From the IMG/VR virus record IMGVR_UViG_3300032240_002557, positions 1 through 64,000 of that record: a stretch of DNA of 64,000 nt. One strand, written 5' to 3'. The DNA is from a virus. The translations under genes and the position numbers were made by a program. This document shows positions 1 to 64,000 of this stretch, in pieces (position 1 is the first letter of the stretch; the number at the start of each line of letters is the position of its first letter). The notes beneath the pieces were generated by a model. That model was not told where the DNA came from and did no database searches. It was given only the letters and a program-made list of their open reading frames with translations.

Positions 1-3000
1 CGTTTGTTATGTTATACTCTTCGCTCTCCTCGTTATGTGGAAGTGAAATTGCAGTAAGAGGAGGATTAAAAGGACTTCCGCTGATATTAAAATCGGAAGG
101 AAGTTTAGAATATCCCCTAACCTTGTAATAAAATTTAGATATTCCAGGATCTTTAGAAGCATTGAGCTGTTCTGCTGCTTCGTAAAGATCTAGATAATTT
201 ACACTAGGATCGGGAGAAGATCTATTACCAAGTACTATTCCTTGGGTATTTTTTCCTACTTTTAATTGATCCCCACTTTGAAGATTATAAAGATTAAATC
301 CACCAAGCCAATCGAAATGATAATCATACATACCCCAGGTTTGACCGTAAAGATTATCCCACTCTAAAAGATCAAACTGATCCCAATCCATTTTTTTAGT
401 TCCATAATATCTTATGTTGTCAACCGGTATTTCTCCGCTGAAAGAATAATCTACGTAATCGCTATATGGATTAACACCCCCGATTAAAACAGCATTTGAA
501 GATTGAGAAATAGAATATCCGTCATAAAGATAAATTTCTCCATTTCCGATAAAATCTAAAGTTGTACCGTTTAAGGTTGCACCTGAATCTAAAGGTGCTT
601 CGAATGTTAATTCAAACCAATCCTGTACCAAAGGTGATGTTACAGTCGTTGATTGAATGTCTTTAATTTTAAACTTAGGTAGCTTATTTGAATTATTTAC
701 TGCTCCTCTGAAATTATTTAATGTTGTAGATAGATCGTTGTAAAATTCAACTCTGGCTAAATTTTTTCCGTTATAGCTGATCTTTAAAGATCCCTCTTTA
801 ACTACTGAAAATTTAGTAGGATCGACGCTTGAATCCAATATTATAGGAAGTGTAAATCCGGTAGAAGTAACATTAAAAATTTTATAAGAACCTGAAAGAT
901 TTCCTGATCCATTATTATGATCATCGAATAATGTTACGTATTCGCCATTAGCTAAATTATGTGGAAGATAGCTAGGATTTATAGTTACCAATACAGGGCC
1001 TTTACCACTAGTTCCGTAAGTGGAAGTAAATGCACTACAAACCATTCTCTTAAGGCCAACTTTTATAGTTGTTTCTGCTTGAGTCTCGGGGAATTTTTTG
1101 AGCACTCTGCATTCTTGACCTTCATTATACTGATTACCATAATTAGAATAATTCAGAACATCCGAAGATGCAGCAGGTTGATATAACGGTCTTTCGACAG
1201 GAAAAACCCAAGAAGCCTGATAGTTGTCCCAATGAGACGTTGAATTCTCCCAGGTATAAACTTCTGCCTCCCTAAATCTAGCAACATTTGTTAATTCTAT
1301 CTCTCTATTCTTAACCTCTATGCTTTCGTTATAGTAAGCTGTACAAATATCATTGAAGCCGTTCCATACTCTGCATTTAACGGAGTATATTCCTGCATAC
1401 GGTAATACTATTGGTAATTTGTAATAGTCGCTTATACGGCCTCTAAATTCGAAATTAAAGGGGATATAATCTTTCTTAGTGACTGTCCATTCTATTTCAT
1501 AGAATCCACCAAATCTAATATTGTCCCAAGAATAATACCCGTCAGAATTGAACGAATAATCGTAATACTCTAGATTAAGATTTTTTTCAAATATATTTAC
1601 AACTTCAACCTCCCAAAGATCTATAACCCCTTCTTTTTTACTCCAAAGTAATTTTAAAACTGCATCACCAGTTGTGATATTATAAGAATTAACCTGGCAA
1701 AGAAATTGATAATCAGGATCTAAAGAAGACGTGAATTTAACCTGTACCTTTCCATTGGATGGATTTAATATATCTAATCCAGCAGGAAGCGTGACATCGA
1801 ATAAATTACCAAAGATAGTTCCTAAATCAAATCTAAGACTAAAAGAAGAAGCCACAAAATTATCACCGGTATAATTTTGTATATCCGAGGTAGATGCAGT
1901 TTGTGTTGGGTATGTCGAAATGTTTCTATCAAGATTTTCCCATCTACTGTTTACTTCGTCCCAAGAAAGATTAAATGATGTTATTTCTAAGACTGTTGGG
2001 AATCCAGCAGGAACTTCGTTCTTCTTCCCATCAACGTGTCTAAAATATCCTCCGTTTTTGGTATCTCCGTCACCCAACTTATAAACACCAACGTTCTGTG
2101 TGTTTCTCTCGACGTAGAATGCTTTAATAGCATCTGCTAATTTTTTGGAATCACTTCCTTTTAGCTGAGGATTAAGAGCACTTGGCATTACTGTATTTCC
2201 GTATGTACTAAACTGAAAAGTAAGGGGATCCGGGCCTACATAAGGAACATAAGGTAATTCGTTAGTTAATCTGTTCTGAAAAGGTCTTAGATCTTCAATA
2301 TACCCATAATTGGGGGTAAACTCAACAGATATGTCTAATCCTTGATTTAGCTCGTCTATCTTTAAATTATCAACCCATCCTCTTGTTTTGTAAATACTAA
2401 AATAAACACCTTCTCCCGTTATATCAATTATTCTAGCATTAAGCGGAAGAAAATCTTTTTTAAGCTTTTCTCTTAATGCAAACAATTTCATCAAAACTTC
2501 TTCAGGCGAAAATACAAAAGCATCTTTAACTATAGGATAATCAAATTCGTCATACGTATCAGGAACTACTTCGTTTATATCATAAAATAAACCAAATAAA
2601 GCAGTTTTTTTATAAGTAGAAGAAGGATAAATCTGTTCTAACTGTGATTTTAATCCATATGTTCCGTCTGCTCTTTTTCCGTAGACTTCGACCTGTTTAT
2701 ACTTTCCAGAATTCTCGTCATCTAAAAGATTTGATATTAAGGTTGTTTGATCTTTTGGAGCAGAATTTAATTTTGAAATAAATTTAGAATTCTCTTTAAT
2801 GGCAGATACCTGTGTATCAGATTTTTTAACATTTAACCAATACTCTTTAATTCTAAGATCATAATAACCAAAAAATCTTATAGCATTGACTAAGCCTTTA
2901 TAAGAACCTAAGTAGGGATATATTTCATGTCCTTCAAGAAGAAGTTCTTTTCTTTTTAGGTTTAAAATCTGTTTATCCGTTAAGGGTTCTTCCGGGTCAC

Positions 3001-4075
3001 TATCTCTAAGAATGAAAGCATCCTCAGAATTTAATCTTCTGCCAAAGTTACTAAGTAGTGTTTGGTATCTTTCATCTTCACCTACTGTTTCGCCGTGAAT
3101 TTCTATTCTAGCTATTATTTTAGGATATCCTAGAGAAAGATCCTCTATAACTAAGGTTCTTCCAAATATTCCTTCCTCTGGAGAGATTAATGCAATATTA
3201 ACATAAATACTAGACGATTCAATATCGTCAGTTACCCTCTGTCCATTTACTATGTTTTCATTAGGATCAAATCCTATTTTAAAATAAGATTTCTCTAGTT
3301 TATTAAGAACCGGATTATCTAGATCAGGATCCTCTATTAATTCGTATTGATAGATGTAGCTAGAAACATCATTTCTTTCCTCAACTGGGTAAACGAAAAT
3401 AGTAGTATCTGGTATTGTTACGTTACAAACCTTGTTTAAATAAATCTTATCGGTTTCAACCTTAATTATTCTACAATCTTTAGGTATACCATCACCCAGT
3501 ATGTGAAGATAATCATTATTTGTTTTTAAAGAAGTTAAATCTGCAGTTGTAGTTATATAATCATTTCCAGCAGTAATAGATCCTTTAAAAGAATTAAAGG
3601 CATCAAAATCTAAAATATTTCTAGTTGTTTCAAAAGAAGATCTCCAAACATTAAAAACTAAAGGAACATTAGAATCATTGTAAGCAGAAGGATTTTCTAA
3701 TTCTATTTTATTGTTTGTAGTATCAATCGAAACTATTTTATTTCCATTAGGAAATTGGGATGTAAATAAACTACTTCCAACGAATTCTAAAAGTGGCGAT
3801 ACGTCTGTCTTTACTATATTAGAACCAGCTACAAATTGTCCATAAATTCCAGATGCAGATGTTGCTGCAGCAGTATCTGGAGTGATGTGTGGATATCCGT
3901 AAACCGTTTCGCCATTGCCATTCTTAAATGTTTCTAAAATAAAAAAGTGCTCTATCTCAAAAAGATCAGTAGAAACTTTAGGAAGCATAAGTCTTGCCTC
4001 CCAAAAATCACCATTCCAGATAAGATTTGTTTGATGTCCTGATTTATTAAAGAATAAAAGATTTTTATAATTCAT
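1..4075 (-). CDS. Giant baseplate/tail structural protein, probable gp7-position wedge protein (3' part cut by window edge)
   Basis: An open reading frame starts at ATG 4075 and stays open to the left edge, so at least 1358 residues are present and the C-terminus is missing. I checked the frame at the start, near 3000, 2050 and 1000, and at the edge; it reads without stops each time. Its start overlaps the stop of the preceding small gene by one base (TAATG). It lies directly after gp25 and gp6, the place of the large wedge protein gp7 (1032 residues) in T4, and the translation is beta-rich and polar like baseplate arms and fibre-bearing proteins. I see no catalytic motif. Assignment to gp7 rests on position and size only; a gp10- or fibre-like protein is possible. 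Confidence 0.6.
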   Translation of the reverse strand, partial: MNYKNLLFFNKSGHQTNLIWNGDFWEARLMLPKVSTDLFEIEHFFILETFKNGNGETVYGYPHITPDTAAATSASGIYGQFVAGSNIVKTDVSPLLEFVGSSLFTSQFPNGNKIVSIDTTNNKIELENPSAYNDSNVPLVFNVWRSSFETTRNILDFDAFNSFKGSITAGNDYITTTADLTSLKTNNDYLHILGDGIPKDCRIIKVETDKIYLNKVCNVTIPDTTIFVYPVEERNDVSSYIYQYELIEDPDLDNPVLNKLEKSYFKIGFDPNENIVNGQRVTDDIESSSIYVNIALISPEEGIFGRTLVIEDLSLGYPKIIARIEIHGETVGEDERYQTLLSNFGRRLNSEDAFILRDSDPEEPLTDKQILNLKRKELLLEGHEIYPYLGSYKGLVNAIRFFGYYDLRIKEYWLNVKKSDTQVSAIKENSKFISKLNSAPKDQTTLISNLLDDENSGKYKQVEVYGKRADGTYGLKSQLEQIYPSSTYKKTALFGLFYDINEVVPDTYDEFDYPIVKDAFVFSPEEVLMKLFALREKLKKDFLPLNARIIDITGEGVYFSIYKTRGWVDNLKIDELNQGLDISVEFTPNYGYIEDLRPFQNRLTNELPYVPYVGPDPLTFQFSTYGNTVMPSALNPQLKGSDSKKLADAIKAFYVERNTQNVGVYKLGDGDTKNGGYFRHVDGKKNEVPAGFPTVLEITSFNLSWDEVNSRWENLDRNISTYPTQTASTSDIQNYTGDNFVASSFSLRFDLGTIFGNLFDVTLPAGLDILNPSNGKVQVKFTSSLDPDYQFLCQVNSYNITTGDAVLKLLWSKKEGVIDLWEVEVVNIFEKNLNLEYYDYSFNSDGYYSWDNIRFGGFYEIEWTVTKKDYIPFNFEFRGRISDYYKLPIVLPYAGIYSVKCRVWNGFNDICTAYYNESIEVKNREIELTNVARFREAEVYTWENSTSHWDNYQASWVFPVERPLYQPAASSDVLNYSNYGNQYNEGQECRVLKKFPETQAETTIKVGLKRMVCSAFTSTYGTSGKGPVLVTINPSYLPHNLANGEYVTLFDDHNNGSGNLSGSYKIFNVTSTGFTLPIILDSSVDPTKFSVVKEGSLKISYNGKNLARVEFYNDLSTTLNNFRGAVNNSNKLPKFKIKDIQSTTVTSPLVQDWFELTFEAPLDSGATLNGTTLDFIGNGEIYLYDGYSISQSSNAVLIGGVNPYSDYVDYSFSGEIPVDNIRYYGTKKMDWDQFDLLEWDNLYGQTWGMYDYHFDWLGGFNLYNLQSGDQLKVGKNTQGIVLGNRSSPDPSVNYLDLYEAAEQLNASKDPGISKFYYKVRGYSKLPSDFNISGSPFNPPLTAISLPHNEESEEYNITN

Positions 4076-4329
4076 TATCTAACATACTTATTATTCTTAG
4101 GAACTCTGTAATTAACAAAATTCTTAATCCATTTGGTAGATTCTATCATTCTAAAAACTACCTTCTCTATAGATGCAAGTATACTAGTTCTATTAGTGTC
4201 TCCAGCTAAAGTTATACTAGATAGTGTTTTATTAAATATTTGACCCTCGTAATCAAAACCAACGTTTGTTCTATTATCGTTTGTTGATTCAATATAATCA
4301 TGATAACTTTTTCTTTCAGTAGTAAACAT
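4075..4329 (-). CDS. Small protein between gp6 and the giant baseplate protein
   Basis: This 84-residue protein has no motif I recognise. It begins 4 bases after the gp6 stop and its own stop overlaps the next ATG by one base, so it is translated as part of the baseplate operon. It is polar, with a short hydrophobic patch near residues 50-60 and a basic C-terminus. By position it may be a small baseplate or assembly protein. The tight spacing on both sides is the main evidence that it is real. Confidence 0.6.
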   Translation of the reverse strand: MFTTERKSYHDYIESTNDNRTNVGFDYEGQIFNKTLSSITLAGDTNRTSILASIEKVVFRMIESTKWIKNFVNYRVPKNNKYVR

Positions 4330-4333
4330 CGTA

Positions 4334-6058
4334 TTAATTAGTTGTATTAATTATAGCCTTTTTGCTCTTCATATTAATTTCAGTATTGTACGTAATAGGA
4401 ATCGTTTTTCTGATATCAATATTAACAGAAGAAAGTTTATTTAAATCCGCTCCTCTGTCATAGTACAAACCAGCTCTATCATTCCATCCGCCGCCAATAA
4501 TAACTATTTCATCTTTATCAAAAATAATATCACCAAATTCATCTAAACCTAAAACTATAGATTTTTTAGGATCTGTATCAGGAAGCGTTTCTACGCTCTT
4601 AGCATAGATCTCATTCTTTTCTGAGATGAAGAATACAGTAACGGAATCAACGCCAGAAATAGACTCTACAATAGCAATTAAATCAGATCTAGGTATTCTA
4701 TCTCTTCTTCTGATGCTTAAGAAATAAGAACTTAAAGAATCAACAATTTGTCCTTTGACAGTATCGGGATCATATCCTTCAAAGATACTAATTAAAACAT
4801 TAACAACGTACCTAGATATTGTAGGATCTATAATCTTAACTTCTGTCGTAACTATCTTTTGCCCGCTTTCTTCCACAACTTGTAAAAGTCTAGTTTTTTC
4901 TGTATCGCTAAGAATGAACGATGTTTCTTTTATATCAAAATACGTCTCACTAGTCTTAAGCGTTTTATTAATATCCGGAACTAATAAAACATATATTATA
5001 TTATCATCGTCCAAATACTGATCATCAAAAGTTGAAAATGCTTCTATAATAGAAAAAGTACCAAACTTCTCAAAGAACGTTATGTAATTTTCAGCATTAG
5101 CAAGAACATATGATCTTGATGTTTTGGGTGCAAGTATTCTGGTTAATTCGATAGATTCTTTATCGGTACCTAACTGAGGAGCTGTAATACAACTTATTTT
5201 AAGAAATTCGTTTAAGGACACACTATTCCCAAAAGAATCAGTAGCTTGATCGTTAAATTCAAATGTTATCTTGTTTGGTTCAATTGCATTTATATTTCCA
5301 TTTGATCCAACAGTCTCTAAATATTGAACTTGTATAGTAGATCCTAAAGCTGGTGTTTTTCCAAAATTTACCGTTCCAAAAATAACATCAATACCGTTGG
5401 ATATTCCGGTTTTAACTAAGCATCCTTTGTAATCGTATGGAATATCATAAAGTGAATCATAAACCTTCCATTCCTCACTATCAACAAATACTTTAACCTC
5501 AAAATTATCAATTGCTGAAGTTACTCTATCTGATATGTTATAGCTTTGTAAAAGATTACCATTACCTGTGAAAGAAGATGTTTTTATTGTCCCTTCCATA
5601 ATCTCACATGTAACATAAGAAGAATTATTTAAATTAATTCTCGTATAATCTTGCTTGGTGTTTAGAACATAATTTGTACCCCCATTAGAAAACATCAATT
5701 TAGCATATTTAGGAATTAGAATAGCTGATCCCCCAACTGAGGAAGAATCTGTTCCGTTCCATGTTATTTTAACTTGACCTCTAGCAGCAGTACTTCTTGA
5801 AGCATTATGACCGGTTAGTGCTGCTAATCCATAAACAGAGCTTTCTCTGGTTGCACTTTGTATGTTTAATTCAGTAATTGAATCCTCTATAAAGAATAGA
5901 ATTAATTGGCTTAAGTTTTGAAGAACAAACAGAATCTGTCCCCATGCTGATGCAACTGTAAAAAGTTGATTAGCCTGGTTATATCTTTTTTGTATGAGCT
6001 CAAGAGTGTCCTGCAATAGGTCCTGTATCTTAGCCCGATTTTTTTTAAATAAATCCAT
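4334..6058 (-). CDS. 6: Baseplate wedge protein, gp6-like (J-like family)
   Basis: This 574-residue protein resembles T4 gp6, which forms the inner ring of the baseplate with gp25 and gp53. The N-terminal 130 residues carry the helical start and the ATRESSVYGLAALTG segment typical of gp6/J-like wedge proteins, where aligned chains read a similar R-x-S-x-hh-x-LA pattern. The rest is a mixed alpha/beta body ending in a beta-rich domain. T4 gp6 is 660 residues, so the length is close. It follows gp25 by 3 bases, the same order as in T4. Start at ATG 6058 is the only good one in that spacing. Confidence 0.8.
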   Translation of the reverse strand: MDLFKKNRAKIQDLLQDTLELIQKRYNQANQLFTVASAWGQILFVLQNLSQLILFFIEDSITELNIQSATRESSVYGLAALTGHNASRSTAARGQVKITWNGTDSSSVGGSAILIPKYAKLMFSNGGTNYVLNTKQDYTRINLNNSSYVTCEIMEGTIKTSSFTGNGNLLQSYNISDRVTSAIDNFEVKVFVDSEEWKVYDSLYDIPYDYKGCLVKTGISNGIDVIFGTVNFGKTPALGSTIQVQYLETVGSNGNINAIEPNKITFEFNDQATDSFGNSVSLNEFLKISCITAPQLGTDKESIELTRILAPKTSRSYVLANAENYITFFEKFGTFSIIEAFSTFDDQYLDDDNIIYVLLVPDINKTLKTSETYFDIKETSFILSDTEKTRLLQVVEESGQKIVTTEVKIIDPTISRYVVNVLISIFEGYDPDTVKGQIVDSLSSYFLSIRRRDRIPRSDLIAIVESISGVDSVTVFFISEKNEIYAKSVETLPDTDPKKSIVLGLDEFGDIIFDKDEIVIIGGGWNDRAGLYYDRGADLNKLSSVNIDIRKTIPITYNTEINMKSKKAIINTTN

Positions 6059-6061
6059 GTT

Positions 6062-6433
6062 TTAAATTACCTTTATTCCTAATATTGGGTCACCCTTAAT
6101 AGCAAATTCAATCACGCAACTATCTCTAGTTTCCCCTTTAAAAAATCCAAGTTGAAAGTCTACAGCCAGTATTCCCCTAGCAAATGGACAATAAGTATAT
6201 AATTGTAGATTTATTGCCTCCTGTAGTTCCCCCTGAGACACCTCAAAATCGAATATAAGAGATTCTAGGTCTATTCCAAAGAAAGGATCCCCAAGAACAG
6301 TTCCTGGCTTAGTAAGCATAATTTGCTTAATCATGCCTATAGCAGACTCCACAATATCATCTGTTTCTAGCTTATCCGCTTCGTAAAGTGGATCATCAGG
6401 ATTTCTAGGATATATGTCAACTATTTTGATCAT
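6062..6433 (-). CDS. 25: Baseplate wedge protein gp25 (GPW/gp25 family)
   Basis: At 123 residues this is near the length of T4 gp25 (132). It carries the family pattern around residues 35-60: a helix ending in LTKPGTVLGDPFFG, matching the T-x-PGer-x-x-P-x-FG core, followed by the long helix and the strand pair that form the lysozyme-like fold seen in GPW/gp25 proteins. Gp25 seeds sheath polymerisation at the baseplate. It sits just before gp6, as in T4. The upstream 47 bases hold an AT-rich stretch ending ATATATAGGGATA before the ATG, which may be a promoter but is not the common box found elsewhere here. Confidence 0.85.
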   Translation of the reverse strand: MIKIVDIYPRNPDDPLYEADKLETDDIVESAIGMIKQIMLTKPGTVLGDPFFGIDLESLIFDFEVSQGELQEAINLQLYTYCPFARGILAVDFQLGFFKGETRDSCVIEFAIKGDPILGIKVI

Positions 6434-6480
6434 TATCCCTATATATTTGAAAAAATAAGAGGAAGGTAATTAAAAGGGGA

Positions 6481-7254
6481 TTAATTCCACTGTAAGAAAT
6501 AACTAGGTGTATTTTCAGATTTAATCATATCCATAACCTCGGTTCTCTCTGCTTGTCCAATTGATTGGATAGCAGCAGCATTGATAGTAACGCCTCCTGG
6601 TAATTGATAACCAAATGTCCCTAAAAGTCTTCCTATATTGATCTTAGCTTCTGCTAAAACATATCTAACGAACAGTTCATCGGAATAAAGGTTCTCATCA
6701 GGGATAGCAACGCAAACTCTTAACCCAACATCCACACCACCAACTGTTAATCCTGCTGCTGTTGTTCTATTTGGGTCTCTGCCTAAGATGGTTAATCTTT
6801 TAGTGTTTTTATTGAAATTAAAAGCAAAAGTAGTTAAAAGAAATGCCTTAGCTAAATCAAAGAATGAGTATAGGACTGTTCTATAAACAAGGTTGTCACC
6901 AACAAAAGGGCTAAGCATAAGTTCAGACCCTAAAAGTTTACTGTCTCCAAAGTCTTTATCGGGAGTACCTGTTAAACCAGCTCCACCAACTTCTCTAACA
7001 TCATAAACACTTATGATACAATCTGGTAGTTGAACTTGTCTGGTTTGAAGAAATGCAGGATGTGAAAAAAGTTGAGCACCTAAAATCATAATTCGATCCT
7101 CAACAGCATATTGATAATTATCATAAAAATAAGCTTTAGCTCTTTTTATTATCCTTTTTATTTCTTGATCGTTTAAGGCATACGGTAAAGCACAGGAATG
7201 AGAAATATCATCTTTAACTTCTTGTATTAGAGCTTCTTCTGTTGTAGTTGCCAT
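6481..7254 (-). CDS. Virion structural protein, possible neck/connector protein
   Basis: This 257-residue protein begins with a helical N-terminus (residues 15-50, rich in Lys/Arg and aromatic residues) and continues with a LPDCIISVYDVREV strand motif near residue 80 and several more strands. This plan, helices then a beta sandwich, is seen in neck and head-tail connector proteins of T4-like phages, and the size fits T4 gp14 (256). The resemblance is to the general plan only. It is the last gene before gp25 and follows the amidoligase-like gene with a 2-base gap. A baseplate role is equally possible. Confidence 0.45.
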   Translation of the reverse strand: MATTTEEALIQEVKDDISHSCALPYALNDQEIKRIIKRAKAYFYDNYQYAVEDRIMILGAQLFSHPAFLQTRQVQLPDCIISVYDVREVGGAGLTGTPDKDFGDSKLLGSELMLSPFVGDNLVYRTVLYSFFDLAKAFLLTTFAFNFNKNTKRLTILGRDPNRTTAAGLTVGGVDVGLRVCVAIPDENLYSDELFVRYVLAEAKINIGRLLGTFGYQLPGGVTINAAAIQSIGQAERTEVMDMIKSENTPSYFLQWN

Positions 7255-7256
7255 CT

Positions 7257-8714
7257 TTAATTTTTATTTTTAAAAAGCTTATTAACTAAGAATGATGGTT
7301 TAGAATTATTTAAATCATCAAACCCGGTTAATGCTCCTTTAGAATCGTTATAGTTCCTATCAGCGAATATGTTGCCTCTAAGCATTTTTTCTCCTTTACC
7401 TTTTCCTTTACTTTTTCCATCAGCAGCATTGGATATTATCTCTGTAGTATCTGAAATATAAGCAAGAGAGGTGATATATCCAGATCTAATAACGCCACCA
7501 GTAACTTCACAGCTTATTTCTTTGTCCCTAGAATCTATGTACGAATTTATGACTGTATTACTTGGACCAAGTGTACAGTCTATGATTTTAGAGTCTTTAA
7601 TATTATTATGCATAACGGCCTCGCAATCTTCAAATTGGCAATTTTTAAATTGGCTACCAAATAATCTGCAATTAGCTATATTACCTTCTATTTCACATTC
7701 TATTAGATCTAAATCTTTTAGCATGCTTGCAACCTGGGTCTTACCGTCTTTTAATTGGTATCTAGAAATCTGGGTATCGTAATTCAAGAATCCTTCAGTT
7801 ATACCATTTTCAACTATTAAAGAATACAGCAAATGCCTCATCTCGTTGAAGTATGTTTTAATTATTTGAAGATCTTCCCTTAAATCAACAGTAACGTGCA
7901 AATCTTTATAGTTCATCATAAATGATTCTGCATCAATAAATGTCTCAGTCTCTTTGTAGATCTTTGAAATTAATTCGCTCAGTATTTCTGTTTCTTTTTG
8001 ATTTAAAGTATCGTTATCTAAAATGGAGGAGAAAGTATGTGTTATGACATAATCTATAACTTCTTTTATCTCAGTGTACTTCTTTTGATAATCCGTACCA
8101 CCCATGTATCTAACCTCCATGTATCCATCTTCAAGCTTTGTTAGATTAATGCCCATGTTTTTTTCTGTATAAACAGTATAGGCATTTCTATCCCCAAGAA
8201 TATTTCTATTTCTACGAATGAATTTATTTGCTGGAATAATTCTCTTAATAGATTTTGCATATAAAGATCCCCTTCTTTCTGGGAATCTTTTCCAAATATA
8301 TTCTTCGTCAAATCCTAAAACGAATTTCAAAGGATTTAAATTGCCAAACTCAATAAGTGTTGGATATTTGTTTCTATCAAAACTTAAACCAAATTGAAGA
8401 GCGCATCTTTCACTAGTGTATCCATTATCGTCTATCCATTTAAGGATTCTGATTAAAACCGGAATGGCCTCAAAATAATCCATCGGACCAGTTATAAGCT
8501 CGACCATCTTAAGTCCGCCTGAAAAATCTGGTTCTAACTTAAAAATATCACGAGTTGGGGAAAATTTAGAGTGGTATTTTCTAAAGACTTTTACCTGTTT
8601 CCCTAAATCTTCCCCAATTTTTTCAGCTATCTCATCTCTAGAAAAGGATGACATAAACTCGAATTCAAATCCGATTTTAGCTGCGTAATAAAAATTTTGA
8701 TCAAGTATTTTCAA
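7257..8714 (-). CDS. Amidoligase-like protein with C-terminal pentapeptide-like beta region
   Basis: Residues 10-120 look like the amidoligase/glutamate-cysteine ligase (COOH-NH2 ligase) fold: an N-terminal IGFEFEF strand giving the E-x-E metal motif, a D-x-SGG-x-KM-x-ELITGP segment with the conserved Asp and Glu, and a C-ALQFGLSFD strand standing where family members read CG-x-HVH. These enzymes join an amine to a carboxylate using ATP. Residues about 330-400 carry short repeats of the CxFxxCxF/IxDC kind, suggesting a small right-handed beta helix. The C-terminus is basic and Gly/Lys-rich. The gene overlaps the S1-like gene by 14 bases and lies inside the tail module. The histidine of the HVH element appears replaced, so activity is uncertain. 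Confidence 0.5.
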   Translation of the reverse strand: MKILDQNFYYAAKIGFEFEFMSSFSRDEIAEKIGEDLGKQVKVFRKYHSKFSPTRDIFKLEPDFSGGLKMVELITGPMDYFEAIPVLIRILKWIDDNGYTSERCALQFGLSFDRNKYPTLIEFGNLNPLKFVLGFDEEYIWKRFPERRGSLYAKSIKRIIPANKFIRRNRNILGDRNAYTVYTEKNMGINLTKLEDGYMEVRYMGGTDYQKKYTEIKEVIDYVITHTFSSILDNDTLNQKETEILSELISKIYKETETFIDAESFMMNYKDLHVTVDLREDLQIIKTYFNEMRHLLYSLIVENGITEGFLNYDTQISRYQLKDGKTQVASMLKDLDLIECEIEGNIANCRLFGSQFKNCQFEDCEAVMHNNIKDSKIIDCTLGPSNTVINSYIDSRDKEISCEVTGGVIRSGYITSLAYISDTTEIISNAADGKSKGKGKGEKMLRGNIFADRNYNDSKGALTGFDDLNNSKPSFLVNKLFKNKN

Positions 8715-9825
8715 TTTTTTGCTTTAAATAGAGTTTAGAACTCTGTAGCTCGACGTCCAAGACTGTGCAATCTAGTTCTTCACCGACTTCATAATCTTTT
8801 GGATTCTTAGCTAAATAGTCCCTTTCGACCAGTCCTGTGATGTTATTCTCGAGTTTTACGAAGACTCCAAAATTCTTCACTTTAGTGACTGACCCTCTAT
8901 ATATTTTATTTTCTCTATCTTCCGATAAAGATACGTCCCTAAGTTCTTGTAAATCCTTATCTTTTCCTTCCGGCGGGTTTAATTTCAAAACTATTCTACT
9001 AGGATTTCTGAAATCAGAAACAAAGAATGAGATAGATTGACCCGGATTTAAATCCATTTTGATACCAGCATTCTGGAATTCTTCTGCCGGGATTAATCCA
9101 GTATAGTACTCGTCCCACTCAACAAATACACCAGCAGGTGAAGTACCTGTAGCAGTACCTGTATATTTTTGGGTCAATGATAATTCTTCAACCTTAGCAT
9201 TAATAACGTTCTTAAGGTATTTCTTAAAGGAAACAACAAAAATGTCTCTCTTTTCATCATACGTCTCAATCATTACATTCAAAGTTTTGCCTACAAAAGA
9301 AGAAAAATCTATAATTCTATTAGCAGCTGCCAATGATCCAGGAAGGAAACATTTAATACCGGAAAGATTCACCATAAATCCGCCAGGACATGTTGAATCA
9401 ATTCTAACAGTATATGCACTGTTTTCGTCTTTGATTGCTTTAAGAAGTTCGGTTTTTAATGAATTCTCATAGCCGGAAGCTAACGATCCATTATAAGATC
9501 CGCTCTTATCTTTAAAAATAACAACATCTAAATTATATCCCTCAACTACTTCTAATTCAGGAAATCCTAATCTTTTAATTGCTTTCTTTTCTTTTGTTAA
9601 ATCAATAGCAACAGATTGACCTAATGATGTTTCTCCGATTGCTTGATCTCCTCTAATTTGCGTAATAGTGACGTTTAGCACCTGATTCTCTTCTAATTCT
9701 TTGGAAGAAAATCTTGACATATCTTCTCCAAAGTTTTTGGTAAAGTTTCCTTCGTAGAGGTTATCCATGAAGGCTCTTTCCTCAGGAGAGTATACGTCTC
9801 TTGTGTACTGTCTTTGCCTAGCCAT
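8701..9825 (-). CDS. S1-domain repeat RNA-binding protein (ribosomal protein S1-like)
   Basis: This 374-residue protein is built of about four OB-fold S1 units, at roughly 47-115 (degenerate), 137-201, 218-285 and 306-370. The second has the typical GGF-x-V-x-h-x-G-x-x-x-FLPGS core, the third GVFVEW-x-x-x-x-GLIP, the fourth NFGVFVKL-x-x-x-x-GLV. Each ends with a basic-hydrophobic strand (FVVSFKKYL, SRIVLKL, SKLYLKQ). S1 domains bind single-stranded RNA; cellular S1 loads mRNA on the 30S subunit. The placing inside the baseplate operon is odd and hints that it may be virion-associated or a late translation factor. The N-terminal 45 residues are a helical extension of unknown role. Confidence 0.8.
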   Translation of the reverse strand: MARQRQYTRDVYSPEERAFMDNLYEGNFTKNFGEDMSRFSSKELEENQVLNVTITQIRGDQAIGETSLGQSVAIDLTKEKKAIKRLGFPELEVVEGYNLDVVIFKDKSGSYNGSLASGYENSLKTELLKAIKDENSAYTVRIDSTCPGGFMVNLSGIKCFLPGSLAAANRIIDFSSFVGKTLNVMIETYDEKRDIFVVSFKKYLKNVINAKVEELSLTQKYTGTATGTSPAGVFVEWDEYYTGLIPAEEFQNAGIKMDLNPGQSISFFVSDFRNPSRIVLKLNPPEGKDKDLQELRDVSLSEDRENKIYRGSVTKVKNFGVFVKLENNITGLVERDYLAKNPKDYEVGEELDCTVLDVELQSSKLYLKQKIENT

Positions 9826-9846
9826 TTTTTTTTTGTTTTTTGTTGG

Positions 9847-12800
9847 TTAATTTATTTTTATTTTAGTACCAAATCCTAAATTAATTTCAAGATCAGGGAG
9901 GGGATAAAATAATTTACCCGCACCCAGAAAAAATTTGAATCCTCCAGAAATATCTGCTGCTGATCTTAAGAATTCATCAAGAAAAACAACAAAGAAAGGA
10001 TTCTTTAAAGACATTCTATCCCATCTAGGAATATCATCTCGATTATAAAGAGGATTTATAATATCCAGAACATTCCTTCCCATCATTGCTGCTACTGGCC
10101 AAGGTATATTATAAATCAGTGAATTTTGTATCTCTTGGATTGGTTTTATAATCGAGGAAGGTATAGGAACTTTTGGAACCATTTTATATTTGGTCCAAAG
10201 GAGAGTAAATGCTATATCAGAAAAAGGGTGAACTGGCATAAAGCTCATAGTAAGTTCAGTAAAATCTTGGGGTCTAGCAGTTAGTGGTATACTTGGAATA
10301 TTTTCTATTGCAGGGATTTTAGCATTTTTAGTAAAATTTGTTGCAATATTTTTACTCATCGATTTAATGTCATCTGCAGTAAGATCTTGAAAAGAATCAA
10401 GCCCACCCGGTAGAATTTTATTAACATCAATAGAATCTACAATAGGATTCATTCCTTCGACTAAAAAATTGCTAATAACTTTGCCTGGTATAGGTATCTG
10501 TGGAATCCCGCCAATTCCAAGGGGCATTCCAGGATTGCCACTCTTTTTGGGCGGGAAAGCTGGTATTTCTAAAGAAGAAGAAAATCCTTTTAGATCCTTT
10601 GCTATACCAGCAGCACTTGCAGGATTAGGAATACTAAATTTTTTAAGATCTACAGGAAAGCTTGAAAGAGATTTATTCATAGTATTTTTTACTATGAGCT
10701 TAAGATCCTTCTGTCTTAATATTTTATTTTCACCAATAGCAGTATTCTTAATTAAATTAGAAAGATCTTTAGAATTTAAACTAATGCTTTTAGTTAAATG
10801 CGACTTTAAAGAATCAACAACCGGATTTGGTATTTCTTTCAAAGATCCCACTTCCGCTATGGATTCCCCACCAATTTTAGGTATTGGATTTAGATTTGGT
10901 TTAAATGACAACAAAGACTTAGAACTTAAAGGAGAGTCTTTTGAATTAAGATAATTTCCAACAGTTTTAGAAACAAGGCTGTTCATCTTTTGAAGATCTT
11001 TTTCATTTTTTGAAATGTCAGAAAGTTTATTATCAAACGATGCAACTATTTTTGAATCAGCAGATAATCTTTTATTCTTATCAGAAAAAATTGGATCTTC
11101 TGGTATTTTTATGCCATCTATTTTACTTAGTATTCTAGAATGCAAATTTATAACAGGCACTTCTGGAATTGTTCCTAATTTCTTCTTAGTATTAATGTCT
11201 TGAATTGCTTTAATTGGAGATGGGATTTCTGCTATTAAATTTTTAGAATTCTTAGGAAATACCATATCAGGAAGATCTATAGAATTTTTTAAATGTTCTT
11301 TTATTGTTTCTTTTATTGCGGACTCCTTTAAATCATTAAAACTTTTAGAAACAGAATCTAATTGCTTTTTCTTTTCATTGTAAGCTTCGGACCCTTCTAT
11401 TGCCCTGTTTCTTTTTAATTCAAGTGCTTGTGATTCTAAATCTTTTTTCTTTTTAGCTATAGCATCTTGCACTTTTTGTATTTTAGAAAAATCAACATTC
11501 TTTTGGACATTTGTTAATTGTTTTTCAACATTGGAAAGAACCTCCTGTAGTAATCTTGCTGGGGAATCTATGTTACCTCCGCCGATTGTTCCAAAAGAAA
11601 AAAGGTAATTAGGAATACCTGATGATAAGAATTTTTTATAATTTTCAAGCGGATCTGGAATAGTAGGATCAGATTTTCTAGGAACAAATCTGAATCCTCT
11701 CATCCCTAAAAGAAATATAGATGTTCCTGTTAAAAAATCATGAAAGAAAACTAAAGGACTAGGCATGAAGCCACCGATGAAAGGAATGAATATAACCATC
11801 AGTCCTATTGGTAGAGGTATGACAACAGGATCTACTTTAGTCCACACCATCGGCATAGGAATTCTGATAAAAGGTAATCCATCGAGGGGATTAACTATTG
11901 GGGGTGGTAACGGAATGAACGAAGGAGGAAGATAACCGACTGGCCAGTATTTCATACCAAGATTGGGCAAAAATAGAGCTGGATTTTCTATAGGGGGAAC
12001 ACCATTTAGCATAGGTAATAGCCCAACATTATTAGCTTTTTTTGAAAACTCTTTCCAGTAACATTTAGTATAAAACGTGGGGCAATCAACAGATCCATGA
12101 TTTGCACATGGGCCTCTACCCCCGTCAAGTAGTGATCCAGCAGATCCACAGCAATCAGACGGACATTGAACCTTAACACCTGGATTATCCGGGCCACATT
12201 TAATAGATGCTGCTCTTGCTGAAAGAGAATCGCTAGAGTTTTTCTGTTCTAAAACCTGAATGGATTCTCCAACTGACATCAGTAAATCTTTTATTTGATT
12301 TACTCTTTGATCTACACCATCAGATATCTCTTTTAATCCTTTTGATGTATCACCAAGTCCACTTCCTAGAACTATATAATAATCTGTTAAATTATCTATG
12401 AAAGAATCTGATATCTTTTTAATTTCATTTATTTTAGAATCGACATCTTTCTTTTTTTCCGTATATTTTTTATTCCATGCTGTTTTATAATCACCCCAGA
12501 AACTACTAAATTCTTTATTAGGATGTCCTTCTTTGTCTGTGCTAATAGGTTTAAGCTCTTCAGTCTTTCTAGCATCATTATCTCCCCTTTCTGCAGGGGT
12601 AAAGAATAACCAAGGACTTGCAGAGGACTCTAACAGATTTGAATATAAAAATCCATGATCATCCTCTATAGATTTTAATATTGCATCTTTTGGCTTATTT
12701 GAATTTTGAACGTCACTAACAAAAGAGAAAAAATCAGTTTTAGTTTTAGGATTTTCATCTTTTATAGTGATAAAATTTTTATAAGATTTTAAAAAAAGAG

Positions 12801-14145
12801 TACTTCCTGATCCTAAAATTCCATCCTTAGAAAATTCCATCCCCAATTGAACTTTAGTTATATCAACACTTTGATATGTATCAGATAAAAGTTCGCTGGT
12901 TGAATCTGATTTTATTGTTTCATATTGAATGGTCTTACCGAGACCTATAGAATATGATATTGAAAAATTAATACCAATATATCCTGATAAAGAAACATCA
13001 CTGCCATTAAATCTTGTAGAAAAGGACTTTAAAGAATTAACAAAAGATAAACTTTTGGCTTTTATAGTTAAAGAATTCCAGAGTTTAGCATCTATCTTTT
13101 TTTTGTTTTTTATCTTCTGGTCGTAAGCAGAGGATAATCCATTATAAAAATTTTGAATTATCGTATAGTGATATAGTAATTCTTCTAATTCTTTTTCAGC
13201 TTTTTCGTTTCTAGATTTAAGTTCGTTGTTACTCCTAATATCTTTAAATATTCCTTTAGCTTGAGCAAGGGTTTGGTTTATACACTTAGTAGTATCTTCT
13301 ATATTAACTTCAGGTGCAACCGGTGCTTCAGGTGTTTCTGGCTCAGGATCGCATATATTCTGAATAAATGATTTAAGGTCTTCTTCGGTGAATAAAGGTT
13401 CACCAGTTTCTGGATTTATAGGTATACTTGGTTCACAAAAAACCTCATCAACGATATCATCAAGATTGTTTAAATTCTTATTCTCTGCATCTCTATCTAA
13501 TAGGTCTTGCAACGACTGAAGCATTGCATTTTCATCTATTGTCGCTTGTTTACATTTTCCTAATGAAGGTGTTAGTCTATCTTTAATCTTATCTATGATA
13601 GATTTTAAATCCAATTTAGAAGGGGCAACGTGAAAGAATAACGGTATCCCTTTATTTGTTATAACGTGAATTTCAAATTTAAAAGGACCGATATTAAAAA
13701 TCCTAACTTTTCTATTAGAACCAGAAAATTTAATTCCTATTCCATCTAAATCTAAATTATCAGAAACCATTTCTTTTGCAGAATTAAGTTCTGTTTCTAA
13801 GCCCTTTTTAATCAGAAAATTATCAAATGCTCTATTGGTTGTAAAATCTGGTGTTTCTGTTATTTTATTAAGATATCCCTGTCTTCCCAATATTATCCAA
13901 AACATTCTATTAGCCAATTCCTCACCAGAGTATGAACAAAGAAGATCGTTTATGTCATCATCATTTAATATCAAAGGAACGGGTTTAATTGAATCCTCTA
14001 GTTCTTTACCATTTGCTATAATTTCTTCGTCGCTAGGAATAGGATCAGACGTTCCTTGTAGCATACCAGCAGCATCTTGTGGTGACATTTTACCGCTTTT
14101 AATCTGATCTAATATGTCCTGGAGTTTATCCGATTTTACTTCCAT
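9847..14145 (-). CDS. Very large tail/baseplate structural protein (1432 residues), role unknown
   Basis: The longest complete gene in the window. Several zones can be seen: an acidic N-terminus; a small beta domain near residues 120-190; coiled-coil stretches near 300-350, 560-600 and 870-960; a seven-cysteine cluster near 650-697; a hydrophobic, proline-rich zone near 713-825 with runs such as PLPIGLMVIFIPFIGGF; long Ser/Lys/Asn-rich linkers; and another hydrophobic-aromatic zone at the C-terminus. It sits next to the spike and hub genes, so it may be a hub, tape-measure or injected protein. I could not match it to a T4 gene. The 21-base gap to the S1 gene makes co-transcription likely. Confidence 0.55.
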   Translation of the reverse strand: MEVKSDKLQDILDQIKSGKMSPQDAAGMLQGTSDPIPSDEEIIANGKELEDSIKPVPLILNDDDINDLLCSYSGEELANRMFWIILGRQGYLNKITETPDFTTNRAFDNFLIKKGLETELNSAKEMVSDNLDLDGIGIKFSGSNRKVRIFNIGPFKFEIHVITNKGIPLFFHVAPSKLDLKSIIDKIKDRLTPSLGKCKQATIDENAMLQSLQDLLDRDAENKNLNNLDDIVDEVFCEPSIPINPETGEPLFTEEDLKSFIQNICDPEPETPEAPVAPEVNIEDTTKCINQTLAQAKGIFKDIRSNNELKSRNEKAEKELEELLYHYTIIQNFYNGLSSAYDQKIKNKKKIDAKLWNSLTIKAKSLSFVNSLKSFSTRFNGSDVSLSGYIGINFSISYSIGLGKTIQYETIKSDSTSELLSDTYQSVDITKVQLGMEFSKDGILGSGSTLFLKSYKNFITIKDENPKTKTDFFSFVSDVQNSNKPKDAILKSIEDDHGFLYSNLLESSASPWLFFTPAERGDNDARKTEELKPISTDKEGHPNKEFSSFWGDYKTAWNKKYTEKKKDVDSKINEIKKISDSFIDNLTDYYIVLGSGLGDTSKGLKEISDGVDQRVNQIKDLLMSVGESIQVLEQKNSSDSLSARAASIKCGPDNPGVKVQCPSDCCGSAGSLLDGGRGPCANHGSVDCPTFYTKCYWKEFSKKANNVGLLPMLNGVPPIENPALFLPNLGMKYWPVGYLPPSFIPLPPPIVNPLDGLPFIRIPMPMVWTKVDPVVIPLPIGLMVIFIPFIGGFMPSPLVFFHDFLTGTSIFLLGMRGFRFVPRKSDPTIPDPLENYKKFLSSGIPNYLFSFGTIGGGNIDSPARLLQEVLSNVEKQLTNVQKNVDFSKIQKVQDAIAKKKKDLESQALELKRNRAIEGSEAYNEKKKQLDSVSKSFNDLKESAIKETIKEHLKNSIDLPDMVFPKNSKNLIAEIPSPIKAIQDINTKKKLGTIPEVPVINLHSRILSKIDGIKIPEDPIFSDKNKRLSADSKIVASFDNKLSDISKNEKDLQKMNSLVSKTVGNYLNSKDSPLSSKSLLSFKPNLNPIPKIGGESIAEVGSLKEIPNPVVDSLKSHLTKSISLNSKDLSNLIKNTAIGENKILRQKDLKLIVKNTMNKSLSSFPVDLKKFSIPNPASAAGIAKDLKGFSSSLEIPAFPPKKSGNPGMPLGIGGIPQIPIPGKVISNFLVEGMNPIVDSIDVNKILPGGLDSFQDLTADDIKSMSKNIATNFTKNAKIPAIENIPSIPLTARPQDFTELTMSFMPVHPFSDIAFTLLWTKYKMVPKVPIPSSIIKPIQEIQNSLIYNIPWPVAAMMGRNVLDIINPLYNRDDIPRWDRMSLKNPFFVVFLDEFLRSAADISGGFKFFLGAGKLFYPLPDLEINLGFGTKIKIN

Positions 14146-14151
14146 CTAAAT

Positions 14152-14931
14152 TTAATTGCTCTTTGTTACTTTAACTACGTCTGATGTTGATAGCTGCTCA
14201 TAGCTTTCAGCTAAACTTGACATACAACCGGGGGTTGAAGGGAGTTTAGCATCTATCGCAGAAGCCATCTGTTTTAAAAACATCCAAAGGGGTTCGGCTA
14301 AAACTGCAGAGTATACCGGGGAGTGCCCAAGTTTAGTTACCTTGCCATCTACCCAAACCTCATTACTGCTTTGTTTAATTCTAGTTGTTGCAGTGCTTTC
14401 AATTTCAGAATTTGCAAATTCTGTTATCTTACCTCCTCTAAATTCTAAAGTACAGGATTGACCAGCATGTGTAATAGTTATTGAATTGTCATTAGATATG
14501 ACAACAGACGAATCTTTTAAATCTATTGTTAATCCCTTTGCAACTGTATAGAATATTTTAAGATTTTCTATCCCGTCATAAATTAAAGAATGAGCTCCCT
14601 CGTATGAATTTTTTAATTCGTCTATTAAATCCTGAGAAAGTTCTTGGACAGCTTTGTATTCTGGTGCATAGTAGTTTCCGTTATTAAATTGAACGTGAAC
14701 TATAGCACCGTTTTTAGGAATGCTTACTCTCCCGGATCCACCATAATCTCCAAAAGAAATATCAAATCTTTGAAAAGCCCATGGTAAATCCTCATCAGCA
14801 ACCTCATCAAAAACACCAAATACTCTTACTCTGCATCTAGCTCTGAATTCTGGATCTTTATTATCAACCACAACACCTAAAAAATGTTGTGCTCTTTCTA
14901 TATTAGATTCCTGTAAATTATTTAAAGACAT
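14152..14931 (-). CDS. 5: Central spike protein, gp5-like (OB fold plus beta helix, no lysozyme domain)
   Basis: The first ~100 residues form a gp5/VgrG-type OB domain: FLGVVVDNKDPEFRARCRVRV, then DLPWAF, GSGRVSIPKNGAIVHVQF and NGNYYAPEY, the last two being hallmark strands of the family. Residues about 120-200 are short repeats of T/S/D-rich strands (ITITHAGQSCTLEF, ITEFANSEI) consistent with a trimeric beta-helical needle. T4 gp5 carries a lysozyme domain between these parts; here there is none and the chain is only 259 residues. The C-terminus after residue 205 is helical. It lies 6 bases before the large protein and after the tube-like protein. Confidence 0.75.
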   Translation of the reverse strand: MSLNNLQESNIERAQHFLGVVVDNKDPEFRARCRVRVFGVFDEVADEDLPWAFQRFDISFGDYGGSGRVSIPKNGAIVHVQFNNGNYYAPEYKAVQELSQDLIDELKNSYEGAHSLIYDGIENLKIFYTVAKGLTIDLKDSSVVISNDNSITITHAGQSCTLEFRGGKITEFANSEIESTATTRIKQSSNEVWVDGKVTKLGHSPVYSAVLAEPLWMFLKQMASAIDAKLPSTPGCMSSLAESYEQLSTSDVVKVTKSN

Positions 14932-14974
14932 ACAAAAAGGTTTTATGTCTTATCTATCCGTGTTTTTAAAACCC

Positions 14975-17080
14975 TTATTTATAGACGTTTTCGTCTATAG
15001 TTGGATATGTTCTTTTAGGAAGTCCGGAATCTGATCCTGGATTATTAGGATAAAGGTCTTCGGCTGTTATTGGACCAAGTGGTGAAGCTGCCGGGTATAA
15101 ATTTTCATTTAAACTTGCTATCGTTTGTGGGTCTGATTTATACACATCATCCTTTACAGAATTGTATTTTCTATCAGGAACACCGCCGTCTAATCCAGGA
15201 ACATTTGGGTATAAATCTTGCTTAATAGTATTATAAGATCTTTTTGGAAGCCCACCATCGGTTCCCGGATTGTTTGGATATAAATCTTCTTCAAGTTTTG
15301 GTGTATTGTACAGATAATCGGGAACACCAAGTTTACTATTATTCAAATCCCCACCAACCTCTCTGTACTCATCATCTTTTAATGTTGGGTATAATCTATT
15401 AGGTAATCCGCTGTCTATTCCTGGGTTTGTTGGATACTTATCCTCTACGTTAAAAGGATTAGGAGCTTGTCCTGGTGGATAAACATTTCCACCTGGGGAA
15501 GATGGTATTGCAGGAACGCCAGGATAAACATCTTCTTTGATATCAGGATATTGCCTTTGACCCGGTCCGCCAAGTCCTTTGGATTGGGGTCTGTAATCAC
15601 CAAATGGTGTTTTTGTTTCCTTTATACCGTTGACTAAATCTTGAGCAGAATTAAGGGATCTTACAGCGTCAGTTATATTGAAGCCATAAGCATTTCCTAA
15701 TAGTGTAGAAGTAACTAAAGGAGATATTTGCTGCTGAACTACTGAAGCAACCGAATTGTTAACGAAGTTATTTGCTAATCTTTTAAAAAGATCCGGATTG
15801 TTAGAAAGGTTAACGTTATCTAAAAGTATCTTAGAACCAACCATGTTCCAACTGTCCTGGATTAAAACAGGTGCAAATATTGATTGATTTTTAATTAGAT
15901 CAGAAAGAATATTGTATTGAAGTTTATATTCTTTAGCATTACCAACGTGAACCTTAAATTGGCTTTTTACTGCTTCTGTGTTTCTTTCGTTAGAAAGGTT
16001 ATTGAACGGATAAGATTCATCAAAATCAAATTCACAAAGATCTAATTGATATATTAAAATATATGGTTGAAGCTTCTGAGTTGATTTAACAAAGCTATCA
16101 AGATTATCAGAAGGATTTCCTGGGGGTGTAACTTTATTTTTAGTTAGGCCAAATCCGTCTGCAAGATTTTTAATATTCTCAACAGTTCCACCGATTCCTG
16201 ATACATTAAAAGGATTTAAAACATCAGCAAGATTTCTTTCAAGATCTATTTGTCTAATTTCTGTCACTATGACGTACATTCTGAATTTTCTCAGATTGGC
16301 AGGAAGTAATTCTCTATGATATTGATAATCATAAGTTGCCTTTCTGTAAAGTTCAGCCATTGCGTTCATTCTTAGATCAATCGAATCTAAGCAATCAAAA
16401 GTTAAAACACCAGATCTTTGCTGTTTGTATCCGCCTCCGGTTCCACCAACTTGTCTAGGTGGAGTGACCTTTAGAATTTCACTAAGCCCTGATATTGATT
16501 TAATAAACCAAGGACTTTTTTCATTAACACTATTTAGTATGTTTCTAAATCCAACAAGTGCATCTGCACGGTGCGAGATATTATTATCAGGATTTAAAGA
16601 TGCGTTGTCTTTAGGTATTGCTTTACCGTTTATGTCGGTTATAACACCAGCTTCTCCATTTTCTGATGCAGTTCTTCTTTCTCTTAAATATCCTTCGGCT
16701 GTCATGTAGTGCATTACCCCAGTATAATTAGGAAATTGATACATTTGCTCTCTTGATCCGTGGAAGAAGTTTTTAGATCCATCTAATTTCATTCCTCTTG
16801 GGAAAGCACTAGGTGTATCAATACCTCCTCCGTTTCCGGTTCCTTTAGAAAGTAATGGACTTATTGGAAGATAAGTCTCTGGATCAACAAGTCCACCAAC
16901 ACCAAAATCGAACATAATTCTAAATCCTGTGTAAGTAGGATCTTCTTTTTGTCCAGATGTTGTTGTTTTTAGACCTTTTAAGAAATTAGTTCTTTGCTTA
17001 TCAACACCACCATTCAGTATCTGACTTTTATCAGTAACACTGCTTACATTATCTTTTATGCCACTAAAAAAATCAGCCAT
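14975..17080 (-). CDS. Baseplate/tail-tube-initiator-like protein with C-terminal YP-rich repeats
   Basis: The first ~480 residues look like an elaborated tail-tube fold; the stretch LLPANLRKFRMYVIVTEIR near residue 265 is the kind of strand pair seen in tube and tube-initiator (gp48/gp54-type) proteins. From about residue 505 to the end the chain turns into imperfect repeats of roughly 23-30 residues with the core (E/K)DLYPNNPGxDGGLPKRxYxT, present about eight times with variations. Such a proline- and tyrosine-rich tail is not part of the T4 proteins. The gene is followed after 43 bases by gp5 and preceded after 2 bases by the gp27-like hub. The specific T4 equivalent is uncertain. Confidence 0.5.
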   Translation of the reverse strand: MADFFSGIKDNVSSVTDKSQILNGGVDKQRTNFLKGLKTTTSGQKEDPTYTGFRIMFDFGVGGLVDPETYLPISPLLSKGTGNGGGIDTPSAFPRGMKLDGSKNFFHGSREQMYQFPNYTGVMHYMTAEGYLRERRTASENGEAGVITDINGKAIPKDNASLNPDNNISHRADALVGFRNILNSVNEKSPWFIKSISGLSEILKVTPPRQVGGTGGGYKQQRSGVLTFDCLDSIDLRMNAMAELYRKATYDYQYHRELLPANLRKFRMYVIVTEIRQIDLERNLADVLNPFNVSGIGGTVENIKNLADGFGLTKNKVTPPGNPSDNLDSFVKSTQKLQPYILIYQLDLCEFDFDESYPFNNLSNERNTEAVKSQFKVHVGNAKEYKLQYNILSDLIKNQSIFAPVLIQDSWNMVGSKILLDNVNLSNNPDLFKRLANNFVNNSVASVVQQQISPLVTSTLLGNAYGFNITDAVRSLNSAQDLVNGIKETKTPFGDYRPQSKGLGGPGQRQYPDIKEDVYPGVPAIPSSPGGNVYPPGQAPNPFNVEDKYPTNPGIDSGLPNRLYPTLKDDEYREVGGDLNNSKLGVPDYLYNTPKLEEDLYPNNPGTDGGLPKRSYNTIKQDLYPNVPGLDGGVPDRKYNSVKDDVYKSDPQTIASLNENLYPAASPLGPITAEDLYPNNPGSDSGLPKRTYPTIDENVYK
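14978..15572 (-). repeat. Degenerate repeats coding for YPNNPG-type units
   Basis: The 3' part of the tube-initiator-like gene codes for about eight imperfect units with the shared core DLYPNNPG and LPKRxY. At DNA level the copies are diverged, so the repetition is kept at protein level rather than being a recent duplication. Confidence 0.65.
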
Positions 17081-17082
17081 TT

Positions 17083-18606
17083 CTATTTAGATACTTTTGG
17101 TTCTGGGTCAGATCCTCTTCCTGAGTTTAACGCCCATTCTCTCTTCCCGAGAATGAAAGATTGTCTGATGTTCCCATCTATATACTCAATATATGATCCC
17201 ATGACCATATAAATGCCGCTTAAAAATTTATTCCTTACTTTTTTACCTACTTCGTATGCTCCTGGGTCCATTTGAGATAGTTCTTTGGATTCCTGAGATG
17301 CAACAGCTGCTGCTGTGGGAGCAGCATGTACTATTTGTGTAGGTACATTTTGACCTCTATAAACCCAAGGAATATAAGAATACATCTGTGTTTCTAAATA
17401 CACTTTAAAATTTTCGTACTTATTAATCCTGTTTTGAATTTTAGCTTGATATAAATTTTTATGTTGATTCTCACCATAAATTGTTCCTAACCAGGTCTTC
17501 TTTGTTTCTTTCTTATAAACTTCTTCATTAACTCTTCCCTTGAAAAGAATGCTATCTGGACCTAATTTTTTTTGTGTAACATATTCTGTACTATAGGTGA
17601 CAAATTTATTTACGGGTCTATCACTAACTAATTTTGTATCATAAAATTCAAGATCTCTAGAATATCCAAAATTATTTACTATGTAGCCTGAATTATTTTT
17701 AACAGAGTAAGCATTAACAAAAAAGGGATAATTATTATAAAAAGTGTCGTTTGTAAAAAACAAAGGCATTTCTATTTCTCCGGGTTCTGTTGTACTATCA
17801 ATACCTCCTATAAGTCCTCTTTCAATACCTATTGAAGCTAGAACGTTTTCATTGTTTTGGCTCTCTTCAAGGATTTGTTTTTTAAGATTTACAAAATTCA
17901 GAATATAATATTGATCTATCCACCAGTCAAAAAATTCTTCTTCCCCGTTCCACGATGATGAGCAAACATCTTCTATGAATTTATAGTATGTCATATTAGG
18001 ACAAACCCAATTCATCTTATCATCAGTACTCTTTTCGTTAGAAGCAAAGCCTAGATCAAGGTCCTTTGCAATTTCTCTTAAAACCTCAAATGAAGATTTA
18101 TTATTAAAAGATTTAGAAACGTGCTGAAATAAACCGGGGATTCGCATCTGAGCTTTTATAGTGAAAGATGCACCAGTATTATTTGCTCTTTGTAGCTTTT
18201 GGGAATCACCACTGCTTGTGTTAAGGAAATTATTCATTACTTCCGTAACTAATAAGTCCATTCTTATAGGTTTATAAACTTTAGAATTAGATTTTAAATA
18301 GAGGCAAACAAGATCACCGTCTTTAGGATAGGATGTATAAAGAAAAAGTTCATTTTCAGTAGTAAATCTAAAAATAAGTTCGGGTATTTTTCCAGACAGA
18401 TCTAATTTAAAAAAATCGAGTTGCTTAACTATATAAGCATTAATTTTAATTAAAGGAAGGGCGTATCCAATGTCTAATTCATCTCTCCCTCCTGCTGCAA
18501 TGACTGAATACGGATCGTCAGATTTTATTGGATCAACTATAGAAAGCTCATCCAATACTATTTTCTCTTTATCTAGTTGTAAAATTGTTTTTTTAACGTC
18601 GATCAT
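17083..18606 (-). CDS. 27: Baseplate hub protein, gp27/gpD-like
   Basis: This 507-residue protein has the layout of gp27/late-control-D hub proteins: an N-terminal tube-like beta domain (residues 1-150), a helical insertion with the FEVLREIAKDLDLGFASNE segment (about 195-215; typical sequence of hub domains where h-x-x-h-A-x-x-h-G-h is conserved), and a second beta domain with long strands to residue ~490. T4 gp27 is 391 residues. It overlaps the following gp53-like start region by 4 bases and is adjacent to spike and tube genes, as expected for a hub. A short Ala/Ser-rich insert near residue 430 is unusual. Confidence 0.65.
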   Translation of the reverse strand: MIDVKKTILQLDKEKIVLDELSIVDPIKSDDPYSVIAAGGRDELDIGYALPLIKINAYIVKQLDFFKLDLSGKIPELIFRFTTENELFLYTSYPKDGDLVCLYLKSNSKVYKPIRMDLLVTEVMNNFLNTSSGDSQKLQRANNTGASFTIKAQMRIPGLFQHVSKSFNNKSSFEVLREIAKDLDLGFASNEKSTDDKMNWVCPNMTYYKFIEDVCSSSWNGEEEFFDWWIDQYYILNFVNLKKQILEESQNNENVLASIGIERGLIGGIDSTTEPGEIEMPLFFTNDTFYNNYPFFVNAYSVKNNSGYIVNNFGYSRDLEFYDTKLVSDRPVNKFVTYSTEYVTQKKLGPDSILFKGRVNEEVYKKETKKTWLGTIYGENQHKNLYQAKIQNRINKYENFKVYLETQMYSYIPWVYRGQNVPTQIVHAAPTAAAVASQESKELSQMDPGAYEVGKKVRNKFLSGIYMVMGSYIEYIDGNIRQSFILGKREWALNSGRGSDPEPKVSK

Positions 18607-19190
18607 GATTCAAATATTTGTCTTTGAGCAAATCTAGATTTAATAGTTGCAACAGATTTATTTTGTTGTATTTTTGTTCGACAAACTCCTATGTCAGATC
18701 CGAAGATTAATTTACCATCTACAACTTTGAATTGTTCTTCCCCTTGTTTCGTAACATTTGGAGGGAGCTGAGCTTCTGTGCTCATATTAACAGCATTAAG
18801 ATATTCTTTTCTGCTATTGGATACTTGAGATATTCTATCTTGTAATTGCTTCCTGAAAGAATTTCTAATCTCCATATTCATAGGTTTATCAATTGGTTTA
18901 GAAAGATCATCTATTGTTTTTCTGTCTGGAATTAATAAAAGCTCATTAACATTAAGAGAAAATGGATTCGAAATAGAATTTAATTTTAGTAGAATTCCTA
19001 CTTTATTATGGGATCCACAATACATCTGTGCTGCAAGATCAGGACGCATTATCATTTCTTCTGTGCTTACTACAAATTTAGAATAATTAGGAGTTATCGT
19101 ATTGTTCAAAGAGGGAGAAACCAAATCCATAATCGATTCTCCATTAATAACCTTTTCCTGTTTATTCTCTAAAATATCTATACTTAGCAT
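18603..19190 (-). CDS. 53: Baseplate wedge protein gp53-like (LysM-like fold)
   Basis: At 195 residues it matches T4 gp53 (196). The middle part (residues 45-90) reads MYCGSHNKVGILLKLNSI, NPFSLNVNELLLIPD, which is the Y-x-x-x-x-h-hh-x-h-N-x-h-x-NPF-x-h-x-x-G/N-x-x-hhhP pattern of LysM-like baseplate proteins such as gp53, where the GD-x-L-x-x-I core of true LysM is altered. Gp53 links gp6 and gp25 in the wedge. The stop overlaps the hub start by 4 bases. The N- and C-terminal parts are not recognisable. I rate the family match as moderate. Confidence 0.55.
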   Translation of the reverse strand: MLSIDILENKQEKVINGESIMDLVSPSLNNTITPNYSKFVVSTEEMIMRPDLAAQMYCGSHNKVGILLKLNSISNPFSLNVNELLLIPDRKTIDDLSKPIDKPMNMEIRNSFRKQLQDRISQVSNSRKEYLNAVNMSTEAQLPPNVTKQGEEQFKVVDGKLIFGSDIGVCRTKIQQNKSVATIKSRFAQRQIFES

Positions 19191-19199
19191 GATTAAAAA

Positions 19200-21050
19200 T
19201 TATTTGTATGTTGCACTATTTTGAGCTGTCTTTGAAAGCCCTTTACCTGTAACATCTTTTGTTATTGCATCGCTACCACTAACCGCTCCAGTAAATACAT
19301 TTCTAGCTTGATCTGTTCTGTTAATTTTACCAAGATATAATCTACCGTTACCCCTGTTAAAGATGCTTTCAAAGTCTCCTTTATGCCTTTGTCTTGCTGG
19401 TTTCATAGTGTATTTAGCAGTCATTTCTGTTGGAAAATCGTCTGGACCTAATACATCATTGAATTTAATACTTACCCCAGTACAGATCAAATTACCTATC
19501 ATAGCGATTGGATTAAGTGGATTACCAACAACAACGTGCCATTCCCCGGTAGGATACCCAGATAACATAACAGGTTCGTAATAAAGATCCTGAAGAAGTC
19601 CAGATGTCATAGCTGCGCTTATTGTTTTATATAGCTTACCATCTTTGTTTATAGGAACACCTTTTGCTAATCCTGATAACTCATCCTTCGTTTTCTGAAC
19701 ATCACCTTTTAAACTTTCTATTTTAGCTTTCATTTCTTCGCTAAATTTTATTTTTAAAAGATCATTGATAAATCCAACTGGATCTAAAATACTTTTTACG
19801 TATTGATCAGCTCCTCCCGGAAATCCTAAGCCTTGCTTTTGACTGCCAACTATTAATTGGGGTGAAAGAAAAGTACCATAGTCTGTTCCAATGCTTAGAA
19901 GATTTGCAAATAAATCTATAAAAAGCATTCTACTATTAACCATACCAACACTAGTTAGACTGTATTTAAAAGTCAAGCTAAATTCAGCACTACCTCCACT
20001 AAACCCTTGGTTTCTTACCTGCATTTCGCTAACAGTATTCACATCAACAAAAAGTCTATTGCTTAACGGACCACCTGCTGCAGTCATCTTGTCAAAAAGA
20101 TTCCTATTAAGTCTAAGTCTAACATTATCAGGATCTGTGTATATTCCAGCCAGATTGCTTATACCTGTTAAATCCTTACTTAATTCCGGCCCAATCATTA
20201 CTTCTAAAAACTTAGCATAGTTTGTTCCCATAATACCCGGATCGTTTCCTTTGGCTTCTAATTTCTTATCTTGCTGAACAGATCTCCAGTTAAGTCCGTT
20301 AGTCACACCAAGTATTGATGTTAAATCATTATCAGTTCCAGTTCCAAAGTATGTAACAGCTTGAGCAACGGGTAATGCTGCACCGTCCTGTATCATTTGC
20401 TGTCTAGTTATAGGGCTTGCTAAATCTTTTTCAAATGGTTGTAAATTACCCCCGGAGCTCTTAACTTCTATTCTTGGTCCTCTGGTAGGAACCCTCAAGT
20501 TATCCATCACTGGCGTTGGAAATCTTCTAAGAGTGATCATTCTATTATTCGGTATAACCCCATAGTCTTTACAGAATATAAAATCTTTAACGTTATATGG
20601 CTGTGAGACGTAAGTACTATCAGGCTTTAAATATGCACCAGATTCTGTTGTTTCTTTTATGATAGAATGAGCGGTTGGATTTCTAGCAACATCGGGGGTT
20701 ACTATTTGATTATGCTCGTATTTTTCAGATAAATGATAAGTGAATTTCTCCTTTCCATCAAGAGATTTAGTGCTGTCACTTATGACATAATAATTAAAAA
20801 GGCCACTTCTTCCATCTTGCGAGTGCTGAGCTTCATAAAATAAAGAACCGGGTAATCTTGAAACAGCGCTGCTATAGTCCTCAAAAACACCATATTCTAG
20901 ATCAGAGCTCATTTTATAAATGTTATGCTCTGCCATGTATGATTTATCAAATTCTACCCCAGCAAACAACTTATCAGTTGTGGTCTGAACAGCAGGGGTG
21001 GTTTGATTCGGTGTTCCGGTTGTACTTACTACGCCTTCTTTTGTAGACAT
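19200..21050 (-). CDS. Large baseplate/tail tube-associated protein
   Basis: The 616-residue chain has a Thr/Gln-rich N-terminus, a beta-rich body, and a C-terminal third with HVVVGNPLNPIAMIGNLIC and LGPDDFPTEMTAKYTMKPAR, a strand-turn-strand pattern that looks like a tube or tube-cap domain. A predicted helical hairpin lies near residues 430-470. It begins the block of baseplate genes, 9 bases before the gp53-like gene. A variant promoter-like box, GGAATATATA, lies about 20 bases upstream of its ATG. I cannot name a T4 counterpart; gp48-like tube cap is a guess. Confidence 0.45.
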   Translation of the reverse strand: MSTKEGVVSTTGTPNQTTPAVQTTTDKLFAGVEFDKSYMAEHNIYKMSSDLEYGVFEDYSSAVSRLPGSLFYEAQHSQDGRSGLFNYYVISDSTKSLDGKEKFTYHLSEKYEHNQIVTPDVARNPTAHSIIKETTESGAYLKPDSTYVSQPYNVKDFIFCKDYGVIPNNRMITLRRFPTPVMDNLRVPTRGPRIEVKSSGGNLQPFEKDLASPITRQQMIQDGAALPVAQAVTYFGTGTDNDLTSILGVTNGLNWRSVQQDKKLEAKGNDPGIMGTNYAKFLEVMIGPELSKDLTGISNLAGIYTDPDNVRLRLNRNLFDKMTAAGGPLSNRLFVDVNTVSEMQVRNQGFSGGSAEFSLTFKYSLTSVGMVNSRMLFIDLFANLLSIGTDYGTFLSPQLIVGSQKQGLGFPGGADQYVKSILDPVGFINDLLKIKFSEEMKAKIESLKGDVQKTKDELSGLAKGVPINKDGKLYKTISAAMTSGLLQDLYYEPVMLSGYPTGEWHVVVGNPLNPIAMIGNLICTGVSIKFNDVLGPDDFPTEMTAKYTMKPARQRHKGDFESIFNRGNGRLYLGKINRTDQARNVFTGAVSGSDAITKDVTGKGLSKTAQNSATYK

Positions 21051-21100
21051 TGGACTTTAATTATTCAATTATATATTCCAAACTGTCAAGGGCGGTAAAA

Positions 21101-21442
21101 CTAGATGCTATAGATTTCTATTTGAACAGGTGTAATCTTAAATTCGCTCATCATTTCTTTGAACGATCTGATCGAATTTCTGCTAGGTTCTTTAATTGTA
21201 ATGTAAACCTGGTCTATTTTAGAGGACTTAAATGATTCTATTTTCTTAATAATCATTTGATTTAGGATCCAATACTGGATATCACTAAGCTCCTTACCCT
21301 GCCCAAAATTCTCATTGATTATTTTGGTTACGTCTATATAGGACACTTTTTCGTTATCAGGAAGCGATTTTTTAATCTCTCTATAAGAAAGCGACGTTAA
21401 ATGTATTTTAAGGGAATTTTTTTTAGTCTTGATTTTCTCCAC
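21101..21442 (-). CDS. Small protein of unknown function
   Basis: This 113-residue protein is Lys/Ile/Ser-rich, predicted alpha/beta, with no known motif. Its start overlaps the end of the preceding 110-residue gene by 20 bases, which supports translation in the same operon, and it is followed after 50 bases by the tube-associated gene. A role as an assembly factor of the tail is possible from position only. Confidence 0.5.
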   Translation of the reverse strand: MEKIKTKKNSLKIHLTSLSYREIKKSLPDNEKVSYIDVTKIINENFGQGKELSDIQYWILNQMIIKKIESFKSSKIDQVYITIKEPSRNSIRSFKEMMSEFKITPVQIEIYSI

Positions 21443-21755
21443 CTATTGGTTGTATATTTTCTTCTTCAACAGTTACTGCTGTTTCAGTTGATGCCTCCGG
21501 CGTTTCTTCAAGTTTTTCTTCAATTGTTTCTTCTAATGGTTGATTTAAAAAAGCAGGAACAAGTTCTTCTTCAAATTGCCCTGGATTAAGTCTTGCATTT
21601 TCTTGATTCTGTAAATGGTATAAATGAATTTGTTTTCCTAATTCTTGTGCTCTTGCTATTCTCTCTGAATATTCTTTTAGTGATTCTTTTTTCTTAGTTA
21701 GGCCAAATTGTCTGGCAAGAGCTCTTCTTTCTCTTCTGGATGGAAAGTTATTCAT
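21423..21755 (-). CDS. Small protein with basic N-terminus and acidic C-terminus
   Basis: The 110 residues split in two: a basic helical N-terminus (about residues 1-50, with RRERRALARQFG) and a C-terminal half very rich in Glu, Thr and Pro that is probably disordered. No family is recognised. Such charge-split small proteins occur as scaffolds or chaperones, and its place before the tail genes would allow a tail-assembly chaperone, but nothing in the sequence proves this. It ends overlapping the next gene by 20 bases. Confidence 0.5.
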   Translation of the reverse strand: MNNFPSRRERRALARQFGLTKKKESLKEYSERIARAQELGKQIHLYHLQNQENARLNPGQFEEELVPAFLNQPLEETIEEKLEETPEASTETAVTVEEENIQPIGGENQD

Positions 21756-21771
21756 AAATGGGGGTTTGTTT

Positions 21772-22290
21772 TTAGATTAATTTATTTTGGAATAATTTTA
21801 AAAATAAACAAGAGATTAATGCATCATCGTTGTTTATTGCATCGTTTATTGGGTAAAGTTTAAATTTACTGTCTTTTTCTTCCTCCGATCCATCTCCTAG
21901 TTTACGATCTCTGTCTAATCCTGTCACGTCTACACCGAATGCTGGGTTGCCATTATAGATCAATTTTGAAGTTTGAATGTTTCCTAAAAAATCCCATTTA
22001 TCTGTATCGTTAACTTCATAACCAGATTCTTCAAATAATTCTCTTTTAGCAGTTGCTAGTATATCAACGTCTTTATCTTCAGGGGATCCCGTAATAACTG
22101 TAATAGTCATTTTTTCTTCCTTGGTAGCAGAAGGTTCTGAAATTAAACCTAATTCTTTAGGTGATCCAGAGCTGTCTGTAGTGTAGGGAAGAATAAGAAC
22201 CGAAGGATTTTTTTGTTTGATACCAATCCTGTCCTTAATTTCTATAACCTCTTCGTAATTATTCTGAAAAAGAATCTTGGGATCTGACAT
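21772..22290 (-). CDS. Nudix hydrolase
   Basis: Residues 68-91 contain a Nudix box: a Gly followed by an acidic loop (SPEDKD), then ATAKRELFEESGY, which matches the catalytic REUXEEXGU core exactly (R83, E84, E87, E88, G90). The upstream half of the box has an Asp where Glu is usual and one extra residue, so it is slightly irregular. Nudix enzymes split nucleoside diphosphates linked to another group (nucleotide sugars, NADH, RNA caps, oxidised nucleotides); T4 has NudE. The substrate cannot be read here. An insertion rich in Glu/Asp lies near residue 135. The start overlaps the end of the preceding gene by 32 bases. Confidence 0.75.
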   Translation of the reverse strand: MSDPKILFQNNYEEVIEIKDRIGIKQKNPSVLILPYTTDSSGSPKELGLISEPSATKEEKMTITVITGSPEDKDVDILATAKRELFEESGYEVNDTDKWDFLGNIQTSKLIYNGNPAFGVDVTGLDRDRKLGDGSEEEKDSKFKLYPINDAINNDDALISCLFLKLFQNKLI

Positions 22291-22876
22291 TTTTTGGTGG
22301 TGTAGTATTTTTTTGCTTTTTATATATATCCTTTATAGATTCCCTCAGGGATTGGCGGACTACCTCTATATCTAGGTCTTTTGTAACATATTCTAGAATG
22401 TCTTTTTCAGCATCATCAAAAGAACTCATTAAAACATCCCATAAGCTTTTAGGTGGTAGGTTTATGCTCAATTTCAAATCAACATCCACCCAATTAACCT
22501 TTTGCTTAGCAAGAAGGGAAAAGATTGGGCTTTCTTCGTTTATTACTGTTTGGATCGGTCTAGTATCTCTTGGCATTACTCCTCTTGATGCTTCTTCTGT
22601 TACAGGGTGTTGTATAGTAGCTTGATTGATGCGATCTTCAAATCCCCTTTCTACCCTAATCATATATTCATCTAAAAGATCTAAGGATATTCTACTCTTA
22701 TCAGTGAATACCATAAATTTTTTATTGCCTTCCTCTATTAGGTCAGCATAGTGCTGAACTAAAGAAAGATTATCTCCTTTGATCCATTGATAGGAAAAGT
22801 TACTATATTCTTCTTTTAGTTCTGATAAATCTTTATCTGTCATGATATGGAATATTTTTTTTAAGCTTTTAAACAT
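22259..22876 (-). CDS. Hypothetical protein, 205 residues
   Basis: No family recognised. The chain is mostly helical, acidic in the middle, and ends in a Lys/Asn/Ser-rich tail. Two starts are possible, ATG 22876 and ATG 22843 (MTDKDLSE); neither has a convincing ribosome-binding site. It begins the minus-strand operon that leads into the tail genes and diverges from the plus-strand gene at 22956. A segment INLPPKSLWDVLMSSFDDAEKD near residue 140 looks like an ordered helical domain. Confidence 0.5.
   Translation of the reverse strand: MFKSLKKIFHIMTDKDLSELKEEYSNFSYQWIKGDNLSLVQHYADLIEEGNKKFMVFTDKSRISLDLLDEYMIRVERGFEDRINQATIQHPVTEEASRGVMPRDTRPIQTVINEESPIFSLLAKQKVNWVDVDLKLSINLPPKSLWDVLMSSFDDAEKDILEYVTKDLDIEVVRQSLRESIKDIYKKQKNTTPPKNVRSQDSFSE
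22323..22331 (-). promoter_or_regulatory. GGATATATA box upstream of the Nudix gene
   Basis: An exact copy of the GGATATATA element, read on the minus strand, lies 32 nt before the Nudix start and inside the end of the preceding gene. The spacing is longer than for the other copies (13-20 nt), so function here is doubtful. Confidence 0.3.
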
Positions 22877-22955
22877 TCTTTAAATGGAGTTTTGCTTTCA
22901 TGCAATTGATTATAGATCGTGGGAAAATAATTATTTCGAGAATATATAAAAGAAT

Positions 22956-23519
22956 ATGAAGCTACCTAAAAAATACCTGACAAAAAACCCTAATGTCATG
23001 AAAAGGGAAATTAAAAAACATGGGGATAAAGAGGATAATGATTCTTCTGCATATGGTCCATGGGATGCTGATTATAAATCAAGAAAAGCGGGAAAAGGTA
23101 AACCAGTAGAAACAAAACCAAGCAAATACACATCTAAATACAAGAAGATGTATGGTGAAAGTTTAGAAATACCAGATTTTAAAGGATTTATGGAAGCTAT
23201 AGAAATAGCAGCATGGGAAGTTTACGACGAGCTTAAAGAATCAGAGGATATCAATGAGGGTGTTGATTCCCCATCCAGCCCCGTGAATAAAGCACTTAAG
23301 AATAAATCAGATAAGACCAGATTTCCATTAGGTATACTTAAACAGGTTTGGAAAAGAGGATACGCTGCCTGGAAAAACGGTCATATTCCAGGAACAACCC
23401 CACAGCAATGGGCAATGGCTAGAGTTAATTCATTTGTAACTGGTGGTAAGACGACTAAAATGGGAGATAAAGCTTTATACCAAAGGGGCAAGGCTAATAA
23501 GAAAAAGAAAAAAAAATAA
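22956..23519 (+). CDS. DUF5824-like phage protein, candidate internal head protein
   Basis: Residues 120-165 read GILKQVWKRGYAAWKNGHIPG followed by TTPQQWAMARVNSF, the signature of the DUF5824-type proteins found in T4-like cyanophages and relatives (a short basic helix, GH-x-PG, then QWAMARVNSF). Their function is unknown. An INE-G sequence at residues 99-102 fits a prohead protease site, which would separate a basic N-terminal half from this domain. The C-terminus is an almost pure Lys tail. Start ATG 22956 has AGAATATATAA about 10 bases upstream, a variant of the promoter box. First of three plus-strand genes. Confidence 0.65.
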   Translation: MKLPKKYLTKNPNVMKREIKKHGDKEDNDSSAYGPWDADYKSRKAGKGKPVETKPSKYTSKYKKMYGESLEIPDFKGFMEAIEIAAWEVYDELKESEDINEGVDSPSSPVNKALKNKSDKTRFPLGILKQVWKRGYAAWKNGHIPGTTPQQWAMARVNSFVTGGKTTKMGDKALYQRGKANKKKKKK

Positions 23520-23525
23520 TATTAT

Positions 23526-24932
23526 ATGTTAAAATTTATTAAACTATTTGAAGAGTTTTCAAAAATGCAGTTTCCTGAATTCTCTATGCCAAATTCTTAT
23601 GAATTACCTAAAGGGCTTTCTGAAAAAGGCATCTATGTTCTTCAATTAAACGAGGTACCTGATAATGATTGGTATATTCTAGCGGATTATGAAACGATTA
23701 AAAAAATATACAAAGCGTTGAATATTTATTTAATAGCAGAAGAAATAGAAGGGTATTATGATATTTTTTATGGAAACAACACGAGGGAAGAGGTTATTAG
23801 TAGAAAACAAAAGATAGAAAGAAGCTTTGAGATAAGAATAGTAGCAGAAGCATATAAAGACGGAGGTCCTTACTGGGTATATTTTGGAAAGCAAGAGGAC
23901 TGGAGCTTAGCACAATTAAAGGACATAGCAGCAAGCTGCCAGGTTTGCGGAATTGAGCCAAGAAAGGATTCCCTGGTTCCGGGGGATTCAAAGAAGAATG
24001 ATTCAGGAGAACAAAGGTTAATAATTTTTGATCAAAATAGGGAACTGAACTTAACTCCTTTATACTTTGATAGTAAAACCAAGTGGGATCAATTTTACGG
24101 AAAGAAGGATGAAAATAATTTGGACATGGCTTTTTATGTTAAATTTGAAAAACCTTCCCTTTTTATGGATAACGTACACCCCGGGGATACGGCCCAGTAT
24201 GACTACAGATTCCTGGATAAATTTTTGGTTAATCCGTCAGCTCTTATTAATCTTCTGAAAAGAGGATATGAATATCTAGACACTGTGGCGGAGGAGATAA
24301 AAGACCGAAATAATAGAGAGGATTTTATTTCTTCTGTGATGTCAGCACTCGTAGATGTGGGTGTTTCTGCGAACGTACTCAGTTTTATATCTTCCAAATT
24401 ACAGGCAAAAGAAGATTACGAATCGGGTGAATTAGTAAATTATTATAGAATTCCTGTCACAAGCAAGGTAAGACGGATGTTAGACTGGAGCGGTAAGAAT
24501 TTTTCAAAAGAATATGATGCACATCAAGGATCATTCCATTTGGGGGTTATTGATGATCGAAAAATATTAGATTATATTATAAGTAATCTTCCAGAAAAAT
24601 CTAGCGATATAATAGATCTCATTAATTCCAAACCAGACTCATATTTTAATGCCCTTGGAAATTATTATGCTGAAGCTAAGTTAAATGGTGAGGAAACTGT
24701 TTCAGGGCAGAGAATGAAAGAGATCTTGAATTATAATGTATATCTAATAGATTATAAAAATATAGAGAATGCTACATTTAAGAAAGTAGAGAATATGGAC
24801 TTTAGTGATTTTAACGATCAAACAAATTGTATTTTTGAGGTAGGAATATTAGATGATATTTCATACGATTACATTAAGACAATAGATCCACTAGATCTTT
24901 ACATCTCTATATTTTATGGATTTAAAAAATAA
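23526..24932 (+). CDS. Hypothetical protein with a capsid-targeting-like N-terminus
   Basis: This 468-residue protein matches no family I know. The first 14 residues, MLKFIKLFEEFSKM, resemble the short amphipathic leader of T4 internal head proteins (MKTYQEFIAE). The body has aromatic, mixed alpha/beta sequence with a CQVCG pair near residue 140 and a DNLxDN-like acidic middle. It starts 6 bases after the previous gene and ends 8 bases before the next. It may be a packaged protein; an effector or toxin-like role cannot be excluded or shown. Confidence 0.5.
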   Translation: MLKFIKLFEEFSKMQFPEFSMPNSYELPKGLSEKGIYVLQLNEVPDNDWYILADYETIKKIYKALNIYLIAEEIEGYYDIFYGNNTREEVISRKQKIERSFEIRIVAEAYKDGGPYWVYFGKQEDWSLAQLKDIAASCQVCGIEPRKDSLVPGDSKKNDSGEQRLIIFDQNRELNLTPLYFDSKTKWDQFYGKKDENNLDMAFYVKFEKPSLFMDNVHPGDTAQYDYRFLDKFLVNPSALINLLKRGYEYLDTVAEEIKDRNNREDFISSVMSALVDVGVSANVLSFISSKLQAKEDYESGELVNYYRIPVTSKVRRMLDWSGKNFSKEYDAHQGSFHLGVIDDRKILDYIISNLPEKSSDIIDLINSKPDSYFNALGNYYAEAKLNGEETVSGQRMKEILNYNVYLIDYKNIENATFKKVENMDFSDFNDQTNCIFEVGILDDISYDYIKTIDPLDLYISIFYGFKK

Positions 24933-24940
24933 AAGGAGTA

Positions 24941-25174
24941 ATGGAAAAATACGGATATAAAAACATCAGCACAAGAAGCGAATTTGAACAAGCTTCAGCA
25001 AAAGACGGTAGTCATTCTTTTTCTTATAACTCTGGAGATCATGTAGGTAATTACGGATTTATTAATTGGGGCGATCAGAATCAATGGGGATCACCGGGTC
25101 AATCTAAATATTCGGTTAAGACTGTAGATCAATTACTAAATGCGGGTAAAACTGTTTCAGAAACTTCTAAATAA
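24941..25174 (+). CDS. Small Gly/Ser/Asn-rich protein
   Basis: This 77-residue protein, rich in Gly, Ser, Asn and aromatic residues, has no recognised domain. A purine run AAAAGGAG stands 2 bases before the ATG, closer than an ideal ribosome-binding site. Its last 8 bases overlap the end of the convergent glycosyltransferase gene. It may be the last gene of the short plus-strand operon. Confidence 0.45.
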   Translation: MEKYGYKNISTRSEFEQASAKDGSHSFSYNSGDHVGNYGFINWGDQNQWGSPGQSKYSVKTVDQLLNAGKTVSETSK

Positions 25175-26552
25175 AATCTCTAATTCTTTGATCTAATATT
25201 ACGTCTGCTTCTTCAACGTTTTGCATTCTTCCATGAAAACCAAAACATGTTCCGAGTGTGTGAAATTCATCAATCTTATTTTCAACACCAAAGATTTTAG
25301 CAAGTTCTAATGGAGCTATTTTTAATCCAGATACTAATAATTCTTTTCTGTTATTTACTACTAGGAGATAATCCTCATTCCCACCTGGGTACCACTCAAG
25401 TGTTTTTCCAAATTCAAGAAGTTTTTTACTTCGAAGAGAAATGCCGCCACTACCCACTTCCGCATTAGGGATTCCGAGCGGAGGTTCAGGCCAAGGACAT
25501 CCAATGTAGTCATAATTAAAAAATTCATCTGTCCAAAATTCAGGATTTAAAGGATATCCATCATCTTGGAATGTTAAGCAAAAATCAGTATTAATGTAAT
25601 TAGGAAGGTTATAAATTATGAATTTATTATATTCTTCATAGGATACAGGATCTATTTTTATATGTTTAATTCCTTCTATTCCAGGATCAAAAGGACTTAC
25701 AAATATAATTTCTGCAAATTCAAATCTTTCTTTAAGATATTTAAAGATTTTTTTATATCTATTAGGAATATAATAATCCTTAATTTTTTCTTCAGGTCTA
25801 CCCTCCATACAAAAAGCAGTCACATTAGGAAGTTTTAATTTTTTAATTTCCAGCAATGGATCGTAATTAAGATTATTAATCTTCTCCTTAATGAAAGATT
25901 CTGCTATTTCTAATAATCCATAATTTCTGCCATGAAATCCAAAGCATCTATACAGATTATGAGCTTCGTCAATAGGTTGTTCAACTGCAAATATTCTTGC
26001 AACATCTAACGGAGCTATTTTAATTCCAGCATCTATAGTTTTTTTCCTTCTACTTCTTAGAACAAAGCTGTCCTCGTTTTCACCGTTATGATAAGGCAGG
26101 GTTGAACAGTATTTTAAATATTTTTTACTTCTTAAAGAGAATCCCCCGCCTCCAACCTTTTCTATATTACCGCCTGCAAATAAACTATCAGGCCAAGGTG
26201 TTCCTATGTAATCATAATTAAAGAAACGATCGTCCCATAAATCTGGATTGACTATAAATCCATCATCTTGAAATATTAGGCAGTAATCTGTATCAATGTA
26301 ATTATGTAATTGATATAAACAAAATTTACTATACTCTTTATGAGTCATAGTATTATGAGAAATGAACTTAACCCCCGGTGCTTCAAATTTAAAATTACCA
26401 ATAATCTTAATATCACCAAAATCTATGAATTTTTGCATGAAAGATACTATTAACTTATATCTCTCCCTAGCGCCTAATTGTATATCAAGATGATCATCAG
26501 GTCGTGCGTCTATGCATATTGCGGTAACTCTTCTAAGATCTAGCTTTTTCAT
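25167..26552 (-). CDS. Tandem-duplicated DUF5672-type glycosyltransferase
   Basis: Two similar halves can be seen, about residues 1-215 and 225-461. Each has CLIFQDDG/CLTFQDDG with the acidic metal-binding pair, then NPDLW or NPEFW, FFNYDYIG and PW, then a VG-GGGFSLRSKK or VGSGGISLRSKK strand, and ends with CFGFHGR. This is the pattern of DUF5672, a GT-A-like glycosyltransferase family usually found as a single domain. Both halves keep the QDDG and HGR elements, so both may be active, perhaps adding two sugars. It is the last gene of the sugar operon, one base from gmd. Confidence 0.75.
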   Translation of the reverse strand: MKKLDLRRVTAICIDARPDDHLDIQLGARERYKLIVSFMQKFIDFGDIKIIGNFKFEAPGVKFISHNTMTHKEYSKFCLYQLHNYIDTDYCLIFQDDGFIVNPDLWDDRFFNYDYIGTPWPDSLFAGGNIEKVGGGGFSLRSKKYLKYCSTLPYHNGENEDSFVLRSRRKKTIDAGIKIAPLDVARIFAVEQPIDEAHNLYRCFGFHGRNYGLLEIAESFIKEKINNLNYDPLLEIKKLKLPNVTAFCMEGRPEEKIKDYYIPNRYKKIFKYLKERFEFAEIIFVSPFDPGIEGIKHIKIDPVSYEEYNKFIIYNLPNYINTDFCLTFQDDGYPLNPEFWTDEFFNYDYIGCPWPEPPLGIPNAEVGSGGISLRSKKLLEFGKTLEWYPGGNEDYLLVVNNRKELLVSGLKIAPLELAKIFGVENKIDEFHTLGTCFGFHGRMQNVEEADVILDQRIRDFI

Positions 26553-27557
26553 TTACTTAAGAGATTCTGCTATCATCTCATCAAATATATCTGATAGAGA
26601 TAATTTTGGTTCCCAATGTAACACCTCTTTTGCTTTAGAAGCATCACCTTGTAGGAGTTCAACTTCAGCTGGTCTATAATATTTAGGATCTATTCCTATA
26701 ATAATTCTACCTGTAGATTTATCTATACCTATTTCTCTTTCGCCTCCGCCTTTCCAATCAAGATCAATTCCTAGTTTATCACAAACTATATTAACCATCT
26801 CTTTAATAGAATAGGTCTTGCCTGTAGCTAGCACAAAATCTTCTGGAGATTCTAGTTGTAACATCCTCCACATGCCTTCTACGTATTCTTTTGCATGCCC
26901 TATATCTCTTCTAGCTGAAAGATTACCCAATGTTAGTATATCGACCTTTCCTTTCTTGATCTGACAAAGCGAATCAATAATTTTCTTCTCAACAAAATTT
27001 TCACCTCTGCGGGGAGATGTGTGATTGAAAAGAATTCCGTTGCATGCAAATAAATTATAGGATTCTCTATAGTTCTTAACAATCCAATATCCGTATAATT
27101 TAGCAACACCATAAGGGGATCTAGGATAAAATGGGGTTGTTTCTCTCTGAGGTGTTTCCTGAACTTTTCCATAAAGTTCAGAGGTAGAAGCTTGGTATAA
27201 TTTAGAATTTGGAGAATGTGTTCTGATTGCTTCTAAAACATTTAAAGTTCCCATCGCATCTACTTGCCCTGTATAATTAGGAATGTCAAAAGAGATTTTA
27301 ACATGGCTCTGTGCACCTAGATTGTAAATCTCATCAGGTTTTAATTCTGAAATTATATGAGACACGTTTCCCGAATCTGTTAAATCCATATAATGTCTTT
27401 TAAAATTAGGATGTTCCCTGAAATGCTCTATCCTTCCAGAATTAAAAGATGATGATCTTCTGATTGTACCATGCACATCATATCCTTTATCTAGAAGTAA
27501 TTCAGCTAAATAAGATCCATCTTGTCCATTTACCCCTGTTATTAAAGCTCTTTTCAT
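26553..27557 (-). CDS. gmd: GDP-mannose 4,6-dehydratase
   Basis: A short-chain dehydrogenase of 334 residues, near the usual ~345-370. Near the N-terminus is [15 protein letters not shown] (residues 8-22), the GxxGxxG NAD(P) site in the form typical of GMD; the Ser-Thr pair at 124-125 and Tyr149-x-x-x-Lys153 ([12 protein letters not shown]) complete the catalytic set; [12 protein letters not shown] and [13 protein letters not shown] are GMD-specific. It turns GDP-D-mannose into GDP-4-keto-6-deoxymannose. The stop of the upstream fucose synthase overlaps its start by 4 bases. Phage copies exist but are uncommon. Confidence 0.95.
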
Positions 27558-28489
27558 TTTCTAATTTTATCTTTATTATCCCAATACCATTTTACTGTTT
27601 CAGCTATTCCTGTTTCCAAAGAAAAATTAGGTTTCCATCCCATTGAATTAATCTTGGAATTATCCATTACTTTTCTAGGTGTTCCGTCCAATCCTTCCGT
27701 GTCAAATAGAATTTCTCCTCTATAATCAATCACGTGTGCAATAATACCAGCTAGATCTTTTATTGTCACTTCCGATCCGCTTCCTAAATTAATTAATCCA
27801 TATTCTAATTTATTGTTTTCTAATATATGAATAATACCATCAGCAAGATCATCAATATAAAGAAACTCTCTTAAAGGTTTTCCTGTTCCTAATAATTTAA
27901 GGGTCGGTTCATTATTATCTCTAGCAGTCTCTATTTTTCTAATCATTCCAGGAATAACATGTGATGCTTCAATATCAAAGTTATCTCCAGGTCCATACAG
28001 ATTACAAGGCATAACAGAGAAGTAATTCTTTCCGTATTGTTCTCTAATAGAATCGCACATTTGAATTCCAGCAATTTTTGCTAGAGCATAGGATTTATTA
28101 GTTTTCTCTAAAGGACCAGTTAATAGGTATTCCTCCTTAATCGGTTGTGGGCATTCTCTTGGATAAATGCACGAAGAACCAAGAAACAAAAAATTGCTAA
28201 CATCGCTTTCAAAAGCTGACATGATTACATTATTCTGGATAGTCAGATTTTCATAAAGAAATTCTGTTGGATATTTAGAATTTGCTACAATACCTCCAAC
28301 CCTTGCTGCTGCAAGAATTGCATACTCAACTCTGTTTTCAAAAAACCAATCAAGTACTTTCTCCCTATTAAATAGATCTAATTCTTTCCTAGTAGGTGCA
28401 TAGACATGATATTTTTCCTGATCTATCTTTTTTAAGATATTAGAACCAGCTAATCCAGTTGATCCGAATATTGCAATTTTCTTTTTCAT
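27554..28489 (-). CDS. fcl: GDP-L-fucose synthase
   Basis: The 311-residue protein has the Rossmann GSTGLAGS (residues 9-16), SSCIYP (105-110) and Tyr134-x-x-x-Lys138 (SYALAKIAG), and [12 protein letters not shown], all typical of GDP-4-keto-6-deoxymannose 3,5-epimerase/4-reductase (WcaG/Fcl). It gives GDP-L-fucose from the GMD product with NADPH. It overlaps gmd by 4 bases. With the GT10 enzyme upstream in the same operon, it completes a path from GDP-mannose to a fucosylated acceptor. Confidence 0.93.
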
Positions 28490-28501
28490 CTAATTTATAT
28501 T

Positions 28502-29188
28502 TTAATACTCCATCATTTCTCTGCCGCTTTTTGGCCAGCCTTCACCGTGATGAACATCCTTTAAATCCATTGGTAAGAATTTATCAGCAAGATCTTTGCG
28601 GCAATAGAATAAGTTTAATCCGCCAGTATTTGCTACAAGAATGTAACCTTTTTCATCGGCAAGCTTGTTAAAAGCACCAGCAGTTGCGCCGTAGTAATCA
28701 TCATAATTAAATCTATGATTTGGATCATAAGCTATAGTTAAGCTTTGTTCTGGACTATAATGTGGATTATATTCGGCAATAACAAATTTTGGATTGTAAT
28801 TTTTTAAGGATTTCCAGATCCATAAATCATTACCATCAACATCTATAGAAAGAACGTCGAAATCTTTAGGTATTTCTGTTTGTGATAAAAGATCGTCTAA
28901 CGATTCTCCTGGTTCACAGCTAACATAAGATTGGATAGGGACAACATCAGTCCTATCAATAAAACCATTTTTTAGATTATCAAAAGATTCTTGATCTCCC
29001 TCTATTAAAACACCAGACCATCCTTTATCTCTTAAATTTCTGGTATTAGATATCCAGTAACCATCACCGGCACCAAATTCACAGTACCATCCCCTTTCAA
29101 TTCCTAGCTCTTGAAATGCTTTCTCTATTATTCCATCTTCGCCAGATTGGCTATGGATCTTTTTTGAATATTCGTTTAGATTTATCAT
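28502..29188 (-). CDS. FkbM-like methyltransferase
   Basis: The N-terminal part has WYCEFGAGDGYWISNT, a motif-I-like Rossmann glycine loop, then GVLIEGDQESF with the acidic end of strand 2 that binds the ribose of S-adenosylmethionine. DFDVLSIDVDGNDLWIW is the mid-domain strand seen in FkbM-type enzymes that methylate sugar hydroxyls. Length 228 fits. Placed between GDP-fucose synthase and another methyltransferase, it likely decorates the sugar made here. Acceptor unknown. Confidence 0.75.
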   Translation of the reverse strand: MINLNEYSKKIHSQSGEDGIIEKAFQELGIERGWYCEFGAGDGYWISNTRNLRDKGWSGVLIEGDQESFDNLKNGFIDRTDVVPIQSYVSCEPGESLDDLLSQTEIPKDFDVLSIDVDGNDLWIWKSLKNYNPKFVIAEYNPHYSPEQSLTIAYDPNHRFNYDDYYGATAGAFNKLADEKGYILVANTGGLNLFYCRKDLADKFLPMDLKDVHHGEGWPKSGREMMEY

Positions 29189-29193
29189 AATTA

Positions 29194-29769
29194 TTATTTT
29201 TTAGGGTATATGAAAATACATCCTCTCATTGCTCCTGTAGCTATGGAATTGTATTCTTTAGTGTATTGATCTTCTCCGTAAATTGATTCTATTCTTTCTT
29301 TGATCCAATCCCAATCATAGGTTATACCTTGATCAGGATACACATCGTATCCAAATTCAGGATGATCCGGAACCATAAAATCGTGAATTGCAAGGATTGG
29401 TTTTTTTCCTGATTTTTTAATTGCATCAAGTTCATCTAATACGGGATTAGTATACCAATGGGCATCAAGAAATATGATTGTTTTATCTTCTTCGATAGAT
29501 TCTAAAACTTCTTCTAAGAATACTGGACTATCTTTTAGATTCATTTTGATATTTGGAATACTTCCAATCTTTTCAAAAGCTATCTCATAATGTTCCGGTT
29601 TTACTTCTACTGTATGGACAGTATCAAAATTATCAGAAAACCATTTAGTGGTAGTGCCGTGATAAGTACCTGTTTCGATAACAGTATTTAAATTAAAATT
29701 TGTTTTTATTTCTAAAAACTTTTCAGACATGTAATCGTCTTGGTTGAAAGCTCCGTTAGCAAAAATCAT
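29194..29769 (-). CDS. Class I SAM-dependent methyltransferase-like protein
   Basis: Residues about 28-60 read NTVIETGTYHGTTTKWF then TVHTVEVKPEHYEIA, a Rossmann motif I and II pair, and IIFLDAHWYTNP gives the later strand with acidic and aromatic residues seen in sugar and glycan methyltransferases. The chain is 191 residues. It starts 21 bases after its upstream neighbour, another GT-like gene, and is 5 bases from the FkbM-like gene. It could methylate a hydroxyl on the glycan; the exact family is not clear. Confidence 0.65.
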   Translation of the reverse strand: MIFANGAFNQDDYMSEKFLEIKTNFNLNTVIETGTYHGTTTKWFSDNFDTVHTVEVKPEHYEIAFEKIGSIPNIKMNLKDSPVFLEEVLESIEEDKTIIFLDAHWYTNPVLDELDAIKKSGKKPILAIHDFMVPDHPEFGYDVYPDQGITYDWDWIKERIESIYGEDQYTKEYNSIATGAMRGCIFIYPKK

Positions 29770-29790
29770 TTTATTTTTTTTATATTTAAT

Positions 29791-30429
29791 TTATTCTTCA
29801 GTATTAATAAAAAGATAAGGTTCTGAAATTCTATCCTCATCATTATATGTTCTATACTCTGATGTGTGATAATGGTACGACTTTATCGTTTTTGATGGAT
29901 TCCTAACAAGGTGTCCAGCCTTTTGCAGTTCAAAAGCTATCTTGTTATCACACCCGGGTATTCCTAATTTTATATCATAATCGCCAGGTATAATAGAATT
30001 TTTAAAAACCCAGGTATCCTGGCTATCCCATGTATCGTGATGAATGGGTTCTAACCCTGGTTTAAATTCCCATCTTGAAAGAGCAAATGCTTCTGTCGGT
30101 CTGAGTCTGGAATTCATCATCAAAACGTCTTCTGCTTTATAAAAAATATCACTATTTGATATTATCATTATTCCCTTATTCCTTCCAAGATGCTCTATTG
30201 CTATATCAAAAAGATTTTGATATGTTGGAATTTTTTCAATCCATTTAATTCTTATTTTCTTCCCAGCTGGTATTAATTCCCGGGGGGTTCCATTTTTTAT
30301 AACAAGAATGATTTTGTCTATTTCACAGTTTTTAAGATTCTGTTTAACACAATACCTTAACTCCTGATATCTTTCTGGATTATTCGGAATATAGAATTGG
30401 GTAACTAATATAATCTTATCTCTTTTCAT
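29791..30429 (-). CDS. Glycosyltransferase-like protein
   Basis: A 212-residue protein with GT-A-like strand order: an N-terminal KIILVTQFYIPNN strand and, near residue 95, IMIISNSDIFYKAEDV, where the S-x-SD resembles a DxD metal site; GCDNKIAFELQKAG and SYHYHTSEYRTY follow. It lacks a strict DxD. It lies between the GT10 fucosyltransferase (0-base gap) and the methyltransferases, so the same glycan is the probable target. Family not identified. Confidence 0.6.
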   Translation of the reverse strand: MKRDKIILVTQFYIPNNPERYQELRYCVKQNLKNCEIDKIILVIKNGTPRELIPAGKKIRIKWIEKIPTYQNLFDIAIEHLGRNKGIMIISNSDIFYKAEDVLMMNSRLRPTEAFALSRWEFKPGLEPIHHDTWDSQDTWVFKNSIIPGDYDIKLGIPGCDNKIAFELQKAGHLVRNPSKTIKSYHYHTSEYRTYNDEDRISEPYLFINTEE

Positions 30430-31272
30430 TTATAATTTTTTTATCTCTGTGTAGATATAATCGTCTCCAGATTTTAATCTTTTGACTCTTTCTAGATTAT
30501 CTTTAATATAATCTAATTTTGAGAGATATAAATCTTCGTCTAAATTTTCTATCGATGACAGATCCTCATAGAAGATAATTCCACCAGGATTGAAGTCTTC
30601 AACCACCTTTCTAGTTCCCCAGTAAACTGGAATTGTTCCGGTTGCAAAGCAATCTGTTATTTTTTCTGTGTAGTATTTGTCACAGATTACATTCTCAAAA
30701 ACAACAGAGAACATGTAATCTTTTAAAGCAGGAAGTTTAGATCTCCACCAATCGCCAGTTGGTCCAGACCCCTCTCCTATTCTAAGAGATCCGTGTGCAC
30801 CACCGAATAAGTCTATTTTATTTCTTAATTCTTTAGCAACGTCAAGTCTTAATTGGTGTCCGGTTGTTCTAGTTTTAGGAGAACATATCATAGAGCATAG
30901 CTTAGACTTAGTATATAAATTCATCTCTTCCCTCTTAGTCCAAGGCAGATTAGATCCTGGTGGAGCATAGATAAAAAATGGATCGCTCAATAGGCTCTCC
31001 TCACAAGTGAAGATCCTAGCATATCTGTCCTTATAATTAGGAAGATTTCTTTTAATAGATTCATGAACGTCTGGAATTATAGCAGGAGACTCACAAAGCC
31101 AGCCAAACTTTAGGTCATGTTTAGGGGTTTGTAAACCATCTATTACCTTTCCGTCTATATAAACATGGATATCAGAATCCTCTGATGTCCAAGAGAATAA
31201 ATCGGGCTTAAGATTAGAGCATGAAGAATATTCAGCAGGAAATGGCATTCCTATTCCTTTAATTAAATCCAT
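30430..31272 (-). CDS. GT10-family fucosyltransferase
   Basis: Residues 188-219 contain the GT10 (alpha-1,3/1,4-fucosyltransferase) signature: FSVVFEN then DKYYTEKITDCFATG and TIPVYWG, matching the FxFEN-x-x-x-x-x-Y-x-TEK-hh-x-hh-x-G-x-hPV-x-hG pattern of the GDP-fucose-binding lobe. A GGAHGSLR loop precedes it. I chose ATG 31272 (280 residues), which overlaps the upstream gene by 10 bases; a start 96 bases earlier would overlap by 106. GT10 enzymes use GDP-L-fucose, which the two genes downstream make. Confidence 0.85.
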   Translation of the reverse strand: MDLIKGIGMPFPAEYSSCSNLKPDLFSWTSEDSDIHVYIDGKVIDGLQTPKHDLKFGWLCESPAIIPDVHESIKRNLPNYKDRYARIFTCEESLLSDPFFIYAPPGSNLPWTKREEMNLYTKSKLCSMICSPKTRTTGHQLRLDVAKELRNKIDLFGGAHGSLRIGEGSGPTGDWWRSKLPALKDYMFSVVFENVICDKYYTEKITDCFATGTIPVYWGTRKVVEDFNPGGIIFYEDLSSIENLDEDLYLSKLDYIKDNLERVKRLKSGDDYIYTEIKKL

Positions 31273-32363
31273 GAATTTGAGATTGTTTTTATTTGAATCT
31301 TTCCTAAACCATTTCCGGTAAAAGTTAAAGAGTGTAATGGATTTCTCATCATGCTTATTTCGTCCCATATTTTAAGGTCCCATTTAGGTTGGATATCTTC
31401 TATATTGGAAACACTTAGAATAATTTCCCCGTAATCTGCTTTGATGTCTAAGAAATCGTCGCTAAAATAAATATTGCCTCCGCTTTCTATTTCTAGTTGT
31501 TTAAATCTAATATTCCCCGTATGAGAAGAAGCATCATTTAGAAAATAAAATTCTAATCTATTATAATTCGAAAAATTATCTAAAAAGTTTAAAGCGCAAG
31601 AAAATACATTTTTCTTTGTATCGTTAAATAGGACTTTGATTTTCTTTACCCCTGCAGTGTATCCATATCTAGTAGCATCATCAACATGAACCTTTTGATG
31701 AATTTCATTCTTACCCTCAACCCTAGAATTTCCGTTGACGATATATTTACCATTGACAAAATCATTCCAATTATCAGAAAGTAAGAAAACACTATATTGT
31801 CCATTTAAAACTGGTAAAACATAATGTTTAAGAGCGTCATGATCTAATTCATTAATACCTCTAACATAAGCTGCTCTTGTATGAACTACCCATTCTCTAA
31901 GAATTTTAAATGACCCTGGGGTATAGTTAAAATAAACGGGAGATGCCTTTATACCCTCCATATCCCCGCTATGTGTAGCAAGTCCTATATCTTCTTTGAT
32001 ATTATTAAATTGGCTAAAAGGAAGTTTAAAATCTGTATCGCAATCCATCCATATTAATGGTGCTCTGTATTCCTTAATTTTTTTTAGAATAAACTCGGGC
32101 TTCATTAAGCAATTAGCGCCATAGTTGGATCTTGATTCTAACTCTGAAATGTCATAGGTTACCCCAAATCTTTTACATTTATCTGCGAGAGAAAGAGCAA
32201 AGTTTTTATAATAATCGTTCTTCATGAAATCAGCATAAAAGCTAATTATTCTGATTTTCATTTTTTCAAAAATGACGGGGGCTTCATTAATTTTTTGACT
32301 TTTTACTGCAGGTTGTTCTTTATGTTGGCTATTAATGATCCTTCTTATCCTTTCAAAAGACAT
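31263..32363 (-). CDS. Glycosyltransferase-like protein with conserved MSFERIRR start
   Basis: After an N-terminal leader the chain shows a GT-A pattern: KIRIISFYADF, a helical segment, then APLIWMDCDTDFKLPF with a DxD metal site, as in nucleotide-diphospho-sugar transferases. The C-terminal ~150 residues are beta-rich and may bind carbohydrate. I chose ATG 32363 over the one 30 bases earlier because it gives the leader MSFERIRRI, almost the same as in the gene at 53607-54293, and because a TGATATATA box lies 20 bases before it. The earlier start would overlap the upstream gene. Confidence 0.65.
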   Translation of the reverse strand: MSFERIRRIINSQHKEQPAVKSQKINEAPVIFEKMKIRIISFYADFMKNDYYKNFALSLADKCKRFGVTYDISELESRSNYGANCLMKPEFILKKIKEYRAPLIWMDCDTDFKLPFSQFNNIKEDIGLATHSGDMEGIKASPVYFNYTPGSFKILREWVVHTRAAYVRGINELDHDALKHYVLPVLNGQYSVFLLSDNWNDFVNGKYIVNGNSRVEGKNEIHQKVHVDDATRYGYTAGVKKIKVLFNDTKKNVFSCALNFLDNFSNYNRLEFYFLNDASSHTGNIRFKQLEIESGGNIYFSDDFLDIKADYGEIILSVSNIEDIQPKWDLKIWDEISMMRNPLHSLTFTGNGLGKIQIKTISNSWI

Positions 32364-32382
32364 AACGATTTCTCTCTTTATT

Positions 32383-32970
32383 TTATATATCACTCTTTCT
32401 AGATGCTTGGAAATGCTCTATTACAGGGATTAATTCTGGATATAGATTCTTGGTATGATCAAAAACGAAAGTATATTCCGGGGGAAGATTTTGATATTTA
32501 AGTCCAGGTACTAGACTGACCGCTTTTTGCATATTTGCTTGTTCCCAAGTTTCAGGTTTATATCTCTGAGCGGGTGTTTGATCGTTTAACTTTATCCATT
32601 GATTAACAAAGGCTTTGGTCGTAGGGTTGTTCTTTAAAAAGATAGTTCCACTTAAAGCCTCATTAGATCTCCATTTGAAATTCTCTGTTCGGTACCCTAA
32701 ATCACAATCTAGGGTTTCTGCAAGATCTGGGTATGATCTAAAGACTGCATCAACATCAATATACAAGAGATTCTTTTCAAATTTTTCTAAGCACTCCTTA
32801 ATAAAATTTGCTTTATAGTGGGTGTTCTTTTCCCAAGATCCCAGATTTGGGATTGCTTTTAAAAAATGGGGGATATTAAAAGTCTCACAAGATTTTCTAA
32901 GATTTTCCGAGAGGCTTTCGTAATGGTTTCCTAAGGTGTAATAGGCTATGACTAGATAATTAGGCCTCAT
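32383..32970 (-). CDS. Glycosyltransferase-like protein (GT-A fold, DxD)
   Basis: This 195-residue protein has NLLYIDVDAVF near residues 67-77, the DxD of GT-A glycosyltransferases, followed by LGYRTENF and SGTIFLKNN (residues about 90-115), the pattern of GT8/DUF-type transferases that act on lipopolysaccharide or proteins. It is the first gene of the sugar operon and is separated from the plus-strand gene at 33117 by a 146-base divergent gap. The upstream 35 bases have only the weak AT-rich GAATATCTATACTATATC; no clear box. Confidence 0.7.
   Translation of the reverse strand: MRPNYLVIAYYTLGNHYESLSENLRKSCETFNIPHFLKAIPNLGSWEKNTHYKANFIKECLEKFEKNLLYIDVDAVFRSYPDLAETLDCDLGYRTENFKWRSNEALSGTIFLKNNPTTKAFVNQWIKLNDQTPAQRYKPETWEQANMQKAVSLVPGLKYQNLPPEYTFVFDHTKNLYPELIPVIEHFQASRKSDI
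32384..32392 (-). promoter_or_regulatory. TGATATATA box upstream of glycosyltransferase gene
   Basis: A one-mismatch copy of the GGATATATA element lies 20 nt before ATG 32363 on the minus strand, within the end of the previous gene. The spacing agrees with the exact copies and supports the chosen start. Confidence 0.4.
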
Positions 32971-33116
32971 AAGATATAGTATAGATATTCATACCCCGGG
33001 ATGTTATAGGATAACAATTTTAGTAGCCTTTTTAAGTTTTGTTTCAATAAATCAGAAATATTTTTTTTATCACAGGAATCGCTCCGGTTTTGGGTTATAT
33101 ATTATAGTTAAAGAGT
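32971..33116. other. Divergent intergenic region
   Basis: These 146 bases separate the minus-strand sugar operon from the plus-strand gene at 33117. They are AT-rich, contain a T-run (TTTTTTTTAT near 33060) and, near the plus-strand start, GGGTTATATATTATAG, which resembles the promoter box without its GG-A step. No small gene or RNA is evident. Confidence 0.4.
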
Positions 33117-33845
33117 ATGAAAAATTTACAACCATACTGGTTCTTACAGAATCCAATTGATGCTGAGCATAAGTATTATGTTCTAATGGACTTCTTGCAA
33201 TCGGTTGAAAGAGACTTAGACGAAAAGAAATATTCAGATCAGATCCAAAGAATAACCCGGGTTTATTCGGATTTGAAAACATTTCAAAAATCACACAAGT
33301 TAAACGATAAGACACTTAAACTAATGACCCAAGAGGAGCTTGATCGAATGAAAGAACTTGTGAGAGATATCAAAGATAACGAAGAGGTAGAAGAAATATT
33401 AATAAAGAGTATAGAGACCTTAGATTCTTTTATAGATAAGATCCATCCATACATCAAAGAGATTGAAAAATCCCTAACATTTAAAATACACAACGAAGAT
33501 ACTTTTTCTAAAGATCGGGGTTATATGATTATTAGAAATAATAAGAATAAGAAGATGAAAATTTATTCTTGGATGTTTTCTATTATCAAAGTCGATGATA
33601 TCGATCAAGTTGGATTACTCTTAAGCGAATTAATGGATCCCTTGCCCAATTACACTAAATCGGATAAAAAAATATACGATTTCTTTTCTAAGGAAATTAA
33701 TAATTTTTCCCCACATAATGATTGTTTTATTATAGTGGATTTAGAAAAAGGAAAAAGCGAAGATGAAATATCTTTCGATTTAATAAAAGAAAGATCGATT
33801 GAATTTATAGTAAATAACTATAGATTATATCTTTCACTGTTATAG
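33117..33845 (+). CDS. Hypothetical protein, 242 residues
   Basis: The sequence is mostly helical and charged (Lys/Glu/Asp), with a predicted coiled coil near residues 60-110 and an alpha/beta C-terminal half. The N-terminus has LQPYWFLQNPIDAEHKYYVLMDFLQ, an ordered start without leader. I recognise no family. Its last 6 bases overlap the end of the convergent gene. A role in replication or regulation cannot be told. Confidence 0.5.
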   Translation: MKNLQPYWFLQNPIDAEHKYYVLMDFLQSVERDLDEKKYSDQIQRITRVYSDLKTFQKSHKLNDKTLKLMTQEELDRMKELVRDIKDNEEVEEILIKSIETLDSFIDKIHPYIKEIEKSLTFKIHNEDTFSKDRGYMIIRNNKNKKMKIYSWMFSIIKVDDIDQVGLLLSELMDPLPNYTKSDKKIYDFFSKEINNFSPHNDCFIIVDLEKGKSEDEISFDLIKERSIEFIVNNYRLYLSLL

Positions 33846-34403
33846 TTCTCTTTTTGAGAATCTGTCGCACTTAGCAACAACACTGTCAAAATCTTCTTGT
33901 TTAATCCCTGCAGTTGCTGGATTAAAATCCTCGAAGTCTATGTATTTCTCGTCAATCTCCGGATACTCGTTAACAAATGCTATTTTAATCATTCCTTCGT
34001 ATGGTGAATAATAAAGGTCGCAAATAGTATTGCTATATTTCACTCCGTTATAACAAAGCATATAACCATCGGGAAGAATAATAGGTCTATAGTTAGATCT
34101 TGCGTCTAAATACTTTTCAACCTTAGGAATTAGTTTATCTATTGCTTCCTGCGAGGATGTCCTTAATGTGTTGATTCTAAATGCTCCGGATGATCTAAAA
34201 ATTACATCCATTAGCTCCCTTCTTTCGATAGTGTTTAATTCCTTGTAGATCATTTCAAGGTCTTCACAGAAATCATTCTTGGTATATCCTAATCGGTGGT
34301 CATACACCTTAGAATATTTAAACGGCGGAGTTTCCGCACCCCTTTCGTGAGATCCTGCAGACGTGCTTTCAAATAGCCCTTTATATGTTTTTAGATGTTT
34401 CAA
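33840..34403 (-). CDS. Hypothetical protein, candidate packaged head protein
   Basis: No family is seen. The leader MKHLKTYKGLFES resembles the T4 capsid-targeting peptide (MKxYxxF). The start is TTG 34403, chosen because the frame is open, no ATG lies near, and an exact GGATATATA box is 13 nt upstream. The body is mixed alpha/beta, 187 residues, with DGYMLCYNG and acidic ends. It may be a small internal protein made at the same time as its divergent neighbour. Confidence 0.5.
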   Translation of the reverse strand: MKHLKTYKGLFESTSAGSHERGAETPPFKYSKVYDHRLGYTKNDFCEDLEMIYKELNTIERRELMDVIFRSSGAFRINTLRTSSQEAIDKLIPKVEKYLDARSNYRPIILPDGYMLCYNGVKYSNTICDLYYSPYEGMIKIAFVNEYPEIDEKYIDFEDFNPATAGIKQEDFDSVVAKCDRFSKREL

Positions 34404-34416
34404 CGTGTATTTGATC

Positions 34417-34425
34417 TATATATCC
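34417..34425 (-). promoter_or_regulatory. GGATATATA candidate promoter (minus strand)
   Basis: An exact box on the minus strand, 13 nt from the TTG start at 34403. It is back to back with the plus-strand copy at 34446, with 20 bases between, giving a compact divergent control region. Confidence 0.5.
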
Positions 34426-34445
34426 AAGGGTTTGTTTTAATAAAA

Positions 34446-34454
34446 GGATATATA
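34446..34454 (+). promoter_or_regulatory. GGATATATA candidate promoter (plus strand)
   Basis: An exact box, 20 nt before ATG 34475 of the internal head protein candidate. The T4 late promoter is TATAAATA about 13 to 6 bases before transcription start; this box has the same TATATA character but with a fixed GGA in front. Confidence 0.5.
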
Positions 34455-34474
34455 AGACAAATAAATTGCTGTCG

Positions 34475-35194
34475 ATGAAAGTTGTTAAATATTCAGAATT
34501 TAAACTGAAAGAATCTAAGGTTAATGAGGCTAAATATCTTATTATGGCTGAAAACCTTGATGCTCATCACCAAGACATGATCGCAAAAGGATTAAGTGAG
34601 TCTGAGATTAACGAAGGACTTGGTGATCTTTTAAGCTCTTTGGGTGGTGGTTTTACTGATAGATTAAAGAACTATGCAGCTGGTTGGTTACTTAAAAAGC
34701 TAGGATTACCTGCAGATAACATGTTTCTTTCAGAATGGGCAAAGAACATCGTGGAGAATATCTCATTCATGCACATTGGTAATTATTTTGGTAAAGGTTC
34801 TTGTAGATACTGGGCAGATGCTATAGGTAAAGGACTACTAGAGACGTTAGAAGAAAAAACCTTAGGACTTATTCTTTCTAAAGCTATCGGTATAGATGTT
34901 AACTTTAATAGCGGTTTAGGCGGTACGTTGATGGGTTCATTACGTGAGGCATTAACAAACTATATAAACAACACTGACTTTGTTAACAATTTATCTGCTA
35001 AATTAGAAGGAACAGTTTGCGGAGAGGGAACTTCATTTACTAATATATTTGGGGGAGGTAAAGTTTCCCCAAAGGATATAGCAGGTGCTGTTAAGACAAA
35101 AGAGGAAAACGCAGCATCTAATGCAGCAGGACTTGGAGATATAGTTTCTCCAGAAAAATCCGGAGGAATATTAAGCCTTTTGGGAATACAATAA
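34475..35194 (+). CDS. Candidate internal head protein with INE-G cleavage site
   Basis: The protein begins MKVVKYSEFKLKESKVNEA and has SEINEGLGDLL at residues 43-51; both VNE-A (16-19) and INE-G (45-48) fit the T4 gp21 protease rule ((L/I)xE before G/A). After the cut site the chain is Gly/Leu/Ala-rich, with amphipathic helices (residues 50-170). I chose ATG 34475; a TTG nine bases earlier is less likely. A packaged protein processed during head maturation is the best reading. No known domain. Confidence 0.65.
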   Translation: MKVVKYSEFKLKESKVNEAKYLIMAENLDAHHQDMIAKGLSESEINEGLGDLLSSLGGGFTDRLKNYAAGWLLKKLGLPADNMFLSEWAKNIVENISFMHIGNYFGKGSCRYWADAIGKGLLETLEEKTLGLILSKAIGIDVNFNSGLGGTLMGSLREALTNYINNTDFVNNLSAKLEGTVCGEGTSFTNIFGGGKVSPKDIAGAVKTKEENAASNAAGLGDIVSPEKSGGILSLLGIQ

Positions 35195-35207
35195 AACATA
35201 GATCAAA

Positions 35208-35462
35208 ATGAACATTAAAGACGTTAAAAAAAGAGAGGTTTTAGACTTTAAGCAGTTTTTAAAAGTTGCTGCTGATCCGTGGAATAAAAAGAACCTTAGT
35301 AAGGAAGATAGAACAGGTGCACACGAGATAAAACTTGAAAAACCTTACGAGTATGTTGGATATGGTGATTCAATTTTTAAACACCAATCTAAAATAGATT
35401 ACCCAGGAACAGGAGCTCAGGAGTCAGGAATGGCTGCTAATTTGGGAACTCCTGCAGAATAG
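35208..35462 (+). CDS. Small protein, candidate head-associated
   Basis: An 84-residue protein with an N-terminal segment VLDFKQFLKVA that resembles the leader of neighbouring candidate packaged proteins. The rest is Lys/Gly/Pro-rich and probably disordered. It is 13 bases after the previous stop and 29 bases before the next start, in line with an operon. No family known. Confidence 0.5.
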   Translation: MNIKDVKKREVLDFKQFLKVAADPWNKKNLSKEDRTGAHEIKLEKPYEYVGYGDSIFKHQSKIDYPGTGAQESGMAANLGTPAE

Positions 35463-35491
35463 AAAGATATATAGATATAAATAAATACAAG

Positions 35492-36088
35492 ATGGAAAAA
35501 AAGATACTAAGTTTTGAAGAATTTTCTAAGCAATATGCTGAGGGAGCATTTGATCAAAACACAGATATGGAGGATTCCACACAAGAAACTCCGGATGAAA
35601 ACGTAGAAGATGACGGTGGCGCAGATTCTATAGATTTCACATCAGACGACGAGACTGAAGATGAAAACGAAGAAACAGACGGAGTTCCTGCAGATGACAT
35701 GGAAGATGATTCAGAAGATATGGATTCTGAAGATGAGGGGGATTCTGATAGTGATCTAGAAGATGCTGCTTCTGATGATGACGGTGAAGAAGAAGAGGAG
35801 TGGGAGGAAATGGAAGAAGACGAAGATTACGAGGAAGAAGAAATGGACGAGGAAGAAGAGGAGATGGAGGATTACGAGGAAGAAGAAATGGACGAGGAAG
35901 AAGAGGAGATGGAAGATTACGAAGAGGAAGAATGGGAAGAAGAGAACGAAAATGAGCATGAGCACGAAGAACATGAGTCTCATGAAGAAGAGCATGAAGA
36001 ACACGAGCACGAAGATGACGAAGAAGAAGATGAAATAGAGGGAGCAGAAGAAATTTACAACCCTGCATTCAACAGCTTTTTCAACTAA
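35492..36088 (+). CDS. Very acidic repeat protein, candidate prohead core protein
   Basis: After a leader MEKKILSFEEFSKQYAEGAF (YAE-G at residues 15-18 fits the protease rule) the remainder is almost wholly Asp, Glu, Ser, with a His/Glu-rich part near residues 150-175 and an ordered C-terminus NPAFNSFFN. T4 gp67 and gp68 core proteins are likewise small and acidic and are cut by gp21. Two 45-base repeats build the middle. TATAAATA, the T4 late box, occurs 8 bases before the ATG, too close to serve clearly as promoter. The gene is followed by a terminator. Confidence 0.6.
   Translation: MEKKILSFEEFSKQYAEGAFDQNTDMEDSTQETPDENVEDDGGADSIDFTSDDETEDENEETDGVPADDMEDDSEDMDSEDEGDSDSDLEDAASDDDGEEEEEWEEMEEDEDYEEEEMDEEEEEMEDYEEEEMDEEEEEMEDYEEEEWEEENENEHEHEEHESHEEEHEEHEHEDDEEEDEIEGAEEIYNPAFNSFFN
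35825..35914 (+). repeat. Two 45-bp tandem repeats in the acidic gene
   Basis: Two near-identical 45-base units (35825-35869 and 35870-35914), each starting GATTACGAGGAAGAAG, with a partial third copy from 35915. They code for a 15-residue acidic unit (YEEEEMDEEEEEMED). The near identity points to recent duplication. Confidence 0.85.
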
Positions 36089-36119
36089 TATTTAAATAGT
36101 ATTATATTATAGGAAACAA

Positions 36120-36146
36120 GGGATCTTTCGATCCCTTTTTCTTTTT
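36120..36146 (+). terminator. Rho-independent terminator
   Basis: GGGATC, loop TTTC, GATCCC, then TTTTTCTTTTT. A six-pair GC-rich stem followed by a U-tract, 31 bases after the acidic protein gene, ends the plus-strand unit from 34475. The next promoter box begins 4 bases after it. Confidence 0.8.
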
Positions 36147-36150
36147 ATAG

Positions 36151-36159
36151 GGATATATA
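36151..36159 (+). promoter_or_regulatory. GGATATATA candidate promoter of the ATP-grasp gene
   Basis: An exact box 18 nt before ATG 36178 and just behind a terminator, which gives this copy strong support as the promoter of a separate unit: a terminator followed at once by the box leaves no other promoter space. Confidence 0.6.
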
Positions 36160-36177
36160 GGTTAACCTAAGCTATAG

Positions 36178-37650
36178 ATGGAAAATATACTAGAAGACAA
36201 TTTCATATTTCAGGGATCTAATAATACAGAGAAAGTTGAAAAAAAACCAATTTCTTTAATAATATTAACTACCAAATTAGAGGCTAAGCAAAAGACGTTA
36301 GCACCAACTGTAAAGAAAATGCAGGAAAAGTCTGCTTCTATGGGATTTAAATGTATAGTAATTAATACTTCTCAAGGAGAAATAGAAAAGACAGAAACGG
36401 GTAGCTTTTTCATCAGAAATAAAGGTAGTCAAAACAAGAGTGAAATTGATGTAAAGAACACAATTATTCTTGCTAGAAGATCTGCTATAAATTCAACAGC
36501 AGCCGTTAAATTTTTCGAAAAACTAGAATCCTTAGGTTTTGTGTCGGTTAACTCGCTAAAATCCGTTCTTCTTTGCGAAGATAAACTTGACACCGCGCAA
36601 AGACTTCAAGAAAAAGGAATACCTGTACCTAGAACAGCACTAATATCATCAGAGGATGATGTTGAAAATGCTATGAAAAAAATCGGGGGATCTTATCCTG
36701 TTGTTGTTAAGCTTTTAAATGGAACCAAGGGAATAGGTGTATTTCAAATAGATTCACATGCTTCGTTGCTTTCTACCTTACAAACTATTTGGAAGTTGTC
36801 TTCCGAAACCGAATTAATAGTTCAAGAAAAAATAGACGCAGATTCAGATCTAAGAATACATGTTCTTGGGGCGAGAGATGATAGTTCAGGCTATTCTGTT
36901 ATTGCTTCAATGAGAAGAAACAGAATAGAAAACGATTTCAGAACTAATGTTTCTTTAGGAGGTACTGCAGAAGCAATTAATATAGATCCAGAGATTGAAA
37001 AAATAGCAATAGAATCAGCAAAAGCAACAGGATGTTCTTGGTGTGGTGTTGATATTATTGTAGAAAAAAATACAGGCAAACCTTATGTACTTGAGGTTAA
37101 TGCATCAGCAGGTACCGATGGAATTGAAAATGCTACGGGATTAGACGTAACTGCTATAATTCTCGATTTTATACTGGACAAAAAGAATTGGAATTATCCA
37201 AGAAAACTTGTTGGATTCCGTGAGATTTTCACAGTGAAAGGTGTCGGCGATTTTATTGGAAAATTAGATACAGGAAACGGGGCAATTGGATGCTCAATTC
37301 ACGCAGATTATTCGGAAGAGACTGATGGATTCTTAAATTGGACTATCGGGGGAAAGGAATATAGTCACAGAATAGTAGAATACTCACATGCAGAAGTTGG
37401 GGATCAAACCGACAAAAGGCCTGTTATTCTAATGGATGTTGAATTTGGGGGAATGGTTTACAAGAAAGTTAAATTCTCTGTTGTTGACAGAACTAACAAG
37501 AGTACACCGATGTTAATCAATAGAACCTTTATGGAGCAAGCAGGTTTAATTGTTGATGCAAGTAAAACATTCTTACTTACAAAAGAACCAAATGGTTATT
37601 CACCGCTAGACGCAAAGGGAGATGCTACTGCGGGTATTACACTATTTTAG
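36178..37650 (+). CDS. ATP-grasp (RimK-like) ligase fused to a retropepsin-like protease domain
   Basis: Residues about 128-335 form an ATP-grasp ligase of the RimK type: CEDKLDTAQRL (133-143), PVVVKLLNGTKGIGVFQ (174-190, the ATP loop) and YVLEVNASAGTDGIENATG (303-321). RimK-type enzymes add amino acids, often glutamate, to a C-terminus. Residues about 345-470 resemble the RimK-associated protease domain (PF05618): GFREIF, then K-x-DTG at 362-366 and a later LINRTFMEQAG strand. Such fusions are known in bacteria. The N-terminal 130 residues are RimK-like preATP-grasp. The gene lies directly after the acidic Glu-rich protein and converges with asparagine synthetase, overlapping by 14 bases. 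Confidence 0.8.
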   Translation: MENILEDNFIFQGSNNTEKVEKKPISLIILTTKLEAKQKTLAPTVKKMQEKSASMGFKCIVINTSQGEIEKTETGSFFIRNKGSQNKSEIDVKNTIILARRSAINSTAAVKFFEKLESLGFVSVNSLKSVLLCEDKLDTAQRLQEKGIPVPRTALISSEDDVENAMKKIGGSYPVVVKLLNGTKGIGVFQIDSHASLLSTLQTIWKLSSETELIVQEKIDADSDLRIHVLGARDDSSGYSVIASMRRNRIENDFRTNVSLGGTAEAINIDPEIEKIAIESAKATGCSWCGVDIIVEKNTGKPYVLEVNASAGTDGIENATGLDVTAIILDFILDKKNWNYPRKLVGFREIFTVKGVGDFIGKLDTGNGAIGCSIHADYSEETDGFLNWTIGGKEYSHRIVEYSHAEVGDQTDKRPVILMDVEFGGMVYKKVKFSVVDRTNKSTPMLINRTFMEQAGLIVDASKTFLLTKEPNGYSPLDAKGDATAGITLF

Positions 37651-39076
37651 AATCTAGATATTCGGTATAACCTTCTTGGAAATAATTTAATGCATCTATT
37701 CTATATTGGGATGCATCTTTTACAATCTTCTCGTTTTTCAGTGGATGCTTTTTACGATCTATTACAGAGTCCGGTATTAAGCCTTTAAACGCACGCTTTA
37801 GTATTTCCTTATTCTTTCTTAAGTCAAAAGGTAATTGGAGCGCTAGCTGGATTAATTCAAGGTTTAAAAAGGGGTTACGAAGCTCTAGCGTATGTGCCAT
37901 GCTCATTTTATCAAGTCTAGGCAGGTGATAATGAGTTAATTCATGAAAAACATCTGATCCTTGAGAATCATATTCGTTTATTCTGCGATAACCTCCAAAC
38001 ATTTCATCAGCTCCATCCCCAGATAAGACTATTCTTGTATTAGTTCCTTTCTTGATTGCATCGAAGAGAAGATACTGGGGAACTACACTTCCCATATCAA
38101 TAGGGGATTCGTTCCATCTAAAATATAATTCAGGTAAGAATTTATCAAATTCTGGGTTATTTGCATCCATTTTATAATCCAAACGATTAACTTTAATACC
38201 CCAATACTTTTCGCATTCCTCGACATATTCGTTGTCCGGTCCATTGTTAATGGTGTACCAACTGACATCTGCACCAAGCTTCATAAGCAATCCGCCTATA
38301 ATAGAGGAGTCTAATCCCCCGGAGAGCAAGATAGAGATTGGATAATCCAAGCTTAATAGCCTATTTTTTGTCGATAGCTCAACTTTATTCCAAACCCAAT
38401 CAAGTAATCCATCTTCAGAATCAAATTGAAATATGGGCGCTTTAAATGCGAAATAAGGGCCATATTCTTGTTTGAAAGCCGGAGCAGCAAAATTCCACTT
38501 ATAAATGAAGTTTGGCTTTAGCTTTGTGATGTTTTCAAATGGCGTAGATTCATTAGAAACGTATCCCCATTTTCTAACACCCCCCATAAATGATTGATCA
38601 ACAAAAGAGTCTTCGTCAATTAATCCTTTCATCTCTGAGCATATTTCGCCCTTGTCGTTATAATAAAGACATTTCTTTCCTAGTGGATCAGTAAAGCAAA
38701 TAACTTCTTTTTTGGACATGTCAACTAGACAAATAGCCCAAAATCCATCCCAATTCTTTATATGAGGCTCGTATAATGCAGTAAACATCTCCAAGGATGC
38801 AAAGCTGAAGGTAGAGAACAGATTTACCAAGTATTCTGTGTCGGATCCAAAATCTGGGGGATAATTAAATATTTCCCCATTAAATAATAAATAGCGATCT
38901 TTTGATAACTCCACTGGTTGGATCCATCCATCACCGATAGCAGTCTGAATTGGTAACCTGTGATGACAAAGGGTTAAACCGCTGGCATCAGAATGTGTGT
39001 AATACTCTATCCCTCTATGAGCTATAGACTTAATTCTCTCCTCTGAAGGATTATGGGCAATAAGGATTCCACACAT
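37637..39076 (-). CDS. asnB: Glutamine-hydrolysing asparagine synthetase
   Basis: The N-terminal MCGILIAH gives Cys2, the glutaminase nucleophile, with HHRLP (38-42) and FNGEIFNYPP (65-74) as further class II amidotransferase marks. The synthetase domain has LSGGLDSS (251-258), the pyrophosphate loop, and LSGDGADEMFGGYRR (351-365). The protein has 479 residues, shorter than the bacterial ~554. It makes asparagine from aspartate and glutamine with ATP, or an amide on another carboxylate in family variants. Its start overlaps the kinase gene stop by one base. Its role in phage is unclear. Confidence 0.9.
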   Translation of the reverse strand: MCGILIAHNPSEERIKSIAHRGIEYYTHSDASGLTLCHHRLPIQTAIGDGWIQPVELSKDRYLLFNGEIFNYPPDFGSDTEYLVNLFSTFSFASLEMFTALYEPHIKNWDGFWAICLVDMSKKEVICFTDPLGKKCLYYNDKGEICSEMKGLIDEDSFVDQSFMGGVRKWGYVSNESTPFENITKLKPNFIYKWNFAAPAFKQEYGPYFAFKAPIFQFDSEDGLLDWVWNKVELSTKNRLLSLDYPISILLSGGLDSSIIGGLLMKLGADVSWYTINNGPDNEYVEECEKYWGIKVNRLDYKMDANNPEFDKFLPELYFRWNESPIDMGSVVPQYLLFDAIKKGTNTRIVLSGDGADEMFGGYRRINEYDSQGSDVFHELTHYHLPRLDKMSMAHTLELRNPFLNLELIQLALQLPFDLRKNKEILKRAFKGLIPDSVIDRKKHPLKNEKIVKDASQYRIDALNYFQEGYTEYLDSKIV

Positions 39077-39615
39077 TATTTTAGATTTTTTATTATTGAT
39101 TGAAAATTAGAAAGAGATTCGGTGTCGAATTTATTTTCTAGCATAACTATTTTAACCCCCTTAGGAGATAGGTATTCTATGAATTCTAGAAATAGTTCTT
39201 TTTCCTCCGGTATTCTAGCATCCATATTATCCCAAACGTCTTTGGATCTTTCCTCCGTCGATGTTCCGGTTATGTATACAAATTGGGATCTTTTGAAAAG
39301 ATCCTGCTCCACCATATAATCCAATTCTTTAAAAACAGATTTTTTAGATACTCTCTTGTTTAGTATTCCCCAAACAGAATTAGTGATTACCCCTCTGTCC
39401 ATAATCAATGGACTTAAGAATCCATCTCTGTTTAACTGGTGTACCATTAATTCTTTACCTAGTCCGAGGTGATGCGTTTTATCCCCAGTAGCTGGCAAGC
39501 TTAAAGAATTGTATAGATTATTAAAGTCGAATTTGAATATAGGAACCCAGCTTTGTGAGTTAACAAAGAATGTCTTTCCTGACTTTCTGGCTCCTTCTAC
39601 AACAATAAGGGACAT
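39076..39615 (-). CDS. P-loop kinase-like protein
   Basis: GARKSGKT at residues 8-15 is a Walker A; an MDRG segment near residue 72 is like the DR motif of thymidylate and deoxynucleoside kinases that holds the substrate base. Length 179. The next gene is the asparagine synthetase, one base overlap. A GGATATAAA variant box lies 11 bases before the start. It probably phosphorylates a nucleotide; substrate not evident. Confidence 0.7.
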   Translation of the reverse strand: MSLIVVEGARKSGKTFFVNSQSWVPIFKFDFNNLYNSLSLPATGDKTHHLGLGKELMVHQLNRDGFLSPLIMDRGVITNSVWGILNKRVSKKSVFKELDYMVEQDLFKRSQFVYITGTSTEERSKDVWDNMDARIPEEKELFLEFIEYLSPKGVKIVMLENKFDTESLSNFQSIIKNLK

Positions 39616-39626
39616 AAAATTTATAT

Positions 39627-39635
39627 TTTATATCC
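39627..39635 (-). promoter_or_regulatory. GGATATAAA box upstream of the P-loop kinase
   Basis: A variant of the GGATATATA box on the minus strand, 11 nt before ATG 39615. It would serve the kinase and asparagine synthetase pair. Confidence 0.35.
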
Positions 39636-39663
39636 CTAAATGTATTTATGTTTCGCGAGAAAA

Positions 39664-41847
39664 CTACGACAGAACTGAGACAAATTTCTTTCTAAAAGCG
39701 TCTATATCATCATTTACCCCGCCATACCAAGTTGACAATTTACTTGCTAAATGCTTATCTAAAGATTTTGAATATACTGTCTTGTAAGCTTTACTTAAGA
39801 TGCTAATTGAATCACTGCTCCAATTAATACAATCCTTACATGCTCTGCCTGGGTCAGAATCGAATTTACCAAAAGCAACAGCGTATTTAACAGGAACACC
39901 CGATTTCATCAGAATTGATAACCTATCTTTACTGCCATCGTTACCCTTGAATTCATCATTCTTTATGCTATAAAATCCTAGCATCTTATCAAACAATCTT
40001 AATGCCGTTCCGTTTGCATAGAACCTAATTCCATTTGCTGTTGCTACTGCCATTTGACCATTCTTGCCATAATCTGGATTTTCCGTTGCTCCTATCTCTT
40101 TAAGTTCTTTAACTGCTTGTTCTTTAGACCATTCTTGTTTTGCTTTAGCAACTGCATCATCGATCTGCTTCTTAACAGAGCCTGAAGAAATCTTTGGTGC
40201 AGCTTTCATGATTTCTTTAGCGTTCTTATTAAGAGTGCTTTTTGCTGCTTTAACATCTTCTTTTGTTGTTGGCTTAGGGCCATCACCGCTGGTTCTTCCA
40301 ACAGAAGCTTCTGCAGCTTTCAGATTGAATTCTTCCGAAACAGAAAAGGACTCTTTTAATTTATCGTCATGTGATGAAATCTTATCTATTAATTCTTGCG
40401 TGATATCACTAGATTTATCCTTAAGCTCAAATCCATTTTTTAGATATTTAATAAGAGCATCTGTTGATTTTCCAAAAATGCCATCTGTACCGTATTTAGC
40501 AAATTTGTCATATTCTTCAGATTTTCCTTTCAATCCCTTCATTTTGTCAATTGTCAGTTTTTGAAATTTCTTAATGTTATCCTTATCCTTGCTTCCTCTT
40601 TTGATTGGTTCTTTTATCTGAAGATCACTCTTAGTCGTCCCGCCATCTTTCTTACCTGCTTCTTCCTCCTTTTTCTTAGCATCCTCTGCTTGTTTCTTTG
40701 CAGTATCAACTTGGAGTTTAATTTTATAATTATTCATAGCAGTATCTGCCTCAATCTGTAAAGCCTTCTTAGCTCCTTCTGCTCTGTCTAAATGATCTTG
40801 CAAAGTAGGGACTGCGATTAATACATTAGAATAATCCGCTGATGCTTGTACTTCTGATTTATATGCTGTATTGAACTCTTCTAATTCGTTATTAAACAAT
40901 GCAACAACAGCATTTAATCTCTCTCTTTCAGCCCCCCAATTAACACCCTTTGGATCGATCCCTTCACCAAATTTAGTTTCAAGCGAATTAACTCTCTTGT
41001 AAATATTATTGAAAGCAGCTTCTTTATCTAAAGCTTTTAAATTTCTTTCACCTGGATTATTTCTAGCACTTGCTATTGTGTTCATTACAGAATCAAGTCT
41101 AGCTTTTAAAGATTCAATATTTGTAATAAAATCTTTTTTATCCCTGTTCGTTTTTCTGTCCTCCTTAGATCCAATTACAAAATCAAAAATACCTTCGTTT
41201 ACTATTTTAGAATATGTTTTAAAATCAACGCAGATGCTGCTATTAGAAAGATGCTCTAAAACGTTATCTGAATTGTATGAAACATCCTGATATGCAGATT
41301 CTTGAATTTTTATATCGTCGGAAAAAGCCTTGATATATTTTTGAAGAGCTAATTGTACTTCATCAGTCTGCTGTCCTATCACATCTCCAACCTCTTTTGC
41401 TTTTTTGGTAATATCATCTATTGCAGCAGTTTCTTCTGCTACCATTTTATTGAACTCTGAAAGCCATTCTTCAAATATTTTAGGATCATATTCTTTCTCT
41501 TGAGCAATCTCTTTTTTAAATCGATCATACTCAGCAACTATACCAGGTAAAACAACACTATTAACCTGAATATCTACGTTTTTAACAGTATCAATTTTAG
41601 CTCCAATTGCAGCTAAATTTGTTTTAAAAGATCTTCTAAAATCCCTTGCAACTTTAGTCGGCGGGTACGTAGACACTGCATATCCGAAATTGCTGATCAA
41701 TTCTTGAGTTATCTTGATCATAGTTCTTGCATAAGCTACATAGCCAAGTCCTTTATCAACGCTTGCTTCAGTAATGCTAGGGTGTACGTAACCTTCAGCT
41801 TTTTTTACAAGGCTTTCAAATAGTGGATTTACGATTTCGTTTCTCAT
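39664..41847 (-). CDS. Internal virion protein with NE-G site and peptidoglycan-binding-like domain
   Basis: The N-terminus has NPLFESLVKKAEG and ITE-A (25-28). Near residue 211, TYSKIVNEGIFDFV matches the segment FSKILNEGVFDAV in the gene at 47852, so the two are paralogues. Residues about 411-490 have the fold of peptidoglycan-binding domain 1: I-x-x-FQ, then DGIFGKSTDALIKYL. Between them are coiled-coil stretches (100-190, 290-400). A packaged, protease-processed protein that might touch the cell wall on entry is inferred. The C-terminal 100 residues include a CKDC pair. It overlaps the next gene start by 4 bases. Confidence 0.7.
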   Translation of the reverse strand: MRNEIVNPLFESLVKKAEGYVHPSITEASVDKGLGYVAYARTMIKITQELISNFGYAVSTYPPTKVARDFRRSFKTNLAAIGAKIDTVKNVDIQVNSVVLPGIVAEYDRFKKEIAQEKEYDPKIFEEWLSEFNKMVAEETAAIDDITKKAKEVGDVIGQQTDEVQLALQKYIKAFSDDIKIQESAYQDVSYNSDNVLEHLSNSSICVDFKTYSKIVNEGIFDFVIGSKEDRKTNRDKKDFITNIESLKARLDSVMNTIASARNNPGERNLKALDKEAAFNNIYKRVNSLETKFGEGIDPKGVNWGAERERLNAVVALFNNELEEFNTAYKSEVQASADYSNVLIAVPTLQDHLDRAEGAKKALQIEADTAMNNYKIKLQVDTAKKQAEDAKKKEEEAGKKDGGTTKSDLQIKEPIKRGSKDKDNIKKFQKLTIDKMKGLKGKSEEYDKFAKYGTDGIFGKSTDALIKYLKNGFELKDKSSDITQELIDKISSHDDKLKESFSVSEEFNLKAAEASVGRTSGDGPKPTTKEDVKAAKSTLNKNAKEIMKAAPKISSGSVKKQIDDAVAKAKQEWSKEQAVKELKEIGATENPDYGKNGQMAVATANGIRFYANGTALRLFDKMLGFYSIKNDEFKGNDGSKDRLSILMKSGVPVKYAVAFGKFDSDPGRACKDCINWSSDSISILSKAYKTVYSKSLDKHLASKLSTWYGGVNDDIDAFRKKFVSVLS

Positions 41848-42704
41848 TGTATTGTTCTTTTTACTTTCATTTTAAGTACGGATAACTTGTTGTTTAAATC
41901 AAGTAATGCTCTTTTATGTGCATCATTTAATTTATTTATTTGTTCTTCTGATAATCTATAAGAAGGTATATCACCACCCCTATAGGCTTTAGTTTTCAAA
42001 GATTTAAGATACATGATCTTTTCTTTATGCTTAGCATCAAAATCAACTTTCATAATTTGACCATCTTCAAGCATTTTTGCTAAATCTTTCTTAGGTAATG
42101 AATTGATGTCTTGAATGAATTCATTCAGAGGTTTATCAAACATACCCATAGTATATTCATCGTAATCTTCGTATGAAAATTCTCTATCCGAAAAACTTGG
42201 TCTAGAATTAACTTTCTGAGCTTGATCGTCCAGCTCTTTCCAGTGATTATAAAATTGTTCTTCATAATTATAATCTTTAAATCTTTTAGATTTTTCGTAT
42301 GCATATTGAGCTATTCTAGAATCTGCCTGAGCTTTCTCTTTATTATAAAAGGCTATTAGATCTGCATTCTTTTTGCATATTCTAGCAGCTTGATTTCCTA
42401 GAACCTTTACCTCTGCTGATTTTGCTGATTTTAGAGCATCTAATGCTCTTCTTGCCATAAATCCTTTATGCTTTGCATCGGTCATTTCTACAGGATTTCC
42501 TTTCCTCTGAGATTCACTAGAGAATACTATATAATTCAATTCATCAGATTGATCTAAGAATTTCTTTTCAAGCGCTTCCATATTAGAAATAAGGGCTGAA
42601 AGCTTTTGCTTGTCACCTCTAATAAACGAAGCAGCACCGCCTATAAGATCTTTTAATATGCCTTCGTTTATTCTACTTGATATGAAGTCTGAGTATTTCT
42701 TCAT
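41844..42704 (-). CDS. Candidate internal head protein with T4-like capsid-targeting leader
   Basis: The first 15 residues, MKKYSDFISSRINEG, closely follow the T4 internal protein leader MKTYQEFIAE-A, with the cut expected after INE (12-14). The rest is helical, Lys/Glu/Asp-rich, 286 residues, with DLIGGAASFIRGDK after the cut. T4 IPI, IPII and IPIII are cleaved in the same way and are injected into the cell. Located in the head operon between two other candidate packaged proteins. No known domain in the body. Confidence 0.7.
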   Translation of the reverse strand: MKKYSDFISSRINEGILKDLIGGAASFIRGDKQKLSALISNMEALEKKFLDQSDELNYIVFSSESQRKGNPVEMTDAKHKGFMARRALDALKSAKSAEVKVLGNQAARICKKNADLIAFYNKEKAQADSRIAQYAYEKSKRFKDYNYEEQFYNHWKELDDQAQKVNSRPSFSDREFSYEDYDEYTMGMFDKPLNEFIQDINSLPKKDLAKMLEDGQIMKVDFDAKHKEKIMYLKSLKTKAYRGGDIPSYRLSEEQINKLNDAHKRALLDLNNKLSVLKMKVKRTIQ

Positions 42705-42706
42705 TA

Positions 42707-43876
42707 TTACGCAGCTTGCTTAATTTTTTCTTCAACTTCTGCCAAAACCCCTTCAATATCCGATGCCTCTCTGTAGATATTATCTTTATAATCTTTTATA
42801 CTATCAGGATTGTCTGCATTAGGTGTATTCTTAACTGGATACTCAATAAATTTCAATCTACTTACTCTTCTTTCAGCTTCTTTCAGTTTTGTTAGACATT
42901 TATCCTTAATCTGAACGTTTTCATTATCTGCTGTCTTAACTACTGATATTTTAGAAATTGCTATGTTCATCAGATTCATACAAATCTTTTTAAGATCGTC
43001 GAATGTTCTTTCTCTGTTTCTGTATTTATTAATTCCCCAGGCTTTAGTCTCAACAGATTTTTTCATCTCTTCAGATTCTTTCTTAATAAAATCGCTCAAT
43101 TCTTTAACTGATGCTAGGATCTCTTTTGAATAAGTCTCAAACACATTCTTAATTTTCTCAGAAGGCATTTTAGTAGTTTCATCTTTAGCTCCTAAATCTG
43201 TTTTGATCTTGTTTAAATCGTCTTGTGATTTTTTAAGGTCTTCTTCTGCTTTTTTAGGATCGCCTAACATATCCTGTATGCCTTTTAAGTACCCTTCTTC
43301 GTCAGAGGCAGCAACTAATTTCTTTTTAAATTCTGCTCTCATCTTCTTAGTCTCTACTGAATCCTCTGCTCTCTTTAAATTGTAATACTCAGATTTTCTA
43401 TTATTCTTCTTTGTTAGAATATTCACTTGTTTTTCTAATTCATCCATAATAGAATTATGCGATGATACTAAATCTTTTAATAACTTTTGGACTTTAACAA
43501 GTTTAACCCGAATCGAATCAAGTTCTGTTTTATCAGCTTTATCCATTCTTAGCTGAGCAAGTGCAGAGCTTAGCTTATAAAATTTATTCTCTGTTTCATG
43601 CTCGTCCTTAATGAACTTGATCTCTTCATCTTTCATTTGCTGAAGGATTTTGTCTATCTTACCTATATCACCTCCTAAATTCTTGGAAAGAAAATTCATA
43701 ATTTTATCCCCAATACCCTCGTTAATTCTATAAAGATTTTCACAAAGTACATCTTCATCAACTTTTGAATATTTACCGTTCATCAACTTCATCTTGGCAA
43801 TATCAACGTTACCGTATGATTCAATGATTGCTTTTTTACAATCTTCGTAAAAATTAAAATTTTCTAATAATTCCAT
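42707..43876 (-). CDS. Candidate internal head protein, coiled-coil, INE-G site
   Basis: A 389-residue, mainly coiled-coil protein rich in Lys and Glu. INE-G at residues 51-54 (LYRINEGIGDKIM) fits the prohead protease rule; the first 50 residues would then be a longer leader. It is likely co-produced with the next two proteins (2-base gap, then 4-base overlap). An exact GGATATATA box is 16 nt upstream. Confidence 0.65.
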   Translation of the reverse strand: MELLENFNFYEDCKKAIIESYGNVDIAKMKLMNGKYSKVDEDVLCENLYRINEGIGDKIMNFLSKNLGGDIGKIDKILQQMKDEEIKFIKDEHETENKFYKLSSALAQLRMDKADKTELDSIRVKLVKVQKLLKDLVSSHNSIMDELEKQVNILTKKNNRKSEYYNLKRAEDSVETKKMRAEFKKKLVAASDEEGYLKGIQDMLGDPKKAEEDLKKSQDDLNKIKTDLGAKDETTKMPSEKIKNVFETYSKEILASVKELSDFIKKESEEMKKSVETKAWGINKYRNRERTFDDLKKICMNLMNIAISKISVVKTADNENVQIKDKCLTKLKEAERRVSRLKFIEYPVKNTPNADNPDSIKDYKDNIYREASDIEGVLAEVEEKIKQAA

Positions 43877-43892
43877 CTTACAACTTTTTCTT

Positions 43893-43901
43893 TATATATC
43901 C
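43893..43901 (-). promoter_or_regulatory. GGATATATA candidate promoter of the internal protein operon
   Basis: An exact box, minus strand, 16 nt before ATG 43876. A hairpin terminator lies just upstream of it (43925-43952), so the three internal protein genes 42707-39664 form a unit of their own. Confidence 0.6.
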
Positions 43902-43924
43902 CAACCCCAAAGGGAAAGGCAATA

Positions 43925-43952
43925 AAAAACCCCTGATCTCTCAGGGGTTTTT
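43925..43952 (-). terminator. Rho-independent terminator after the major capsid gene
   Basis: AAAAACCCCTGA (43925-43936) pairs with TCAGGGGTTTTT (43941-43952) around a TCTC loop; the symmetrical A/T flanks give a U-tract in both directions. On the minus strand it is 24 bases after the capsid stop, where a strong terminator is expected. Confidence 0.9.
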
Positions 43953-43976
43953 CTATTTTAGGTGAATCGATTAAGA

Positions 43977-45719
43977 TTAAGCGATACCGCCTGCTGGCAC
44001 TTGAGCGAAGAAAGTCAAGTACATAGTTTGAGGGTGGTGTCCAGCCTCTACTAATGCATATCTTGATTTTACTGCGATCTTTGGTGACATTGTACCTTCA
44101 GAGATAGTCTGAATTGATTCAGCCATCATGTAAGGCATAAATTTGATACCTGGTTCGTCATCAGCACCTTTTCTTCCAATCAATACTCTCGTATCTCCGA
44201 AAGACATGTTTTGATCAACATAAACAGTCATACCAGCGATTGAACCAACTGGGTATAAAGTACCGTTATTTTGAGTTAACGTGTTTGTGAAAGGAGCGAA
44301 TGTGAATTGGCTGATATCTTGTAAAGCAGAAGCTACTTGAGAGTTAGTAACGATGAAGTTAGCAGGTCCTCTTCTTCCTCTGTTTGCTACTACGTTAGCA
44401 GCAGCTAAGATTCTTGAGAATAATCTTCTTTGAATAGTTGATTGGTTCTCGTATCCGCCTGAAGCAGGTCCATCAGGTTGGTTGATAGTAACTGATCCGT
44501 TATCCTTACCGATGTAAGACTTATCGTTACCAGATCCACCGATCTCTAATGTGATGTTTAATGAGTTGTTAGATGCACCACCTAATTCAGTGTTTGCAAA
44601 CTCATAGTGGTTAGACCATCCTAAAGCAAATGCTCTAGATAAGATGTGCTTGTTAATAGCTTGAGAAACCTCGTTAACAAGTGCGTTCTCGATCATAGAA
44701 ACTACGTCGATACCGAATTGCTTGTTCAAATCTTGGATTTGCTCAGTAGTAACAGAAGCAGCAACTTGGAATGTACCAGCCTCTACAAACTTAGTGAATG
44801 TAGAAAGACCTAATGACTTGAAGTAAGTGCTTTCTGCAGTTCCTCTTGACATTGGATCGTAAGCCTTAGTACCATCTACGTATGGTCCTTGCCATGCTGC
44901 TGTGTTATCTAAACCAGCACCAGTAAATCCTTGTACGTGATCTTCTAAAGTTTTAACTAAAGTAGCCGCGCCATTTGAATAACCTGCTGTTGCAGAAGCT
45001 GTGAAGCTTGAACCGCCCCAAGTACCTGAATAGATAACAGAGTTAGCGTTAACTGCATCAGCGATTGAATAACCAGCAGATAATGCAGTAACTTGGAAAA
45101 TAGGGAAACCGTCAATTCTTGAATTACCGATGAACTTAGCAACTAATTTGCTAGTACCACCTGTAACTGATACAGAACCTGATAATCCGCTAGCACCGAT
45201 CAAATAGTTTGTACCAACTGTTAAACCAACAACTGGAGAAGCTACTGATGTAGGAACTTTGATTAAATCAGGAGCGTTAGCTGTGTTAGGAGATGTAGTA
45301 TCAGTACCGGTTAATTTACCGCCTGCATATACATAATCTAAGTAAGATAATACGCCTGTAGGACCAGACATTGGGATAACTGGAACGATATCAAAACCTA
45401 CTGTTTTAGCAGCTACTTGAATAGCTAAAGGTAAAAGAGAAGGGAATTTATCGCCAGAACCAAGACCTGTTCCAGAATAAGAACCGCCAGCATAGAAACC
45501 AGCAGCACCACCGTTCAAACCTACGTTTGAAGCTGGAGATACTTGGCCCATACCGTTTAATACGCCTAGAGAGTTATACGCTCCGGCAGATTCGTTTAGA
45601 GAGTGATAGTGGCAATATGTTGTTAACCAGTCTAATTTTCCTCTCTCTTGAATACCTGTTTTGCTCTCTAAGATAGGAGCCCAGGTTTCATAGATTTCAT
45701 GTTTGTTAATTAGTTGCAT
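43977..45719 (-). CDS. 23: Major capsid protein, gp23-like
   Basis: A 580-residue protein (T4 gp23: 521). The middle has VAASVTTEQIQDLNKQFGID and IENALVNEVSQAINKHIL, helices of the HK97-fold spine as in gp23; RRGPANFIVTNSQVASALQDI matches the GRGEGNFII strand region. The first ~43 residues, ending LNE-S at 41-44, would be the propeptide removed by the prohead protease. Residues about 150-270 are Gly/Ser/Thr-rich beta sequence, maybe an inserted domain. Codon use is even and rich in preferred codons. It follows the protease-scaffold gene by 13 bases and is followed by a terminator. Confidence 0.85.
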   Translation of the reverse strand: MQLINKHEIYETWAPILESKTGIQERGKLDWLTTYCHYHSLNESAGAYNSLGVLNGMGQVSPASNVGLNGGAAGFYAGGSYSGTGLGSGDKFPSLLPLAIQVAAKTVGFDIVPVIPMSGPTGVLSYLDYVYAGGKLTGTDTTSPNTANAPDLIKVPTSVASPVVGLTVGTNYLIGASGLSGSVSVTGGTSKLVAKFIGNSRIDGFPIFQVTALSAGYSIADAVNANSVIYSGTWGGSSFTASATAGYSNGAATLVKTLEDHVQGFTGAGLDNTAAWQGPYVDGTKAYDPMSRGTAESTYFKSLGLSTFTKFVEAGTFQVAASVTTEQIQDLNKQFGIDVVSMIENALVNEVSQAINKHILSRAFALGWSNHYEFANTELGGASNNSLNITLEIGGSGNDKSYIGKDNGSVTINQPDGPASGGYENQSTIQRRLFSRILAAANVVANRGRRGPANFIVTNSQVASALQDISQFTFAPFTNTLTQNNGTLYPVGSIAGMTVYVDQNMSFGDTRVLIGRKGADDEPGIKFMPYMMAESIQTISEGTMSPKIAVKSRYALVEAGHHPQTMYLTFFAQVPAGGIA

Positions 45720-45732
45720 TGTTTTATGTAAC

Positions 45733-47805
45733 TTATTTTTTAAATCTAACTTCTAGTGCTTCTGAAAGATTTTTTAAATACTCGCTGGAAACACCTTTTG
45801 GTTGATTCTCTTGTTTTTGGGATTCGTCTATTCTTTCGACGTTTGCCTTAGATGCACCGATACCTCTTGTTGCCCAGAAATTCTGGATTTGATAAGGTGT
45901 GTCTAATTTATAGAATTTGCTCTGTGCCATGATTGAAGCTTTTTGACCCTCATTCATTGACTCCCAAGAGTTTCTATATTTTTCTGGCATAAGATCTAGG
46001 AATTTTTCACCTGATTGATTTTGCTCATTTAAGGTTTTACCCATGATATCAATTACCTCTTTTTCGGATGAGTAATTGCTCTCGTTAAGTGCTTTTGCTG
46101 CCTTTTGTTTTTGGCCTTCGTGCATTGCTAAGAATTGATCTTGATTCTCTTTGCTCATAAGCTTTAAGAAAGGATAATTTTTTTGCTCTGCTATTTGTTC
46201 TGTCTTTTGTTTATTGACAGTTTCTAACAAGTTGTCTATTTTAGAAGAAATTCCAGTGTAATCACCAGCAAATCCTGAAGTGTTTGCACTTTCAGAAATA
46301 GCTTTAGTTACTGCTTCTTTAACTTCTTTTGTTCCGTTAGCTGTATTCACTGTTTCAGCAATGTATTCAGCATAACTAATATTGTTAGCTAATTTCTCAG
46401 CTAAGTATTCACTGTAATGAAGTGATTTGTCTAAATTCTCACCTAAGTAATCAGAGTAAGCTAAACCTTTATCTAGGTTTTCTGCTAAGTACTCAGAATA
46501 AGAGATATTCTTATCTAAGTTCTCTGCTAGGTATTCAGAATAAGCTAAACCTTTATCTAGGTTTTCTGCTAAGTACTCAGAATAAGAGATATTCTTATCT
46601 AAGTTCTCTGCTAAGTATTCTGCATAAGAAATGTTCTTATCTAAATTCTCAGCTACGTATTCTGTATATTTAATGTTTTTGTCTACGTTCTCTGCTACGT
46701 ATTCTGCATAAGCAATAGATTGATCAACTTTCTCTGTTAAACCTTTAACTGCTGACATGTTGCTATCAACATTCTCTGCAATATACTCAGAATAAGAAAT
46801 GTTATTGTCTAAATGCTCTGCTAAATATTTAGCATAAGAAATAGATTTATCAAGATTTTCAGCAAGATATTTTGAATATGAAGTTGTGTCTTCTAAGCTT
46901 TCAGCTAAGTATTCGCCATACTTAATAGAAGCTTCAAGGTTTTCTGCCAAATAATCAGCATATCTCTCTAACTTTTCTACTCTTTCCTCAAGGGAAGAAC
47001 TTGCTTGTGTTTTAGAAGATTCTTTAACGCCTCTTAATGATTCAATAGACCCTTTAATAGTGTCCATTTCTTTTTTAATTAGCTTAGAATATCCATTCAT
47101 TTCTTCCGCTGTAACGAAATTATTTTCCATGATTAAATTCTTATTTGGCTCCTTATTTAGAAGCTTTTGTATCTTTTCTTGATCTTTTATTCTATATATC
47201 TTAAAATTAGAGTTTTCCTCTATTCCTAAGCTTTCATTCATTAAAGGAAGACCTTTTAAAATAGATTCATTTTTAATTTTTTCACTAACTTCGTGTCCAA
47301 GACTTTCATATACTCTTTCTAATTGAGCATTTTCAAATCCAGGGTCAGCAACTAGATCGTAAGTAAAGATCTTCTTGATTTGTACTTTTTTGTTCTCTAA
47401 CACATTACCAGCTGCTCTTGAAGAGATTGAAACTGGAATACCTGCATCAACTAAAGATTTAGCAATTTTACCTGCTGGTGTATCTAAAAGTCTTACTTTA
47501 ATCCTTAATGTTCTATCGTTTTGATCATAGTTAAGTTCTTCAACTAGGTGAGAGATGTTCTTCAAAGAAACATCAAACTCTTTTGGGTGATCTAATTCAC
47601 CTACTAATCTTTTTTGCTCTATCTTTTCTTTTAAATATTGCAAATGTGGAAGATACTCTCTTTCCTCGTAGATTCTTTGATTAGAATTCTCCTTACCGAA
47701 AACTGCTGCTATCCCCTCAAGGAAATAGTCATTACCTGATTTTTCAGTCTTCAGGTTTTGCGAAGATTTTTCTAAGACTAAAACGAATTCGTTATTAAGG
47801 TTCAT
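45733..47805 (-). CDS. Prohead protease (gp21-like) fused to coiled-coil scaffold (gp22-like)
   Basis: Residues 1-180 resemble T4 gp21/herpesvirus-type prohead proteases: GELDHP with His73 and PVSISSRAAG with Ser128/Ser129 are the catalytic elements; the family lengths of 200-220 fit. From 282 to 487 there are 14 full 14-residue units (YxEYLAENLDKNIS type), and the C-terminal 200 residues are helical with LNE-, MNE- and HEG-containing segments (LNES at 573-576, MNEG at 617-620) that may be self-cut sites. In T4, gp21 and gp22 are separate genes. An exact promoter box lies 20 nt upstream. Confidence 0.8.
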   Translation of the reverse strand: MNLNNEFVLVLEKSSQNLKTEKSGNDYFLEGIAAVFGKENSNQRIYEEREYLPHLQYLKEKIEQKRLVGELDHPKEFDVSLKNISHLVEELNYDQNDRTLRIKVRLLDTPAGKIAKSLVDAGIPVSISSRAAGNVLENKKVQIKKIFTYDLVADPGFENAQLERVYESLGHEVSEKIKNESILKGLPLMNESLGIEENSNFKIYRIKDQEKIQKLLNKEPNKNLIMENNFVTAEEMNGYSKLIKKEMDTIKGSIESLRGVKESSKTQASSSLEERVEKLERYADYLAENLEASIKYGEYLAESLEDTTSYSKYLAENLDKSISYAKYLAEHLDNNISYSEYIAENVDSNMSAVKGLTEKVDQSIAYAEYVAENVDKNIKYTEYVAENLDKNISYAEYLAENLDKNISYSEYLAENLDKGLAYSEYLAENLDKNISYSEYLAENLDKGLAYSDYLGENLDKSLHYSEYLAEKLANNISYAEYIAETVNTANGTKEVKEAVTKAISESANTSGFAGDYTGISSKIDNLLETVNKQKTEQIAEQKNYPFLKLMSKENQDQFLAMHEGQKQKAAKALNESNYSSEKEVIDIMGKTLNEQNQSGEKFLDLMPEKYRNSWESMNEGQKASIMAQSKFYKLDTPYQIQNFWATRGIGASKANVERIDESQKQENQPKGVSSEYLKNLSEALEVRFKK
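46466..46633 (-). repeat. 84-bp tandem repeat coding for scaffold units
   Basis: Two near-identical 84-base copies, 46466-46549 and 46550-46633, differing by only a few bases, each coding for two 14-residue units of the scaffold repeat. The other units are more diverged in DNA. The identity indicates recent gain. Confidence 0.85.
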
Positions 47806-47825
47806 TCTAAGTTTTTTTATTTAAG

Positions 47826-47834
47826 TATATATCC
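47826..47834 (-). promoter_or_regulatory. GGATATATA candidate promoter of the head protease/capsid operon
   Basis: An exact box on the minus strand, 20 nt before ATG 47805, in the gap after the previous gene. It would drive the protease-scaffold and capsid genes, up to the terminator at 43925-43952. Confidence 0.6.
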
Positions 47835-47851
47835 GTTTTTCGTTAAGCTTT

Positions 47852-50443
47852 TTATGGTTTAGGCATATTTGATGCCTCGGGTGCTTTCGAAGTAGATTTT
47901 TTGCCTTCTTCTTCGCTCTCTCCTTTTTTAACTATTTTAACACCCTGGTTAGCTAGATCAAGTTGTTCTTCTGTAATATCTTTGATATTTTCTGCTAGTT
48001 TACTCTCATTTGAGTTCAATCTATCAATAGCTTCTTTAACAAGTGTTAATCCATCAGAATAATTAACAGTATCTCCTTCCTCTAAACTTTTTGCATCAAA
48101 ATCTGGGAAATTGTGGCAGTCTCTTTTTAGAGTTGAATGAATTTCTTCTATCTCTGATTCAAAAGTTTGCTCTTCACTTTTTGCGTACCTTTCTTTAAAA
48201 TCTGCCCAAGCAGATATTGCTGCTGTTCTTTCTTTATTAGCGGTCCATGCACCTTTTAGTAAACAAAGTGTAGCCATAATTGCTTGAAGATCTTCTCTTG
48301 AAACGAATCCGTCTATTGTATTAATCATTCCTCTTGTTATCTTAAGCATACCTGCTCTTGAAATAAATCCATTACCAACTGATATTGCTACCTTTGTTCT
48401 GGTTCCCCACCAAGCTGTTCCCATTCCTGATAATGCGCCTGCTCCTACTGCTATAGGTACTGATCCAACTGCAAGTGCTGCTCCCCCACTAGCTGCTGCA
48501 GCTACCGTTGAGCCTAATCCAAGTGAAAGAGCTAAACCCCCTGTTGATGCTGCTGCAGAAGTTGCTGCTGCTCCCATTAAAGCACCAGATCCTGTTGTTA
48601 CCGCTCCTATTGCACCGCCTACGCCTGTTGCTGTTCCTGCAGCTACTGCTGGAACTGCAGCACCTAATGTAAGTGCACTAGCAATTACAATTGCTGTTAC
48701 AGCTCCTGTAACTTCAGCAACCTGTAAGGCTGCCTCACCCGATGATTCGTCATAATTAATGACATAAATTCCGTTGTCTGCTGGTTTTAATCCTTGCCAT
48801 TTCTTTTCCTCAACTTTCTTATTATCATCATTATCTACTATTACGTCTTGAATTATTTTATCATCTTTATAAGTAGAACATACAGCATCAGCTATAGAAA
48901 GTTTATTTTTATCGCTACTTCCTTCACCACTTACCTGAGGCTTGCTACCGACATTTTTTGCTTTATCAACTAAAGATTTTTCAGCATCTTTCACTGCGTC
49001 AAACACGCCTTCATTAAGTATCTTAGAGAAACTATCAAAAGAAACGACTGATGTTCCTTCATTATATTCTGCTTCAAATATTTTGCTTTCTAATACTTTA
49101 CTGTAATCTAAAGAATCTTTTACTGGTTTAACAGGTGCATCAATTGTTTGTATTACTCTTTGTCCTCCTACGATCTTATTGTGCATGTCCTGTGTTAATT
49201 CACCGGTTGCACTAAATGCGGATGATTTTGTCAAGTAAGCATAATAAATATTAGCTAACTTAGATGTTACCTTACCGTATTTACCATCTGCTCCTCCTGC
49301 TTTGTTAATCAATTCAGCAACACAAGGTCCAAGCTTCATTAAAGCCTCTTGTACCTCAACTACAACATCGCATTTAGTACTACTAATTTGAATAGGGAAA
49401 GCACAATCTGTTGTTGTAACAACATTATCATCTCCAGTTTTCTTCTTCTTTTTCTTCTTTTTGTTCGGATCAACTGTTGTTTCTGCTCCTTCTACACCTG
49501 TACTTGACTGTGCTAAAGCAACGCATTTTCCTTTATTAGGATCGTATGCTTGACCAACAGGACAAATAACTATAGGTTGTGGAGGTGTAGGAACGTTTCC
49601 TATTCTATATTTAAGCTTATTAAATTCTTCTCTCTGTCTTGTTATCTCTGTAAGAATGTTTTGTACTTGTACTTTAAAATCCGATCTTTTTAAATTTCCA
49701 GAAGCTGTAGGAACCTTACCAGCTCCGAATAAACCTTTATTACCACCAATTGGCTGAATTTTTCTAGCTTTATCTAAGAGCTGTTGTGCTTGGTCTGAAA
49801 ATCTTTGGATGTCTGCATTTCCTGCATATGCCTTATTGCCCATTGCTGCTGAGGTTTCACCAGCAAACGATGTTGCAGCATCTAAAGCATTCTTAGCATA
49901 CTGTAAGAATTTATTGTCTACTCTAACGTCTTGGGTTTGTCCTTCCTCACCGGTTAAGTCTGTTTGTTGCTCAGAAAGATATTTAGTTAAAAGACTTTCG
50001 TTTTGTTGAAGTTGAGCTTTATTAGCTTGTAAAGCAGAGATTGTAGTTCCTGCGTAAGCATTCATATCATCTAAAACCTTTTTAAAGTTTTTAGCGTCTT
50101 CCCCAACTAAAGGTTTTAATTGATCAAATAAAGTCCCTAAATATGTCTTTGTTTGTTGATAAGCAGCTTCTTGAGCTTTATCTTTCATAGCGTATTCGTC
50201 AATCTTCTTAATAAATTCTTGTCTAAGACCATCGATAGAGCTAACTTGTAATAGTTTATCTACAAAAACTTTAAATCCATCAGGAGTTTTAATTGACTCG
50301 TCTGATCCCATAAGAATAACATTAACAAGAGTATCATAGATAGTTCTGCTAATTAATCCTGGGTTGTTTTTGGTCTCCTGTTCGTATAACTCTTTCTTTA
50401 GAGATTCGAAAATAGGATTGTATCCGTTGTAAATTCCTGACAT
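47852..50443 (-). CDS. Large internal virion protein with PG-binding-like domain and Gly/Ala-rich hydrophobic region
   Basis: 863 residues, paralogue of the gene at 39664: both start with NP(I/L)FESLxKK, share (F/Y)SKI(L/V)NEG(V/I)FD and a domain with DGxxGKxT. Here the PG-binding-like domain is at about 343-426 and the cut site ILNE-G at 475-479 (another YNE-G at 460-463). After it, from about 555 to 680, comes a long, nearly charge-free Gly/Ala/Val/Thr zone like a glycine zipper, with the look of a membrane or pore segment. N-terminal third is helical. It may be released into or through the cell envelope at infection. An 8-residue Lys run at 328-335 marks a linker. Confidence 0.7.
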   Translation of the reverse strand: MSGIYNGYNPIFESLKKELYEQETKNNPGLISRTIYDTLVNVILMGSDESIKTPDGFKVFVDKLLQVSSIDGLRQEFIKKIDEYAMKDKAQEAAYQQTKTYLGTLFDQLKPLVGEDAKNFKKVLDDMNAYAGTTISALQANKAQLQQNESLLTKYLSEQQTDLTGEEGQTQDVRVDNKFLQYAKNALDAATSFAGETSAAMGNKAYAGNADIQRFSDQAQQLLDKARKIQPIGGNKGLFGAGKVPTASGNLKRSDFKVQVQNILTEITRQREEFNKLKYRIGNVPTPPQPIVICPVGQAYDPNKGKCVALAQSSTGVEGAETTVDPNKKKKKKKKTGDDNVVTTTDCAFPIQISSTKCDVVVEVQEALMKLGPCVAELINKAGGADGKYGKVTSKLANIYYAYLTKSSAFSATGELTQDMHNKIVGGQRVIQTIDAPVKPVKDSLDYSKVLESKIFEAEYNEGTSVVSFDSFSKILNEGVFDAVKDAEKSLVDKAKNVGSKPQVSGEGSSDKNKLSIADAVCSTYKDDKIIQDVIVDNDDNKKVEEKKWQGLKPADNGIYVINYDESSGEAALQVAEVTGAVTAIVIASALTLGAAVPAVAAGTATGVGGAIGAVTTGSGALMGAAATSAAASTGGLALSLGLGSTVAAAASGGAALAVGSVPIAVGAGALSGMGTAWWGTRTKVAISVGNGFISRAGMLKITRGMINTIDGFVSREDLQAIMATLCLLKGAWTANKERTAAISAWADFKERYAKSEEQTFESEIEEIHSTLKRDCHNFPDFDAKSLEEGDTVNYSDGLTLVKEAIDRLNSNESKLAENIKDITEEQLDLANQGVKIVKKGESEEEGKKSTSKAPEASNMPKP

Positions 50444-50454
50444 TTTAATTTTTT

Positions 50455-51207
50455 TTATTCGCTATAAATTTTGTCGTAAGAAGCTGATATTAGGTCGATC
50501 AGTTTCTGTATATATCCTTCGTTTCTGAGCTTTTTGAATACCAAATTCTCTACGGAGAATTCCCCCCTCTCTGCTAATCCTTCTTTACGCATCTTCATGA
50601 TCTGGCTTTTAACTTTTTCTGAGTGTTCGTATAATTCTCTAGGGGTAATATCCGATTGATCGCTAGTCCCGTTTAGTAATGCCTGTAATTGATTTACATC
50701 ATTAACAATACCTTCAAATTTGGTCTGTACGTCTCTCTCGTCTATCTGTGGAGGATTGTACTTAGGTACCCTGATCCAATCATTGTTTAATAGGGAGAAT
50801 AGACCTGATGCAACGTGTTGCTCTCTAATATCCTGGAGATAAAGCTCAACATCGTGCCCTCTTATAATTACGTTATGCCTTAGATTCCAAATGAATCTTT
50901 GACCGTCTACTGATTTTTTAACTAAATCTATGTCCGGATTAATTTTAGAGAAGTCTATTAGAACATGAACGTCAAGATCTGATTTTTCTGTCCAATTATA
51001 ATTTGCAAGAGATCCTGTAAGTTGGATGTCTTCAATAGGAATGTCAAGTTTAAAAACTGCGTAAAATTCTTCAGCAATCTTAAGAAGCTTAGCTCTGACG
51101 CTTTGGTCAAAGTTTAAATTCTCCCAAAAGAGTGTATTCAATTCCCCTTGATAGAATTGATCCTCATTTAAAACCCAATTAGTAAAATTTTTGATGCGAC
51201 TACCCAC
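50455..51207 (-). CDS. Nucleotidyltransferase-fold protein
   Basis: GSLANYNWTEKSDLDVHVLID at 65-85 is the GS-x(10)-DxD motif of the polymerase-beta nucleotidyltransferase superfamily (Gly65, Ser66, Asp77, Asp79), and the later VELYLQD at about 120 supplies a third acidic residue. Such enzymes move a nucleotide onto RNA, a protein or a small molecule. Start is GTG 51207, with an exact box 16 nt upstream. The protein has 250 residues. Acceptor unknown; related genes are seen in T4-like phages of many hosts. Confidence 0.7.
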   Translation of the reverse strand: MGSRIKNFTNWVLNEDQFYQGELNTLFWENLNFDQSVRAKLLKIAEEFYAVFKLDIPIEDIQLTGSLANYNWTEKSDLDVHVLIDFSKINPDIDLVKKSVDGQRFIWNLRHNVIIRGHDVELYLQDIREQHVASGLFSLLNNDWIRVPKYNPPQIDERDVQTKFEGIVNDVNQLQALLNGTSDQSDITPRELYEHSEKVKSQIMKMRKEGLAERGEFSVENLVFKKLRNEGYIQKLIDLISASYDKIYSE

Positions 51208-51223
51208 CTGAATATTTTAGTAC

Positions 51224-51232
51224 TATATATCC
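51224..51232 (-). promoter_or_regulatory. GGATATATA candidate promoter of the nucleotidyltransferase gene
   Basis: An exact box, minus strand, 16 nt before the GTG start at 51207, in the gap after the exonuclease gene. Confidence 0.55.
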
Positions 51233-51247
51233 AGTAAGGGTTTATTG

Positions 51248-51952
51248 TTAGTCGAAAGAGAAAGATTCGTAGCACTTTATCAAGTACTTAACATCCATTT
51301 CGCAGTATTTCTTAATCTCTTCTATTCTTCCTGAGTGGAAATATGGGTGAACCATAGATCCGTCCATGTCATCTTTAGGTGATTCGTGGCCGAAAACAGA
51401 ACACATTAGATCTAGAGATGAATGGGTTTGTCCATAACCACCAAAGGCAAAAACCTCTGAGATATCAATAACAGGAGAATCCCACGGTTTTCTGTTTAAT
51501 TGGCCTATAATAGGGGAAGGATCTATTTTATTAATTATCATTCTTTTACCAACAAAAGGAATGTCAAAATTCTTAATCGTATGACCTCCTAATTTCCAAC
51601 CTTTTGTCACTGCATTATTAAAGATCTTATTAGCATTGCTAAGGAGTTCGTTTTCTTCGCCAATGATTGATTGAATCTTAACATCATCTCCGCTGTATGC
51701 ACCGAAGCTAATGCAAACAACTTTAGCAAATTCTGGATGTAAGGAAGATTTTTCTAACCAAAGTTGATCCTCTGTAGCATCTTTGTATTCCTCGCCTGAA
51801 TTCTTTCTAAGCCAAACACATCTTTTTTCCCAGATCTTAGCAAGCCTAGGATCCTCAGATTTTAAATCAGAAAAATTTTCATAGATACCTGCTGTCTCTA
51901 TATCAAAATAGAGAATCTTTTTAAGTGTGCCTTTACTTATCATATTAGCCAT
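51248..51952 (-). CDS. 3'-5' exonuclease, DnaQ-like (PolB exonuclease type)
   Basis: ILYFDIET at residues 13-20 is Exo I with its DxE; GHTIKNFDIPF near residue 123 is Exo II (NFDI) and YCEMDVKYL near residue 220 is Exo III (Y-x-x-x-D), all as in DEDDy exonucleases of the DNA_pol_B_exo2 group. 234 residues. It removes nucleotides from DNA or RNA 3' ends. Overlaps the glycosylase-like gene by 13 bases. Likely role in DNA repair or degradation. Confidence 0.8.
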   Translation of the reverse strand: MANMISKGTLKKILYFDIETAGIYENFSDLKSEDPRLAKIWEKRCVWLRKNSGEEYKDATEDQLWLEKSSLHPEFAKVVCISFGAYSGDDVKIQSIIGEENELLSNANKIFNNAVTKGWKLGGHTIKNFDIPFVGKRMIINKIDPSPIIGQLNRKPWDSPVIDISEVFAFGGYGQTHSSLDLMCSVFGHESPKDDMDGSMVHPYFHSGRIEEIKKYCEMDVKYLIKCYESFSFD

Positions 51953-52764
51953 TTTTTATCGATCCAAAAATTACGATCTTGTTTATCTTTAATAGGAACA
52001 CAATTTTCTTTGTTAAAATAGAATTGCATCCATGCTTGAAATTCTTTACTCTTCTTCTTTTCTAAGTCTGCTTGGTTATACCAATCTTTGAATTGACCCC
52101 CTCCAAGCTCATATGATTCAACTATTATCTTCTCGGTCATATTGAAAAATTTCTCTCCAGCCCTGATAATATAATCACCGGCGGATAATCTTGGATCTAA
52201 ATCTATTCTACCTAGAATTTCAGCTCTTAAATAATTTCCAACCCCGTTGAAATATTTTTGATTCATCATTACCTCATAAATAGGCTTTTGGAAGATTCTG
52301 TCTTTCATTAGATTTCCTAGAATGTCCTTCTTGAAAAGTTCTGTCTCCTGAACAGGATCATGGCCTCTTTCAGGATTCCAACTGCGCCAATCCCAACGGG
52401 CAAATCTTCTGACATCATTCATTCCTAAAACACCTCCGTCGCAATCCATAATCATGAAATGTGTATGCTTAGGTATTTCGAACATGCTTTTTGAATAATT
52501 CCAGTTCCCGCTCATACCCATTGTGAAAGTAAGATACTTGGAAGGATATGGTTTAAAGTTGCTTTTGGTTGATGCATCGATAAAATCTAGTCTTAATTCT
52601 TTCCCTCTAGATTCTGCTCTGATTTGAAATTTTTGATATGGAGGGGTTAAATCTGTTTTGCTTTTATGCTCTGGATTTTTACCCATTCCGAGAAAATAAT
52701 CAACGCCAGAAGCTACATTATTTATAAATTCTGACATAATCTTTACTTCACTGATTTCTGGCAT
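51940..52764 (-). CDS. Fpg/Nei-like DNA glycosylase with a zincless finger
   Basis: MPEISEV gives Pro1-Glu2 (after Met removal), the catalytic pair of Fpg/Nei; RGKEL at 54-58 has the conserved Lys, MGMSGNW at 82-88, NDVRRFARW at 116-124 and NQKYFNGVGNYLRAEIL at 168-184 (helix-two-turn-helix) all match. The C-terminal zinc finger (four Cys) is missing: only one Cys remains, yet DKQDRNFWIDKKWL keeps the shape with an Arg. So this is a zincless-finger form, as in NEIL1. It cuts oxidised bases. A weak TATATTTG box lies 16 nt upstream. Confidence 0.8.
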   Translation of the reverse strand: MPEISEVKIMSEFINNVASGVDYFLGMGKNPEHKSKTDLTPPYQKFQIRAESRGKELRLDFIDASTKSNFKPYPSKYLTFTMGMSGNWNYSKSMFEIPKHTHFMIMDCDGGVLGMNDVRRFARWDWRSWNPERGHDPVQETELFKKDILGNLMKDRIFQKPIYEVMMNQKYFNGVGNYLRAEILGRIDLDPRLSAGDYIIRAGEKFFNMTEKIIVESYELGGGQFKDWYNQADLEKKKSKEFQAWMQFYFNKENCVPIKDKQDRNFWIDKKWLI

Positions 52765-52780
52765 CTTTGTAGTGTTTTTA

Positions 52781-52788
52781 CAAATATA
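52781..52788 (-). promoter_or_regulatory. TATATTTG, possible Bacteroidota-type -7 box
   Basis: TATATTTG, 16 nt before the glycosylase start, fits TAnnTTTG, the -7 element of Bacteroidota. No TTTG -33 element is found at the right distance, so it may be chance in AT-rich DNA. Confidence 0.25.
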
Positions 52789-52814
52789 AAGAAAATCCCC
52801 GTGAAATTAAAATG

Positions 52815-53585
52815 CTATGGTTCAGGAAGGCGATTGTCGAAGACAAAATCAAGTTCTAGCCCAAAGGGTCTAGTATCTTCCCCGTCCAATTTAGTGCTGC
52901 CTGGAAGATATACAAAGATAGGATTAACAGTTCTTTTCCATGTTGATGCAGCAAGGAAAAGTGATTCATTAAGTGTTAAATTTCCTTGGTTAGTGGGATA
53001 TGCTGTGGATCTAAAAACAATTGGGATTTTAATTCTGTAAAAAACCCCAGGTAGTAAATCCTTTACCGAGAAAAGACTTGGCTTTTCGTCATTCACAACT
53101 GCAAGTCTTTTAATATCTTCTTGAAGAAAAAGTGCTTCTACTTTTTTACAAAAATCGTCCATTGTTCCCCTTCTGTCACCTTTTGCCCCACCAATATGAA
53201 GAACGATTGGCATTTCTTGATATTCTTTGACATCAAAGTTTTTTATGAATTCTAAACAGAGAACAATTTGGGAGTGAGCATCAGTAATCTCTTCGTCAGA
53301 ATCTGATGTTAAATACTTTTTGCCTTTTATGTAAAATGCTACCCTAACACCTTTGTCGTTAATATAATTATTCATAGACGATTTTGCGCTCTCCGATACA
53401 TTGAAATCAAGCACATCAAAATCATCATCTGTTATCTCAAAAACGAAGCATTCATATCCTATATTAATTCCTTCTGAAATCTTATTAAGAACAAAATCAC
53501 AGAATGGTATAGTATAAGATATTTTCTTCCCCTTCTTAGAAGCAAGAGGAAATCTGACTAATATGCCGTTCTTTTGGTTACTCAT
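52815..53585 (-). CDS. UV-damage-endonuclease-like (UvdE/TIM barrel) protein with altered active site
   Basis: The pattern of UvdE is visible: NKISEGINIGYECFVFEI (33-50), PIVLHIGGAKGDRRG (126-140, the LH-x-G strand), RLAVVNDEKPSLFSVKDLLPG (159-179, where UvdE has LENDD-x-x-F/Y-x-x-DLL), and KIPIVFRSTAY (185-196, where UvdE has IPhVFDxHH). The Glu before ND is Val and the DxHH metal ligands are gone (RSTAY), so catalysis by the UvdE way is doubtful. The family match is inferred from several aligned stretches. 256 residues; the gene is followed by the glycosylase gene. Confidence 0.5.
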   Translation of the reverse strand: MSNQKNGILVRFPLASKKGKKISYTIPFCDFVLNKISEGINIGYECFVFEITDDDFDVLDFNVSESAKSSMNNYINDKGVRVAFYIKGKKYLTSDSDEEITDAHSQIVLCLEFIKNFDVKEYQEMPIVLHIGGAKGDRRGTMDDFCKKVEALFLQEDIKRLAVVNDEKPSLFSVKDLLPGVFYRIKIPIVFRSTAYPTNQGNLTLNESLFLAASTWKRTVNPIFVYLPGSTKLDGEDTRPFGLELDFVFDNRLPEP

Positions 53586-53606
53586 CCCTATTATAATTTT
53601 TTGTTG

Positions 53607-54293
53607 CTAAATAGTTTCGAATTCCTCAAGTGTCATCTTGGGCCAAGATTCAATCATACTTTCGGTTGAAAGGTTAGCTATTTTTACTCCTTTGGCTATT
53701 AGTGCTTTACCAAGTTCTGAATATTCGGTCACAGTCTGATCTATCTGTCTATTAACTATATGTGTTCCAGTTTCAGCAAAGAAATGATTTTGCGTGAAAT
53801 CAACACCAACCATAGCTATTTTAGATGCACCCATTTGGTATGCTATTATGATAGCCATATATGGTGAATTTGTTGTGTAGTCTATGAATCCATAATTTTG
53901 TAAATCCACACCCCCATATTTTCCAAGATTTAAAATCACCTTTTTAGAATCATCTATGGGTAAATTTGATAAATGAGTAAAAACCCATTCCGAAGTATTA
54001 TCCTTTACGTATTTCCAGCGATCCCACTTGAAAGTATTTGGTGTATTTACAACAACTAAATATTTACACCATACTTGCCTTCCTGCATCATTAACACCGA
54101 TCGTAATATGATTGTCAAAGCTATCGAAATTTTTTAAAGATGCGCCACACCCGCAAATAACAAAAGATCCATCCTTGTGGGCATTTATAAAATCCTTAAA
54201 TCTTCCTAGATCTTTATGTTGAACCGAATTTTCAACCGGATTTATGTTCTCTTCTGGAAATGAAAGTTTTCTTCTAATTCTTTCTATTGACAT
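53607..54293 (-). CDS. DUF115/glycosyltransferase-like protein with MSIERIRR start
   Basis: GCGASLKNF (47-56) and ITIGVNDAG (63-71) make up the GxGxS and N-D elements of DUF115 and sialyltransferase-like proteins that bind a CMP or nucleotide sugar; SPYMAIIIAYQMGASKIAMVG (141-161) and VDFTQNHFF follow as in that fold. It begins with MSIERIRR, nearly identical to the leader of the glycosyltransferase at 31263-32363. It lies 3 bases after the 305-residue gene and 21 bases before the UvdE-like gene. Likely sugar transfer; the acceptor may be the virion. Confidence 0.6.
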   Translation of the reverse strand: MSIERIRRKLSFPEENINPVENSVQHKDLGRFKDFINAHKDGSFVICGCGASLKNFDSFDNHITIGVNDAGRQVWCKYLVVVNTPNTFKWDRWKYVKDNTSEWVFTHLSNLPIDDSKKVILNLGKYGGVDLQNYGFIDYTTNSPYMAIIIAYQMGASKIAMVGVDFTQNHFFAETGTHIVNRQIDQTVTEYSELGKALIAKGVKIANLSTESMIESWPKMTLEEFETI

Positions 54294-54296
54294 CTT

Positions 54297-55214
54297 TTAT
54301 CTTTGAGGTAGGTATTCACTCATTGATGGAACTAATTCGTCTGCAGCTTCACCGTAAGAAACACCATGCTTCTTCATAAAGTTGGAAGCTATGATTTTAT
54401 ATGCTTCTTTCAGTCCTTTGTTTCTAAGGATCTGAGCAGCTAAAAGATCACTATACTTTTCGTCAATACTTTTATTTTTGGTTAAAGCTTTTGCAGCTTC
54501 TACTGCTTCTATCACTGTTAAATGGTTGTCATTAAACTTAGAAAAATTTTCATCATTTCTGTTGATATAGATTGCTTTATTTTCGGGAACCGAATAAATT
54601 GGGCCTAATTTTTTAAAATTCTCTATATGATGTTCATAATCAGGATGATTAGTGTCTATTAAAACAACTTGAATATTTGGGTCAATAAATCCAGGCCTTT
54701 CCATAACGCCAGTTCCTTCCTGAAGTAATAGATCTGTTTTTATGTTAGCACTCTTTGATTCTAAAGATCCCCAGATAAAATTACCATTGTTATATTTTAA
54801 CGCAGTCATAAATTTTTGTTTATTACTTATAGTTGATGCTCCCATTTCTTTTTTTAATATATTACCATTATCTGAGTGTGGTTCTACTGCATAGCTAGGA
54901 ACTGTATAGATTTTACTCGTTTTAATACTTCTTACTTTTAAGATAGTATCCTTTCCGTTTGCAGTCCTTGATGTTGAAACAACCTCAGCGATAATTTTAT
55001 TTTTATTAACGCCTCTTAGTTGTGCTTTAACAATATCCCCTGTTTGGTATTGTTCTCCCTTAACATAATCGTATGGATTTACGTCTCTGCCAACTGCTTT
55101 AGACAAATCATCGAAAGATTTATATTTAACTTTAAATACACCGTTTGAGCTATTAAATCCGTCACCGGAAAAAGTCTGCGCAAATTGTTCGTTTATTTTT
55201 TTGATCTTTGTCAT
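54297..55214 (-). CDS. Hypothetical protein, SH3-like N-terminus and metalloprotease-like C-terminus
   Basis: The first ~120 residues are beta-rich, like a small SH3-type barrel. Near residues 230-265, NDNHLTVIEAVEAAKAL...DEKYSDLLAAQIL looks like an ImmA/IrrE-type metallopeptidase helix pair in which the HExxH has been lost (VEAAK), so it would be inactive. This is an inference from pattern only. The start overlaps the preceding gene by 4 bases. The N-terminus has KKINE-Q, which is not a good protease site. Confidence 0.4.
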   Translation of the reverse strand: MTKIKKINEQFAQTFSGDGFNSSNGVFKVKYKSFDDLSKAVGRDVNPYDYVKGEQYQTGDIVKAQLRGVNKNKIIAEVVSTSRTANGKDTILKVRSIKTSKIYTVPSYAVEPHSDNGNILKKEMGASTISNKQKFMTALKYNNGNFIWGSLESKSANIKTDLLLQEGTGVMERPGFIDPNIQVVLIDTNHPDYEHHIENFKKLGPIYSVPENKAIYINRNDENFSKFNDNHLTVIEAVEAAKALTKNKSIDEKYSDLLAAQILRNKGLKEAYKIIASNFMKKHGVSYGEAADELVPSMSEYLPQR

Positions 55215-55738
55215 TTTCTTTTGTTAAGTTCTTCTATTACATCCCTTAGCTTTCCTGCTAGTATATAATCTTCTTTCTCGATAGACTCTTTTAATTTATC
55301 CTCAAGATTTAAACCGCCTTCTATTTCAAATTTAAATTCTGGAATGTCTAATTCTTCTGTCATTGTAGCACTTTGTGCTATAAATAAAACTTGAAGTTTG
55401 GATTCTAAAATAGGAATTACTATCTCTTCGACAGGTTCTTCTTCGTTTTCTGTCTGAATTATTTCTATATTCTCCCATGCACCATTAATCCAAAGAATTA
55501 GCCAACATCCGTAACTAAGCTCTGTTAAATCATTCTCTATTACATACTCTAAAACTTTTTCTAATTCTTCCTTAGCACCATCAAGAGTAACTTTACCCCT
55601 TGTGATTCCTTTTATTTTAAGCTGCTCGTAACCAACTCTTCTGTCAAGAACCTTATAAAATTTTAGAACTTGATCCCAGTCAATAGTAGAAATAATACCA
55701 TCGATTAATTTTTTATCTGTTTCCGTTATCTTAGACAT
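55211..55738 (-). CDS. Hypothetical protein with a C-terminal UVR-like motif
   Basis: The last 35 residues, LEDKLKESIEKEDYILAGKLRD followed by VIEELNKRK, match the UVR motif of UvrB/UvrC (L-x-x-x-h-x-x-A/S-x-x-x-x-x-h-x-x-A-x-x-hRD-x-h-x-x-L), a protein-contact hairpin. The rest (175 residues) is unknown, with an acidic Glu run near residue 102. It sits 4 bases after the fibre gene. A DNA-repair or clamp-contact role is possible, but UVR motifs occur in other proteins too. Confidence 0.5.
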   Translation of the reverse strand: MSKITETDKKLIDGIISTIDWDQVLKFYKVLDRRVGYEQLKIKGITRGKVTLDGAKEELEKVLEYVIENDLTELSYGCWLILWINGAWENIEIIQTENEEEPVEEIVIPILESKLQVLFIAQSATMTEELDIPEFKFEIEGGLNLEDKLKESIEKEDYILAGKLRDVIEELNKRK

Positions 55739-55742
55739 AAGC

Positions 55743-58073
55743 TTAGTCTTTCTTTAATAAGTTTTTTAATTCTTCTATTTGAATTTGTTGCTCTTTGATT
55801 CCCTGAATCAATAATGAAACTATATTACCGTAAGAAACCATTAATGTTCCATCTTCTTTAGTCGTAATAACTTCAGGTAGTACCCTTTGTATCTCTTGTG
55901 CTATTACCCCTGCTCTTCTTGATTTGTCATCAGAATCTGTTCTAACAAAAGTGACACCTCTTATTTGCATAATCTTTTCTAGTGCATCTTTTATCTCTTC
56001 AACGTTCTCTTTTACTGATTCGTCGGAATAAGCAGCTATATCACCAGATGCGTAAATTGATACGCCACTTACGTCCCCTTCTACGTGTATCGGCCATCCA
56101 GGGGAAGCCGTATTATATCCAAGTCTTTGAGAGGATGCATTCCAATAAAGTTTAGTTGTTGATTCAATATTAGTGCTACTTGTAAAGTATGCTAAATATG
56201 GGGTTGTCCCTGAATTTGTACCAGGTCCTACTGCTCCTTGAGCTCCTGTATATCCCTGAGCCCCTGCTGCTCCTTGTGATCCCGTTGCTCCTTGAGCTCC
56301 TGTTACACCCTGAGCTCCCTGAGCTCCTGTTCCACCCTGTGCCCCTTGAGTTCCAGTTGCTCCTTGAGCTCCTGTTGCTCCTTGAGCCCCGTTAACCCCA
56401 GATCTTCCCGAAGATCCCGAAGTTCCAGCATTTCCTGAAGTTCCTGCTGTCCCTGCTGGTCCAACTGCACCATCTAGATTTAGATTCCATATATCAGTAG
56501 AAATATAGCTATTTGCCCCTGTTACTGCATCGATTTTAATGTCTAAATAGCCATTAGCTTTAATAAATCCGATTACAGTACCTGTTATGAAATTATCAGC
56601 ATCGATTGCAAGAACTACACTTTGTGCTACAGTATATGAAAGGTTTTGCGATATGGTGTTAAAATATGCATTAGTACCTAATAAACTTTGAGATAGAGTT
56701 ATAGACCCACCAGTATTGTGGGTAAGATCCGTCAAATAAGCAGTGTCTGCATATTTGTCCCCGGCTATTCCAGAACTACCTGAAGTACCTGTAGTTCCTG
56801 ACGTTCCTGTTGTTCCTGAAGATCCAGAGGATCCTGCTCTTCCTGAAGATCCTGAGGTACTACTAGTTCCAGAAGAGCCTGATGACCCATCTTTACCTGA
56901 TGAACCTGCTGATCCTGAAGTACCCGTTGATCCTGAAGTACCCGTTGATCCTGATGTTCCAGTTCTCCCAGAAGATCCTGAAGTACCAGTTGATCCTGAT
57001 GTTCCGTTCATTCCAGAAGTTCCTGAACTTCCACTTGCTCCTTGAGCACCCTTAGGTCCGATTGTTCCCGATTCACCAGAAGTTCCTGATGTGCTGCTGG
57101 TTCCTGAAGATCCTGATGTTCCTGTTCTACCTGAAGATCCTGCACTTCCTGATGTTCCATTATTACCGTTATCACCATTAGCTCCTGATGTACCTGCTGA
57201 TCCAGATGTCCCCGAAGATCCATTAGGAGGTCCAGGTTCACCTTGTGCTCCTTGTGCACCCTGTGCTCCTGAAGCTCCCGTTGCACCATGTGCTCCTGAG
57301 AAAGTTATCCAATCTGTAACACCATCAATACCTCCTGACATTTCTCCACCGTCTTCTAAAAGTGTTATTCCTGTTAATTCAAAAGTTATCGCTGCTCCGT
57401 TTAGGTATTCAGCATATCCACTTACTGATTTAAGTGTGACTGTAGTTGCGTCTGAGATAGCTTCTATTTTAGTATTAGAAGATAAAACTATATCTGCTAC
57501 TATTTGCTGTCCTGTTTTGTAAACAACGTCTTGACACGTTGAAGTAACTAGAAGTACTCCGTCAACATAAATCTTAATAGTACCACCTAGTACAACACCA
57601 AGTATAGTAAAAGTAAATGACGAGGGGGTTTCTCCACTATAAGCGTATCCCTGGAAATCTTTTCCTGTAAATCTAATTTGTCCAGGTACTGAAGGTTTTG
57701 TTAGCTCTGTGTTTCGATCTGGTCTAAGTCTTACCCTACCACCGTCTCCTTTCTTGTTATAAACATCAATATCTCCACCAACAAAAAGATCTTTAGAAAG
57801 ATTAGTAGAAGAAGCTGTAATTCCTCCGTTATTTCCGTCCATCACTATTTTAGCTACTCCTGTTGCAGGAAGTTGGACTGAATTTGCTCTAAGTATGTTT
57901 ACAAAGAAATCTGCGCTCTTTGCGTCCATGCCTGGTATTTCTATAGTAATACCAAAAGTGGACTGTAAAAGCGCTATAGCGTCTTTTAACTGCTTAAAAT
58001 TTTGATCTATTGTTAGATCTTTGGTATTCGATGTCGAAACCGGCTGTATGGTTAAATCTGTTAGTTCTGTCAT
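55743..58073 (-). CDS. Collagen-like tail fibre with S74 intramolecular chaperone
   Basis: 776 residues. Residues about 262-438 and 537-617 are Gly-x-y repeats: the first mainly GTSGSSG, the second GAQGATG. A beta domain (140-255) and another (440-535) separate and precede them. The C-terminal ~95 residues are a Peptidase S74 chaperone: AYSDESVKENVEEI with Ser683, a stretch IMQIRGVTFVR, and a final coiled coil. S74 domains fold trimeric fibres and then cut themselves off before the Ser. A GGATATATA box lies 19 nt upstream. Likely a host-binding or head/tail fibre. The Ser/Thr-rich repeats could be glycosylated. Confidence 0.85.
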   Translation of the reverse strand: MTELTDLTIQPVSTSNTKDLTIDQNFKQLKDAIALLQSTFGITIEIPGMDAKSADFFVNILRANSVQLPATGVAKIVMDGNNGGITASSTNLSKDLFVGGDIDVYNKKGDGGRVRLRPDRNTELTKPSVPGQIRFTGKDFQGYAYSGETPSSFTFTILGVVLGGTIKIYVDGVLLVTSTCQDVVYKTGQQIVADIVLSSNTKIEAISDATTVTLKSVSGYAEYLNGAAITFELTGITLLEDGGEMSGGIDGVTDWITFSGAHGATGASGAQGAQGAQGEPGPPNGSSGTSGSAGTSGANGDNGNNGTSGSAGSSGRTGTSGSSGTSSTSGTSGESGTIGPKGAQGASGSSGTSGMNGTSGSTGTSGSSGRTGTSGSTGTSGSTGTSGSAGSSGKDGSSGSSGTSSTSGSSGRAGSSGSSGTTGTSGTTGTSGSSGIAGDKYADTAYLTDLTHNTGGSITLSQSLLGTNAYFNTISQNLSYTVAQSVVLAIDADNFITGTVIGFIKANGYLDIKIDAVTGANSYISTDIWNLNLDGAVGPAGTAGTSGNAGTSGSSGRSGVNGAQGATGAQGATGTQGAQGGTGAQGAQGVTGAQGATGSQGAAGAQGYTGAQGAVGPGTNSGTTPYLAYFTSSTNIESTTKLYWNASSQRLGYNTASPGWPIHVEGDVSGVSIYASGDIAAYSDESVKENVEEIKDALEKIMQIRGVTFVRTDSDDKSRRAGVIAQEIQRVLPEVITTKEDGTLMVSYGNIVSLLIQGIKEQQIQIEELKNLLKKD
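56223..56465 (-). repeat. Collagen-like GAQGATG repeats
   Basis: Gly-x-y repeats of the fibre (residues about 537-617), with GAQ and GAT triplets alternating. DNA copies are near-identical 9-base units. Confidence 0.8.
56760..57290 (-). repeat. Collagen-like GTSGSSG repeats
   Basis: Gly-x-y repeats of the fibre (residues about 262-438), dominated by GTS, GSS, GST and GSA triplets, with a more standard GPK/GEP-type part at each end. Confidence 0.8.
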
Positions 58074-58092
58074 TTCTAGTGGATACTTTTCT

Positions 58093-58101
58093 TATATATC
58101 C
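58093..58101 (-). promoter_or_regulatory. GGATATATA candidate promoter of the fibre gene
   Basis: An exact box on the minus strand, 19 nt before ATG 58073, in the gap after the clamp-loader small subunit gene. Confidence 0.55.
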
Positions 58102-58119
58102 ATAGAAAAAAGAACCAGA

Positions 58120-58518
58120 TTAACCTATCTGCTCAGAAATCGATTTACAAAAATCTTTAAATTCTTTAGGGTAAAATTTGCTCAGTTCAGATATCTCTCG
58201 ATCAGAGATTTCGTATTTCCTTTTTATTATTTCTGCAACTTCCTCAGGAGGGGTAAAGTTTTTAATCTTATCTTTCTTAATAGTTGCAGTATAGAACCAA
58301 CCAGGAACTGTTTTATATTTCAGATTTAATGTCGCTCTCCAGTAATCTATGACAGAAACTGGATCTATTTTAGTGTTATTAAAAGCATTTGCTTGTAATG
58401 GAAATGAAATTGACATGATCCTATTGATCATGAAGAAATTTTTCCCTTTCTCAATCTTAGAAATCTCGTCCCATTTCTTCTGGGTAAAGAAGCATTTTAG
58501 TATATCAAATAATTCCAT
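58120..58518 (-). CDS. 62: Probable clamp-loader small subunit, gp62-like
   Basis: 132 residues (T4 gp62: 187). The stretch FFMINRIMSISFPLQANAFN (28-47) recalls the (F)hhNRGLSxFPDxhhxANxMN pattern of T4-like cyanophage gp62, and the C-terminal EIIKRKYEISDREISELSKF (95-114) matches the hhKKYYxxSNxxAxxAL part. In T4 the order is 44, 62; here the nuclease and the gp44 gene are just upstream. The shared features are short, so I rate it moderately. Confidence 0.55.
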   Translation of the reverse strand: MELFDILKCFFTQKKWDEISKIEKGKNFFMINRIMSISFPLQANAFNNTKIDPVSVIDYWRATLNLKYKTVPGWFYTATIKKDKIKNFTPPEEVAEIIKRKYEISDREISELSKFYPKEFKDFCKSISEQIG

Positions 58519-59657
58519 TATTTCTTTTTAAAGCTCATAAAAGGATTAAAAGCAGATGGTGCTTCATATTTGTCCCATCTGGATCTTCCAATTAAATTTG
58601 TCTTATCTGTCAGTGTTGGCTTTATTTCAAGGTCAGTATTTGAATAGGAAAATTCCATTGCTGCTAGTACTTCTTCAGGTATTACATGTTCAGATAGCCA
58701 TACCAGTTGAGCATTCTCGTGATAATTGTTTGCAACCTCTTGTCTATTAGCTGCTGTGTCAGTATATGAAAGTGATCTTAAAACATATCCAGAAACCCAA
58801 TCTTTAAATTCATCATTCTTCCAAATATCTTCTAATCTAGAATTACCCCATCCGGATTGTTTAAAATTCTCGTAGATGGAAGCAGATTTTGCTGGTGTTA
58901 GTTTAAATATCTTACCAGGTGTTTTTTCGTAAGAAAATATGCTAGGAACGTTATCTCCTTTATCCCCAGTTAAGATCTTTTCAAAAATTAATTTATCCTT
59001 ATTCACTATTTCTAGTGTTGCAGATGCTGCAAGATTGGCTATTTTCTCTTTTTCACTATTCTGAACAAAATCTAGATTGAAAATAGAAACATCTTCTTCT
59101 TTTTCTAAATAATCTGATTTCCAATTCTTATCACAGAATATTTTATTATTCTTAGAATTAGCATTCCAACAGATCGTCCATCTTCCATTTTCACATTCAA
59201 CCAATTGGTGGCTGTCTTTATCACCTGAATAAATTATGACGTTATGCCCTTGTTCTTTTAATTTCTTATTCCAAAACCATAAAAGATCATCACCTTCTGC
59301 TCCCTGAGCTTTAGAATAGATGTAGCCGTTTAATTCTAAGAATTTACCAAACTCCTCCATCAGAATAAAAAAAGATCCCCAATCTACAGTTTCACTCTTA
59401 ACCCTTCCTGATTTATATTCTTCTCTCTTAATGTCTAAGTTTTTTCTCCAAGATCTAGAATCCTTACAGAATATAACATATCCTGTTGTGGGTATTTGAT
59501 TCAGTGAATAACAAATATCTGTCATGATTTTTCTCATAAACATTCCTTGTTCTTCATTTCTGGAAAGAACTTCCCCGGGCTGTTTAGAACCAAAATCGGA
59601 GAATATTGCAAATGTTTTGTGGAAAAGATAATTTCCGTCTATTATAACGCTAGTCAT
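58518..59657 (-). CDS. rnh: 5'-3' nuclease, T4 RNase H-like
   Basis: A 379-residue PIN/FEN-type nuclease. Asp7 in VIIDGNYLF, DSRSWRKNLDIKREEYKSGR (66-85), EGDDLLWFW (121-129), SGDKDSHQLV (144-153) and LTGDKGDNVPSIF (229-241) give the acidic residues of the two metal sites and the helix-hairpin-helix. It removes RNA primers and flaps from lagging-strand ends. 1-base overlaps with both neighbours. The Lys-rich C-terminal tail ends in FNPFMSFKKK, maybe a contact site for the clamp. Confidence 0.85.
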   Translation of the reverse strand: MTSVIIDGNYLFHKTFAIFSDFGSKQPGEVLSRNEEQGMFMRKIMTDICYSLNQIPTTGYVIFCKDSRSWRKNLDIKREEYKSGRVKSETVDWGSFFILMEEFGKFLELNGYIYSKAQGAEGDDLLWFWNKKLKEQGHNVIIYSGDKDSHQLVECENGRWTICWNANSKNNKIFCDKNWKSDYLEKEEDVSIFNLDFVQNSEKEKIANLAASATLEIVNKDKLIFEKILTGDKGDNVPSIFSYEKTPGKIFKLTPAKSASIYENFKQSGWGNSRLEDIWKNDEFKDWVSGYVLRSLSYTDTAANRQEVANNYHENAQLVWLSEHVIPEEVLAAMEFSYSNTDLEIKPTLTDKTNLIGRSRWDKYEAPSAFNPFMSFKKK

Positions 59658-59658
59658 A

Positions 59659-60138
59659 TTAAAAGTCTTGATTTGTTACCCTCATATCATAGTTGGAAAA
59701 TTCGAAAAAATCCTGATCGTCTGCTTCTATCCTACGATCTACAGAATCTGCGTCTTTCCTTTGAAGTAATCTTTGTTTTATAATTTCTTTTGGCGGATCT
59801 ATGAAAATGACAAAACATTTTTCTCTATCTTCTGCCTTAATATTATTTACCCCTCTAGGTGTCATAATAAATAAATTTGATCTTTTAAAATCGTCAATTA
59901 GTGTTCCGTATTTCCATCCATTAAATTCGTCTACTTCGTAGAAGTTAATAGAATTATTTTCAAAAAATTGAAAGTCTGTAAATTTATAATCCTTACCTTC
60001 TTGTTCTCCTTCCCTAATTGGTCTACTTGTATGGGAAACACAATACCTAAATCCCCTTGCTTCAAATTTTTTGCGAAGAAAATCCTTACCTGACCCACCA
60101 CGACCAACTATAACTATTTTACAATCATCGGTAATCAT
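59659..60138 (-). CDS. Guanylate kinase-like nucleotide kinase
   Basis: GRGGSGKD at 12-19 is a P-loop. SHTSRPIREGEQEGKDYKF (35-53) is the GMP-binding segment of guanylate kinase (VShTTRxPRxGExxGxdYhF). It has 159 residues, shorter than bacterial Gmk (~200). It likely makes GDP or dGDP for DNA synthesis. Its start overlaps the gp44 stop by one base; the nuclease gene starts one base after its stop. Confidence 0.75.
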   Translation of the reverse strand: MITDDCKIVIVGRGGSGKDFLRKKFEARGFRYCVSHTSRPIREGEQEGKDYKFTDFQFFENNSINFYEVDEFNGWKYGTLIDDFKRSNLFIMTPRGVNNIKAEDREKCFVIFIDPPKEIIKQRLLQRKDADSVDRRIEADDQDFFEFSNYDMRVTNQDF

Positions 60139-61082
60139 TACTGTGTTAATTTTTGTATTGAATAGAATAATGAGAGCAAACTAACAACCGGATCTATAAC
60201 TTGAGTTCTTTGTGCTTGGTGCTGTGCAACAAGAATAAGAACCGCAGGAATTATCTGAATCTTATCTGACTTCTTCTCTCTTATCCATTCTATAAATTCA
60301 CGTCCTAAAGATTCCATAACTTCACCGACCGAATTAGAATATTGTCCTGCTATAACCTGATAGCTTTTTACTGGATCTAATTTTTGAAAAAGCATTTCGT
60401 AAAGTTCTTCGTAATCCCAAGACGATTCCGAGACCTTCTCCTCTGTGATCTCTGTAGTTCCTTGAATCTGCCATCTTTGCATACAATTTAGTGCAGATCT
60501 CATGTCTGGATAAAACTTCTTTACGAAAGATTTAGTTGCTCTATCATCAATAGAGATATTAAGCTTACTCAGGATAAGAACTATTCTTTTTTCCCATTCG
60601 TCTCTAAGTTCTTGTTCTTCTTCTTTGTTTACCGGATCAAAGATAAAAACTTCGAATCTACTTTTCATAGGATCTGGTACTTTATTGATCCAATTACAAG
60701 TAGCTACGAATCTAGTGTTCTTTGCAAACTTCTCCATTGTTCCGCGGAGTGCTTTGTAGAATTGATCAGATGCGCCGTCAAACTCATCCAACACCACAAC
60801 TTTCATGGCATTAGTATCATCCATAATAGAAATAGTTGAGCAGAATCCAGTGATCTTGTCCCGAACGGTATCAACAGAACTTTCGTCCGATACGTTAATG
60901 AATAATCTTGGTGAATCGTTGGACAGAATCTTAGCTAAAGATGTTTTACCAGAACCTGGTGTTCCGGTTAATAAAACATTCTGCTGAAGCCCGTTAGCAA
61001 AAGCATCTTTGATTCTCTTTGGAAGAATCATGTGCTCCAATTTCTTAGGTCTTAATTTCTCTGTTAAAAGGCTGTTTATCAT
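60138..61082 (-). CDS. 44: Sliding-clamp loader large subunit, gp44-like
   Basis: 314 residues (T4 gp44: 319). GTPGSGKT at 40-47 is Walker A, VVLDEFDGAS (96-105) Walker B in the DEFD form of gp44, and ATCNWINKVPDPMKSRF (127-143) is sensor 1 with the SRF arginine finger. These AAA+ ATPases load the clamp gp45 on DNA. Overlaps the DNA ligase stop by 4 bases. Confidence 0.92.
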   Translation of the reverse strand: MINSLLTEKLRPKKLEHMILPKRIKDAFANGLQQNVLLTGTPGSGKTSLAKILSNDSPRLFINVSDESSVDTVRDKITGFCSTISIMDDTNAMKVVVLDEFDGASDQFYKALRGTMEKFAKNTRFVATCNWINKVPDPMKSRFEVFIFDPVNKEEEQELRDEWEKRIVLILSKLNISIDDRATKSFVKKFYPDMRSALNCMQRWQIQGTTEITEEKVSESSWDYEELYEMLFQKLDPVKSYQVIAGQYSNSVGEVMESLGREFIEWIREKKSDKIQIIPAVLILVAQHQAQRTQVIDPVVSLLSLFYSIQKLTQ

Positions 61083-62401
61083 TTCTTTTTGTTAAATCTA
61101 ATTACTAAATCTTCTGGTTCTGTTTTATCACTTCTTACTTCAATAAATCTAGGAAGGAATAAAGATTTATTCCCGTGCTTATCTTCTATAGGAACATTGT
61201 ATTGGATTGTTACAATTTTTCCAATATAAGAATCTGGGTCTTTAGAAAGCATTTTTAAATCTGATTCTGTGAATCCTGAACCTACCTTTACTTGGTATTG
61301 CCCGGAAAGATCTTTACAATCAAATCCGCCTATAAATCCTTCCCTCTTGCCCTCTCCTGGGTACCATCCAGTAACTACTAAATCGCAATCTTCTACCTCC
61401 TTGAATTTAATCCAAGACTTAGATCTTTTGCATTCATAAACGTGTGAAGGATCTTTCATAATAACTCCCTCACCTCCGTTAGCTACTATTTGTTCGTAAA
61501 TAGGCATTAATTCTTCCTTAGTCTTAGCTTCCCATTTTCTTGCCAAAACCACGTTAGGAGTTTCACCGCTTGTTTCAAAAACTCTTTCAAGTGTTTGTCT
61601 TCTTATTGTATAGGGTGCGGTTCCTTTTCCTTCTCTGATAGATGACATACCATCAATATCAAAAACATTAAAAAGTAGATCATCACCGATTAATTCCTTA
61701 GGAGATCCTTTTAGAATCTGATTAACTTTACCACTTACGCTTTTTCTGTCTTTATCTGTTAGCTCGCCATCAAAGAATATGTTACCAAGATCTCTACTTA
61801 AATGCTTAAGCTGGTCTGCTATTTTAGTTAGATACTTGACATCTAGTTCATTAAATGCTCTGGTGTAAAATTTGGCCTTTCCCCCTTCGATTGAGCAAAT
61901 AACCCTAACACCGTCATATTTCTCCTCGCATACAATAGAATCCCATTTATCAATAGCTTTGTGGTCATCCTCAGCGAGCATTAAGCTAGGATCAGGGATT
62001 AGCTCCTTTCCTACTGCTTTATTAATAAGCTTAGCACCTACCCCTATGTTCATTCGCTTTGTAAGCACTTTAGCAAGCACTTTATTTAATTCTGTATGAT
62101 AACCAGTGGATTCAACCAATCGTTCAGCTTTGGACCTTAAATTGTCGTTTATAGCTGGTGCTTTTTTAAGCTCCTCACATAGATTTACAAATTCCTTGAA
62201 TAATTCGGGATTTTCATTGCTGGCTGCATCGCCATATTCTAATTTATGAAGTTTTGTTGTGACGAAGGGGTCAAAACAGATAGAGAGAATATATTCCAGT
62301 TCTGGGGATAAATTGTCAGCAATTAATTGCTGTTTTTTCTTTTGTGATCCGTCCCCAGTGGAGCTTTCAATTTCTAAGAGTAACTCAAGTTCTTTCCTCA
62401 T
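61079..62401 (-). CDS. 30: ATP-dependent DNA ligase
   Basis: CEEKYDGVRV (158-167) is motif I, with Lys161 as the AMP-carrying residue. FFDGELTD, GGEGVIMKDP and WIKFKEVEDCDLVVTGW (motifs III, IV, V) follow in order. The C-terminal ~130 residues are the OB fold, with VTIQYNVPIEDKHGNKSLFLPRFIEVRSDK. Length 440 is near T4 gp30 (487). It seals nicks in DNA. Overlaps gp44 by 4 bases; a possible TATATTTG box is 18 nt upstream. Confidence 0.92.
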   Translation of the reverse strand: MRKELELLLEIESSTGDGSQKKKQQLIADNLSPELEYILSICFDPFVTTKLHKLEYGDAASNENPELFKEFVNLCEELKKAPAINDNLRSKAERLVESTGYHTELNKVLAKVLTKRMNIGVGAKLINKAVGKELIPDPSLMLAEDDHKAIDKWDSIVCEEKYDGVRVICSIEGGKAKFYTRAFNELDVKYLTKIADQLKHLSRDLGNIFFDGELTDKDRKSVSGKVNQILKGSPKELIGDDLLFNVFDIDGMSSIREGKGTAPYTIRRQTLERVFETSGETPNVVLARKWEAKTKEELMPIYEQIVANGGEGVIMKDPSHVYECKRSKSWIKFKEVEDCDLVVTGWYPGEGKREGFIGGFDCKDLSGQYQVKVGSGFTESDLKMLSKDPDSYIGKIVTIQYNVPIEDKHGNKSLFLPRFIEVRSDKTEPEDLVIRFNKKK

Positions 62402-62419
62402 TTGATTTTATTTAGAGAT

Positions 62420-62427
62420 CAAATATA
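62420..62427 (-). promoter_or_regulatory. TATATTTG, possible host-type -7 box
   Basis: TATATTTG on the minus strand, 18 nt before the ligase ATG at 62401. The second copy in the window is before the glycosylase gene. No clear -33 element, so weak evidence. Confidence 0.25.
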
Positions 62428-62461
62428 TGAAAACTTCTCGGGTTTAAAAAATGTTTCGGTC

Positions 62462-64000
62462 TTAAGCCTCCGGTGCTGGTGTTTCAGCAGCGGGCTCTGC
62501 AGCAGGCTCGGCAGCAGGTTCAGCAGCAGGTTCAGCAGCAGGCTCTGCAGCAGGTTCAGCTGCAGGGGTAGCCCCCCCTTCAGTAGCAGTAGTTGCTGAT
62601 TCCTTACCTTCCTCCTCCTCTTTCTTCTTGTATATGTCATTAACCCTTCTGTCCTCATTGGTTAATCCTAAGAACTTATCTATAAGGAATCCCTGGTCAA
62701 AGAAAGGAAGTTCTTCCTCTCCAACTTTTTCTTTAATGTCAGAAAGTCCTGCTATAAAATCTATCTTTTTAATTAATTGCTCTATCTCTTTAGATTCCCC
62801 AAATTGATTATCGGAATTAAATTTAATTCCTAATTGGGATCTAAAGATTGGATCCTCACCTAATTCCGGATGATCTAATGTCATCTGAATCCACAAAGGC
62901 TTAAGGAGAATTTCTTGATAGATCGATCTAATTCTATTAATGAATTTATTATATCTAATTTCGTCTCTTTCTGCGGATTCAGCACCAATCTTATAAGTAC
63001 CAACTGTACCCCCGGATCTTGCAGCAAATCTGTTAAAAGGAATTTTAGAATCTGCTTTCAATTTATTGAAGAAATAAACTACAGCATCAATAACATTAAG
63101 ATTTGGACCTGCGTTATTTATTGTTTCAACCTTAGGAGATTCCCCACCTTGCACAGGAAAAAGATAGTTTTTATAAAACTGAAGTTCTGGTCTACCATTA
63201 ATACTTAATTGGCCGGAATCTGTGTTTAAATTGATGTCTTCTTTATACATGCTCATCAATTCGCCTAGGGTTTCTTTTGCTTTTTGCGGTGATCTAGATC
63301 CAACAGGAATTGTCATCTTAATTCTGAAAGAAGCATTCATTACGTTCCAGATAATTCTGGTATGCTCCATAATCTTTAGTAAGTTATGGGATCTAATTAA
63401 TCTTTCAACATAACTGGATCTGCTTGCACTATTTCCTTTAGTAAAAGAGATATAAATTACTTGTGCATCGTATAATCTTCTTTCTTTGGTTGAATCACCA
63501 TAGTATTGATACCAAACTTGTTCTGCCTGTCCTTTAGCGTTTCTTTCAATAGAAGGTGTTAATGAAATTGGATCTAATTCTTTAAATCCTACAATATCTT
63601 TTCCTGTATCTGAATAAACTATTTCAAATGCAAGAAATCCTTCAATCAAAAATTGTCTAAAATATTGCCACGCAGAAATTCCATTATTGAATCCATGAAG
63701 AATATACATTTTTCTAAAATTCTCCCTAAGTGAATCTGCAACTTCATCAGTTAAATCCATATTAACTAACGAAAGATTACAACAGAAATTTCTATCATCA
63801 TAAACAATCGCTTCGTCTGCTAAGATATCTAGGATCCATTCTATTTCTGCATTCAAAGAAAAACTTCTTAAAAAATCTCTTTTGAAAGGATAATCCTTAT
63901 CAAAATAAGCAATGTATTTTCTGTTATATGTGTCTTGAGAAGCTAGGCTGAAAATAAAATCTTCATCAGAATCAGTAATAGCTAATTTCTGTCTTAGCAT
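62462..64000 (-). CDS. 20: Portal protein, gp20-like (may continue past window edge)
   Basis: 512 residues in the window. EIEWILDILADEAIVYDD (51-68) is like T4 gp20 EVDNAVSEIVSDAIVYEDD; VIYISFTKGNSA, RIKMTIPVGSRSPQKAKE and KADSKIPFNRFAARSGGTVG (the region where gp20 has LRVPLSRI) follow, all typical of portal core and clip. The ATG at the edge gives about 40 residues before the DAIVYDD helix, where T4 has ~80, so the true start is probably to the right of 64000. The last 45 residues are AAEP repeats after an EEEEGKES acidic run. The portal forms the channel for DNA. Confidence 0.85.
   Translation of the reverse strand: MLRQKLAITDSDEDFIFSLASQDTYNRKYIAYFDKDYPFKRDFLRSFSLNAEIEWILDILADEAIVYDDRNFCCNLSLVNMDLTDEVADSLRENFRKMYILHGFNNGISAWQYFRQFLIEGFLAFEIVYSDTGKDIVGFKELDPISLTPSIERNAKGQAEQVWYQYYGDSTKERRLYDAQVIYISFTKGNSASRSSYVERLIRSHNLLKIMEHTRIIWNVMNASFRIKMTIPVGSRSPQKAKETLGELMSMYKEDINLNTDSGQLSINGRPELQFYKNYLFPVQGGESPKVETINNAGPNLNVIDAVVYFFNKLKADSKIPFNRFAARSGGTVGTYKIGAESAERDEIRYNKFINRIRSIYQEILLKPLWIQMTLDHPELGEDPIFRSQLGIKFNSDNQFGESKEIEQLIKKIDFIAGLSDIKEKVGEEELPFFDQGFLIDKFLGLTNEDRRVNDIYKKKEEEEGKESATTATEGGATPAAEPAAEPAAEPAAEPAAEPAAEPAAETPAPEA
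62486..62566 (-). repeat. AAEP repeats at portal C-terminus
   Basis: Seven AAEP units, 12-base DNA repeats, form a flexible Pro/Ala/Glu tail. Not found in T4 gp20. Confidence 0.85.

Follow-up and report, generated by a model that had tools for sequence, protein, structure and literature searches.

Ribosomal protein S1 is the feeder of messenger RNA to bacterial ribosomes. In E. coli, bS1 docks on uS2 through F5 and F9 of its N-terminal helix, K43 of the OB1 loop, which sits in a zinc pocket, and F79 (PMC10123108). The OB1-OB2 domains serve mainly ribosome binding, and the OB2 residues K117, F120 and F130 can face the mRNA (PMC10123108). S1 domains were left aside as ambiguous by Mizuno et al. 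(PMC6375957). According to Al-Shayeb et al., 2020, S1 proteins with up to six S1 domains occur in a few genomes of huge phages where Shine-Dalgarno (SD) sites are rare, a role in initiation was proposed, and true rpS1 was considered hard to confirm (PMC7162821). Huge phages with rpS1 and without SD sites have thus been known since that report. Another ribosomal protein, bS21, is expressed late with structural genes in phages (Chen et al., 2022; PMC9723584).

The S1 gene studied here lies at 8701..9825 on the minus strand of the window, i.e. the first 64,000 nt of the IMG/VR virus record IMGVR_UViG_3300032240_002557. It starts with ATG and encodes a 374 aa protein, for which the original prediction had proposed four S1-like RNA-binding domains. 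Profile searches verified the S1 motif: Pfam S1 (PF00575) matches three separate stretches of the protein (E 8e-17, 61.8 bits with a cut-off of 22), and NCBIfam rpsA (TIGR00717) aligns aa 38-368 with positions 10-341 of its 516 (E 8e-25). The latter match scores 87 bits and does not reach the equivalog cut-off of 577 bits, which mainly marks six-domain S1 because just 2/14 control genomes pass it. When the PDB was searched by sequence, the top match was E. coli bS1 (E 8e-19). An AlphaFold2 model built from an alignment of 41 sequences, the window protein and those from IMG/VR (mean pLDDT 80.6, pTM 0.54), contains an N-terminal helix at aa 14-31 followed by four OB barrels at about aa 47-114, 136-200, 217-283 and 305-370, in agreement with the predicted number of domains. 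Foldseek ranked bS1 on 30S mRNA-delivery complexes at the top for this model, and in the viral library phage proteins annotated as S1 came first. These results confirm that the domains are collinear with bS1 domains 1-4 (OB1-OB4) and exclude chance as the explanation of the similarity.

The window is part of a linear record of 99,912 b with a GC content of 34%. T4-type portal, capsid, protease, terminase and sheath genes are present on this record, which is a fragment of a T4-type tailed phage; contigs of relatives whose S1 is 35-83% identical extend up to 219-430 kb. These genes, together with the separate clade formed by phage S1 (see below), rule out a contaminating bacterial contig. The minus-strand order around S1 is a 701 aa protein, the baseplate hub OB protein (14152..14931; PHROG 430, E 2e-14; Pfam Phage_base_V, E 5e-5), a 1432 aa protein at a conserved position (9847..14145), S1, a 485 aa partner (7257..8714), a head-tail adaptor Ad2-like protein (6481..7254; PHROG 211, E 1e-7), a gp25-like baseplate protein with a weak match but a conserved position (6062..6433; PHROG 261, E 0.007) and a gp6-like baseplate wedge (4334..6058; PHROG 219, E 4e-33), all encoded on the minus strand. 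The 1432 aa protein has no convincing family match among Pfam and PHROG profiles. The partner gene starts with TTG within the S1 gene, giving a 14 nt overlap, and this TTG is identical in 4/4 relatives checked; the relatives of its product resemble Amidoligase_2 below threshold (E 1e-3 to 2e-2). The original prediction assigned S1 to a late structural operon. The gene content agrees with this assignment, and we infer late transcription of S1 from the neighbouring genes.

Several other regions of the record drew our attention. Tandem portal-like genes at 62462-64144 and 64147-65742 of the contig (minus strand, the second beyond the window) are 48.5% identical over 505 aa, and the first matches portal PHROG 213. 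Beside the tail sheath gene, also beyond the window, tandem paralogues of ~190 aa (80812-81390 and 81400-81972, minus strand) share 51% identity and are possibly duplicated tail tube genes. Judged by eye, the block at 25167-32970 resembles nucleotide-sugar and glycosyl functions and includes a GDP-mannose 4,6-dehydratase-like protein (26553-27557), and the product of 37637-39076, which starts with MCGILIAHNP, is similar to glutamine-dependent asparagine synthetase.

The original prediction called for a search of related phages, and the gene proved to be conserved. In searches returning the best 80 loci per scan, which are fragmentary and partly redundant, the gene order around S1 was kept in 24 IMG/VR contigs (S1 identity 59-84%) and in at least 56 further loci with S1 identity down to 38%, some of which carry small insertions. 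To avoid selecting on S1, we searched in reverse from the 485 aa partner and the gp6-like protein. At least 148 loci contained S1 together with the partner (70 distinct S1, with some contigs counted twice), 7 loci were too short to judge, and no locus without S1 was found among the best 80 for each bait. A search with divergent gp6 agreed, as S1 was present in every listed locus spanning the hub-to-partner region, on contigs of up to 430 kb. In total, the searches gathered at least 111 distinct S1 sequences, and in every relative with enough flanking sequence S1 lies between the gene for the baseplate hub and that for the amidoligase-like protein. Its presence at every listed partner-gene locus with enough upstream sequence rules out a recent stray acquisition. 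The dN/dS of S1 in close pairs is 0.01-0.08, and the gene is under purifying selection; within the protein, conservation is highest in OB2, and the N-terminal helix ranks with the least conserved parts. Across the loci compared, S1 is an old core gene of a large phage group with an invariant late-gene position. It had been called unusual, which holds for phages overall, but within this group the gene is universal among adequately covered members, and S1 of huge phages had already been published.

More distant homologues were found by tblastn in LR756500 (462 kb), LR756501 (735 kb), LR745206, LR756502, LR756504 and Lak phages. S1 of LR756500 occupies the same tail-operon position as the window gene, and the more divergent copies in the 541-735-kb huge phages including Lak are located away from it. 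The gp6-like gene is present in 7/7 huge-phage records and the partner gene in 5/7, being missing from the two Lak records. In 4/5 huge-phage records carrying the partner (462-735 kb), it lies away from S1. A match to rpsA of an Acinetobacter 'phage' was set aside, since it is itself bacterial sequence (cmk-rpsA-ihfB).

In a tree with Bacteroidota, Gammaproteobacteria and Firmicutes S1, from which PhiMa05 bS1 was left out, 24/24 phage S1 fell on one side of a 100/100 branch, and all copies sampled from phages group in a single clade apart from the bacterial S1. This clade does not nest within the S1 of Bacteroidota, and its stem measures 2.75 changes per column. Since this stem and the branches of the Firmicutes outgroups are long, the donor phylum is not readable from the tree. 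A better hint of the donor comes from an N-terminal F[DN]W motif, which 72/73 Bacteroidota S1 carry at a near-fixed distance from the OB1 loop. The motif is absent from the window S1 protein in the alignment but is present in Lak, in L113 and in the marine relatives, a hint that S1 came from Bacteroidota.

We then compared the residues involved in docking and RNA binding. Numbering refers to the E. coli S1 sequence, with which database S1 sequences of Acinetobacter and Bacteroidota agree at the positions used. The Phe9 position is occupied by Tyr in 58/58 distinct S1 of the window clade and the phage S1 of 45-52% identity, as in Bacteroidota, and this aromatic Tyr is found in 7/8 farther phage S1. 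The OB2 residues Phe120 and Phe130 are retained or replaced by Tyr. In the window clade, however, K43, which makes the zinc-pocket contact, is changed to Gly, K117 to Pro or Asn and Phe5 to Met or Leu; the lysine at position 43 is retained in 5/8 farther phage S1. The canonical S1 histidine is missing from OB3 and OB4 of the window clade, as read from the alignment. With the aromatic residues at positions 9, 120 and 130 kept but the two lysines lost, docking of the window-clade S1 on uS2 is plausible, probably in an altered form.

The original prediction that the phage mRNAs lack good SD sites is borne out by the 99.9-kb record, where SD cores precede 1.2% of 82 genes compared with 5.2% after shuffling. 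The same scarcity was found in most groups of relatives. In the 45-52% subclade, SD-like motifs of tail genes reached 0.17 versus 0.06 after shuffling, an excess that may be explained by near-identical contigs counted repeatedly. The leaders of the record are A-rich and Bacteroidota-like. That of S1 itself, the 21 nt intergenic stretch at 9826..9846 (minus strand), is an SD-less A-run, with ACCAACAAAAAACAAAAAAAAA directly before the ATG. In F. johnsoniae, A at positions -12/-13 promotes initiation, and bS1 was speculated to bind it (PMC6847099). The host of the phage is presumably a member of the Bacteroidota.

These features are probably best explained by a late, ribosome-acting phage S1 that recruits SD-less late phage mRNAs to the host 30S subunit, with docking, mRNA selectivity and late timing all presumed. 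Steering of ribosomes to phage mRNAs had been suggested by the original prediction and, for huge phages, by Al-Shayeb et al. (PMC7162821). The late expression of phage bS21 (PMC9723584) and its occurrence in some S1 phages also speak for this reading. The phage S1 would be a bS1 reduced to OB1-OB4, the domains that dock on the ribosome and form the core of mRNA binding, and would be produced late alongside the tail proteins. Its N-terminal helix and OB1 would dock on uS2 of the host 30S, replacing or joining host bS1, and OB2-OB4 would capture phage mRNAs by their A-rich, SD-less leaders on the exit side of the platform. Such leader capture would favour the late virion proteins. The loss of K43 and K117, the changed Phe5, the weak conservation of the helix relative to OB2 and the missing histidine of OB3 and OB4 weigh against this reading. 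A general translation role alone leaves the fixed place among tail genes unexplained.

OB folds are common in baseplates, and S1 might have been repurposed as a baseplate or assembly component whose translation role is lost. The invariant neighbourhood of baseplate genes and the far stronger conservation of OB2 than of the docking helix would suit such a component. Nevertheless, we regard this as quite improbable, given that bS1, rather than any baseplate protein, is the nearest match in both sequence and fold, that the acidic multi-OB architecture is collinear with bS1, and that S1 is retained where the tail genes lie elsewhere. This retention in huge phages speaks for a protein that acts in trans rather than for a purely structural one. 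In the 541-735-kb phages, it also weighs against a virion-borne S1 that would sit close to the tail or baseplate and, once injected, would prime the host ribosomes as infection begins. Packaging was raised by Chen et al. for phage bS21 (PMC9723584) and would fit the constant position between the hub and adaptor genes, but for S1 we give it little credence.

The altered dock bears on another alternative, in which S1 acts outside the ribosome as a chaperone, stabiliser or regulator of phage mRNAs or of another RNA. Several roles of this kind are listed for host bS1 (PMC13157829), and Al-Shayeb et al. allow action 'on or off the ribosome' (PMC7162821). Docking features weakened by the loss of K43 and K117, beside a preserved aromatic surface of OB2 and OB4, are what such a factor might be expected to have. 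However, the protein retains the bS1-specific order of N-terminal helix, OB1 and OB2, and OB1-OB2 are mainly for binding the ribosome (PMC10123108); we therefore consider a role away from the ribosome unlikely. Starting from the late, ribosome-acting S1, a bolder scenario can be drawn, to which we assign a modest chance at best. A whole lineage of huge phages would already have owned S1 before its Lak, 735-kb and freshwater/marine groups diverged, and the window clade would have lost the zinc-pocket lysine. In this clade, S1 and its constant amidoligase-like partner would then constitute a late module of two genes. An S1 exchanged into host ribosomes, and possibly modified by the partner, would remodel them for the reading of phage mRNAs that lack SD sites.

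Because this phage S1 is conserved throughout its clade, it offers a well-defined gene, with both close and remote relatives, for probing what bS1 does in the SD-less initiation of Bacteroidota. Compared with bS1 of Bacteroidota, the phage protein shares OB1-OB4, the N-terminal helix and the aromatic residue at the Phe9 position, along with the F[DN]W motif in its marine, L113 and Lak relatives, whereas the window clade is devoid of OB5-OB6, has lost K43 and K117 and is separated from bacterial S1 by a very long branch. The jumbo cyanophage PhiMa05 also encodes bS1, but as one of six ribosomal proteins, and its authors grouped it with Vampirovibrio (PMC13157829); it is probably a separate acquisition. 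Phage bS21 is likewise a ribosomal protein, used by phages of Bacteroidetes and associated with late structural genes (PMC9723584), but it is a distinct protein present in only some of the sampled S1 phages. We found it in three contigs, G001 (S1 83% identical), G008 (52% group) and G012 (348-kb contig), and in 4/6 sampled huge-phage records. A regular pairing of S1 with bS21 is not supported, as bS21 was seen in only some genomes, several of which are fragments. In G001 (244,850 b), a close relative, a bS21 of 64 aa (Pfam E 6e-13) is encoded at L202:9947-10141. This locus lies outside the region of structural genes and not in the terminase/capsid region described by Chen et al.

The closest described proteins are the rpS1 of huge phages (LR756500, LR756501, LR745206 and Lak), which resemble the window S1 in length and domain order, come from SD-poor genomes and belong to the same clade. 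They differ in that S1 lies outside the tail operon in the records other than LR756500. The part of Al-Shayeb et al. available to us describes neither conservation across a clade nor a position in the tail operon nor the partner gene (PMC7162821). What the present analysis adds is the confirmed bS1 domain order, the single clade across the sampled phages and the status of a core gene in a large group, together with an invariant late-gene position in that group, a putatively altered dock and a constant partner gene.

Follow-up and report, generated by a model that had tools for sequence, protein, structure and literature searches.

Gene content of the window

The window analysed here is a stretch of 64,000 nucleotides, positions 1-64000 of a 99,912-bp IMG/VR virus record, and its source is an uncultured T4-type jumbo phage. 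In the stretch tested, no DNA match to the window was found among named phage records. The nearest named records to its capsid protein, at 28-46% identity, are an uncultured 462-kb phage, Prevotella Lak phages, Tenacibaculum phages and Sphingomonas phage PAU. IMG/VR holds at least 572 relatives; in comparison with the relatives L002-L004, the candidate proteins described below are about 30-70% identical, and the capsid and protease proteins about 86%. In a published freshwater Bacteroidetes jumbo-phage group (PMC9723584), the capsid, protease and portal genes are arranged in a similar way, and the genes next to them were left unexplained. The proteins considered, each called by the lower coordinate of its gene, are as follows (a slash marks a predicted cut).

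22956..23519, + strand: DUF5824 protein (PF19141), predicted 101-residue propeptide ending INE101/G
23526..24932, + strand: protein with the leader-like start MLKFIKLFEEF
33840..34403, - strand: leader protein, MKHLKTYKGLFE12/S
34475..35194, + strand: leader protein, MKVVKYSEF..., INE47/G, site in 4/4 aligned sequences
35208..35462, + strand: small conserved protein, leader-like core REVLDFKQFL
35492..36088, + strand: very acidic leader protein, LSFEEFSKQYAE17/G, leader and site conserved
39664..41847, - strand: candidate head protein, NPLFE11/S and internal VNE218/G, both sites in 4/4 aligned sequences
41844..42704, - strand: putative internal or core protein, paralogue of 42707, 14-residue leader, INE14/G, predicted mature part from 42662 downwards
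42707..43876, - strand: putative internal or core protein, 53-residue propeptide then INE53/G, predicted mature domain from about 43717 downwards
43977..45719, - strand: T4-type major capsid protein (PF07068 Gp23, E=2e-40)
45733..47805, - strand: prohead protease with a long, repeat-rich, scaffold-like tail (PF03420/PF20034; PHROG head maturation protease, E=3e-35)
47852..50443, - strand: candidate head or core protein, NPIFE13/S and SFDSFSKILNE478/G, directly upstream of the protease
50455..51207, - strand: putative nucleotidyltransferase-fold protein, leader RIKNFTNWVLNE15/D, cut uncertain

The matches to PF07068 and PF03420/PF20034 are all above the Pfam cut-off. Elsewhere in the window, positions 25167-32970 (- strand) hold a block of sugar-nucleotide and glycosyltransferase-like genes, with GDP-mannose dehydratase and fucose synthase types recognised by eye. 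A UvdE family UV endonuclease is encoded at 52815-53585 (- strand; Pfam E=1e-10), and a protein with collagen-like repeats and, by eye, a tail-spike-type C-terminal domain, probably a fibre, at 55743-58073 (- strand).

Predicted cut sites and leaders

In T4, the prohead protease recognises L/I-X-E and cuts behind it, and targeting is directed by residues 4 and 7 of the leader (PMC9026906). A sequence-only reading of the window had placed sites of this kind in at least seven proteins (22956, 34475, 35492, 39664, 41844, 42707 and 47852), and all of the named sites are present, as is the LNE-S that it had noted in the capsid protein, a predicted cut at LNE43/S which is retained in 59/61 homologues. 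Its likening of the start of 41844, MKKYSDFISSRINE/G, to the T4 leader MKTYQEFIAE also stands, Y4 and F7 being common to both. The same reading had described three further proteins as leader-like with no clear site. This holds for 35208, whose leader-like core is conserved in about 38 homologues and for which no cut site was seen, either in the protein or in the inspected region of these homologues; it does not hold for 33840, whose LFE12/S is found in 8/8 homologues; and 23526, which has no site and no homologue in the fetched loci, cannot be judged. Beyond that list, we found N-terminal LFE11/S in 39664, IFE13/S in 47852 and a second site, IIE19/S, in 42707, as well as a second type of leader and the leader of 50455. 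The capsid protein has another predicted cut at ILE18/S; its motif copies at 313, 534, 541 and 558 are not processing sites, because they lie inside the conserved fold.

None of the conserved window sites has A three residues before the cut; I, L, V, F or Y stands there instead. In the alignments with L002-L004, INE/G of 41844 becomes LNE/G, INE/G of 42707 becomes IKE/S, YAE/G of 35492 becomes YAE or YTE/G, VNE/G of 39664 becomes INE or VNE/A, and LNE/G of 47852 becomes LTE or LSE/A, while INE/G of 34475, LFE/S of 33840 and LNE/S of the capsid protein are unchanged. The substitutions among relatives thus stay inside the predicted cut rule.

Two types of leader can be distinguished. The first resembles the T4 targeting signal and consists of F/Y, two residues and F/Y/W, with the site soon after; 41844 fits the T4 spacing exactly, and 33840, 35492 and 34475 are alike with the spacing shifted. 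The second, NP(I/L/V)(F/Y)E/S or a near variant, forms the N-terminus of 47852, 39664 and other proteins in the vicinity of the capsid gene (loci L031-L110), with 27 cases against 1.3 in shuffled sequences. The C-terminus of 35492, YNPAFNSFFN, contains NPAFNxFFN, which is also carried by its homologues in L031 and L093 and is related to this second type.

A fixed site at the start of a conserved domain

The profile search with the 42707 domain returned 93 homologues in the fetched loci, the 41844 family included. An (L/I/V)xE-type site lies a few residues from the domain start in 91/93, with G/A/S next in 80; the other two are partial profile matches in which INEG or LNES can be seen by eye. 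The stretch ahead of the site ranges from a 13-residue leader such as MTLNFKEWEKLNE up to 68 residues, and the sequences differ. A removable propeptide would predict such a fixed junction with an exchangeable front, and chance would not. The paralogy of 41844 and 42707 is taken from this larger search and not from the comparison of four-sequence profiles of each, which gave a weak match. Both genes adjoin the capsid gene, and the matches of the 42707 profile in the PDB are weak and mostly to coiled-coil-type chains.

The 22956 protein repeats this junction pattern, since its front varies and the site is kept at the start of the DUF5824 domain. Two DUF5824 relatives carry LNE/G and INE/S at the same position, and in a third a short leader-like start, MEYTKTYESWLLEE, stands immediately ahead of the domain. 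The idea of a T4-type set of leaders and sites in proteins of the head cluster is therefore borne out, with the sites at the start of conserved domains.

Enrichment and conservation of the sites

The 13 head-set proteins of the window contain 9 copies of [ILV]NE[GAS], where shuffling predicts 1.2, and all other window proteins together contain 2, where it predicts 2.3; this count is partly circular, the head set having been picked by its sites, and is not relied on. We therefore turn to permutation of alignment columns, which preserves both composition and conservation. Over 4482 residues, the candidates have 20 conserved sites where 2.9 would be expected; four of the 20 are the capsid-fold motifs, which are to be discounted. 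Control genes have 21 against 14.7 expected over 10490 residues, mostly from genes with one relative only. Conservation among relatives had been one of the checks proposed from the sequence, and the sites are indeed kept at the same aligned place.

The 54 capsid-gene loci of relatives gave a similar picture. N-termini combining a leader and a site were found in 194/1005 ORFs against 31 in shuffled sequences (about sixfold), being present in 135/379 ORFs near the capsid gene and in 59/626 further off. In T4, the loose leader pattern gave 19 matches against 13.7 shuffled, many of them false and with non-substrates among them, such as a 610-residue protein with FHPLNE/A, which we take to be the terminase. 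Because of these false matches, a strict pattern was used for the genome counts given below.

Individual proteins

The first rank of candidates consists of 41844, 42707, 22956, 35492, 34475, 33840, 39664 and 47852, together with the capsid and protease proteins. Searches of Pfam and PHROG found nothing for 41844, 39664, 47852, 34475 and 35492, and no sequence homology to the named core and internal proteins of T4 was seen. The missing match to T4 cargo lowers the case for common descent of the cargo, not that for the mechanism; the T4 internal proteins themselves diverge strongly from each other.

Asp and Glu make up 56% of 35492. Remoter homologues of 34475 carry INE/N at the site, and 39664 has a further site, ITE27/A. 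In the 47852 family, site 13 is present in 11/15 sequences and site 478 in 12/15. The C-terminal part of 47852 includes a glycine-rich hydrophobic stretch, which could make contact with a membrane; the AlphaFold model is of too low confidence to be interpreted (mean pLDDT 60, pTM 0.32). In some members of the family (e.g. in L046 and L047), the internal site and the C-terminal domain are separated by a collagen-like GATGATG linker, which differs in length and is absent from the window copy. Peptidoglycan-binding domains had been suspected by eye in 47852 and 39664, and Pfam searches with family members did not support them.

In the protease protein 45733, a cut is predicted at LMNE191/S, past the protease domain, with the site in 6/6 aligned sequences, and more sites are spread along the tail, which contains repeats such as SYAEYLAENLDKNI. 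Most simply, the tail would be a scaffold, and cutting would free the enzyme and dismantle the core. In Tenacibaculum phage PTm1, where the surroundings of the capsid gene were examined, ORF-300 is by annotation the same fusion as 45733 ('prohead core scaffolding protein and protease') and adjoins the capsid gene.

The 50455 protein is the sole recognisable enzyme-like leader protein in the window. Its GS...DLD core is conserved, and its match to Pfam NTP_transf_2 (E=0.004) is below the cut-off of that family. The best structural matches are several nucleotidyltransferases, weak ones (E=6e-4, low TM-score). In the model, residues 1-15 are disordered and the fold follows, and homology beyond the clade begins at residue 18-22, with many phage homologues. 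The leader core F..(W/F)..LNE is kept in many homologues, and G/A/S comes next in few. We place 50455 in the second rank, because N-termini of the family beyond the clade vary with no clear sites. In tests of the T4 leader, Glu to Asp at leader position 10 inhibited processing and not targeting (PMC9026906).

Comparison with known systems

The T4 set (IPI, IPII, IPIII, Alt, gp67, gp68, gp22 and the protease gp21) shares with the window the capsid and protease families, the (L/I)xE rule, the leader design (an aromatic residue at 4 and F7 in 41844), an acidic core protein and the location of targets beside the capsid gene. In contrast to T4, the cargo here has no sequence match to it, the protease is fused to a scaffold-like tail, the predicted propeptides reach about 100 residues or the sites are internal, and the second leader type is present.

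Long propeptides are also known from the inner-body and ejection proteins of phiKZ and SPN3US, in which N-terminal propeptides, some of them long, are cut by a gp21-related protease, and some head proteins are ejected. However, the cut rule of SPN3US is A-X-E (PMC10052503), whereas that of the window is (L/I/V)xE, and the sites do not follow the phiKZ/SPN3US type.

The cultured relative PAU (JQ362498), with a capsid protein 32% identical, is like the window in having about 20 proteins with MKT(L/I)xxLYE/(A/S)-type leaders, many of them around the capsid gene. Unlike the window, it has another leader wording, separate protease and scaffold genes, and other cargo.

Processing model and alternatives

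By analogy with T4, the head-set proteins are very probably precursors of prohead-core and internal head proteins that are processed by the phage protease. Short leaders or longer propeptides would draw the proteins into the growing prohead core. The protease (45733-47805) would then cut after (L/I/V)-x-E, mostly before G/A/S, removing the leaders, digesting its own scaffold-like tail and trimming the capsid protein. The mature parts would stay in the head, and at least some would probably reach the host with the DNA. Targeting, cutting and ejection are here carried over from T4: packing and cutting of the head set appear likely, and injection plausible.

Several members seem more like prohead-core or structural proteins than like effectors, since 35492 is acidic in the manner of gp67, 42707 and 41844 lie beside the capsid gene, 42707 has coiled-coil-type matches and 47852 is directly upstream of the protease. 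It is possible, if not the reading that we favour, that the proteins serve as core or scaffold for head assembly and DNA packing only, being cut up or kept, with few or none acting in the host. The best-supported members lie to either side of the capsid and protease genes, in the manner of gp67, gp68 and gp22 in T4; gp67 consists of LIE/G followed by an acidic tail, and 35492 is likewise acidic after its site; the PDB matches of 42707 and the likeness of the protease-scaffold fusion to PTm1 ORF-300 point in the same direction. However, a purely structural role fits poorly with the relatives, in which leaders occur on SET, LicD, CHAP, AAA, PAP2 and DUF285 proteins, many of them encoded far from head genes, and with the leader on the putative nucleotidyltransferase-fold protein 50455 in the window itself.

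It seems rather unlikely that the cargo is, in the main, a cocktail injected to act against the host or its defences. T4 offers a precedent in its injected protein IPI, an inhibitor of the restriction enzyme GmrSD, and in Alt, by which RNA polymerase is ADP-ribosylated (PMC9958956), and the enzyme-like cargo of relatives would suit such a role; but Pfam and PHROG assign none of the window proteins to a known anti-defence family, and T4 core proteins carry such sites too, as do the structural-looking members here. It is very improbable that the motifs arise by chance in proteins rich in Glu and Asn and that the leaders are ordinary N-termini, for although (L/I)xE(G/A/S) is short and also occurs in control proteins and T4 non-substrates, this is contradicted by the 91/93 junction result and by the conservation and enrichment tests.

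Leader proteins in the genomes of relatives

Strict leaders exceed the shuffled expectation in PAU (20 vs 2.3) and in the relatives' genomes G004 (20 vs 2.4), G008 (13 vs 1.7), G001 (10 vs 1.9) and the incomplete G000 (4 vs 0.6). T4 gave 6 against 2.2, IPII and IPIII being among the six and IPI being caught by the looser pattern only. The relatives thus have about 10-20 strict leaders per genome, compared with three internal proteins in T4. In 65/67 strict leaders of relatives, L/I/V stands three before the cut, the pattern itself not admitting A. Two PAU proteins with such leaders, gp142 and gp154, were annotated by the depositors as 'internal capsid protein'. In a Lak phage (TAG read as Gln), few sites were seen in the stretch examined. 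For leader-bearing genes distant from the head genes, it is the leader that suggests packing.

The precursor reading of the window can be extended to widespread Bacteroidota-type jumbo phages, although here our confidence is evenly divided. In these phages the T4 leader may have become a general address tag, by which 10-20 or more unrelated proteins per genome, with swappable leaders, would be packed in the head and passed on to the host at infection; the cargo would include a SET-domain protein, nucleotidyltransferases of the LicD type and others, a CHAP peptidase, an AAA ATPase and tandem DUF285 repeats. The mechanism is known in kind, and what is new is its extent and cargo, the set in relatives being larger than that of T4. 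Foreign proteins have long been brought into heads by means of the T4 leader, and the leader was suggested as an evolutionary route to varied cargo (PMC9026906). Among open-licence papers, no report of such an expansion of leaders in this clade was found. A simple sequence rule would predict which proteins uncultured jumbo phages pack and name enzymes that may reach the host ahead of all phage gene expression, providing a way to pick candidate early effectors among hundreds of unknown genes; the prediction is testable in cultured relatives, e.g. PAU and the Tenacibaculum phages.

Several leader proteins of relatives may be recorded individually. In G004, a run of proteins with MK(N/H)xxxFxxF(L/I)NE/(A/S) (L151:14546-17442 and L152:325-2315) includes one confirmed DUF285-repeat protein, whose neighbours have the same repeat wording. 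The same genome encodes a SET-domain protein with the head-type leader MDFKSFEEILE/S (L152:4823-5302) and a leader protein, MTFLKYKEFLIQE/S, with an intein or Hint domain (L146:15252-16988). In G008, a CHAP-domain peptidase with the leader MRKIQSFSQFVSE/A (L135:2492-3283) may be a packed cell-wall enzyme. A MoxR-like AAA ATPase of G008 (L135:9621-11186), with the leader MKRIKGFQEFNRLNE/A, adjoins another leader protein, and its leader and start are resembled by those of an AAA ATPase in G001 (L018:5767-7254).
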